Source: Planctomycetaceae bacterium (lineage in GTDB: Bacteria; Planctomycetota; Planctomycetia; Planctomycetales; Planctomycetaceae). Taken from it: 32,119 bases of DNA. Of this stretch, positions 1-32,119 are shown one piece after another (positions within the stretch are counted from its first letter, which is position 1; every line of letters begins with the position of its first letter). The notes beneath the pieces were generated by a model. It was not told the DNA's origin and did not search any database. It saw only the letters and a list, made by a program, of their open reading frames with translations. The stretch is taken from NCBI GenBank assembly GCA_020426325.1, contig JAGQQG010000069.1, forward strand, positions 1-32,119. Reading direction: 5' to 3'. The translations under genes were made by a program, and so were the position numbers.

Positions 1-329
1 TGTCGGTTTGATTGCAATCGTGACTCTGCCGTCACCGTGTCAACGTGCAGAGCGGCCACAAACCAACGGGTGAGACACCGGGCATGCCCATGTGCCTCTA
101 ACGACCACGAAATCATTCTGTCACTCACCGATACGAACGAGATCGCGAAACCTTACAGCCAATCTTGAAAAAAAATAGAAAGCTCCCGAACATCGCCCAA
201 TCACTCGAATCAGTTAGCTTGCCCTCTCGCGCGAAGCAACATGATCCGCGGTCAGCAGGGTTGAAGTCCTGTCACAGGAACGCGACCATGAGCGGTCGTT
301 GTCCCATCAATTCCTGGAAGAGGTGCCCC
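1..329. other. Left-edge stretch with no recognised gene
   Basis: No convincing coding region was seen before the PH-domain gene. The downstream frame is open back to a TTG at 165, but that N-terminal extension (residues rich in Arg, Ser and Pro) does not resemble the family and has no good ribosome-binding site. The stretch probably contains the promoter of the PH-domain gene. It is possible that the end of a gene outside the window reaches into it. Confidence 0.4.
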
Positions 330-731
330 GTGTCAGACACGCCTCAAGACGAGCCCATTCTTTACGAGGCTCATCCGGCCATGTTCCGGAACAATCCGGT
401 CTGGTTCGTCATTTGCGTCTTGTTGAGTTTTGTCGTTGTCGGACTGATCCTGCTGCTCATCTGGTATTTGCAGACACGAGCGACAACCCTGATCGTGACG
501 AACGAGCAGACGACGTTGCGAAAAGGACTTCTCTCCAAGGAAACCAACGATGTGTTCCACGAGAACGTCCGCAACATCCAGGTGAAACAGACGTTCTTTC
601 AACGGATGATGGGGGTGGGTTATGTCGGCATCTCCAGTTCCGGTCAGTCCGGCCTGGAAATCGAGGTCAACGGCATCCCTGACCCTGACCGCGTGAAAGA
701 AATCATCGACGAACATCGCCACACGTCGTGA
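330..731 (+). CDS. PH domain-containing small membrane protein (YdbS/bPH2-like)
   Basis: This predicted inner-membrane protein of 133 residues has a strongly hydrophobic segment at about residues 24-48, followed by a bacterial PH (bPH2, YdbS-like) domain. The domain shows the usual pattern of a TLIVTNEQ strand, an LRKGLLSKE turn and a VRNIQV strand, and ends with an IPDPDRVKEII helix. The family's biochemical role is not settled; members are membrane-associated. I chose the GTG at 330 because a GGAAGAGG ribosome-binding site lies about seven bases upstream. An ATG at 288 and a TTG at 165 are in frame but add sequence foreign to the family. The gene stands alone and ends just before a strong hairpin that separates it from the convergent recombinase gene. 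The PH-domain call is fairly firm; its ligand and function cannot be inferred. Confidence 0.75.
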   Translation: MSDTPQDEPILYEAHPAMFRNNPVWFVICVLLSFVVVGLILLLIWYLQTRATTLIVTNEQTTLRKGLLSKETNDVFHENVRNIQVKQTFFQRMMGVGYVGISSSGQSGLEIEVNGIPDPDRVKEIIDEHRHTS

Positions 732-736
732 GATGA

Positions 737-769
737 CGATCTCTCTGCAGTTCCACTGCGGAGAGATCG
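737..769. terminator. Bidirectional hairpin terminator between convergent genes
   Basis: Arms 737-750 and 756-769 form a 14-bp stem with one G-T wobble and a 5-base loop. It sits six bases after the PH-domain gene's stop and about 30 bases after the convergent recombinase gene's stop, so it can serve both. No T-tract follows, so intrinsic termination strength is uncertain. Confidence 0.7.
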
Positions 770-798
770 CTGTGAGCTGTACCGGAGTCTGATCAGCC

Positions 799-1707
799 TC
801 AACCCGCGCGGTGGGCGTGGGGGTGAGCCTGTTCGTAGGTTTCGCGCATGCGGCGGGTGCTGACGTGTGTGTAGATTTGGGTCGTTGTGAGACTCTTGTG
901 CCCGAGCAGTTCCTGAACAGATCGAAGGTCCGCACCGCCGTCGAGCAGATGTGTTGCGAAACTGTGACGCAGCGTGTGGGGTGATGTGATCGAATCCAGG
1001 CCTGTGATCTTGAGATACTTCTCGAGCATGCGACCGATGCTGCGCGTGGTCAGCCTTCGTCCAAACTTATTGAGGAACATCGCATCACGTTGATCCGGTT
1101 TTGCCTCCGGGTCGGGGAAGCGGAATTCCAGCCATTGATCGAGCGCTTTGGCAGCATACTTGCCCACAGGGGCGATGCGTTCCTTGCGGCCTTTGCCGAG
1201 CACACGCAGAATATTTGCACCGCGATCCCAGTCTTTCAGATTGAGCCCGACGAGTTCTGCCACACGCAGCCCTGCTGAGTACAGCGTCTCCAGGATCGCC
1301 CGGTCCCGCAATCCCATCGGATCATTGGCTAGCGGTGCTTCGAGCAATGTGGCGACCTGTTCGGTCGTCAGGAAGTGTGGCAGCTTGCGACCGACACGCG
1401 GTGTCCTGAGAGCACGTGCCGGGTTGAGATCACAGATTCCCTCACGACTGCAATAGCGGAAGAAGCTTCGCAGACAGGCCAGGCGTCGGGCGATGGTCGT
1501 GCGGGCGTACTGACAGTCGTGCAGGTAGGTGACATAGCCACGCAACATCTCGATCGTCACGCCACTCGGAGCAGGAACATGTCCGAGGCGATCGTTGAAG
1601 TAGTCCAGCAGACTTTCAAAGTCATCGTGATACGACTTGATTGTCAGCTCGGACGCATTCCGCTCAATCTTGAGATATCGCAGAAAGGCGGGGATCGCAG
1701 TTTGCAT
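799..1707 (-). CDS. xerC: Tyrosine recombinase XerC/XerD
   Basis: This cytoplasmic site-specific recombinase has 302 residues, the usual XerC/XerD length. Xer enzymes resolve chromosome dimers at dif sites. The N-terminal SAM-like core-binding domain covers about residues 1-95 and the catalytic domain about 110-290. All catalytic residues are visible: Arg148 (in GLRVAEL), Lys172 (LGKGRKER), His244 and Arg247 ([10 protein letters not shown]), His270 (LGHKS) and the nucleophile Tyr279 (QIYTH). XerC and XerD cannot be told apart safely from one sequence, so the symbol is provisional. The ATG start follows a region with no obvious Shine-Dalgarno motif but with a long potential hairpin, described separately. 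A phage or element integrase is unlikely, because no attachment site, cargo or other mobile gene is nearby and the sequence is of standard housekeeping type. Confidence 0.92.
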
Positions 1708-1709
1708 CG

Positions 1710-1765
1710 AGTTCTCGGTGTTCAGTGATCAGCTTGCGGACACTCTGGACTGACGACTGAGAACT
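1710..1765 (-). promoter_or_regulatory. Long imperfect hairpin built from 7-bp repeats in the xerC leader
   Basis: Arms 1710-1726 and 1749-1765 pair at 14 of 17 positions around a 22-base loop. The right arm is part of three tandem 7-base units of the type (G/A)ACTGA(C/G) at 1748-1768, and the left arm carries degenerate copies in the opposite orientation. The structure begins three bases upstream of the xerC ATG and lies between the orphan gene's stop and xerC. It could terminate the upstream transcript, limit xerC translation, or be a dispersed intergenic repeat. Confidence 0.5.
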
Positions 1766-1777
1766 GAGTGCTCCCGA

Positions 1778-2005
1778 TCATGCGGAGCGGCGGAAGTATT
1801 TGGGATCTTCGGCTTCCGTTTCGCTTTGCAGTCGCCGGACCTTCTGGCTGAGAACCGCAGCGTCATACCAGCTGAAGTTCAACTCCGGATCAGCGGCGTA
1901 CCGACCCAATGTCTGCAGGAGAGTGGAGACGCTTTTCTCGTCGTAGAGAAACACGTACCGTTCGCCGTCCTTGACCAATGCGAGGACATTGACGCTCTTC
2001 TGCAT
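1778..2005 (-). CDS. Conserved-type small hypothetical protein (75 aa)
   Basis: I do not recognise this family. The predicted product is a soluble 75-residue protein with no signal peptide or membrane segment. Its N-terminal half looks like two beta-strands with a turn (VNVLALVKDGERYVFLYDE), followed by a helical part containing SVSTLLQTLGRYAADPELNFSWYDA and a charged C-terminal tail. I chose the ATG at 2005 because an AAGAGG ribosome-binding site lies nine bases upstream. The frame stays open to 2128, but the extra N-terminal residues are low-complexity and basic. It reads in the same direction as xerC and precedes it by 70 bases, so the two could be co-transcribed through the intervening hairpin. 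No function is proposed. Confidence 0.6.
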   Translation of the reverse strand: MQKSVNVLALVKDGERYVFLYDEKSVSTLLQTLGRYAADPELNFSWYDAAVLSQKVRRLQSETEAEDPKYFRRSA

Positions 2006-2390
2006 GGGATCCGGCCTCTTGCTGGAGTTCGAAAGATGGCGGAGCGGCGTCGAGTAACCCATTGCGAGGCAACCCCTTAGGGAGCGGATGCCCGCATCGA
2101 TGCTCCACGATCTCGCGTCCACAGTCATTTATCGGCAGAATCCTGTCCGATGCCGTCCCTTTTTTCTGAGGAGAGCGACTGAGAACATCGGTCTCTCGTC
2201 AGGTCATTCAAAAGAATTCCGCGGTTAAAGTTCTGCTTTTGAAGATGGACGTTCCTATCTTCAAGAACCCTTTCAGAGACCACGAACCGACTGAGAGTCA
2301 GGACAATCCAACGCGTTAGAGTGAATTAGCAATTCTGCACCGATCTACGACCCACTTTTTTACCCCCGTCTTTCCCTACGAGGTCATCTG
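2006..2390. promoter_or_regulatory. Divergent intergenic region, 385 bp
   Basis: This stretch separates the minus-strand orphan gene from the plus-strand ferredoxin-NADP-reductase-like gene and must hold both promoters. No coding region is visible. The only clear structure is a stem-loop at 2230-2268, listed separately. Confidence 0.5.
2230..2268 (+). promoter_or_regulatory. Two-part stem-loop upstream of the FNR-like gene
   Basis: A perfect 8-bp inverted repeat, TTGAAGAT (2239-2246) and ATCTTCAA (2257-2264), encloses a 10-base loop. Flanking GTTCT (2230-2234) and AGAAC (2264-2268) can extend the stem past a bulge on the left side. It lies about 120-160 bp upstream of the FNR-like start codon. 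It may be an operator, a leader structure or chance; no known motif is recognised. Confidence 0.4.
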
Positions 2391-3467
2391 ATGGCAGACT
2401 TCAAAGTGACCGAACTCGATCCCGAACTGGACTTCGGTAATCTTTCCTACTGGGATGTTGTGATCATCGGGGCCGGACCGGCCGGGCTGACCGCGGGACT
2501 CACAACAGCACATCGGGCATTGACGACACTGATCATCGAGGCGAAAGACAAACCGGGCGGACAGCCTCAGTTTCTGTATGCGGACAAACGCATCGTTGAC
2601 ATCCCCGGTTTCCCCGATGGCATCACGGGCGAGGAGTTGTCGGCGCGGGTCTATCGGCAGGCGGTCGATGCGCTCGTACAGTTTCGATTCAACGAAGAAC
2701 TGGTCACGATTGAAGACACAAAGGAGATCGAAAAGGGAGACACCCTCAAACGGGTCGTCACCAGCAGAGGAGAATATCTCTGCCGTAAGGTCATCATCGC
2801 GGTCGGCCTTCTGCACTTTCCTCGTAAGCTTCCGATTCTTGATGCCTTGGACTCGAAGAAGGTGCACTACAAGATGCCGAAGATCGGCGACTACGAGGGA
2901 GAGAGCGTCGCGGTCGTCGGCGGGGGTGACTCCGCCCTTGATGCAGCGGTGATGGTCCAGCAGCGAAACGGACGTGTGCACCTCATTGTCCGTGAGGAAG
3001 AGCAGGCAGGGAAAGCGGACACTTTGGAACGTGTTCGTGAAGCAGGGGCGGACGTCCGTCTGTCGACGGAAATTGCCTCAGCCACTCTCGAAGGCGGACA
3101 GATGAAACTCACTCTCACCGACGAGACAAGTATCGATGTCGAGCATGCCATCGTGCAGATCGGCTTTCTCTCGGCGAAGGACACATTCCAGCGTCTCAAT
3201 GTACGGCTCAATGAGGACGGCAGTATTGTCATCGATCCATACTTTGAAACGAGCCGCAAGGGGATCTTCGCAGTCGGCGACGTGCATGGCGACATTAAAC
3301 TCGTCACCGTCGCCTGGGCCGAGGGAATCCAGGCGGCCATCTATGCCTTCAAGGAAATCACCAGTCCGTACTGGCTGAACGAAAAGCGTCTGAGAGACCT
3401 CAAAATCAGCCTCATTGGCGAAAAGCTTGCATCCGACGCCTCCCAACTCAGCAAATCCCGTTCGTGA
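2391..3467 (+). CDS. Thioredoxin-reductase-like ferredoxin-NADP(+) reductase
   Basis: This 358-residue soluble flavoprotein has an FAD-binding GAGPAG (about 27-32), a KPGGQ segment (54-58), an NAD(P)-binding VVGGGDSALDAA (175-186) and a C-terminal FAD motif GIFAVGDVHG. The CxxC disulfide found in true thioredoxin reductases just before GDSALDAA is missing. It therefore matches the TrxR-like ferredoxin-NADP reductase (YumC-type FNR2) or a related oxidoreductase rather than TrxB. Such enzymes exchange electrons between NADPH and ferredoxin or flavodoxin. A GAGG ribosome-binding site lies eight bases before the ATG. The tail after residue 330 gives it slightly more length than TrxB. The gene is monocistronic. 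Its electron partner is unknown; a ferredoxin reduced by the NifJ/Nfn module further on is possible but not shown by linkage. Confidence 0.8.
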   Translation: MADFKVTELDPELDFGNLSYWDVVIIGAGPAGLTAGLTTAHRALTTLIIEAKDKPGGQPQFLYADKRIVDIPGFPDGITGEELSARVYRQAVDALVQFRFNEELVTIEDTKEIEKGDTLKRVVTSRGEYLCRKVIIAVGLLHFPRKLPILDALDSKKVHYKMPKIGDYEGESVAVVGGGDSALDAAVMVQQRNGRVHLIVREEEQAGKADTLERVREAGADVRLSTEIASATLEGGQMKLTLTDETSIDVEHAIVQIGFLSAKDTFQRLNVRLNEDGSIVIDPYFETSRKGIFAVGDVHGDIKLVTVAWAEGIQAAIYAFKEITSPYWLNEKRLRDLKISLIGEKLASDASQLSKSRS

Positions 3468-3671
3468 TACTCAAGCATTCAGGATGATCGATCTGACACG
3501 AATGATCTGATCGCGAGATTCCTCAGATTATCATTGTGACGATTATGACGTTCCTGTTTCATTTGGAGGACTTCGATGATTTTCGTTGCGATGGAGGAGA
3601 ACCTGACGTAAGTTTCACAGAGTCGCCGTTCCCAGGCTGGCTCCTCGATATCCCCCAGCGAAGAGTACGCT

Positions 3672-4571
3672 GTGTCAGAGACTGTCACTCTCATCGGCTT
3701 GCCAGATACCCAACTGGCAGACGTTGTGCCCCCCGCGCCAAATGCACGGGGTGAGACGTGTCTAGTGCGCATTCATCCGCCGGAAGTTTCTGACAGTCTG
3801 CTCCGGCTGACCAAAGACTGCACCCGCATTGGTCGCGATTCCAGCTGCGAGATCGCGGTGCACGATGATTACATCTCACGGGATCACGTTCACATCGAAC
3901 GAGAGGGCGACCAATTCGTCCTGTACGATTGCGGCAGCCTGAATGGAACGTTCGTGAATGACGTGCGTGTGAAGACGCATAATCTGGTTCCCGGCGATCA
4001 CATTCGCGTTGGGAATCACATCTTCAAATTCCTGTCGACCGATCATGTCGAGGCGCAGTACCACGAAGCCGTCTACGAGATGATGACGGTCGACGGCCTG
4101 ACCGGTGCCCGGAACAAACGTTACTTCGAGGATGCCTTCGCTCGTGAGGTTCTCCGCGCCCAACGGCACTGGAGACCGATCGCACTGCTGCTGATGGACG
4201 TTGATCACTTTAAGGACATCAACGACACCTACGGCCATCTGGCGGGAGACGAAGTTCTCAAGAAGCTGTGTACCCGCATTTGCTCGCGCATCCGCGGCGA
4301 GGATCTGTTCGCCCGGTTCGGCGGAGAAGAATTCACACTGGCCCTCGCAGAAGCCCCGCTCAAACAGTCGGTTCGTGTGGCTCACGACATCGCTCGGCTT
4401 GTTGCAGCTGAGCCGTTTCAGACGGCAAAAGGGAAAGTCAGCGTGACGATCAGCATCGGAGTGGGATTTGCCAACGGCCAAGGCCCCATGTCGGTCAATG
4501 AGCTCATCGACCAGGCTGATGAGAACCTGTACAAGGCCAAGCGAGACGGACGTAACTGCGTCCGCTACTGA
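3672..4571 (+). CDS. FHA-GGDEF diguanylate cyclase
   Basis: This predicted cytoplasmic c-di-GMP synthase has 299 residues. An FHA domain (about 30-122) carries the phosphothreonine-binding signature: GRDSSCE (54-60), SRDH (69-72) and GSLNGTFVN (about 88-96). A GGDEF domain (about 135-299) follows, with DVDHFKDIND (176-185), the intact active-site GGEEF at 217-221, and an inhibitory I-site RGED at 208-211 placed exactly five residues before it. It should therefore make c-di-GMP from two GTP and be subject to product inhibition. The FHA domain suggests docking to or control by a Thr-phosphorylated protein, consistent with Ser/Thr kinase-rich planctomycetes. The start is GTG, with a weak AAGAG six bases upstream. 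No membrane segment or response-regulator domain is present. The gene is not obviously in an operon. Confidence 0.93.
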   Translation: MSETVTLIGLPDTQLADVVPPAPNARGETCLVRIHPPEVSDSLLRLTKDCTRIGRDSSCEIAVHDDYISRDHVHIEREGDQFVLYDCGSLNGTFVNDVRVKTHNLVPGDHIRVGNHIFKFLSTDHVEAQYHEAVYEMMTVDGLTGARNKRYFEDAFAREVLRAQRHWRPIALLLMDVDHFKDINDTYGHLAGDEVLKKLCTRICSRIRGEDLFARFGGEEFTLALAEAPLKQSVRVAHDIARLVAAEPFQTAKGKVSVTISIGVGFANGQGPMSVNELIDQADENLYKAKRDGRNCVRY

Positions 4572-4586
4572 AGCTTGCAGTCTGTC

Positions 4587-4611
4587 TGCCCCTGTGCTCT
4601 GAATCGGGGCA
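4587..4611 (+). terminator. Weak hairpin after the diguanylate cyclase gene
   Basis: TGCCCC (4587-4592) and GGGGCA (4606-4611) form a 6-bp GC-rich stem with a 13-base loop, beginning 16 bases after the stop codon. No T-run follows, so this is only a candidate terminator. Confidence 0.35.
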
Positions 4612-4796
4612 ATTCACCTTTGAGGTGTGTCGGGTTCAGCATGTTTACCGACGCTTCTGGCGAGTCATCAGATTCCCGTTGTGCTCAGGCAAGCGAATCG
4701 GCATAATCCCCGCCCATCAGTCAGGATATGGGTAAGACGGCCGTCTCGTGACTGACAATCTGGTTTTATCTGTCGGTCCAGGGAGGGATCGCCCAC

Positions 4797-5240
4797 ATGG
4801 AGTCACAGGAACATCGCTCGCTTTCGGGCATCGCGCTGGTCGTCATCGCTGTCGCTTCCGGCTGTCTGACCTGGTTGTGTGTCCGCTGGTTCGGAGCACA
4901 GAATCCACTGACCGCTGCGATCGCTGTGATTCTGGTCGAACTCTTCATCGCCTGCTTTGCGATGATTGGGCTATTGATCACCGAACGCATCTCCTCTGCC
5001 TATCTCACCTATGAGGAGACCCATCCCGAGAAGCCGTCCACATCCTATCGCATGTGGCTGTGGCGTCCCCTGTGGGAACCGCGAGTCCGATACGTGACTT
5101 CGCGGTCGTACTCACCGGGCAGGACTGCGGACTGGCAGCAGGACGAGTCTCGAAACACTTTGCCGACCGACACGATCTCCTTTCCACATCGCGTTAACAC
5201 TCCGCACGATCATCGGCCCCCTCAACGCCGTGCTGCGTAA
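4797..5240 (+). CDS. Two-pass membrane protein of unknown function (147 aa)
   Basis: I do not recognise this family. Two hydrophobic segments at about residues 11-30 and 37-61 predict two transmembrane helices. The remaining C-terminal half is hydrophilic, rich in Arg, Ser, Thr and Pro, and probably disordered beyond residue 100. The short hairpin turn between the helices (RWFGAQNP) suggests both termini are on the same side. A GGGAGGG ribosome-binding site lies about ten bases upstream of the ATG, which supports a real gene. The next gene starts 65 bases downstream on the same strand, so co-transcription with it and purN is possible. No enzymatic motif is visible. Confidence 0.65.
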   Translation: MESQEHRSLSGIALVVIAVASGCLTWLCVRWFGAQNPLTAAIAVILVELFIACFAMIGLLITERISSAYLTYEETHPEKPSTSYRMWLWRPLWEPRVRYVTSRSYSPGRTADWQQDESRNTLPTDTISFPHRVNTPHDHRPPQRRAA

Positions 5241-5305
5241 CGATCAGTGTCCTCTGGAGAAGCCGCTGATTGACAGTCTAACGCATCTCTCGTCAGACTG
5301 AGCGC

Positions 5306-6091
5306 ATGCGAAGTTTTCTCATCTCTCTCGTTGCGGCATTGAGTTACGTCGGCGCGCTCTCAGCGGCCGATGTCCAACTCCCCGCTGAACTTGACCTGTC
5401 GATGGTCACAGATCGGAGCGAACTCTCGTTCGAGGAATCGACTCCATACTACAGCATCCTCTCGTACGTGAAAGACGTTCCCGCTTCTGACCTCTCCGCT
5501 GCGGCCGCACAGTTACGCCACCAGCGTTGGGAAGCCTCGGAGTTCAAAAAGCGACCTGAAAACGAGTTTCCGATCTTTGTTGATCTCATCCAGAACCCTG
5601 CCGCCTATCGTGGTCAGCCGGTGACGTTGAGCGGTCATCTCATCCGGCTGATTAAGTCCACTGCAGGGCCGAACGACTTTGGCATCGACACCCTCTACGA
5701 AGGCTGGCTCGTCACCGAGGACTCGCAGCAACATCCCGCAACCATCATTTGTACCGAGCTCCCACCCGGGATGCCCATCGGTGAGGAGACGATCGATGGC
5801 GTCTCAGTGACAGGCTATTTCCTGAAGTTACGGACCTATCCCTCCCGCGACAGGAAGATCCGTTTTGCACCGCTAATCCTGACCCACACGATGTCATGGA
5901 ATCCTGTTAAGGTTTCCCCAGTATTCGCCGTCTCGCCGATTGTCCTTTACGGCGGACTAGCAGCGTGTACCATCATCGTGATCGTGATCGCGTGGCTGAC
6001 CGCCCGCCGGAACCGGCAACTGCGAGAGGCACGATATCGCAATTCCGTTCCCGACAATCCACCCGACTTTCTGGAATCGCTGACCCCATGA
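5306..6091 (+). CDS. Secreted/anchored protein of unknown function upstream of purN
   Basis: The 261-residue product has an N-terminal signal peptide (hydrophobic residues 3-19, likely cleavage after ALSA at residue 20), an extracytoplasmic region of about 185 residues, and a C-terminal transmembrane helix at about 208-232 followed by a basic tail (ARRNRQLREAR). That layout predicts a type I membrane protein facing the periplasm. The central part (about 90-195, containing NPAAYRGQPVTLSGH and VTGYFLKL) has the alternating strand pattern of a small beta-barrel such as an OB-fold, but this is a guess. No catalytic motif is seen. Its stop overlaps the purN start as ATGA, so the two are translationally coupled although no functional link is apparent. 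Confidence 0.7.
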   Translation: MRSFLISLVAALSYVGALSAADVQLPAELDLSMVTDRSELSFEESTPYYSILSYVKDVPASDLSAAAAQLRHQRWEASEFKKRPENEFPIFVDLIQNPAAYRGQPVTLSGHLIRLIKSTAGPNDFGIDTLYEGWLVTEDSQQHPATIICTELPPGMPIGEETIDGVSVTGYFLKLRTYPSRDRKIRFAPLILTHTMSWNPVKVSPVFAVSPIVLYGGLAACTIIVIVIAWLTARRNRQLREARYRNSVPDNPPDFLESLTP

Positions 6092-6717
6092 CGGAACCAT
6101 CCGACCCACTGACAGATCGACCGATCCGACTCGGTGTGCTGATCTCGGGCGGAGGCACCACGCTGGCGAACTTCCTCTCGAAAATCGAAGCAGGAGAACT
6201 CAACGCAGAAGTGGCGGTCGTCATCGCCAGTCGCGCGGACTGCGGAGGCATCGCCAAAGCTGAAAAGGCCGGCGTCCCCTGTCACGTCGTCTCTCGACAC
6301 AACCATATCGATCGACAATCGTTCAGTCAGGCCATTTTCGACCATTTCCGCAACGCACGGGTTGATCTCGTTACCCTTGCAGGGTTCCTCTCACAGATTG
6401 AGATCCCGGATGACTTTCATATGCGGGTGATGAACATCCACCCGGCCCTGATTCCTTCCTTTTGCGGGAAAGGGATGTACGGCCATCACGTGCACGAAGC
6501 GGTCATCGCCCGAGGCTGCAAAGTCAGCGGCTGCACCGTCCACTTTGCAGACAACGAGTACGACCACGGCCCCATCATCCTCCAACGCTGCGTCCCGGTC
6601 GAACCCGACGACACCCCCGACACCCTCGCAGCCCGCGTCTTCACCGTCGAATGCAGCGTCTACCCGGAAGCGATTCGCCAGTTCGCCGAAGATCGCCAAT
6701 TGCATCAGACTGGCTGA
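6088..6717 (+). CDS. purN: Phosphoribosylglycinamide formyltransferase (GAR transformylase)
   Basis: PurN transfers a formyl group from 10-formyltetrahydrofolate to GAR in de novo purine synthesis in the cytoplasm. The 209-residue length is normal. Visible signatures are the N-terminal phosphate-binding loop LISGGGTTLANF (18-29), the catalytic NIHPALIPSF (Asn116, His118) with the following GKGMYGHHVHEAVI segment, and the third catalytic residue Asp159 in ADNEYDHGPII. The frame is open further upstream, but I start at the ATG at 6088 because it overlaps the preceding gene's stop as ATGA and fits the family's N-terminus. The loop reads SGGGTTL where Escherichia coli PurN has GSGSNLQ, a tolerable variation. 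Confidence 0.92.
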   Translation: MTEPSDPLTDRPIRLGVLISGGGTTLANFLSKIEAGELNAEVAVVIASRADCGGIAKAEKAGVPCHVVSRHNHIDRQSFSQAIFDHFRNARVDLVTLAGFLSQIEIPDDFHMRVMNIHPALIPSFCGKGMYGHHVHEAVIARGCKVSGCTVHFADNEYDHGPIILQRCVPVEPDDTPDTLAARVFTVECSVYPEAIRQFAEDRQLHQTG

Positions 6718-6786
6718 CCCCAAGAGTGAACGCATCGAACTTTTGGCCCATCGAAGCTGAAACGTCGGTATCGTATGGTCTAGTGA

Positions 6787-6801
6787 CGCATCGAAGATGC
6801 G
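6787..6801. terminator. Short hairpin in the purN/hypE convergent gap
   Basis: CGCATC (6787-6792) and GATGCG (6796-6801) form a perfect 6-bp stem around a GAA triloop. CGCATCGAA also occurs at 6731-6739 as a direct copy. Its place between two convergent genes suggests a terminator role, but there is no T-tract. Confidence 0.4.
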
Positions 6802-6811
6802 ACCTTGTCAC

Positions 6812-6870
6812 ATGCTTCCCCGATTCATCGCTGTGACTTCGACAACCGGTCAGCAAATTCGGGGAAGCAT
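6812..6870. terminator. 12-bp inverted repeat spanning the hypE 3' end
   Basis: The arms 6812-6823 and 6859-6870 are perfectly complementary over 12 bp with a 35-base loop. The right arm lies inside hypE, where it encodes the Met-Leu-Pro-Arg just before the last two residues. Transcripts from either side could fold here, so it may act as a bidirectional terminator for the hydrogenase operon and purN. Confidence 0.5.
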
Positions 6871-7926
6871 TGCGCCCGAAGGTTCATCTAGGGGTTGTTC
6901 GGTTCCGAGCGAACGTTGGATTGTCACTGGTGCCAAACCGCGTTCCCGGACTTCACCGATGACGGCTGCCTCACGTGATTGGGGCGAGTTTCGCAATGCC
7001 TGGACGACGGCTTCTCCGACACCTTGCTTGACTGCAATCAGCATCGTTCCTTCACAGGCGATCTGGAGCGGATCGAGTCCCAGCAACTCGGCTGAACCGC
7101 GCGTGTCAGGGGTCGTGGGAACTGCTGTCTCACGAACGGTCAGCGTGTGTCCGCACGCCTGACTCCACTCGTGGAGGATAGCTGTCACACCTCCGCGCGT
7201 CGCATCCCGGATCGCCCGGACGACGTTGCGGTCGTCGGACATCAATCCCGTGATGCGAAGCTGATTCACCGGATCAAACAGACACGCACAGTCGGTTTCC
7301 GGGGGGGGAATCAATCCGAGTTGTTCTCTGGCTGCCAGGATGGCAATGCCATGCCTGCCGACCGGCCCGGAGACGATGAGTTCATCTCCCGGTTGGATGG
7401 TCTCCGGTCCCAGGGGCGGAGGCGGGAGCACGCGACCGATCCCGCTCGTCGTGATGAACAGACCATCAGCCGCTCCTGCAGGTACCACCTTCGTGTCGCC
7501 CGCGACAACCTGAACTCCTGCTTCCCGGGCCGCTTGGGCAGCACTCTCAAGAACGCTCTCCAGGACGGGAAGCGGCAACCCCTCTTCGATAATCAATGAC
7601 AAACTGATCCACATGGGGAGTGCACCAGCAACTGCCAGATCATTCATCGTGCCAATGATCGCCAGGCGACCGATATCTCCGCCAGGAAAGAAGAGTGGCG
7701 AGACGACGAAGCTGTCCGTCGTGAAGGCCAGTTCACCCGAGAACTCAGGCAGGATGGCCGCGTCCGGGGGAGCCTTCACTTCGCCATCTTGAGCGAATCG
7801 CGGGAGAATGTTCTCTTCGATCAACCGGCGCATCAGCCGGCCTCCCTCGCCATGGGCCAGCGACACGCGGTCCGGCTGTGGGCCGAGCGAGACGGGACAT
7901 CCAAGTTGCCAGGCAGGCTGTTGCAT
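6850..7926 (-). CDS. hypE: Hydrogenase maturation protein HypE
   Basis: HypE dehydrates a C-terminal thiocarboxamide made by HypF to give the thiocyanate that supplies CN ligands to the Fe atom of [NiFe] hydrogenase. The protein has 358 residues. It shows the AIR-synthase-type ATP-binding fold with GGDIGRLAIIGTMNDLAVAGA (82-102), and VSGPVGRHGIAIL and DATRGGV further on. It ends in Pro-Arg-Ile-Cys; the final Cys358 is the carbamoyl/cyanide carrier of the family, so the gene is complete. I start at the ATG at 7926, ten bases after the hypD stop; the longer open frame to 8043 overlaps hypD and does not resemble HypE. It is the last gene of the hydrogenase operon. Confidence 0.95.
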   Translation of the reverse strand: MQQPAWQLGCPVSLGPQPDRVSLAHGEGGRLMRRLIEENILPRFAQDGEVKAPPDAAILPEFSGELAFTTDSFVVSPLFFPGGDIGRLAIIGTMNDLAVAGALPMWISLSLIIEEGLPLPVLESVLESAAQAAREAGVQVVAGDTKVVPAGAADGLFITTSGIGRVLPPPPLGPETIQPGDELIVSGPVGRHGIAILAAREQLGLIPPPETDCACLFDPVNQLRITGLMSDDRNVVRAIRDATRGGVTAILHEWSQACGHTLTVRETAVPTTPDTRGSAELLGLDPLQIACEGTMLIAVKQGVGEAVVQALRNSPQSREAAVIGEVRERGLAPVTIQRSLGTEQPLDEPSGAMLPRIC

Positions 7927-7936
7927 TGAGTCAGTT

Positions 7937-9091
7937 CTAAACCGTTCGCTGATATTTGAAGTAAGCCGCACATGCCCCTTCAGCGGAGACCATGGGAGCA
8001 CCAAGTGGCGAGTCGGGCGAGCAACTGGTCCCGAAAGCATCACACTCGAATGGCTTGATCAGTCCTGTGAGCACCTCGCCGCTCCGACACTCATCACTCG
8101 CACAGACACCGGAGGGACAACTTCCCCACACGTCGAATGCGTTGAACGTCGGACATTCGGCTTCTGTGCCCTTCGGTTGCTGGAGTGAGTGAAAGCGATG
8201 TGTTGCGTCGAACTGCGAGAACTCGTCCCGCAGGCGATATCCCCCCTGAGGAATGACCCCCATGCCGCGCCACGTGGTATCTGCGATCTCATAGACTTTG
8301 TGGACAATCTCCTGGGCGGATGCATTTCCTCCCTGTTGGACGCTGCGGGCATACCGGTTCGTCACTGTGGATCGACCGGTCTCCAGTTGAGTCACGCAGT
8401 CGAGGATGCCGTCCAGCAGATCGAGAGGTTCAAACCCGGTCACGACCACCGGCGTCTTGTATCGCTCGACGAAGTTCTCATATTCATCGAAGCCCGTCAC
8501 GGTGCACACATGTCCTGCAGCGAGGAACCCTTCGACCCGGCATTCGGGAGTCTGCATCAGGGCATCCATTGCCGGCAGAACTCGGACGTGAGAGACCAGC
8601 AGGCTGAAGTTCTCCAAACCCAGCCCCGCTGCCTGCAGAACAGCGAGGGCGGTCGTCGGTGCAGTTGTCTCAAAGCCAACCGCAAAAAAGACGATGTGTT
8701 GATCCGGGTTCGACTTTGCCAGTTCGACAGCATCCAATGGCGAATAGACGATCTTGACCGTTCCCCCCTGACTGCGAGCATCCAGCAGGCTCCGACTCGA
8801 ACCCGGAACCCGAAGCATGTCTCCAAAGCTGGCCACGCTGACATTTGGCTCCAATGCCAGCTGTTGAGCGAAGTCGATCGCCTCAGCGGGCGTCACACAA
8901 ACCGGGCAACCAGGACCATGAATCAACTCGACGATGTCTTCCAACTCGACTGCGATGCCATGACGCAACAGAGAATGAGTCTGCCCGCCACAAACCTCCA
9001 TCAGCACTCTCTGCTGACTCACGGTCCGCCGGATCTCATCGACCAGTCGGCGTGCAAGGATCGGATCGCGAAATTCATCCAGATGTTTCAC
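7937..9091 (-). CDS. hypD: Hydrogenase maturation protein HypD
   Basis: HypD is the Fe-S scaffold that, with HypC, assembles Fe(CN)2CO for the hydrogenase active site. The 384-residue protein has the usual motifs: VCGGQTHS (Cys34), GPGCPVCVTP (Cys62, Cys65), GFETTAPTTALAV, and a C-terminal Cys-rich region ending SAEGACAAYFKY, which should hold the [4Fe-4S] cluster. That region reads ECRSGEVL where some homologues have CRCGEVL; this looks like family variation, because enough other cysteines remain. The start is a GTG that overlaps the hypC stop (GTGA), implying coupled translation. Confidence 0.95.
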   Translation of the reverse strand: MKHLDEFRDPILARRLVDEIRRTVSQQRVLMEVCGGQTHSLLRHGIAVELEDIVELIHGPGCPVCVTPAEAIDFAQQLALEPNVSVASFGDMLRVPGSSRSLLDARSQGGTVKIVYSPLDAVELAKSNPDQHIVFFAVGFETTAPTTALAVLQAAGLGLENFSLLVSHVRVLPAMDALMQTPECRVEGFLAAGHVCTVTGFDEYENFVERYKTPVVVTGFEPLDLLDGILDCVTQLETGRSTVTNRYARSVQQGGNASAQEIVHKVYEIADTTWRGMGVIPQGGYRLRDEFSQFDATHRFHSLQQPKGTEAECPTFNAFDVWGSCPSGVCASDECRSGEVLTGLIKPFECDAFGTSCSPDSPLGAPMVSAEGACAAYFKYQRTV

Positions 9092-9342
9092 GACGACAGC
9101 TCCTGTGACTCGTCGAGTTCTCCCAGACGAGCCAGGTCTTCGAGCGTGCGTCGGGCCTGTGCTTCATCCAGCCGACTGATCGCCACTCCGGCGTGCACGA
9201 TGACGTAATCCCCCTCCTGGGCATCTGCCACGCAGGCCATGTGACATGTCCGTCGAACCCCGTCAAACTCCACCTCAGCCTGAGCAAATGTGGGATCACG
9301 ATCGATCCAACGGACCACGCGTCCCGGAACAGCAAGGCACAT
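9088..9342 (-). CDS. hypC: Hydrogenase assembly chaperone HypC
   Basis: HypC (84 residues) carries the Fe(CN)2CO group from HypD to the hydrogenase large-subunit precursor. The N-terminus is the diagnostic MCLAVPG, with Cys2 as the essential iron ligand after Met removal, followed by an OB-like beta-barrel (AEVEFDGVRRTCHM, GDYVIVHAG) and a C-terminal helix. The start is fixed by a strong AAGGAGG ribosome-binding site eight bases upstream and by the family N-terminus; the open frame continues to 9480 inside hypF but is irrelevant. It starts one base after the hypF stop and overlaps hypD by four. Confidence 0.96.
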   Translation of the reverse strand: MCLAVPGRVVRWIDRDPTFAQAEVEFDGVRRTCHMACVADAQEGDYVIVHAGVAISRLDEAQARRTLEDLARLGELDESQELSS

Positions 9343-9343
9343 G

Positions 9344-11680
9344 TCAAATTCCTCCTTCGATTCTGCCCCTAACGCTGGTACTGTTTGCCCCCATGTGTGC
9401 GATCCCAATCGCGAGTTGCCCTGCAGCCAGACCACCGTCGTTGGGGGGAATTCGTCGGTGCGTTCCGACCTCAACGCCACATCCCTTTAACTTTTTAACC
9501 ACTAACTCGGTTAACAGACGATTCTGAAACACTCCGCCGCTCAGGACAACCGGGAGGGCAATTCTTAGGCAAACTTCTGCGATTGCAGACGCAAGTCCTC
9601 GATGAAACTTGGCAGCCATCGTCTCTGGTGCGGCCCCGTGTTGACGGTCTGCAATCAATTGGCGAATAGCTGGTCGCCAGTCGAGCTGCAGGGGAGACGT
9701 ACCCAAAAGTTCGAATAGATACTCACCTGTTTCCGATGGATCGGCGACTGCTTCCAAAAGCATCGCGGGGTGTCCCTCATAGGCAGCATCGGTCAGTCCG
9801 AGAATCAGGGCAGCCACGCCATCGAACAGACGGCCGGCACTGCTGGTGACGGATGACAGTCGCTCGCTCTCTGCGAGTTGGATCACCGCAGACACCGTTG
9901 TGTCGCTGATCCCGATCGTCTCAAGCACGCAAGATGCTCGTTCCTCACTAGCTGCTTCCAGCAGTAGAGAAGCCGCTGTTCTCCAGGGTTGTCGGATGGC
10001 GGCCTCACCACCGGGCAACGAGAACGAACGCAGATGTGCGACCCGCTCGAAGCCTTCCAACGACGTCCGCAGAAACTCGCCGCCCCAGATGTATCCGTCA
10101 GTCCCGTAACCTGTCCCGTCGAAGGCGACGCCGAGCACCTCACGGTCCAACCAGTTGTTCTCGACCATGCCGCTGACGATGTGTGCATGGTGATGCTGAA
10201 CTGCGAGGGTGTCGCATTCGAGTGCTTGTGCCCAGCGTGTTGTGAAGTAGTCTGGATGCAGGTCATGAACAACGAGGTCGGGGCGAGTGTCGTAGAGTTC
10301 CTGAATCTGCTCTACATGTTGGATGTATCGCTGACGCATCGACAGCGAATCCAGATCGCCGATGTGCGGACCGAGAATTGCCTGTGCCCCGTTGCAGAGT
10401 GCGACTGCAACTTTCTGATGCCCTCCCACGGCCAGTACGGTCGGAGCAGCTGAACTGGTGCCGCTGAGGCTCTGAGTGACAGTCCCTATGATCGGCTGAA
10501 GTGGCAGGGGGGCAAAGCCACGCGCGCTACGTAGTGTGACGAACTGGCCTGCCATGAAACGCACGACGCTGTCATCGACAGGACGGGCAATCTCCCGGTC
10601 GTGATGTAACCACAAATCCGCGACATCGAGAAGTTCCTGCTCAGCCTGCTCCGGGTCGATGGCCAGCGGAGCACCATCGACGTTTCCGCTCGTGACGACC
10701 AGCGGTCGCTGAACACAATCGAGGAGCAACCAGTGCAGGGCAGTTGTGGGAAGAAACAGACCGATTTCACGCAGTCCCGGATGGATCGCATCGCAAAGCA
10801 TCGAGTTCTGCTTTGCCCTCACGAGTACGATGGGACGTTCGTGACCACTCAGCATCGCACGATCAGCTTCACTCAGTTCAGCCAGCGACTCTGCCTCAGA
10901 GAGTGATGACACCATCACGGCCAGCGGCTTCGCAGGACGTCTTTTGCGTTCTCGTAATCGTCCAACTGCGGCGGAGTTCGTGGCATCAACAATGAGTTGA
11001 TAGCCTCCCAGTCCACGCAGGGCGAGGATTTTGGCGCTGTCGATTGCGGTTCTGACGGCTTCCCAAATCGACTGCTCTTGTCCTGTCGACCCATTGAGCC
11101 ACAGTCTCGGCCCACACGCCGCACAGGCATTGGTCTGTGCATGACAGCGGCGATCGGTCAAGTCGTTGTATTCTTCTTCGCACTGTGAACAGAGGACGAA
11201 CGGTTCCATCGTCGTCCGGCTGCGATCATAGGGCATCTCGCGGATGATCGAGTAGCGTGGACCGCAGTCAACGCAGCTGAGGAAGGCATAGCCCGCGCGT
11301 CGATCGGAATGCATGGCCACTTCGTGCAGGCAGGATTCGCACGTGGCACGATCGGGCGGAACGGGGGTTCCAAGTCGCCCGCTGGTGGAAGACGCGGCGA
11401 TCTTGAAACCGTTGGCCCCGAGCGGCTCACAAGCGTCCCATCGACAAGTCTTGAGGTGAGCTTGTGCCGGCAGGTTCAGCGGCAACTCGCGACAGAATCG
11501 GTTGATGGCGGCTTCGTCGCCTTCCAGGTGGATTTGAACTCCTGAGACAGCATTGCGGACAACCCCGGCCAGCCCCAGTTGCCGTGCGAATCGTGCGACG
11601 GCAGGACGAAATCCGACACCCTGTACATCTCCCTGCACGGTCAATCGACCAGCGACAAGGGTGGACATGCGGGCGTTCAT
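9344..11680 (-). CDS. hypF: Carbamoyltransferase HypF
   Basis: HypF converts carbamoyl phosphate and ATP to carbamoyl-AMP and transfers the carbamoyl group to the HypE C-terminal Cys, the first step in making the CN ligands. The 778-residue length is typical. The domains run in order: acylphosphatase-like (about 10-95, VQGVGFRP at 19-26), a double zinc finger, a YrdC-like domain (about 200-390), and a Kae1-like carbamoyltransferase domain (about 400-765) with VQHHHAH and VLSGGVFQN. The zinc cysteines C114, C117, C136, C139, C164, C167, C186 and C189 follow the canonical CX2CX18CX2CX24CX2CX18CX2C spacing exactly. The ATG overlaps the hypB stop as ATGA; Met5 is an alternative start. Confidence 0.96.
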   Translation of the reverse strand: MNARMSTLVAGRLTVQGDVQGVGFRPAVARFARQLGLAGVVRNAVSGVQIHLEGDEAAINRFCRELPLNLPAQAHLKTCRWDACEPLGANGFKIAASSTSGRLGTPVPPDRATCESCLHEVAMHSDRRAGYAFLSCVDCGPRYSIIREMPYDRSRTTMEPFVLCSQCEEEYNDLTDRRCHAQTNACAACGPRLWLNGSTGQEQSIWEAVRTAIDSAKILALRGLGGYQLIVDATNSAAVGRLRERKRRPAKPLAVMVSSLSEAESLAELSEADRAMLSGHERPIVLVRAKQNSMLCDAIHPGLREIGLFLPTTALHWLLLDCVQRPLVVTSGNVDGAPLAIDPEQAEQELLDVADLWLHHDREIARPVDDSVVRFMAGQFVTLRSARGFAPLPLQPIIGTVTQSLSGTSSAAPTVLAVGGHQKVAVALCNGAQAILGPHIGDLDSLSMRQRYIQHVEQIQELYDTRPDLVVHDLHPDYFTTRWAQALECDTLAVQHHHAHIVSGMVENNWLDREVLGVAFDGTGYGTDGYIWGGEFLRTSLEGFERVAHLRSFSLPGGEAAIRQPWRTAASLLLEAASEERASCVLETIGISDTTVSAVIQLAESERLSSVTSSAGRLFDGVAALILGLTDAAYEGHPAMLLEAVADPSETGEYLFELLGTSPLQLDWRPAIRQLIADRQHGAAPETMAAKFHRGLASAIAEVCLRIALPVVLSGGVFQNRLLTELVVKKLKGCGVEVGTHRRIPPNDGGLAAGQLAIGIAHMGANSTSVRGRIEGGI

Positions 11681-12372
11681 GTGGTCACCATCGATTCACC
11701 GATGACTGTCCTCGCGAGCAGTTCGTGCCGCTGACCTTCGAGGAACTGACACCACTGTGCGATCCCGTCTTTGGACAGAGAGCAGATGGGCAGGACTGTC
11801 AGATCGGGCTGGATTTGATGAGCATCGTCAATCGCTGCATCAACCGAAAAGGGAACGTGAGGCAACAGATCGGTCTTACTGATCACCAGGGCCTGACTTG
11901 TGCGGAACATCTTGGGGTATTTGCCCGGTTTATCATCCCCTTCGGTTACGCTCAGCAGGACGACACGCACGTGTTCTGCCAGGTCATGCGAGGCGGGGCA
12001 GACCAGATTGCCGACGTTCTCGATGAACAGAAAGTCGATATCGGCTGTACTCAGCTTCTCCAGTCCCTGCTTGACGAGCGGGATTTCGAGGTGACAGGCC
12101 CCGCCCGTCGTGAGTTGTTCGACCGGGCAATGCGGAGCCAGTCGCTGTGCATCGCGATCGGTTTCGAGGTCTCCGACGAGCACCGCCATCCGATGTCGTC
12201 CGGCCCAGTGCTCAGCGGTCGCCTGGAGCAGGCTTGTTTTGCCAGCTCCTGGAGAGGAAAGGACATTGATGACAAGTGTGCCCTGACGGCCAAGGTGCTG
12301 ACGCAACTCTTCTGCCTGACGACGCAGTTCGGCTTTCACATCACGTTGAACAGTAATTGTCTTGGTGGTCAT
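11677..12372 (-). CDS. hypB: Hydrogenase nickel-insertion GTPase HypB
   Basis: HypB is a SIMIBI-class GTPase that works with HypA to insert Ni into the hydrogenase large subunit. The 231-residue protein has the P-loop SSPGAGKT (39-46), GDLETDRDAQRL (67-78), the metal-site Cys93-His94 (GGACHLE), ENVGNLVCP (118-126) and the guanine-specificity motif SKTD (165-168). The N-terminal CxxCGC nickel site of Escherichia coli HypB and the poly-His stretch of some homologues are both absent, so nickel storage is unlikely. I start at the ATG at 12372, one base after the hypA stop; the longer frame reaches back into hypA. The stop overlaps hypF by four bases. Confidence 0.95.
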   Translation of the reverse strand: MTTKTITVQRDVKAELRRQAEELRQHLGRQGTLVINVLSSPGAGKTSLLQATAEHWAGRHRMAVLVGDLETDRDAQRLAPHCPVEQLTTGGACHLEIPLVKQGLEKLSTADIDFLFIENVGNLVCPASHDLAEHVRVVLLSVTEGDDKPGKYPKMFRTSQALVISKTDLLPHVPFSVDAAIDDAHQIQPDLTVLPICSLSKDGIAQWCQFLEGQRHELLARTVIGESMVTT

Positions 12373-12373
12373 C

Positions 12374-12772
12374 TCACGCCCTCGCTTCGCAACACGGTTT
12401 TTCTTCCTGACTCGCACGGCAGCGGTCAGCCGTTTCGATCTCGACTTCCAGCAGACGGAACTCGTCACCACCGGTGATCTGCACCTGCTGTGAATCGCAC
12501 TGCGGACAGACAAATCGGAAGTCTTCCAAGTTGAATTCGGTCTGACAGTCCCTGCATCTCGCAGACAGGGGAATCTCATCGATCACCAGACGGGCATCTG
12601 CACAGAACGTCGTTACCACGAGTTGTTCAAATGCCAACTCGATCAGCACACGGTCGACACCGGAGAGCGGACCCATCTCGACATGAATCGCAGAGACACT
12701 CTCTCCCCCGTGCTCAATGAGCAGGTCTTCCACCTGACGCAACAGCGAGCGGACAAGCGACATCTCATGCAT
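12374..12772 (-). CDS. hypA: Hydrogenase nickel chaperone HypA
   Basis: HypA (132 residues) is the Ni-binding partner of HypB. It begins [11 protein letters not shown], where His2 is the essential Ni ligand, and carries a zinc site of two CxxC pairs (Cys73/Cys76 and Cys89/Cys92). The ATG at 12772 is chosen because the family begins with MHE; it overlaps the end of the protease gene by eight bases. The C-terminal tail beyond residue 115 is a little longer than usual, with two extra cysteines near the end (EKPCCEARA), whose role is unknown. Confidence 0.94.
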   Translation of the reverse strand: MHEMSLVRSLLRQVEDLLIEHGGESVSAIHVEMGPLSGVDRVLIELAFEQLVVTTFCADARLVIDEIPLSARCRDCQTEFNLEDFRFVCPQCDSQQVQITGGDEFRLLEVEIETADRCRASQEEKPCCEARA

Positions 12773-13262
12773 GATCGACTGCCCCCAGAGGAGTTTCCGA
12801 CGCGGCTGAGTTGAGTTCGCATGCAATCATTTCAACCAGGTTTCGCAGCCCTGCGTTGACCTCGGGTGAAATGTCTGCGAAAGCGTCAAACCGCTTTCCG
12901 GCCATTCCATAGATAATGACGCACTTCGGCAGTTTGTCCAACTTTTCTGCGAGTTCGAACACTGCGGGCAGGCCGAACGTGTGACTGTCGGATGAACGCA
13001 TGTGTTCGACCTCGGTCGTCGGCCACTCCCAGCGATGAACAATTGGAGAAAGGGGCTCATTGTCAACTCCCTCACACGCATCACACACGATGACGCGATC
13101 GAATCCATCAATCCAGTCAAACAGCTGACTGGGCGTTGAGGCCTGCCTGATAACGATCTCGGGAGAGACTTCGTCCCTCAGCCGATCGATGGCGAGCCAC
13201 CCTATCCGATCATCGCCATGAGGGCTGCCGATGCCGACGATCAGTGTGCGTAGGCTCGTCAT
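12765..13262 (-). CDS. [NiFe] hydrogenase maturation protease
   Basis: This HycI/HybD-type endopeptidase (165 residues) removes the C-terminal extension of the large subunit after Ni insertion. Visible family features are the N-terminal strand [12 protein letters not shown] (7-18), an acidic pair at 17-18 where HybD has its first Ni ligand, Asp61 in IVCDAC as the second, and His94 in SDSHTFGLP as the third. The start at 13262 overlaps the large-subunit stop as ATGA, so the protease is coupled to its substrate. The frame is open a little further upstream, inside the large-subunit gene. The substrate is almost certainly the adjacent alpha subunit, which carries a 12-residue C-terminal tail. Confidence 0.92.
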
Positions 13263-14560
13263 ACCGGGTTCCCACGGTCGATCGTCAATCGAAGGAAATG
13301 TGTTGAACAACTGATGCATGGGTCATAACAACGGATCAGTTTTTCACAATCGAGAGCTGTCTGCTCATCGTCGTCCACAATGATCCGGGGCAGCCAGTCA
13401 CGGAGGTCATCCTCAATTTGCTGCTGATTTTGAGACGTCGGAGGCACGATTTTGGCGAACACGATCTTGCCGTCACGATCCACTTCATAGCGATGATAGA
13501 TAAGTCCGCGCGGCGCTTCCGTCGCCGCACAGCCGAAGCCTGCATGAGGGGTGTAGGTGATGCGGGAAGGCTTGACCTGCTGATAGTCCCGAATGATCTC
13601 GATCGCTTCCTCATAGGCGTGCACGAGTTCAATGCCGCGTGCAACGATCGCCTGGAACGGGTTCCAGCAGGGCCAGTCAATGTTGACTTCATCCACCAGC
13701 CTTTTGGCACGTGGCGAAAGCTGATCGAGGTTGAGATTCACTCGCGCAAGAGGACCGACGTGATAGCTGGCGTCGTTGGCCTGTTGCACGGAGTGGAGCG
13801 CGGTCGAGTGTTCGACATGTCTTTCCTCGAAATGTTGTTCATACTCGCGAACGTCGATCGAGAGACCGTTGGTCGATGCAACGCGCCCCTCGTTCATGGC
13901 GTACTCGTCGGGATGCTTGAGAGCCACCATATCGTAAGGTCGATTGAAGTCGGGGAACTCAAGCGTCGCGACCCAGCGGGTTGCCTCTTCAGCTGCCTCC
14001 AGTCCCCACTCGAAATCGGGAAGCAGCCTGGTCAACTCCTCAGTTTTCGGGGCGCGGTAGAAACCGCCGACACAGACATTGATCGGATGAATGGCTCGTC
14101 CGCCGAGTACGTCCAGCAGTTCGTTCCCGTGCTTTTTGAGCCGTAGTCCGCGATTGACCTCGTTGGGGAAATGGGCCGCCATATCGGGCACGCCGTGAAA
14201 TCCGAGGAAGTCCGGCGCGTGGAGCAAATGCATGTGCAGGGCATGACTCTCGATCCATTCTGCGCAGTATAACAGCCGTCGCAGACGCCGGATCTCCGGG
14301 GTGATCTTCACGCCCAACGCCGCTTCCAACGCGTGAGTCGAACTCATCTGATAGGCGACCGGGCAGATGCCGCAAATTCTCGCGGTGATGTCCGGCACCT
14401 CTTCGAGCTTGCGTCCGCGAAGGAACGCCTCAAAAAATCGCGGCGGCTCATAGATGCTGAGCTTCACGTCCTGCACCTGGTCGCCATCCAGTTGCACATA
14501 CAATCCCCCTTCCCCTTCGACGCGGGTCAGGGCTTCGACTTTGATCGTGCGATTCGACAC
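13259..14560 (-). CDS. hydA: [NiFe] hydrogenase large (alpha) subunit, group 3b type
   Basis: This is the catalytic subunit holding the NiFe(CN)2CO site, 433 residues, similar to the alpha subunit of cytosolic bidirectional NADP-linked hydrogenases (sulfhydrogenase type). The L1 motif RICGICP gives Cys63 and Cys66. The L2 motif DPCISCSTH gives Cys415 and Cys418, with cleavage expected after His421, leaving a 12-residue C-terminal peptide for the adjacent protease. All four Ni/Fe ligand cysteines are therefore present. It has no signal peptide, consistent with a soluble enzyme. The start is GTG with an AAGGA about ten bases upstream, 23 bases after the small-subunit stop. The beta-gamma-delta-alpha order points to group 3b rather than 3d, which normally comes with HoxEFU-like subunits; a tree is needed for formal classification. 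Confidence 0.94.
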
Positions 14561-14583
14561 AGCAACAGATTCCTTGGGAGGTG

Positions 14584-15372
14584 TCAGGTCATCGACTCAA
14601 TTCGATTGCTCTCGTTGCGAAAAGGCTCCGCATTCGAGTTGAAGTTTCGTAACAAGGGAACCAACTGCGGAGGAGCCGAGCCCTGACGGATTAGATGGTC
14701 GGTCAGACTTTGAGCGTGAATCTGCTTCGCTGGTCCGTAGCAGCCGTAACAGCCACGGTCATAGGTCGGACAGATCGCTCCGCAGCCGGATTGGGTGAGC
14801 GGTCCCAGGCAGGGTTCCCCCGTGGCCACGGTGATACAGACGTTCCCCCGTTGCTTGCAGTCCATACAGACGCAGTGAGTTCGAGTGCGTGGCTTGTGAC
14901 CACCAACGAGTGCCTGAATCACCTCGATCAGCTGATACTGATTGATGGGACATCCCCGCAGTTCAAAATCGACAGTGACGTGATCGGCAATTGCGGTCGA
15001 TGTCTCCAGAGAGCTGATGTACTCCGGACTGGCATAGACGGCTCGAACAAATTCGTCCTTGTCCGCCCAGTTCCTCAAAGCCTGAATCCCGCCAGCGGTC
15101 GCACAGGCTCCGATGGTCATGAGGAATTTCGACTGCTGACGGATTTCCTGAATACGCTCTTCATCGTGAGGAGTGGTGATTGAGCCTTCGACCAGGGCGA
15201 CATCGTACGGACCGCTGCCGATCTTGCTGGTTGCTTCCAGAAAGTACGCGATGTCCACCAGCCCCACGACGTCGAGCAACTGATCCTCTGCGTCCAGCAG
15301 AGAAAGCTGACATCCGTCGCAGGATGCGAACTTGAACACGCCAAGTTTGGGTTTCCGTGCTGCGTTGCTCAT
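14584..15372 (-). CDS. hydD: [NiFe] hydrogenase small (delta) subunit
   Basis: The 262-residue small subunit carries the Fe-S relay between the NiFe site and the diaphorase subunits. Proximal-cluster cysteines are Cys18 and Cys21 ([10 protein letters not shown]), Cys90 (IGACATAGG) and Cys141 (RGCPIN). A second group of cysteines at 167-211 ([34 protein letters not shown]) supplies further [4Fe-4S] clusters. There is no twin-arginine signal, so the enzyme is cytoplasmic, as expected for group 3. The start ATG overlaps the gamma-subunit stop by one base (TGATG). The C-terminal 40 residues ([15 protein letters not shown] onward) are poorly characterised. Confidence 0.94.
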
Positions 15373-16232
15373 CAGAATCCCTCCACTCTCAGAAACGAGG
15401 AGACGTGGTCATATCTGATGACCGGTCCATCCTTGCAGACAAACGTCGGCCCGAATTGACAATGACCACACAGGCCGATCGCACAGTTCATGTTCCGTTC
15501 CAGCGAGACCCAGATGCGGTCTGCGGGAATCCCACGACCGATCGCCGATCGAGCGGTGTACCACATCATCACTTCGGGACCACAGCAGAGAACGGTTGTC
15601 TCCTCGGGATTCGGCAACGGCATACGATCGAGGAGTTGCGTGACTACTCCCACGTTCCCTTGCCAGGCCGGTGAGGCGCGGTCGACGGTTGTGTTCACAC
15701 TCATCCCCCGCTGCTCCCAGTCGGCATACTCGGACGGGTAGAGCAGTCCAAAGGGATGACGCGCCCCATAGAGCAGACTGAGGGTTCCAAACTCCGATTT
15801 GCGATTGAGCAATTCGTAGATTGCGGGTCGCAAAGGTGCGAGTCCAATCCCACCAGTCACCAGGATGACATCCCCCCCGAGACAAGCTTCGATTGGCCAG
15901 GAACTGCCGAAGGGACCACGGAGTCCAAAGGTGTCACCGACGGCTGCCCGTGCGAGAGCCCCGGTGACATTCCCGGCAATCCGAACCGTATGATCGAGTG
16001 TCCCTTCTTGAGCCGGGTCGCTGCTGATGGAAATGGCCGCTTCACCCACGCCTGGCAGATACAACATGTTGAACTGGCCGGGCAGAAACGAGTAAGACTT
16101 CGCTGACTCGGGATCACTGAATTCCAGATGATAGGTGGCAACGTCTTCCACCTCGTCGGTGATGCTCGCAATGCGAACAGTGTGTGCCAACCAGGGATCG
16201 ATCGAGGGAGATGCCAGACACGTACCACTCAT
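15372..16232 (-). CDS. hydG: Hydrogenase gamma subunit, FAD/NAD(P)-binding
   Basis: This 286-residue diaphorase subunit resembles ferredoxin-NADP reductases and PyrK. It should oxidise or reduce NAD(P)H at FAD and pass electrons through a [2Fe-2S] cluster. It has an FAD-binding barrel (about 15-115, with FLPGQFNMLYLP, ISISSDP and LRGPFGSSW), a nucleotide-binding domain with VTGGIGLAPLRP and CCGPEVMM, and C-terminal cluster ligands Cys250, Cys255, Cys258 and Cys266. The start ATG overlaps the beta-subunit stop as ATGA. NADPH is the usual partner in group 3b, but I cannot derive nucleotide preference from these motifs. Confidence 0.93.
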   Translation of the reverse strand: MSGTCLASPSIDPWLAHTVRIASITDEVEDVATYHLEFSDPESAKSYSFLPGQFNMLYLPGVGEAAISISSDPAQEGTLDHTVRIAGNVTGALARAAVGDTFGLRGPFGSSWPIEACLGGDVILVTGGIGLAPLRPAIYELLNRKSEFGTLSLLYGARHPFGLLYPSEYADWEQRGMSVNTTVDRASPAWQGNVGVVTQLLDRMPLPNPEETTVLCCGPEVMMWYTARSAIGRGIPADRIWVSLERNMNCAIGLCGHCQFGPTFVCKDGPVIRYDHVSSFLRVEGF

Positions 16233-17371
16233 GATTGCCCTCCGGACTGACTTGAATCCCCGTTGCCTCGAATTGCAGCGACTTCCTCTGTGAGATCAAT
16301 GCCGACCGGACACCAGGTAATGCAACGTCCGCACCCCACACAACCGCTCGTGTCAAACTGGTCGTGCCAGGAGGCCAGTTTGTGCGTCAGCCATTGTCGA
16401 TATCGATGCGAGATCGTGTCACGTGTCGTGCCGTGACTTATGTAGGAGAAGCTCAGATTGAAGCAGGAATCCCAATGACGCTTGCGTTCGACTGACTCTC
16501 CCGACAACGCAGTCACGTCTTCGACCGAACTGCAGAAGCAAGTGGGGCAAACCATTGTGCAATTCGTACAGCCAAGACAACGATTGCCGACCTCCTCCCA
16601 ACGTGGATGCTTGAGGCTCCCTAATAGCAGGTCACGGATGCCGTCCGTATTCATGTGTCGAGACTGCTGGTCAACTGCCTGTTGTCGTGCCTGCCCGGCT
16701 GTTTCGCTCTGCGAGGTTGTGATCTCGCTCGTATTCAGACGAGCGATCAGTGTTTCTCCGGCCTCAGATCCAGCCTGAACCACGAAGCCATCATCCAACT
16801 CAGTGAGTGCGAGGTCAAAACCCGACCGGCACTCAGGTCCCGTATTCATTGACGAACAGAAGCAAGTCGGGGCTGCCTCGGTGCAATTGACTGCGATGAT
16901 GAATGCATTCTTTCGGCGATTCGAATAAACCGGATCGATGTAGGGCCCGCCGGTAAAGACGCGATCCTGAACGGCGATTGCGGCCAGTTCACAGGCTCGG
17001 ACACCCAGAAACGCATAGCGAGTCGAGTCCGGTTCAGGCGTCTGCATCTGCCAACCCTGATCCGTCTTCTCAGCGGTCGACACCGTGGTGAGTGGAGGAA
17101 ACAGATACTTCTTCCAGGAATGCGGGCCGACGACGAACCCAAAGGTCGCATCATCGTCTCGTTGCTCAAGTCGGTACTTGCCCGGTTCCTGACGATCCGT
17201 CCACCCTCGGGGCAACTCATCGACAGACGTGATTTCGTCATAAACGATGGCCTGCTGGTCAATCGTGGGGCCGACGACTGTCATCCCATCATTTCGCAGC
17301 AGATCGATGAGTGACTGGAGTTCGCTTTTGGGGAGAAAAACTTCGCTTTCCGATAACTGCTGTTCGTTCAT
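16229..17371 (-). CDS. hydB: Hydrogenase beta subunit, 4Fe-4S dicluster protein
   Basis: The 380-residue beta subunit is an electron-transfer protein resembling sulfhydrogenase beta and the AsrA subunit of anaerobic sulfite reductase. Two classical [4Fe-4S] motifs lie in the C-terminal half: Cys265, Cys268, Cys271, Cys275 ([12 protein letters not shown]) and Cys344, Cys347, Cys350, Cys354 ([12 protein letters not shown]). The N-terminal half has [16 protein letters not shown] and a further cysteine set (163, 170, 172, 181), as in the family. In other organisms this subunit with gamma gives the hydrogenase its sulfur-reducing side activity; whether that applies here is unknown. It lies 74 bp after the cyclic-nucleotide-fold gene and overlaps gamma by four bases. 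Confidence 0.92.
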
Positions 17372-17445
17372 CCGATGCCCGATGCTGGTGACGGGATTGG
17401 TGGAATGTTCAGACGCAACACGACGATCTTTTCAAAGTTCAAACA

Positions 17446-17928
17446 TCAGCTGTCCTCGTTGGCCCCCACACGGAACAGATCGAGTAACTGCAGTCTCGAC
17501 GCCACGAGACGCCGCGAGATCGCTTTCGCCAGCTCTCGCATCAACGGATAGCCAACTTCTGAGTTGACTTGGCACAGGTCCAAGAGAGCATCATCAGGAA
17601 AGACAACAGTCTCGACATCGTCCAATGCGACTCCAGTGGCCGTTGCTCCCTGATTGCCGATGAGGGCTGACCAGGCCAAGACATCACCAGGGCCGAGCGT
17701 CATGACACGGACCTGGCCGCGACCAGGGACTAACATGTCCAACCCGACATGCCCCTTGTTGATGAGAAACAACTCCTCGCAACCCTCTCCTTCACGGCAC
17801 AGGACTTCCCCTTTGCCAAATGCTCGTTCACTGGCAATGCCCGCCAACGCCTCGCGAGCCGTCTGAGGTAACTGCGACGTAAACTGCAGACTGGAGAGTT
17901 TGGAATTCAAAGTCTGAGAGGTCACCAC
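17446..17928 (-). CDS. Stand-alone cyclic-nucleotide-binding-fold protein
   Basis: This 160-residue protein is a Crp-type cNMP-binding domain: FGKGEVLCREGEGCEELFLINKGHV (37-61) and GPGDVLAWSALIGNQGATATGVAL (79-102) give the jelly roll, followed by helices (EVGYPLMRELAKAISRRLVASRLQLL). It ends there, with no DNA-binding HTH. The Glu and Arg that bind cAMP in CRP (GEL...RxA) are not conserved: the sequence reads GDVLAWS...ATATGV. cAMP binding in the usual way is therefore doubtful. It is the first gene of the hydrogenase operon, so it may be an allosteric or redox-sensing accessory of the enzyme. The start is a GTG with a second GTG next to it and only a weak ribosome-binding site, so the exact N-terminus is uncertain. 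Confidence 0.8.
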   Translation of the reverse strand: MVTSQTLNSKLSSLQFTSQLPQTAREALAGIASERAFGKGEVLCREGEGCEELFLINKGHVGLDMLVPGRGQVRVMTLGPGDVLAWSALIGNQGATATGVALDDVETVVFPDDALLDLCQVNSEVGYPLMRELAKAISRRLVASRLQLLDLFRVGANEDS

Positions 17929-18445
17929 AATTATCCGCTTTCACGAATTAAGGAGAGGGAGTCATGGCGGGAGGATCGTAATTCATCAACTTGTTTCACC
18001 CAAGTCTTCACGACGAGTCAATTCATACAATTTGCAAAACTGATGCCACGACATTTCACTCGGACAGCAGAGGCCGTTACCCCAATGCGATTTCAATCAT
18101 GGAAACTCCTGCTCCATCGAAAGCGTGGCATAGTGCGCGACATCATCACGTTGCACAGGTTCACACCCCGCCATACCGCGCACTTTGGCGCGCTGCGCGC
18201 GCGAATGTGCTCATGTGCACACATGGAGTGTGAGAGTTAAGCGAGATCACAAAGGGTTACAAACAATGCAAGCATGTTGTGATCAACGACACGACGAGAC
18301 CATTATCACCTTATTCATGCCACTCACGTTTCGGTGATTCGATTCAGCGCGCATTTCATCAAAAGGATGGTCAACTCCTTTGCGGTCGGGCATCGTTGAT
18401 GCTATGAACTCGCCGGCAATCATTCATCTCACAGGGAAGGTTGTA
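17929..18445. promoter_or_regulatory. Divergent control region between hydrogenase and nifJ operons
   Basis: This 517-bp stretch has no credible gene. It separates two divergent redox operons and must contain both promoters. The part nearest nifJ is dense in symmetric sequence: GCGCGC-T-GCGCGC at 18188-18200, CATGTG-CA-CACATG at 18212-18225, and GATCACAA...TTGTGATC at 18245-18284. A candidate nifJ promoter with TTGTGA (18277-18282) and CATTAT (18301-18306), 18 bases apart, overlaps the last repeat. An AGGGAAGG ribosome-binding site precedes the nifJ ATG by five bases. Confidence 0.6.
18245..18284. promoter_or_regulatory. GATCACAA...TTGTGATC inverted repeat, candidate operator
   Basis: Perfect 8-bp arms at 18245-18252 and 18277-18284 are separated by 24 bases. 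The arms contain TCACA and TGTGA, the half-sites of Crp/Fnr-type regulators, but facing outward and too far apart for a single canonical site. The right arm coincides with a possible -35 box, which would fit repression or activation of nifJ. Confidence 0.45.
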
Positions 18446-21400
18446 ATGGCAGAGACACGCATCATCGTTGACGGAAATGAAGCGGCAACGCGCGTCGCTT
18501 ATCAGTGCAGCGAAGTGGCTGCGATTTATCCGATCACTCCGGCCTCTCCCATGGGCGAGATGGTCGACGCCTGGTCCAACGCTGGTCGCGAGAATCTGTT
18601 CGGAACGGTTCCACGCGTCATCGAGATGCAGAGTGAAGGCGGGGCAGCCGGGGCTGTCCATGGATCGCTTCAGGCAGGAGCACTCACAACGACGTTCACT
18701 GCGTCGCAAGGTCTGCTGCTGATGATCCCTAACATGTTCAAGATTGCCGGCGAACTCACGCCGACGGTCTTTCATGTGGCGGCCCGCTCAATCGCCACAC
18801 ATGCCCTCTCGATTTTCGGTGACCACAGCGATGTGATGTCTGCCCGGATGACCGGCTGGGCCATGCTGGCTGCATCGTCTGTGCAGGAAGCTCAGGACTT
18901 CTCTTTGATTTCGCACGCAGCAACTCTTCGGGCACGAGTCCCGTTTCTCCATTTCTTCGACGGCTTTCGTACCTCGCACGAACTGAATTCCATCGTTGTG
19001 CTTCCCGATGAGGTCATCGCCGCCATGATCGATCGCGATCTTGTGAAGGCTCATCGCGAGCGTGCTCTGAATCCCGATCGACCAGTTCTGCGGGGGACAG
19101 CACAGAACCCAGACGTCTTCTTTCAAGCCAGGGAAGCCGTCAATTCCTACTACAACGTCTGTCCGAACATTGTTCAGGAGACGATGAATCGCTTCGCCGA
19201 ACTGACGGGGCGGCATTACGGTCTGTTTGAATATACCGGTGCTGAGGATGCGACACGCGTCGTCATTCTCATGGGGTCGGGCGTCGGGGCTGTGGAAGAG
19301 GTTGTCCAGCATCTCACCAGTTCTGGCGAAAAAGTCGGCGTGCTCAAGATCCGGCTGTATCGACCGTTTGATGCTGCAGAGTTTCTCAAGGCCCTACCGG
19401 TCACGACGGAGACGATCGCAGTTCTGGACCGCACGAAAGAGCCGGGAGCCGTTGGCGAGCCCCTGTTTGTCGATGTCATGTCAGCGGTCGCCGAACACTG
19501 GAACGATCATGCTCCGGGGCAGCGTATTCCACGGATTATCGGCGGGCGTTACGGGCTTTCGTCGAAAGAGTTCACACCTGCGATGGTGGTGTCGATCTTT
19601 GATGAACTCAAGAATGATCAACCGAAGCGACGGTTCACGATTGGTATCAACGATGACGTCACTCACCTCAGTCTGAACTACAACCCGGAAAGCTGGAAAG
19701 AGTCACCTACCGTCCAGCGAGCTGTCTTCTATGGACTGGGAAGCGACGGCACCGTCGGGGCAAACAAGAACTCGGTCAAGATCATCGGCGAGGGGACGCC
19801 GATGTTTGCCCAGGGGTACTTTGTTTACGACTCAAAGAAAGCAGGTTCCGTCACGGTCTCGCACCTTCGGTTCAGTCAAGAACCGATCAAGTCATCCTAT
19901 CTGATCGATCAGGCCGACTTCGTCGCATGCCATCAGTTTCAGTTTCTGGAATCTCAGGATGTGCTCACACTCGCTGCCCCCGGGGCGACCTTCCTGCTCA
20001 ACAGTCCTTATGGCCCGGATGAAGTCTGGGATCATCTGCCCTCTGAGGTGCAGAAGACCATCATCGAGAAGCAGCTGCGTCTGTTCGTGATCGACGGATA
20101 CGCAGTGGCCCGTGAAGCCGGGATGGGTGGGCGCATCAACACGGTTATGCAGACGTGTTTCTTCGCCCTGGCGAAGGTACTTCCCATTGACGAAGCCATT
20201 GAGGCCATCAAGCAGGCAATTCGCAAGACGTATGGGAAGCGGGGCGAGGCCGTCGTTCGCCGCAACGAGGAAGCCGTCGACAGCTCACTGGCCGGCCTGC
20301 ATGAAGTCACCATTCCCTCCGAGGTCACCTCGACCTTGCATCGCCGTTCGCTCGTCCCTGATCAGGCTCCGGACTTCGTCAAGCGAGTCACTGGACTTCT
20401 CCTGGCCGGACTGGGAGAGAAGCTGCCTGTCAGTGCGATGCCGGTCGACGGCACGTTCCCCACCGGAACCGCACAATTCGAGAAACGACGAATCGCAGCG
20501 TCGATCCCCATCTGGGATCCGGACATCTGCATTCAATGCGGACTCTGTGCCCTCGTCTGTCCTCACGCTGCGATCCGGTCAAAGGCCTATCCGACAGAGT
20601 CGCTCAATGGGATTCCCGACGGTTTCAAATCGCTCAACTGGAGCGGAAAGGACCTGACGGACTACAGCATGACGATTCAGGTCGCTCCCGACGATTGCAC
20701 GGGGTGCGGCGTGTGTGTCGATGTCTGCCCGGCCCGCAGTAAAGAGGTGGCCAAGCACAAGGCCATCAATATGGAACCGACACTCGAACACGCCGATCAG
20801 GAGCGAGCCTCGTTCGAGTATTTCATGTCACTCCCGGAGATCGACCGGACCAGTATCTCCCATGATCAGGTGAAGAGTTCCCAACTCCTGCAGCCGCTCT
20901 TTGAATACTCAGGAGCCTGTGCGGGTTGTGGAGAGACTCCGTATCTCAAACTGATCAGCCAGCTGGTCGGCGACCGCATGCTTGTCGCCAACGCGACCGG
21001 GTGTTCCTCGATTTACGGGGGGAATCTGCCCACGACTCCGTGGTCGACGGATGCTGAAGGACGAGGTCCTGCCTGGTCGAATTCTCTCTTCGAGGACAAC
21101 GCGGAATTCGGCCTGGGGATGCGATTGGCGATCGATGAACAGGAACGATTTGCAATCGCTCAACTCAAGAAGCATGCCGCGCAGATCGGTGAAACTCTCG
21201 TTCGTGAAACCATCGAGGCGAAACAGAAGACGGAAGCTGACATCAACCAGCAAAGGGATCGTGTCCGACACATTCGAGAGCGCGTACGAGAGATCGACAC
21301 GGCCGATGCCCGTCTGTTGGAAAGCACACTCGATGCACTTGTCCGACGCAGCGTCTGGATTGTCGGCGGCGATGGCTGGGCCTACGACATCGGCTTCGGC

Positions 21401-22030
21401 GGTCTCGACCATGTCCTCGCGTCAGGAGAAGACGTCAACATCCTGGTGCTCGATACTCAGGTCTACTCAAACACGGGAGGGCAGGCATCCAAGGCGACAC
21501 CTCTCGCGGCAGTGGCGAAGTTTGCCGCAGGAGGCAAGCCGATTCGTCGCAAGGATCTGGGCATGCTGGCTGTCGACTATGGGAGCGTCTATGTCGCACA
21601 GATCGCTGTCGGATCACAACCACTGCAGACGCTTCGCGCGTTTCAGGAAGCCGAGTCCTATCCGGGAACGTCACTGGTGATTGCCTACTCCCCCTGCATC
21701 GCGCATGGAATCGACATGTCACAGACGATGACCCACCAGAAGGACGTGACCGGCAGCGGCTTCTGGCCCTTGTTCCGGTACGACCCCCGCAACGCGAAGG
21801 AAGGCGAACGTCCGTTCCGTCTGGACAGTCGACGCCCCAAGCAGACGTTCCGGGATTTTGCCATGAAAGAAGCCCGGTTCGCGACTCTCCTCCGGACGAA
21901 TCTGGATCACGCAGAGAAACTGTTCGATCTGGCTCAGCGGGAAATCGACGACCGATGGCATTACTACGAACAGATGGCCGGCGTCGAGCGAGAGTTCGAG
22001 GTTGTTCAGGTTGAGGAGGTGGTCCAATGA
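18446..22030 (+). CDS. nifJ: Pyruvate:ferredoxin (flavodoxin) oxidoreductase
   Basis: NifJ oxidatively decarboxylates pyruvate to acetyl-CoA and CO2, reducing ferredoxin or flavodoxin. The 1,194-residue single-chain enzyme is full length. The N-terminal domain has AIYPITPASPMGE (pyruvate site). The ferredoxin domain has two [4Fe-4S] motifs: Cys695, 698, 701, 705 and Cys751, 754, 757, 761. The C-terminal thiamine-diphosphate domain has GGDGWAYDIGFGG and NTGGQASKATP, with proximal-cluster cysteines Cys825, Cys828, Cys853 and Cys1084 all present. I start at the ATG at 18446 because AGGGAAGG lies just upstream and the family begins there; the frame is open back to 18380. It leads an operon with the DHOD-like gene (ATGA overlap) and nfnAB. 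The reaction is normally oxygen-sensitive, so expression under low oxygen is likely. Confidence 0.96.
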   Translation: MAETRIIVDGNEAATRVAYQCSEVAAIYPITPASPMGEMVDAWSNAGRENLFGTVPRVIEMQSEGGAAGAVHGSLQAGALTTTFTASQGLLLMIPNMFKIAGELTPTVFHVAARSIATHALSIFGDHSDVMSARMTGWAMLAASSVQEAQDFSLISHAATLRARVPFLHFFDGFRTSHELNSIVVLPDEVIAAMIDRDLVKAHRERALNPDRPVLRGTAQNPDVFFQAREAVNSYYNVCPNIVQETMNRFAELTGRHYGLFEYTGAEDATRVVILMGSGVGAVEEVVQHLTSSGEKVGVLKIRLYRPFDAAEFLKALPVTTETIAVLDRTKEPGAVGEPLFVDVMSAVAEHWNDHAPGQRIPRIIGGRYGLSSKEFTPAMVVSIFDELKNDQPKRRFTIGINDDVTHLSLNYNPESWKESPTVQRAVFYGLGSDGTVGANKNSVKIIGEGTPMFAQGYFVYDSKKAGSVTVSHLRFSQEPIKSSYLIDQADFVACHQFQFLESQDVLTLAAPGATFLLNSPYGPDEVWDHLPSEVQKTIIEKQLRLFVIDGYAVAREAGMGGRINTVMQTCFFALAKVLPIDEAIEAIKQAIRKTYGKRGEAVVRRNEEAVDSSLAGLHEVTIPSEVTSTLHRRSLVPDQAPDFVKRVTGLLLAGLGEKLPVSAMPVDGTFPTGTAQFEKRRIAASIPIWDPDICIQCGLCALVCPHAAIRSKAYPTESLNGIPDGFKSLNWSGKDLTDYSMTIQVAPDDCTGCGVCVDVCPARSKEVAKHKAINMEPTLEHADQERASFEYFMSLPEIDRTSISHDQVKSSQLLQPLFEYSGACAGCGETPYLKLISQLVGDRMLVANATGCSSIYGGNLPTTPWSTDAEGRGPAWSNSLFEDNAEFGLGMRLAIDEQERFAIAQLKKHAAQIGETLVRETIEAKQKTEADINQQRDRVRHIRERVREIDTADARLLESTLDALVRRSVWIVGGDGWAYDIGFGGLDHVLASGEDVNILVLDTQVYSNTGGQASKATPLAAVAKFAAGGKPIRRKDLGMLAVDYGSVYVAQIAVGSQPLQTLRAFQEAESYPGTSLVIAYSPCIAHGIDMSQTMTHQKDVTGSGFWPLFRYDPRNAKEGERPFRLDSRRPKQTFRDFAMKEARFATLLRTNLDHAEKLFDLAQREIDDRWHYYEQMAGVEREFEVVQVEEVVQ

Positions 22031-23034
22031 GCGTTGATCTGTCAAGTACCTACTTGGGGATGCGACTGTCCTCACCCATCGTTGCGGCTGCCTGTCCTCT
22101 CACCGGCAACATTGATGTCCTCAAACGATTCGAGGCTGCCGGAGCCGGTGCTGCCGTCCTGCCTTCGCTGTTCGAAGAGCAGATCGAGTTCGAGGAGTGT
22201 ATGTTCGGCGGCCTGATGGACTATGGGGCGAACTCGTTCGGTGAGGCGACCACCTACTTCCCCGAGGTTGATTCGTACAATACGGGACCGGACGAGTACC
22301 TGGAGACGATCGAGAAAGCACGTGATGCCGTCTCGATCCCCGTGATCGGCAGCCTGAACGGTGTGAGCCCCGGCGGGTGGACCAGATACGCAAAGCTGAT
22401 GGAAGACGCCGGGGCATCGGCGCTCGAACTCAACATGTACCAACTGGTCACGGATGCCAACATCACGGCCATTCAGATCGAGGATCAGTACATCGAGCTT
22501 GTGTCGTCGATTCGGTCGACCATTCAGATCCCACTTGCGGTGAAAATCGGTCCCTACTTCAGCTCGCTCCCCAACTTCGCCCGGAGATTGTTCGAGGCTG
22601 GAGCGGATGGGCTGGTGCTGTTCAATCGATTCTTCCAGCCGGACGTCAACATTGAGCGCATGGAGATCCATCCCCAGATGGAGCTGAGTCGACGGACGGA
22701 AATGCGTCTCCCGATGCGATGGATCGCCATTCTCGACCCGCAGGTCAAAGGATCACTCGCAGCCAACTCGGGAATCCAGACGGCTAACGACATCTTCAAG
22801 ATGCTGCTGGTCGGGGCCGATGTCACGATGATGGCGGCAGCCTTTGTCAGGCATGGCCCCGAGCATGTCGCCAAGCTGCTCGCGGACCTTCAAGTTCTCC
22901 TTGCTGAACACGGCTACACATCAGTCGACCAGTTCCGAGGAAGCTTCAACCATCGCAACACGCCCGACCCGTCTGCCTTTGAACGGCTGAACTACATGAA
23001 AGCCTTGACGACTTACGTCGTCGATCTTCCCTGA
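22027..23034 (+). CDS. Dihydroorotate-dehydrogenase-like FMN protein of unknown function
   Basis: The 335-residue protein has the TIM-barrel fold of dihydroorotate dehydrogenases. MSVDLSSTYLGMRLSSPIVAAA is the usual DHOD opening, followed by VIGSLNGVSPGGW (107-119), AVKIGPYFSS with the FMN-binding Lys173, and GADGLVLFNR (192-201). True DHODs have SCPN after the LExN strand, carrying or adjoining the catalytic base; here that place reads LELNMYQLVTD (133-143), with no Cys or Ser base. It is therefore unlikely to oxidise dihydroorotate. The start overlaps nifJ by four bases (ATGA). It sits between nifJ and nfnA; the latter is a relative of PyrK, the electron-transfer partner of class 1B DHODs. 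An electron-transferring or ligand-sensing flavoprotein role in the pyruvate/ferredoxin module is a reasonable guess, not a demonstrated function. Confidence 0.85.
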   Translation: MSVDLSSTYLGMRLSSPIVAAACPLTGNIDVLKRFEAAGAGAAVLPSLFEEQIEFEECMFGGLMDYGANSFGEATTYFPEVDSYNTGPDEYLETIEKARDAVSIPVIGSLNGVSPGGWTRYAKLMEDAGASALELNMYQLVTDANITAIQIEDQYIELVSSIRSTIQIPLAVKIGPYFSSLPNFARRLFEAGADGLVLFNRFFQPDVNIERMEIHPQMELSRRTEMRLPMRWIAILDPQVKGSLAANSGIQTANDIFKMLLVGADVTMMAAAFVRHGPEHVAKLLADLQVLLAEHGYTSVDQFRGSFNHRNTPDPSAFERLNYMKALTTYVVDLP

Positions 23035-23068
23035 GGATCGTTCGACGGACAGCAGTGAGATCCCGACG

Positions 23069-23968
23069 ATGTTTCCAATTCGACAGGCCCGATTTCTCGC
23101 TCCGGAGATCAAGCTCTTCAAAATCGAGGCGCCCCGGATTGCCCGACGAAGACAGGCCGGGCAGTTCGTCATTGTCAGGATTCATGAACACGGCGAACGC
23201 ATTCCCTTGACGATCGCTGATTCCGACGTGGATCAGGGGACGATCACGATCGTTGTCCAGGGCATCGGCAAGACGACCAAGTTACTGAATATGCTCGAAA
23301 CGGGCGACGCCATCCAGGATGTCGTCGGCCCGCTCGGCGAGCCCTCGGAAGTGGATCAGTTCGGAACGGTCGTCGTCATCGGCGGCGGGGTCGGGACAGC
23401 GATCGCGTTTCCCACTGCCGTCGCCATGAAGCAAGCCGGCAACCGTGTCCTCAGTATCATCGGTGCCAAGTCAAAAGAGCTGCTGATTCTTGAAGACGAG
23501 ATGAGAGCTACCAGCGACGAACTGTTCATCATGACCGATGACGGCAGCGCTGGTACTCATGGCTTTGTCACGCAGAAACTGGAAGACCTCATTCAGCAGG
23601 GCGAACAGATCGATCGGGTGCTCGCCATCGGTCCCATTCCCATGATGCAGGCCGTCGCAAATGTGACGCGCCCACATAACATTAAGACGATCGTCAGCCT
23701 GAACCCGATCATGGTCGACGGAACCGGCATGTGCGGCGGCTGCCGCGTCACGGTCGGTAGTCAGACTCGCTTTGCCTGCGTCGACGGTCCGGAGTTCGAT
23801 GCACACGATGTCGACTTCAAGATCCTCGCGCAGAGAAACACGCTTTATCACAGCAGTGAACAGACGGCGTTCGAGTCGTTTGTCTCCGATCCCTCAAAGG
23901 ATATCGATCAGATTCGTCACTGCCGACTCCAGCAACGTCATCCTGAAGTGGGGCCGCAAGCCAGTTAA
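23069..23968 (+). CDS. nfnA: NfnA/SudB-type ferredoxin-NADP(+) reductase small subunit
   Basis: This 299-residue subunit has an FAD-binding barrel (about 5-95), an NAD(P)-binding domain with VVVIGGGVGTA (101-111) and AIGPIPMM, and a C-terminal [2Fe-2S] site. The cluster ligands fit NfnA: Asp217, Cys222, Cys225 and Cys237 (VDGTGMCGGC...FACVDG). In NfnAB the small subunit handles NAD(H) and the large subunit NADP(H), and the complex couples NADH plus reduced ferredoxin to NADP+ reduction by flavin-based bifurcation. PyrK and sulfide dehydrogenase SudB are close relatives and cannot be fully excluded. The gene follows the DHOD-like gene by 34 bp. The ribosome-binding site is weak. The C-terminal 30 residues (QQRHPEVGPQAS) are variable. 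Confidence 0.88.
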   Translation: MFPIRQARFLAPEIKLFKIEAPRIARRRQAGQFVIVRIHEHGERIPLTIADSDVDQGTITIVVQGIGKTTKLLNMLETGDAIQDVVGPLGEPSEVDQFGTVVVIGGGVGTAIAFPTAVAMKQAGNRVLSIIGAKSKELLILEDEMRATSDELFIMTDDGSAGTHGFVTQKLEDLIQQGEQIDRVLAIGPIPMMQAVANVTRPHNIKTIVSLNPIMVDGTGMCGGCRVTVGSQTRFACVDGPEFDAHDVDFKILAQRNTLYHSSEQTAFESFVSDPSKDIDQIRHCRLQQRHPEVGPQAS

Positions 23969-23974
23969 TCGCCC

Positions 23975-25405
23975 ATGACCGAACGACTGCCTCCCAAGGA
24001 ACGAACCAAAATCCCGCGACAGGCGATGCCTGAGCAGGACCCGCACGAACGCGCTCACAACTTTGCGGAAGTCAATCGCGGACTGGAAATCCTCGTTGCG
24101 GAAAAGGAGGCGCAGCGGTGCCTCGCGTGCAACGACCCCAAGTGTGTCCACGGCTGTCCGGTCGGAGTCAAAATACGAGAGTTTGTCGATCTGGTGATCG
24201 AGGGTGAGTACCTGAAGGCGGCAGCGAAAATCCGCGAGGACAACGTGCTCCCGGCAGTCACCGGACGTGTCTGCCCGCAGGAGAATCAATGCGAAGGGTC
24301 CTGCATCCTGGGAAAACGGTTCAGCCCGCTCGCGATCGGGCATCTGGAACGGTTCGTCGCTGACTACGAACAGGCAACAGGCCAGGTCGGTTTGCCGGAG
24401 CGTGCCCCGGCGACCGGCAAGAAAGTCGCCATCGTCGGCAGTGGTCCTGCGGGCCTCAGTTGTGCGGGCGACCTCGTCCTGAAGGGGCACGATGTCACAG
24501 TCTTCGAAGCTTTGCACGAGATCGGAGGGGTGCTGGTGTATGGCATCCCGGAGTTTCGTCTCCCCAAGGAGATTGTCCGTAACGAGGTCGACAACCTCCG
24601 AAAGATGGGCGTCGATTTTCAGACCAACGTCGTCATCGGCAAAACCGTGACCATTGACGAACTGTTCGACGAGGAGGGGTATGACGCGGTCTTCATCGCC
24701 ACCGGAGCAGGGCTGCCCAAGTTCATGAACCTGCCCGGCGAACACCTGGGCGGCGTGTATTCGGCAAACGAGTTCCTCACACGCGTCAACCTTATGAAGG
24801 CATACGATCCAGATCATTACGACTCGCCCATTTATTACTGTCGTGATCGAAATGTCGCTGTGATTGGTGGCGGCAATACCGCGATGGATTCGATCCGATC
24901 AGCCCTTCGGCTTGGTGCGAAGAACGCCTACATCATCTACCGCCGAGGTGAAGAGGAGATGCCCGCCCGGCGCGAGGAGGTGCACCATGCTCGCGATGAA
25001 GGAGTGCAGTTCCTCAACCTTCACAACCCGGTCGAGTTCCTCGGCAACGACGATGGATACCTGACAGCAGTGAAGCTGATCAAAATGGAACTTGGCCCCG
25101 AAGATGAATCCGGCAGGCGTTCACCCATTCCGATCGAAAGCTCTGAGTTCGATCTTCCCTTGGACGTAGCTATCATCGCGATCGGGACCGGTGCCAACCC
25201 GCTCGTGCAGTCGACGACCCCAGACGTCAAGACGAACAAATGGGGCTACATCGTCGCAGACGATCAGACTCTGCGGACAACTAAGCGCGGCGTCTTCGCA
25301 GGGGGTGACATCGTCAGCGGCTCTGCGACGGTCATTCTCGCGATGGGAGCCGGCCGTACCGCAGCCCGTTCGATTCACGAGTACCTCACCACCGGCGAAT
25401 GGTGA
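23975..25405 (+). CDS. nfnB: NfnB/SudA/GltD-like NADPH-binding large subunit
   Basis: The 476-residue large subunit resembles glutamate synthase small chain and NfnB. An N-terminal helical domain binds two [4Fe-4S] clusters, with Cys49, Cys52, Cys57, Cys61 and Cys100, Cys106, Cys110. Then come an FAD motif GSGPAGLSCAG (155-165), an NADPH-binding GGGNTAMDS, YRRGEEEMPARREE, and a C-terminal FAD motif GVFAGGDIVSG. No glutaminase or large glutamate synthase subunit is nearby, and NfnA lies six bases upstream, so NfnB fits better than GltD. Together with NfnA it should exchange electrons among ferredoxin, NADH and NADPH, the last step linking NifJ to the hydrogenase's NAD(P)H pool. Pyrimidine reductase PreT is a related alternative given the DHOD-like neighbour. 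Confidence 0.88.
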   Translation: MTERLPPKERTKIPRQAMPEQDPHERAHNFAEVNRGLEILVAEKEAQRCLACNDPKCVHGCPVGVKIREFVDLVIEGEYLKAAAKIREDNVLPAVTGRVCPQENQCEGSCILGKRFSPLAIGHLERFVADYEQATGQVGLPERAPATGKKVAIVGSGPAGLSCAGDLVLKGHDVTVFEALHEIGGVLVYGIPEFRLPKEIVRNEVDNLRKMGVDFQTNVVIGKTVTIDELFDEEGYDAVFIATGAGLPKFMNLPGEHLGGVYSANEFLTRVNLMKAYDPDHYDSPIYYCRDRNVAVIGGGNTAMDSIRSALRLGAKNAYIIYRRGEEEMPARREEVHHARDEGVQFLNLHNPVEFLGNDDGYLTAVKLIKMELGPEDESGRRSPIPIESSEFDLPLDVAIIAIGTGANPLVQSTTPDVKTNKWGYIVADDQTLRTTKRGVFAGGDIVSGSATVILAMGAGRTAARSIHEYLTTGEW

Positions 25406-25412
25406 CGGCCAC

Positions 25413-25436
25413 TTTCAATCAACACTGGGATTGGAA
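25413..25436. terminator. Hairpin between nfnB and the convergent hydrolase gene
   Basis: TTTCAATC (25413-25420) and GATTGGAA (25429-25436) pair over 8 bp with one G-T wobble around an 8-base loop. It lies in the 42-bp gap between convergent genes and could end both transcripts. It is AT-rich and lacks a T-tract. Confidence 0.4.
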
Positions 25437-25447
25437 CCCTCTCAGCG

Positions 25448-27070
25448 TCATTCGTCATCCGTGGACGGATGGACGATCGGCAACAGCAGTCGAGACGGAT
25501 AAAGCTGGCTGAAGTGGATCGTGTTGTTGGCGACGCGCGTTTCGCTGTCTGCACGCTGAGCGTGACCGGTGTTCGGGTTGGGATCAAAACGGGGGTCGTT
25601 ACTGCTCGTGACGTGAAGTGCAATCCGATGTCCCTTGTTGAAGACGATCGCGGTTGACCACAAATCGACTCGGGCACGGACGACCTGTCCCGGCTCCATC
25701 ATGACCTCGTGATCGAGTCCATCCCGATACCGCATGCGGAGAATCCCATCTGTGATCAGAGCTTCGTAACCGTCCGGGTAAACATCCACCAGCTTGGCGA
25801 CGAAGTCGGTATCGGGTGCATCGGATTCGACATACAGGTCAGCGGTCACACGACCGACGACTTCAACCGGTGACTCCAGCACGTCCGTCTCAAATCGCAA
25901 ATAGTCTTCGCGATCACCAATCTCCTGCTGATCCAGTGGCCCTTTGCCACCAAGAATCAGGTTTCCTCCGCCGATCGTGGGAACCGGATTCTTCGGATCG
26001 TATGCGTACGCTTCACTCCCCGCTGAATCTGGAGGCGATGAGGAGAGAATTCGGTCAGCTGAGATGAAGAACGATTGCGGACGGGCCGCGAGCGGCGGCC
26101 ACGCCTCGGCTTCTTTCCATACGTTGCCCGGAGTGTCCCTCTCTTCGGTAGCGCCCATCAGGTAATAGCTGACTGGCGGTTCTCGATCGATGCCGTTGTC
26201 GATTCCCTTCAGCCAATGGTCGAACCAGCGAAGCTGAAACTTGAAATCAAAGACTCCACGCTCTCCGCCCGGAAACTTCAGACGTCCTCCGGTCTGTCCG
26301 TGGGCATAGGGGCCCATGATGAGCTTCTGGTTACCCGCAGCCAGTCCCGCCCCGTGCTCCTGCAGACCGACAAAGTTGTCGATGGTCCCCTGTGCAAAGA
26401 TGTCGAACCATCCCCCGACGTTGCAGATGGGAATGTCGATGCGGTTATGAAAGTCCGTAATCTCTCGCCAGTCCCAGTACGATGTGCCTGCCGGATGCTG
26501 CATCGTATCGTCGATCGCGAAAGCCGCGTTCATGGTCGTCAGCCAGCCGTCGTTCATTTCCTTGCGATAGACGCCCCCCATGTAGACCGTGTTTCGCCGT
26601 GCACTCGCGGGGGCGACGATCACAAACGCACACTTGAGATGCGGCGGGGTCTGCGTCGCGGCTAGATTGGATGTGATCCCCACGGCTGATCCCCCCAACA
26701 TTCCGACCTTGCCGTTCGACCACTCCTGAGCTGCAACCCACTCGACCATGTCGTAACCGTCGTGATGATCGGTCTTGAACGGATCGTACTTGCCCTTGGA
26801 CTTGAACCGGCCACGACAGTCTTGCGACACGAAGGCATATCCCTGTTCGGCAAACTTTTCAGCAGCACCACGGTTGCCATTCTTGTTGTAAGGCGTCCGC
26901 GACAGGATGCACGGCCACGGCCCGTCCCCTTCAGGGAGATAAATGTCAGTGGCCAGTTCCACCTCGTCGCGCATCGGTACCATCACCTCATCCGGTTCCG
27001 CACGGACGATGGTGTTCGAGAGAAGCAGGCAACAGGCAACAGCGATGACATGCAAACACCGGAGATGCAT
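25448..27070 (-). CDS. Secreted CocE/NonD-family hydrolase (peptidase S15-like)
   Basis: This 540-residue protein has a signal peptide (hydrophobic residues 7-19, likely cleavage after VRA at residue 24), an alpha/beta-hydrolase domain (about 30-300) and a C-terminal jelly-roll domain (about 370-530), the CocE/NonD and X-Pro dipeptidyl-peptidase arrangement. The likely catalytic triad is Ser128 (GGSAVG), Asp223 (GGWFDIF) and His257 (GPYAHG). It should cleave an ester or amide with an acyl or aminoacyl group; the family spans cocaine esterase, glutaryl-7-ACA acylase and peptidases, so the substrate is open. The nucleophile motif GGSAVG differs from the commoner GxSYxG. The ATG has a CGGAG six bases upstream. 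It is convergent with nfnB and divergent from the giant cytochrome gene. Confidence 0.88.
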   Translation of the reverse strand: MHLRCLHVIAVACCLLLSNTIVRAEPDEVMVPMRDEVELATDIYLPEGDGPWPCILSRTPYNKNGNRGAAEKFAEQGYAFVSQDCRGRFKSKGKYDPFKTDHHDGYDMVEWVAAQEWSNGKVGMLGGSAVGITSNLAATQTPPHLKCAFVIVAPASARRNTVYMGGVYRKEMNDGWLTTMNAAFAIDDTMQHPAGTSYWDWREITDFHNRIDIPICNVGGWFDIFAQGTIDNFVGLQEHGAGLAAGNQKLIMGPYAHGQTGGRLKFPGGERGVFDFKFQLRWFDHWLKGIDNGIDREPPVSYYLMGATEERDTPGNVWKEAEAWPPLAARPQSFFISADRILSSSPPDSAGSEAYAYDPKNPVPTIGGGNLILGGKGPLDQQEIGDREDYLRFETDVLESPVEVVGRVTADLYVESDAPDTDFVAKLVDVYPDGYEALITDGILRMRYRDGLDHEVMMEPGQVVRARVDLWSTAIVFNKGHRIALHVTSSNDPRFDPNPNTGHAQRADSETRVANNTIHFSQLYPSRLLLPIVHPSTDDE

Positions 27071-27408
27071 AAGGGCTCCGTGAAAACGCGTGGGAGAGGG
27101 AGAGAGGAACTGAGTGATGTAACTGACCTAGCCTATGATATCTCACGCATGTTCAACAGTCCCCGCATGGGATTCCTTCAGAGCGAAGTGTGTCTGAACC
27201 TGTTCGGACGCCACCATGAGAGGGCTAGGCTCCTGCCGAGCCGTGATGCTGAAGAGACATTCGCCAAATTCATGGACCCAGAGGTGCATTGTTGTCCTGT
27301 CTTTTGCTCATGGATCGCCCCGGCTACAGTGTAGGACTGTCGTGAACTTTCTCTCACAAGAAGTCTCAATCTGACGAAGTGCTGGTTCTGTAAGGAGTGA
27401 ACTCCCTC
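27071..27408. promoter_or_regulatory. Divergent intergenic region, 338 bp
   Basis: This stretch separates two divergent secreted-protein genes and should hold both promoters. I see no gene in it. A small hairpin, GGCTC (27228-27232) and GAGCC (27238-27242) with a 5-base loop, lies near the middle. An AAGGAG ribosome-binding site at 27392-27397 serves the downstream gene. No known operator motif was recognised. Confidence 0.5.
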
Positions 27409-30400
27409 ATGACGTCGATGTGCCTCCGGTTGCCGTTGTTGCTGTCTTTAATGCTGGTGTGTGTCTGTCCCTTGCGGGGCGATGATGAACGAGGATTCAA
27501 GCCGTTGTTCGACGGCGAATCTCTCAACGGCTGGAAGGGGGATGAAAACTTCTGGACGGTCGCCGACGGTGCGATCGTGGGCGAGTCGACCGCTGAGAAT
27601 CCGTGCAAACAGAACACATTCCTGGTCTGGGACGCGGGCGAGGTCGACGACTTTGAGTTGAGGCTGCAATTCCGCATCACCGGTTCTGATCAGGCCAACT
27701 CGGGCATTCAGTTTCGGGGGAATGCTGAAGACGGACACATCGTCGGATATCAGGCGGACATCGACCGGGCCGGCAAGTGGGTCGGCTCATTGTACGACGA
27801 GAGAACCGGGCGCGGTCAGCTGGCCGCACGTGGCGAGATGAGAGCCATCGGCTATAACGTCGTCAGGGATGAAACCGTGCCCGAGTTGGCCGATGAGTTG
27901 TTCAAACAAATCCATGTGGATGACTGGAACGACTATCACATCACGGCTCGCGGCAATCATATCGTCCTCGCAATAAACGGACATTGGATGGCAGAAGTCT
28001 TCGATGGAAATACGAAAGAGCAGGATTTTATCGGCAAGCTCGCGTTGCAGTTGCACTCAGGTCCGCCGATGAAGATCGAGTTCCGTAACATCCGCCTCAA
28101 ACGATTCCCATTTGAACGCTTTAAGAAGATCGTCTTCCTCGCAGGCACGCGAAGTCATGGGTACGGAGCCCACGAGCATCGGGCCGGCTGTCTGTTGATG
28201 GCCAAGCGACTCAACGCTGCACGTGAGCAGGACGGATTACCGGTGATCGCAACGGTCTACTCAGGCCGATGGCCGACCGATCCGACGGCCTTCGACAATG
28301 CAGATACGGTTGTGAGCTACTGCGACGGTGGCGGCAATCATCCCATCAATGAGCACTTGGAAGACTTTGATAATCTGATGAAGAAGGGTGTTGGCCTGGT
28401 CTGCATTCATTACGCAGTCGAGACGACCAAGGGAGAAGCGGGCGACCATTTCCTCGACTGGATTGGTGGATACTTCGAGCCGCACTGGTCGGTCAATCCG
28501 CATTGGACGGCAAACTTTGACGAGTTGCCGACGCATCCCATCACGCGAGGCGTCGAGCCGTTCGAGATCAATGATGAGTGGTACTACCACATGCGTTTCC
28601 GCCCTGAGATGGAGGGGGTCACGCCTATCCTGACCGACCTTCCACCGCGCGAGTCACTCAACCGGGAAGACGGACCGCACTCCGGAAATCCGTTTGTTCG
28701 GGATGCTGTCTTGCAACGTAAGGAGCCCCAGCATGTCGCCTGGGCGTATGAACGACCGAACGGCAGCCGTGGCTTCGGCTTCACCGGCGGACACTTTCAC
28801 CGCAACTGGCAGGACGACAGTTTCCGAAAGTTGGTCCTGAATGCGATCGTCTGGAGTGCCGGAGTCGATGTTCCTAAAGAGGGCATCCCCTCTGCGACCC
28901 CGTCGGATGAAGAGATGGAAGCGAATCAGGACTTTCCCAAGCCGAATTCTCAGTCGAAAGCCACATCCCTGCAGCGAAAGAAACCGGTTGGTGTTCCGGA
29001 GCAGCCGGCAGGGGAGAGTCGCAAGCTCGAAGACGCACTCGCGGGTCTCGATGTGCACAAGGATTTGCAGGTGTCGCTGTTCGCGGGCGAGCCGGTCATG
29101 AGCAACCCGGCCAACATCGATATTGACCATCTGGGTCGCGTTTGGGTCTGTGAGGCGATCAACTATCGAGCCTTTCGCAATGCGGATGTCATCGGCGACC
29201 ACACACAAGGGGATCGCATACTCATCCTCGAAGACACCGACGGGGACGGGCATGCGGACAAAGAGACGGTCTTCTATGAGGGGCATGACGTCGACTCGGC
29301 TCATGGCGTGTGCGTGCTCGGCACACCCGACGGCAAAGGGACGCGGGCCATCATCTCGGCCCTCGACAACGTCTTCTTTCTGATCGATGACGATGGCGAC
29401 TTGAAGGCTGATCGCAAGGAACTGCTGTTCACCGGCATCAGTGGAGCCCAGCACGATCACGGCATCCACGCGTTCGTCTTCGGACCGGACGGCAAGCTCT
29501 ACTTCAACATGGGCAACGCTGGCCAGCACATACGCGACAGAAATGGCGAGCCAATCATCGACAAGGCCGGGAACGAAGTCACGGACGCGATCAATCCCTA
29601 CCAGCAGGGGATGGTCTTCCGTTGCAACCTCGATGGCAGCGAGTTCGAGACGCTCGCGTGGAACTTCCGCAATAACTGGGAGGTGTGTGTCGACTCCTTC
29701 GGGACGATGTGGCAGTCGGACAATGACGACGACGGGAATCAGGGCGTGCGGATCAATTACGTGATGGAGTACGGCAACTATGGCTACAAGGATGAGTTTA
29801 CCGGTGCTGGCTGGCGGGAACCGCGAACTGGTTGGGAGGATGAGATCCCGCTGCGTCACTGGCATCTGAACGATCCGGGCGTGGTGCCCAACCTGTTACA
29901 GACGGGAGGCGGCTCGCCGACCGGCATTTGCATCAACGAGGGGTCGCTGCTGCCCGAACTTTTCCAGAATCAGCTCATCCACTGTGACGCAGGTCCGAAT
30001 GTTGTCCGGTGTTATCCGGTGCAACGTTACGGAGCCGGGTACAAGGCTGAGAGTGTGGACGTCCTCGTCGGCACGCGGGACAAGTGGTTCCGGCCGACGG
30101 ACGTATGCGTCGCTCCGGATGGCTCGCTGATCATCTCCGACTGGTACGATCCGGGTGTCGGTGGACACCGGATGCAGGACGTCGAGCGCGGTCGGCTGTT
30201 CCGCATCACGCCGAAAGGTCATGACGGAAAGTACACGATCCCTCGGCAAGACTTCAGCACACCTGAGGGAGCAGTCGCAGCCCTCCAGAGTCCGAACTCG
30301 GCGACGCGATCGATCGCCTGGCGGACATTGCATGACATGGGAGACGGCGCTCGTGATGCGCTCGTCAAGCTGTGGGAGTCCGACGATCCACGCATGCGTC

Positions 30401-32019
30401 TGCGGGCGCTCTGGGTGCTCAGCAAGCTGGATGTCGATCCGACATGGAAAGTGCAACTCGGCCGCAAGGCATTACAGGATGAAAATCCCGATGTGCGGGT
30501 GGCAGCCATTCGTATGTGTCGACAGCTGCGGGACCAGTTCGACGTTGCAGACATCCACGATGTCATCGACCTGCAGGACCCCAGTCCGGCTGTGCGTCGT
30601 GAGATGCTGATCGGGCTTCGCGAGTTGAACATCCCCGCCGGTGCGGTCGTCTGGGCCGAACTGGCACTTCAGCACGACCGGAAGGACCGCTGGTATCTGG
30701 AAGCACTCGGCATCGGGGCAGACCTGCAATGGGATGAATGCCTGCAGCAGTGGCTGTCGTTGTCAGGAAAGGCGATCGACACCCCGGCTGGTCGCGACAT
30801 CGTCTGGCGGTCGCGTGCGACTCAGACTCCGGAATTGCTGGCGGAGATCATTCTCAATCCCAATACGCCGCGTGAGCAGTTGCCGCGAATGTTTCGGTCG
30901 TTCGACTTTCAACGTTCGCCAACCAGACAGCAGGCGCTCGAATCGCTGGCCGTCGCGGAAATGGATGACTCGGAACGCCAATTGTTCGTCAACGCAGAGG
31001 CGCTGGAGCGTCTGGATGGCATCAAACTGGCTGACCGTCAGGACCTCACCGCTCCCATCAACCGAGTCCTTGACGCGAGTCCAGAGACGCCGCGATTCGT
31101 CAAGTTGATCCAGCAATTTGACGTGAGAGATCGTGATGAGGAACTCGTCTCGCTGATTGTGCATGACCCGCAATCACAACTGTCAATGGATGCCGCGAAT
31201 GTTCTCCTGCATCACCCATCTCAACCGACGTTGCGGGAAGTGCTCGTCGAAGATGACATTGCCGCAGGAGAGGCAATCCTCGCTGCGATTGGCGCCACGG
31301 CTAACGGACATGCCCTTGAGCTGGTGCATGAGGTGATGAATGACGAGTCGCGTCCGATCGCCCTGCGGCGGGCTGCGGTGAAAGCGTTAGGAGAGATCCC
31401 CAAGGGAGCCCAAGAGTTGCTGTCGGCGGCGAAGGCGGGGACGATCGAAGAGCCCTTGCTGCAGGCAACTGCCAGTGCCCTCCATGCGTCCACCGATGAG
31501 AAGATCCGACAACAGGCGAACGAGTTGTTCCCGCTCCCCGCAGCGAAGGATAGCGAGCCGCTGCCGCCCCTGAGCGAGTTGCTGAGTCGCAAGGGGAACA
31601 TCGACATGGGACGCATCGTGTTCCATTCAACCGGCACCTGTACCAAGTGTCATATCGTCAACGGAATCGGCCGCGAGATCGGCCCGAACCTCTCTGAAAT
31701 TGGGAAGAAGCTCGCCAAGCCGGCCATGTTCGAATCGATCCTCTATCCCTCCGCGGGGATCTCCCACAATTACGAGTCCTGGACGATCGTGACGATCGAC
31801 GGCCAGGTGCTGACCGGTCTGCTGGTGAGTGAGACGCCGGATGAAGTGCAGATCAAGGACGTCAACGCGATCGTGCATGCGGTCAAGACCGAAGACATCG
31901 ATCTCCGCAAAAAGCAAGACGTTTCCATCATGCCGGCAGACCTGCAAAAGGTGATGTCGGCCAACGACCTGGTCGACGTCGTTGAGTACCTGACGACGTT
32001 GAAACAACGAACGCAGTAG
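27409..32019 (+). CDS. Secreted DUF1080-ThuA-propeller-HEAT-cytochrome c fusion protein
   Basis: This 1,536-residue protein has a signal peptide (about 1-24, cleavage near PLRG) followed by five parts. First is a DUF1080 (3-keto-disaccharide hydrolase type) domain (about 28-235; FKPLFDGESLNGWKG). Second is a ThuA-like domain (about 239-495; KKIVFLAGTRSHGYGAHEH). Third is a sorbosone-dehydrogenase-like beta-propeller of the planctomycete membrane-bound dehydrogenase type (about 545-945). Fourth are HEAT-like repeats (about 953-1390). Last is a C-terminal domain with a haem c site CTKCH at Cys1411, Cys1414, His1415. It probably acts outside the cytoplasmic membrane in carbohydrate oxidation or processing, with electrons passing through the haem. 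The ATG at 27409 is preferred because the GTG at 27397 overlaps the AAGGAG ribosome-binding site; an ATG at 27418 is also possible. Substrate is unknown. Confidence 0.92.
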   Translation: MTSMCLRLPLLLSLMLVCVCPLRGDDERGFKPLFDGESLNGWKGDENFWTVADGAIVGESTAENPCKQNTFLVWDAGEVDDFELRLQFRITGSDQANSGIQFRGNAEDGHIVGYQADIDRAGKWVGSLYDERTGRGQLAARGEMRAIGYNVVRDETVPELADELFKQIHVDDWNDYHITARGNHIVLAINGHWMAEVFDGNTKEQDFIGKLALQLHSGPPMKIEFRNIRLKRFPFERFKKIVFLAGTRSHGYGAHEHRAGCLLMAKRLNAAREQDGLPVIATVYSGRWPTDPTAFDNADTVVSYCDGGGNHPINEHLEDFDNLMKKGVGLVCIHYAVETTKGEAGDHFLDWIGGYFEPHWSVNPHWTANFDELPTHPITRGVEPFEINDEWYYHMRFRPEMEGVTPILTDLPPRESLNREDGPHSGNPFVRDAVLQRKEPQHVAWAYERPNGSRGFGFTGGHFHRNWQDDSFRKLVLNAIVWSAGVDVPKEGIPSATPSDEEMEANQDFPKPNSQSKATSLQRKKPVGVPEQPAGESRKLEDALAGLDVHKDLQVSLFAGEPVMSNPANIDIDHLGRVWVCEAINYRAFRNADVIGDHTQGDRILILEDTDGDGHADKETVFYEGHDVDSAHGVCVLGTPDGKGTRAIISALDNVFFLIDDDGDLKADRKELLFTGISGAQHDHGIHAFVFGPDGKLYFNMGNAGQHIRDRNGEPIIDKAGNEVTDAINPYQQGMVFRCNLDGSEFETLAWNFRNNWEVCVDSFGTMWQSDNDDDGNQGVRINYVMEYGNYGYKDEFTGAGWREPRTGWEDEIPLRHWHLNDPGVVPNLLQTGGGSPTGICINEGSLLPELFQNQLIHCDAGPNVVRCYPVQRYGAGYKAESVDVLVGTRDKWFRPTDVCVAPDGSLIISDWYDPGVGGHRMQDVERGRLFRITPKGHDGKYTIPRQDFSTPEGAVAALQSPNSATRSIAWRTLHDMGDGARDALVKLWESDDPRMRLRALWVLSKLDVDPTWKVQLGRKALQDENPDVRVAAIRMCRQLRDQFDVADIHDVIDLQDPSPAVRREMLIGLRELNIPAGAVVWAELALQHDRKDRWYLEALGIGADLQWDECLQQWLSLSGKAIDTPAGRDIVWRSRATQTPELLAEIILNPNTPREQLPRMFRSFDFQRSPTRQQALESLAVAEMDDSERQLFVNAEALERLDGIKLADRQDLTAPINRVLDASPETPRFVKLIQQFDVRDRDEELVSLIVHDPQSQLSMDAANVLLHHPSQPTLREVLVEDDIAAGEAILAAIGATANGHALELVHEVMNDESRPIALRRAAVKALGEIPKGAQELLSAAKAGTIEEPLLQATASALHASTDEKIRQQANELFPLPAAKDSEPLPPLSELLSRKGNIDMGRIVFHSTGTCTKCHIVNGIGREIGPNLSEIGKKLAKPAMFESILYPSAGISHNYESWTIVTIDGQVLTGLLVSETPDEVQIKDVNAIVHAVKTEDIDLRKKQDVSIMPADLQKVMSANDLVDVVEYLTTLKQRTQ

Positions 32020-32030
32020 AAATTCCGACT

Positions 32031-32069
32031 GACGAGGCATGCACTGCATCAATTTCTGCATGCAGCGTC
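32031..32069 (+). terminator. Hairpin after the giant cytochrome gene
   Basis: GACG (32031-32034) and GCATGCA (32037-32043) pair with TGCATGC (32057-32063) and CGTC (32066-32069), with a symmetric AG/AG internal loop and a 13-base terminal loop. It begins 12 bases after the stop codon. No T-tract follows, so it may act as a terminator or 3'-end stabiliser. Nothing else is seen in the last 50 bases. Confidence 0.5.
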
Positions 32070-32119
32070 TCAGAACGCAAACTTCCTGATCCCGTGAAAA
32101 GTCCTTGCCCAAGTCATGT

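Follow-up and report, generated by a model that had tools for sequence, protein, structure and literature searches.

The closest described counterparts of the locus reported here are found in Pyrococcus furiosus, whose cytosolic circuit of pyruvate:ferredoxin oxidoreductase, Nfn, and the soluble group 3b sulfhydrogenase I has the same kind of NADPH hydrogenase and of Nfn, and in Synechocystis, whose hydrogenase HoxEFUYH belongs to group 3d. Production of H2 from pyruvate was reportedly reconstituted by Ma, Zhou and Adams in 1994. Sulfide dehydrogenase is reported to act in vivo as a ferredoxin-NADP oxidoreductase (PMC3035292). In Synechocystis, nifJ, a gene annotated as dihydroorotate dehydrogenase (DHOD) that is listed with it and the hox hydrogenase rise together in dark microoxic cells (PMC11368403). 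Group 3b hydrogenases in Planctomycetota have already been published (PMC13335318, PMC8862662). Among the matches listed for planctomycete 3b, NifJ, PFOR and Nfn in open-licence PMC, no title or opening of an abstract described this co-located block. Here we analyse such a block in a 32,119-nucleotide stretch of contig JAGQQG010000069.1 from a Planctomycetaceae bacterium (GCA_020426325.1), hereafter the window.

Layout of the Block

The block (6850-25405) comprises 16 genes, 12 of them on the minus strand (HypEDCFBA, a protease, HydA, HydD, HydG, HydB, and a cNMP-domain protein) and divergent from four on the plus strand (NifJ, a DHOD-like protein, NfnA, and NfnB; Table 1). Profile matches placed all 16 genes of the hydrogenase and NifJ operons where the original prediction had put them. 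Gaps within both operons are at most 74 bp and many genes overlap, while 517 bp separate the divergent starts of the two operons. The open reading frames as listed carry N-terminal extensions for hypE, hypC, hypA, and probably hypB. The NifJ start was set at ATG 18446, where homology to congeners begins, rather than at TTG 18380. The window yielded no Rfam match at the gathering threshold and no tRNA.

Table 1. Features of the divergent hydrogenase and NifJ block, in window coordinates.
Feature	Position	Strand	Evidence or remark
HypE	6850..8043	-	TIGR02124 376.8 bits, cut-off 251.6; match covers residues 59-397; true start probably internal
HypD	7937..9091	-	TIGR00075 441.8 bits, cut-off 192.8
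HypC	9088..9342	-	Start 9342, listed ORF longer; TIGR00074 75.2 bits from residue 47 of the longer ORF
HypF	9344..11680	-	TIGR00143 691.9 bits, cut-off 466.1
HypB	11677..12579	-	TIGR00073 233.9 bits, match from residue 76; start possibly internal
HypA	12374..12772	-	Start 12772, listed ORF longer; TIGR00100 92.7 bits, cut-off 88.1
Hydrogenase maturation protease	12765..13319	-	TIGR00072 68.7 bits, cut-off 47.45
HydA, [NiFe] hydrogenase large subunit, group 3b type	13259..14560	-	RICGIC and DPCISCSTH motifs; C-terminal extension past last His
HydD, hydrogenase small subunit	14584..15372	-	Best solved matches sulfhydrogenase 1 delta 9e15_A, 9nez_A
HydG, FAD/NAD(P)H subunit	15372..16232	-	2Fe-2S-type cysteines; sole solved match <1e-20 is 9nez_C gamma
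HydB, double [4Fe-4S] subunit	16229..17371	-	Sole solved match up to 1e-5 is 9nez_B beta
cNMP-domain protein, HoxI-like, too short for a DNA-binding domain	17446..17928	-	Common fifth gene of group 3b operons
Divergent promoter region	17929..18445	.	No site shown conserved in congeners
NifJ, pyruvate:ferredoxin (flavodoxin) oxidoreductase	18446..22030	+	TIGR02176 1773.9 bits, cut-off 911.35; start by homology
DHOD-like protein (PRK07565) without class 1 catalytic cysteine	22027..23034	+	431.1 bits, above cut-off
NfnA (small subunit; beta in 5jca)	23069..23968	+	5jca_S 341.7 bits; C-terminal Asp/Cys region conserved in alignment
NfnB (large subunit; alpha in 5jca)	23975..25405	+	4ylf_B 515.2 bits, 5jca_L 504.5 bits
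DNA-homology block common to the window and its congeners G001 and G002	6848..25405	.	Homology interrupted at the promoter and briefly near 9359-9395; flanks unshared

The Hydrogenase and Its Maturation Set

HypE, HypD, HypF, HypB, and HypA exceeded the curated equivalog cut-offs of NCBIfam, and HypC and the protease exceeded its subfamily or superfamily cut-offs. The complete set of Hyp factors (HypA-F) was recovered as predicted. Genes and cysteine motifs were found for all four HydBGDA subunits, and a heterotetramer is predicted from them. The HydA motifs, RICGIC at residue 61 and DPCISCSTH at 413, represent the two cysteine motifs, L1 and L2, that mark the NiFe site. For HydA, HydD, and HydB the best models were those of group 3b sulfhydrogenase, at scores far below the cut-offs (276.5 bits against 880 for HydA). 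All HydG models also stayed below cut-off, led by PRK08345 ("cytochrome-c3 hydrogenase subunit gamma," 189.8 bits) and followed by AsrB (174.1) and the 3b HydG (162).

Against solved chains, HydA scored 248-253 bits with sulfhydrogenase and cytosolic enzymes, 178 with an Mvh-type (3c) chain, and 135 with the NAD-reducing 5xf9; among profile models, HydA and ShyA (276 and 273 bits) stood above VhuA (152) and FrhA (144). The assignment to group 3b holds in that HydA is nearest to the solved group 3b enzymes, above the 3c and NAD-reducing chains. A placement on a HydA tree had also been proposed; the tree that we built includes 3d and group 1 outgroups, the latter on a very long branch, but has no 3a, 3c, or archaeal SHI row.

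These matches could also be read to mean that the 3b enzyme is chiefly a sulfhydrogenase, with sulfur or polysulfide as its substrate, or serves as an NADPH redox valve, and that H2 is a side product. The homology to sulfhydrogenase 1 points this way, as do the matches of HydG and HydB to the anaerobic sulfite reductase models AsrB and AsrA, yet no dedicated sulfur gene stood out among the 18 window proteins searched with NCBIfam or the 10 searched with Pfam, and in other taxa the neighboring genes encode enzymes of pyruvate or acetyl-CoA. We regard such a role as very unlikely. The heme protein of the window gave one SoxX match, at 20 bits.

A cNMP gene was found in 55 of 62 group 3b loci (at least 30 bits, within 8 kb, same strand), and 49 of the 55 matches (111-259 residues) were aligned with the window's protein. 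It precedes hydB in the family loci in which both were covered. Pairwise BLASTP between the window's protein and HoxI, the accessory subunit of the C. necator SH, gave 13 bits, which is not significant, and in a one-sequence search HoxI scored 46.7 bits against a 50-row profile of the cNMP proteins, for which a general cNMP relationship could suffice. PMC12319191 likewise reports a 3b cluster that contains a HoxI-like gene. The window's cNMP-domain protein probably serves the hydrogenase as an accessory or regulatory subunit.

NifJ, NfnAB, and the DHOD-like Protein

NifJ matched TIGR02176 over its full length as a single chain and carries two CxxCxxCxxxC motifs. NfnA scored 412.6 bits with PRK06222, above the cut-off; for NfnB the best model, the fused PRK12778, remained below its cut-off, and that of TIGR01316 was exceeded (581.7 against 471.75 bits). 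Both subunits had solved Nfn as their nearest structures, with the Fe-S regions conserved in two alignments each, and the identity proposed for NfnAB is sound at the level of sequence.

The description of the remaining gene as encoding a DHOD-like flavoprotein stands as far as its match to the PRK07565 family is concerned, with flavin binding putative, but the class 1 catalytic cysteine, which lies in the NxxC loop of class 1 dihydroorotate dehydrogenase, is missing. The ELNLSCPNV of DHOD aligns with ELNMYQLV, and none of 30 rows has a Cys at positions 136-142. It may act as a partner of NifJ, a putative role.

The Divergent Promoter

Scans of the promoter region for FNR-, CRP-, and Rex-like sites returned near-matches only, and those for sigma-70-like and terminator-like elements remained at the shuffled level. 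Candidate RpoN-like sites with one or two mismatches occurred in all four regions scanned (the window, G001, G002, and G303); two of them are similarly placed before nifJ in the congeners G001 and G002 and lie on the other strand and at another place in the window. A conserved regulatory site was rejected, as the aligned promoter regions of three congeners share no 9-mer.

The Block in Congeners

The block is carried by three of the five genomes of the genus, the window's included. At all three visible edges, DNA homology ends no more than 2 bp from the outer stop codons, and the flanks differ between the window, G001, and G002. The block is conserved as a unit in these genomes. The nearest named record by HydA, Planctomycetaceae bacterium HKST-UBA51 (87%), is identical to G001 over the 17.2 kb compared and supports a planctomycete origin of the window. 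G004, a 99% complete congener, had no HydA match and no full-length NifJ. The term "portable" applied to the block in the original prediction is well founded in these differing contexts and in its absence from G004.

The formyltransferase gene on the left is syntenic in G001, G002, and G004; because the sequence beyond it differs from the window's in each, no empty site could be cleanly defined. No 10-mer is common to 6501-6900 and 25351-25800 in either orientation, and a 12-bp inverted repeat occurs at the left edge only. The integrase at 799-1707 sits in a flank whose G002 and G004 homologue is away from the block. An IS1182-like transposase follows nfnB in G002 (211.7 bits, below the cut-off of 270), in the flank to which the profile scan was applied. 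A known mobile element was rejected, since at the edges compared neither a recombinase nor a duplicated target site nor terminal repeats account for movement. Together with the similar pairings in other phyla, the differing surroundings of the block suggest a mobile set of known parts for anaerobic life.

Recurrence of the NifJ and Group 3b Pairing

The phylum sample comprised 294 genomes of completeness at least 80. It gave 71 HydA matches, of which 25 reach no more than 35-42% identity and may fall outside group 3b. Five of 40 surveyed genomes with both genes have NifJ and the hydrogenase at most 12 kb apart; in 29 they are on different contigs, and in six of the 11 with both on one contig they are 0.6-3.9 Mb apart. 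Adjacency is not a general planctomycete trait. The conserved synteny that had been anticipated is seen in part: the pairing recurs, but in only these five genomes within 12 kb, and no genus other than the window's showed NfnAB as part of the block. A sample of 20 further family members gave no NfnA.

NifJ adjoins the 3b operon in G303, G028/G037, and G079, and also in named Acidobacteriaceae, Acidimicrobiia, and an unassigned bacterium; in L103, L130, and L167, coverage ends within the NifJ gene itself. On the HydA tree, the presence of NifJ beside the operon requires at least seven changes of label (seven when all labels are counted, one in the group table, which omits the 112 unlabelled rows). 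This quick tree holds 120 loci, the window, and five others, with the G001 copy (L095) and the window's own locus (L003) outside the 120; 46 of 120 inner branches are below 80, and stops inside segments were set to X. In the nearest sister rows (L106, G018, and G272), the stretch covered contains the hydrogenase but no NifJ next to it. Loci scored as unlinked on this tree include ones that are cut short. Crude chance estimates, which assume a 5 Mb genome and ignore phylogeny, gave P = 3e-4 for 3 of 22 (window dropped, G028/G037 counted once) and P = 2e-4 for the named loci (3 of 79 observed, 0.12 expected), and a separate first estimate, from the survey of 40 genomes, includes the window itself. 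PFOR-hydrogenase adjacency is above this crude expectation.

Two ordinary operons might still stand back-to-back by chance, with coupling limited to common cofactor pools. Such a coincidence would fit the 35 of 40 genomes in which the genes are not within 12 kb on the available contigs, the promoter comparison of three congeners, and the sister rows, whereas the retention of one block by three congeners whose genomic contexts differ, sharply bounded at each edge that could be observed, and a pairing repeated in several phyla argue against it. We consider chance unlikely.

The neighbors of the pair vary. G303 and G028/G037, in which no Nfn match was seen, have a reductase-like protein of the ferredoxin-NADP reductase superfamily within the NifJ gene run, although it scores weakly (42-58 bits, where the cut-off is 390, and BenC is equally near in G037). 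In L103, NifJ and the 3b operon are separated by a gene for an acetate-CoA ligase-like protein (540.5 bits, cut-off 567), and a malic enzyme-Pta occurs elsewhere. PEP synthase lies between the two in G028 and G037, PPDK is present in an Acidimicrobiia locus with NifJ and 3b, and ppsA adjoins a 3b operon on a Burkholderia plasmid.

The last three cases would suit a cassette run mainly in reverse, in which H2 would supply electrons to NADP, Nfn would generate low-potential ferredoxin, and NifJ would act as a pyruvate synthase, with carbon passing to gluconeogenesis (H2-assisted CO2 fixation or acetate assimilation). Against this, NifJ-type PFOR is usually oxidative, the window's block has no PEP-forming enzyme, and the acetate-CoA ligase-like and malic enzyme-Pta-like neighbors point rather to fermentation. 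A PPDK_N-domain protein in the window's own genome would agree with reverse flow, as would the tie between 3b in Planctomycetota and carbon fixation drawn in a Challenger Deep paper (PMC13335318). Overall, we find mainly reverse operation unlikely.

Proposed Circuit

Four COX1 matches, AceE, and acetate kinase were also found in the genome to which the window belongs, and this gene content points to a facultative aerobe. A lineage better known for aerobic heterotrophy had been proposed as the host; the COX1 matches and AceE agree, but group 3b in Planctomycetota was, as noted, already in print.

Enzyme activities, direction, and co-expression are what we infer from the genes, and known family functions would join NifJ, Nfn, and the hydrogenase into one circuit, as predicted. 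NifJ would oxidize pyruvate to acetyl-CoA and reduce ferredoxin. NfnAB is predicted to exchange electrons between reduced ferredoxin plus NADH and NADPH by electron bifurcation, and HydBGDA, assembled by its own protease and HypA-F, would pass electrons reversibly from NADPH to protons, giving H2. Net flow would most likely run from pyruvate to H2 at oxygen shortage, in a host that otherwise respires and uses PDH; the chain may be reversible and could run backwards on H2. On balance, and with some caution, we favor a self-contained redox cassette for facultative anaerobiosis that connects pyruvate, ferredoxin, Nfn, NADPH, and H2 reversibly.

A bolder and more doubtful reading is that of a relocating "anaerobic power pack," in which a complete H2/NADPH/ferredoxin/pyruvate machine would pass as a whole from site to site and from lineage to lineage among bacteria that are otherwise aerobic. 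Its ferredoxin-NADP gear would be exchangeable (NfnAB here, the reductase-like protein in relatives), a HoxI-like nucleotide-sensing subunit would gate the hydrogenase, and respiring cells would gain a one-step switch to H2-evolving fermentation. We consider this reading unlikely, in part because the reductase-like match is weak.

If the block works as a redox cassette, it would explain fermentation or H2 recycling by respiring planctomycetes once oxygen disappears. With NifJ paired repeatedly with group 3b operons in several phyla, culturable relatives would allow a direct test of the electron route between pyruvate and H2. Two conserved proteins also come to notice whose function is not settled: the DHOD-like protein that accompanies NifJ and the cNMP-domain protein that accompanies group 3b hydrogenases.

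Comparison with Known Systems

Sulfhydrogenase 1 is the best or tied-best solved match for all four hydrogenase subunits, and Nfn (SuDH/FNOR) is the best for NfnA and the second for NfnB; both sets of PDB entries are Pyrococcus furiosus proteins. The window differs from that organism in its PFOR, which is of the single-chain NifJ type, and in having one 18.6 kb block with its own Hyp set and cNMP-domain and DHOD-like genes. Synechocystis likewise has NifJ with a DHOD-annotated gene (operon sll0741, sll0743, sll0744) and a bidirectional hydrogenase; its two operons, however, are at separate loci (sll0741 and sll1220-1226), and the excerpt of PMC11368403 mentions no Nfn alongside nifJ/hox. Bacterial group 3b operons with a HoxI-like gene share the set hydB, cNMP, hydG, hydD, and hydA across many phyla, often together with protease and hyp genes as in the window; unlike the window, 76 of 80 named loci are without NifJ in the stretch covered (9.9 kb upstream of hydA in 53 of 80, 9.9 kb downstream in 44 of 80). 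The circuit itself is already known, and its co-located, relocated package is a new version of it.

Gene content and assignment of the proteins

The 16 genes of the block form two divergent operons, whose features are collected in the table below. Intergenic gaps within either operon are at most 74 bp, and the two divergent starts lie 517 bp apart. Re-examination of the window genes upheld the coordinates, gene count and Hyp inventory of the original prediction. A TTG at 18380 was considered as the nifJ start but is unlikely because the congeners align from the ATG at 18446.

Features of the block and its flanks (window coordinates)
Feature	Position	Strand
Tyrosine recombinase (phage integrase family), left flank	799-1707	
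3' side of the formyltransferase gene	6697-6870	
12-bp inverted repeat	6812-6823/6859-6870	
cNMP-domain protein, HydB, HydG, HydD, HydA, protease, HypA, HypB, HypF, HypC, HypD, HypE	17928 down to 6850	minus
cNMP-domain protein	17446-17928	minus
Divergent promoter region	17929-18445	
NifJ, DHOD-like protein, NfnA, NfnB	18446-25405	plus
DHOD-like protein	22027-23034	plus
PVC-type heme-binding protein, right of the block	27397-32019	

The best solved relatives of all four hydrogenase subunits (HydA, HydD, HydG and HydB) were sulfhydrogenase 1 chains, tied for HydA with a cytosolic NiFe hydrogenase (248-253 bits, against 178 for the Mvh-type and 135 for the NAD-reducing enzyme). In the NCBIfam comparison, group 3b models came out ahead for HydA, HydD and HydB, and 'cytochrome-c3 hydrogenase subunit gamma' and AsrB ranked first for HydG. 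The solved matches of all four subunits and the models of HydA, HydD and HydB thus agree with the proposed group 3b assignment. HydA carries the NiFe-site motifs RICGIC and DPCISCSTH as well as the C-terminal extension for the protease. NifJ scored 1774 bits against its model. The closest solved matches were 5jca NfnI for NfnA (341.7 bits) and 4ylf and 5jca for NfnB (515 and 505 bits, respectively), with the Fe-S regions of both proteins kept in the alignments.

The cNMP-domain protein has 160 residues and a single cNMP domain. Among named loci extending 4.5 kb or more ahead of hydA, 55 of 62 gave a match to it, across many phyla and usually between hydB and hydG; the short protein regularly accompanies group 3b operons. 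Its C-terminal region is among its best-conserved parts (R140, L141, R145, Q147 and D150 at 90-100%), and the chains of the 3b structure 9nez are absent from its solved matches. Published work already places a HoxI-like gene within a 3b cluster (PMC12319191).

The DHOD-like protein resembles solved DHODs only remotely and lacks the class 1 catalytic cysteine, as do all 30 of its aligned relatives, in which E134, N136, K173 and N200 are invariant. Its gene adjoins NifJ in 28 of 35 NifJ loci (window included; 1.5 kb flank examined).

Spread of the NifJ-hydrogenase pairing

We surveyed 294 Planctomycetota genomes for HydA (E <=1e-60) and NifJ (E <=1e-200). HydA was found in 71 (46 of them at >=51% identity), NifJ in 107 and both in 40, a co-occurrence with an odds ratio of 3.0 (Fisher P 1e-4, phylogeny ignored). 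The two genes share a contig in 11 of these 40 genomes and lie within 12 kb in five (the window's own genome G000, G028, G037, G079 and G303). Among 40 nearer relatives, own genome included, eight combine a strong HydA with a full-length NifJ, the two being adjacent in five; in the other three they are 3.3 Mb apart (G005) or on different contigs (G009, G025). NifJ was also present in 4 of 80 named HydA loci (congener, Acidobacteriaceae, Acidimicrobiia and an unassigned bacterium).

In a quick HydA tree of 126 rows with many open forks, the window falls inside a 29-row planctomycete group (99% SH-aLRT), and the ten rows with NifJ beside hydA require at least seven changes of that label. The window's nearest sister rows are without the pairing in the stretches compared. 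Because of these changes, the unpaired sisters and the few genomes with both genes within 12 kb, the pairing is recurrent yet no general trait of Planctomycetota, and the conserved synteny that the original prediction proposed to look for holds as recurrence but not across the phylum.

Relocation of the block within the genus

Of five genomes compared within the genus, three (G000, G001 and G002) contain the block. No HydA match or full-length NifJ was found in G003 (72% complete) or G004 (99% complete). The nearest named record, Planctomycetaceae bacterium HKST-UBA51, is identical to G001 across the stretch compared. DNA homology with G002, in which hypA was confirmed, spans 6848-25405 except the promoter region and one short stretch, and stops there on both sides; homology with G001 has its right edge at 25403, and its left edge coincides with a contig end. 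The DNA to the left of the block lies on other contigs in G002 (815-6697), G001 (3169-6689) and, partly, G004 (792-6689), as does the right neighbour CocE in G002. Block-wide homology with such edges, and neighbours on other contigs, indicate that the block changed surroundings as one unit, in keeping with the earlier description of it as portable.

At the block edges we found no recombinase, terminal repeat or duplication, and the congener comparison defined no empty site. The tyrosine recombinase of the left flank probably has nothing to do with the block, since in G002 and G004 this flank keeps its synteny apart from the block. Synteny with three other genus members breaks at the 3' side of the formyltransferase gene, and the 12-bp inverted repeat straddles the left block edge. 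The heme-binding protein to the right (1540 residues) carries 3-keto-disaccharide hydrolase, ThuA and HEAT domains.

Partners in other pairings

Other genes lie between or beside the NifJ and hydrogenase genes elsewhere: a reductase-like protein (G303), such a protein with PEP synthase (G028, G037), PPDK (L167), a malic enzyme-phosphotransacetylase-like fusion (L130) and an acetate-CoA ligase-like protein near a CRP/FNR-type regulator (L103). In G079 the separating ORF of 546 residues had no NCBIfam match at 1e-10. In G027 (L083, 5204-14883), NifJ-DHOD adjoins a NuoF-like protein together with a hydrogenase; the large subunit of the latter clusters with the HoxH rows, which points to the same NifJ pairing with a different hydrogenase class.

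NfnA (E <=1e-50) occurs in 81 of the 294 genomes, yet the 20 other family members in the sample gave no match. The likely history is therefore a gain of NfnAB by the window's genus or else its widespread loss. Scores of the reductase-like proteins against ferredoxin-NADP reductase are low (42-58 bits, cut-off 390); we hypothesize that they and NfnAB are interchangeable ferredoxin-NADP links.

Proposed circuit and comparison with known systems

Judged by family function, NifJ would produce acetyl-CoA and reduced ferredoxin, Nfn would pass electrons of ferredoxin and NADH to NADPH, and HydBGDA would transfer those of NADPH to H2. The window's genome encodes four COX1-family matches, AceE and acetate kinase, which makes it most likely that the organism relies on respiration and PDH while oxygen is present and turns to the block at oxygen shortage. 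The circuit may instead run in the opposite direction, as H2-driven pyruvate synthesis, which would fit the PEP synthase and PPDK neighbours in other pairings and a plasmid with ppsA adjoining a 3b operon. That plasmid, from Burkholderia savannae (L202, L206) and typed conjugative, has a cNMP gene as well as hypA, F, C, D and E in this operon.

No element of the divergent promoter region was shown to be conserved across congeners, so co-regulation of the two operons is without sequence support. RpoN-like near-matches (raw hits with 1-2 mismatches) occur in all four divergent regions scanned (window, L075, L076 and L077).

The same three-enzyme route is known from Pyrococcus. In Synechocystis, nifJ, the hox genes and a DHOD-annotated gene listed alongside nifJ all increase in cells kept dark and microoxic (PMC11368403). 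The original observation is confirmed and its interpretation borne out in part: the protein families and the circuit itself were already known, and what is new is their compact, relocated arrangement alongside a dedicated maturation set and a probably acquired NfnAB.
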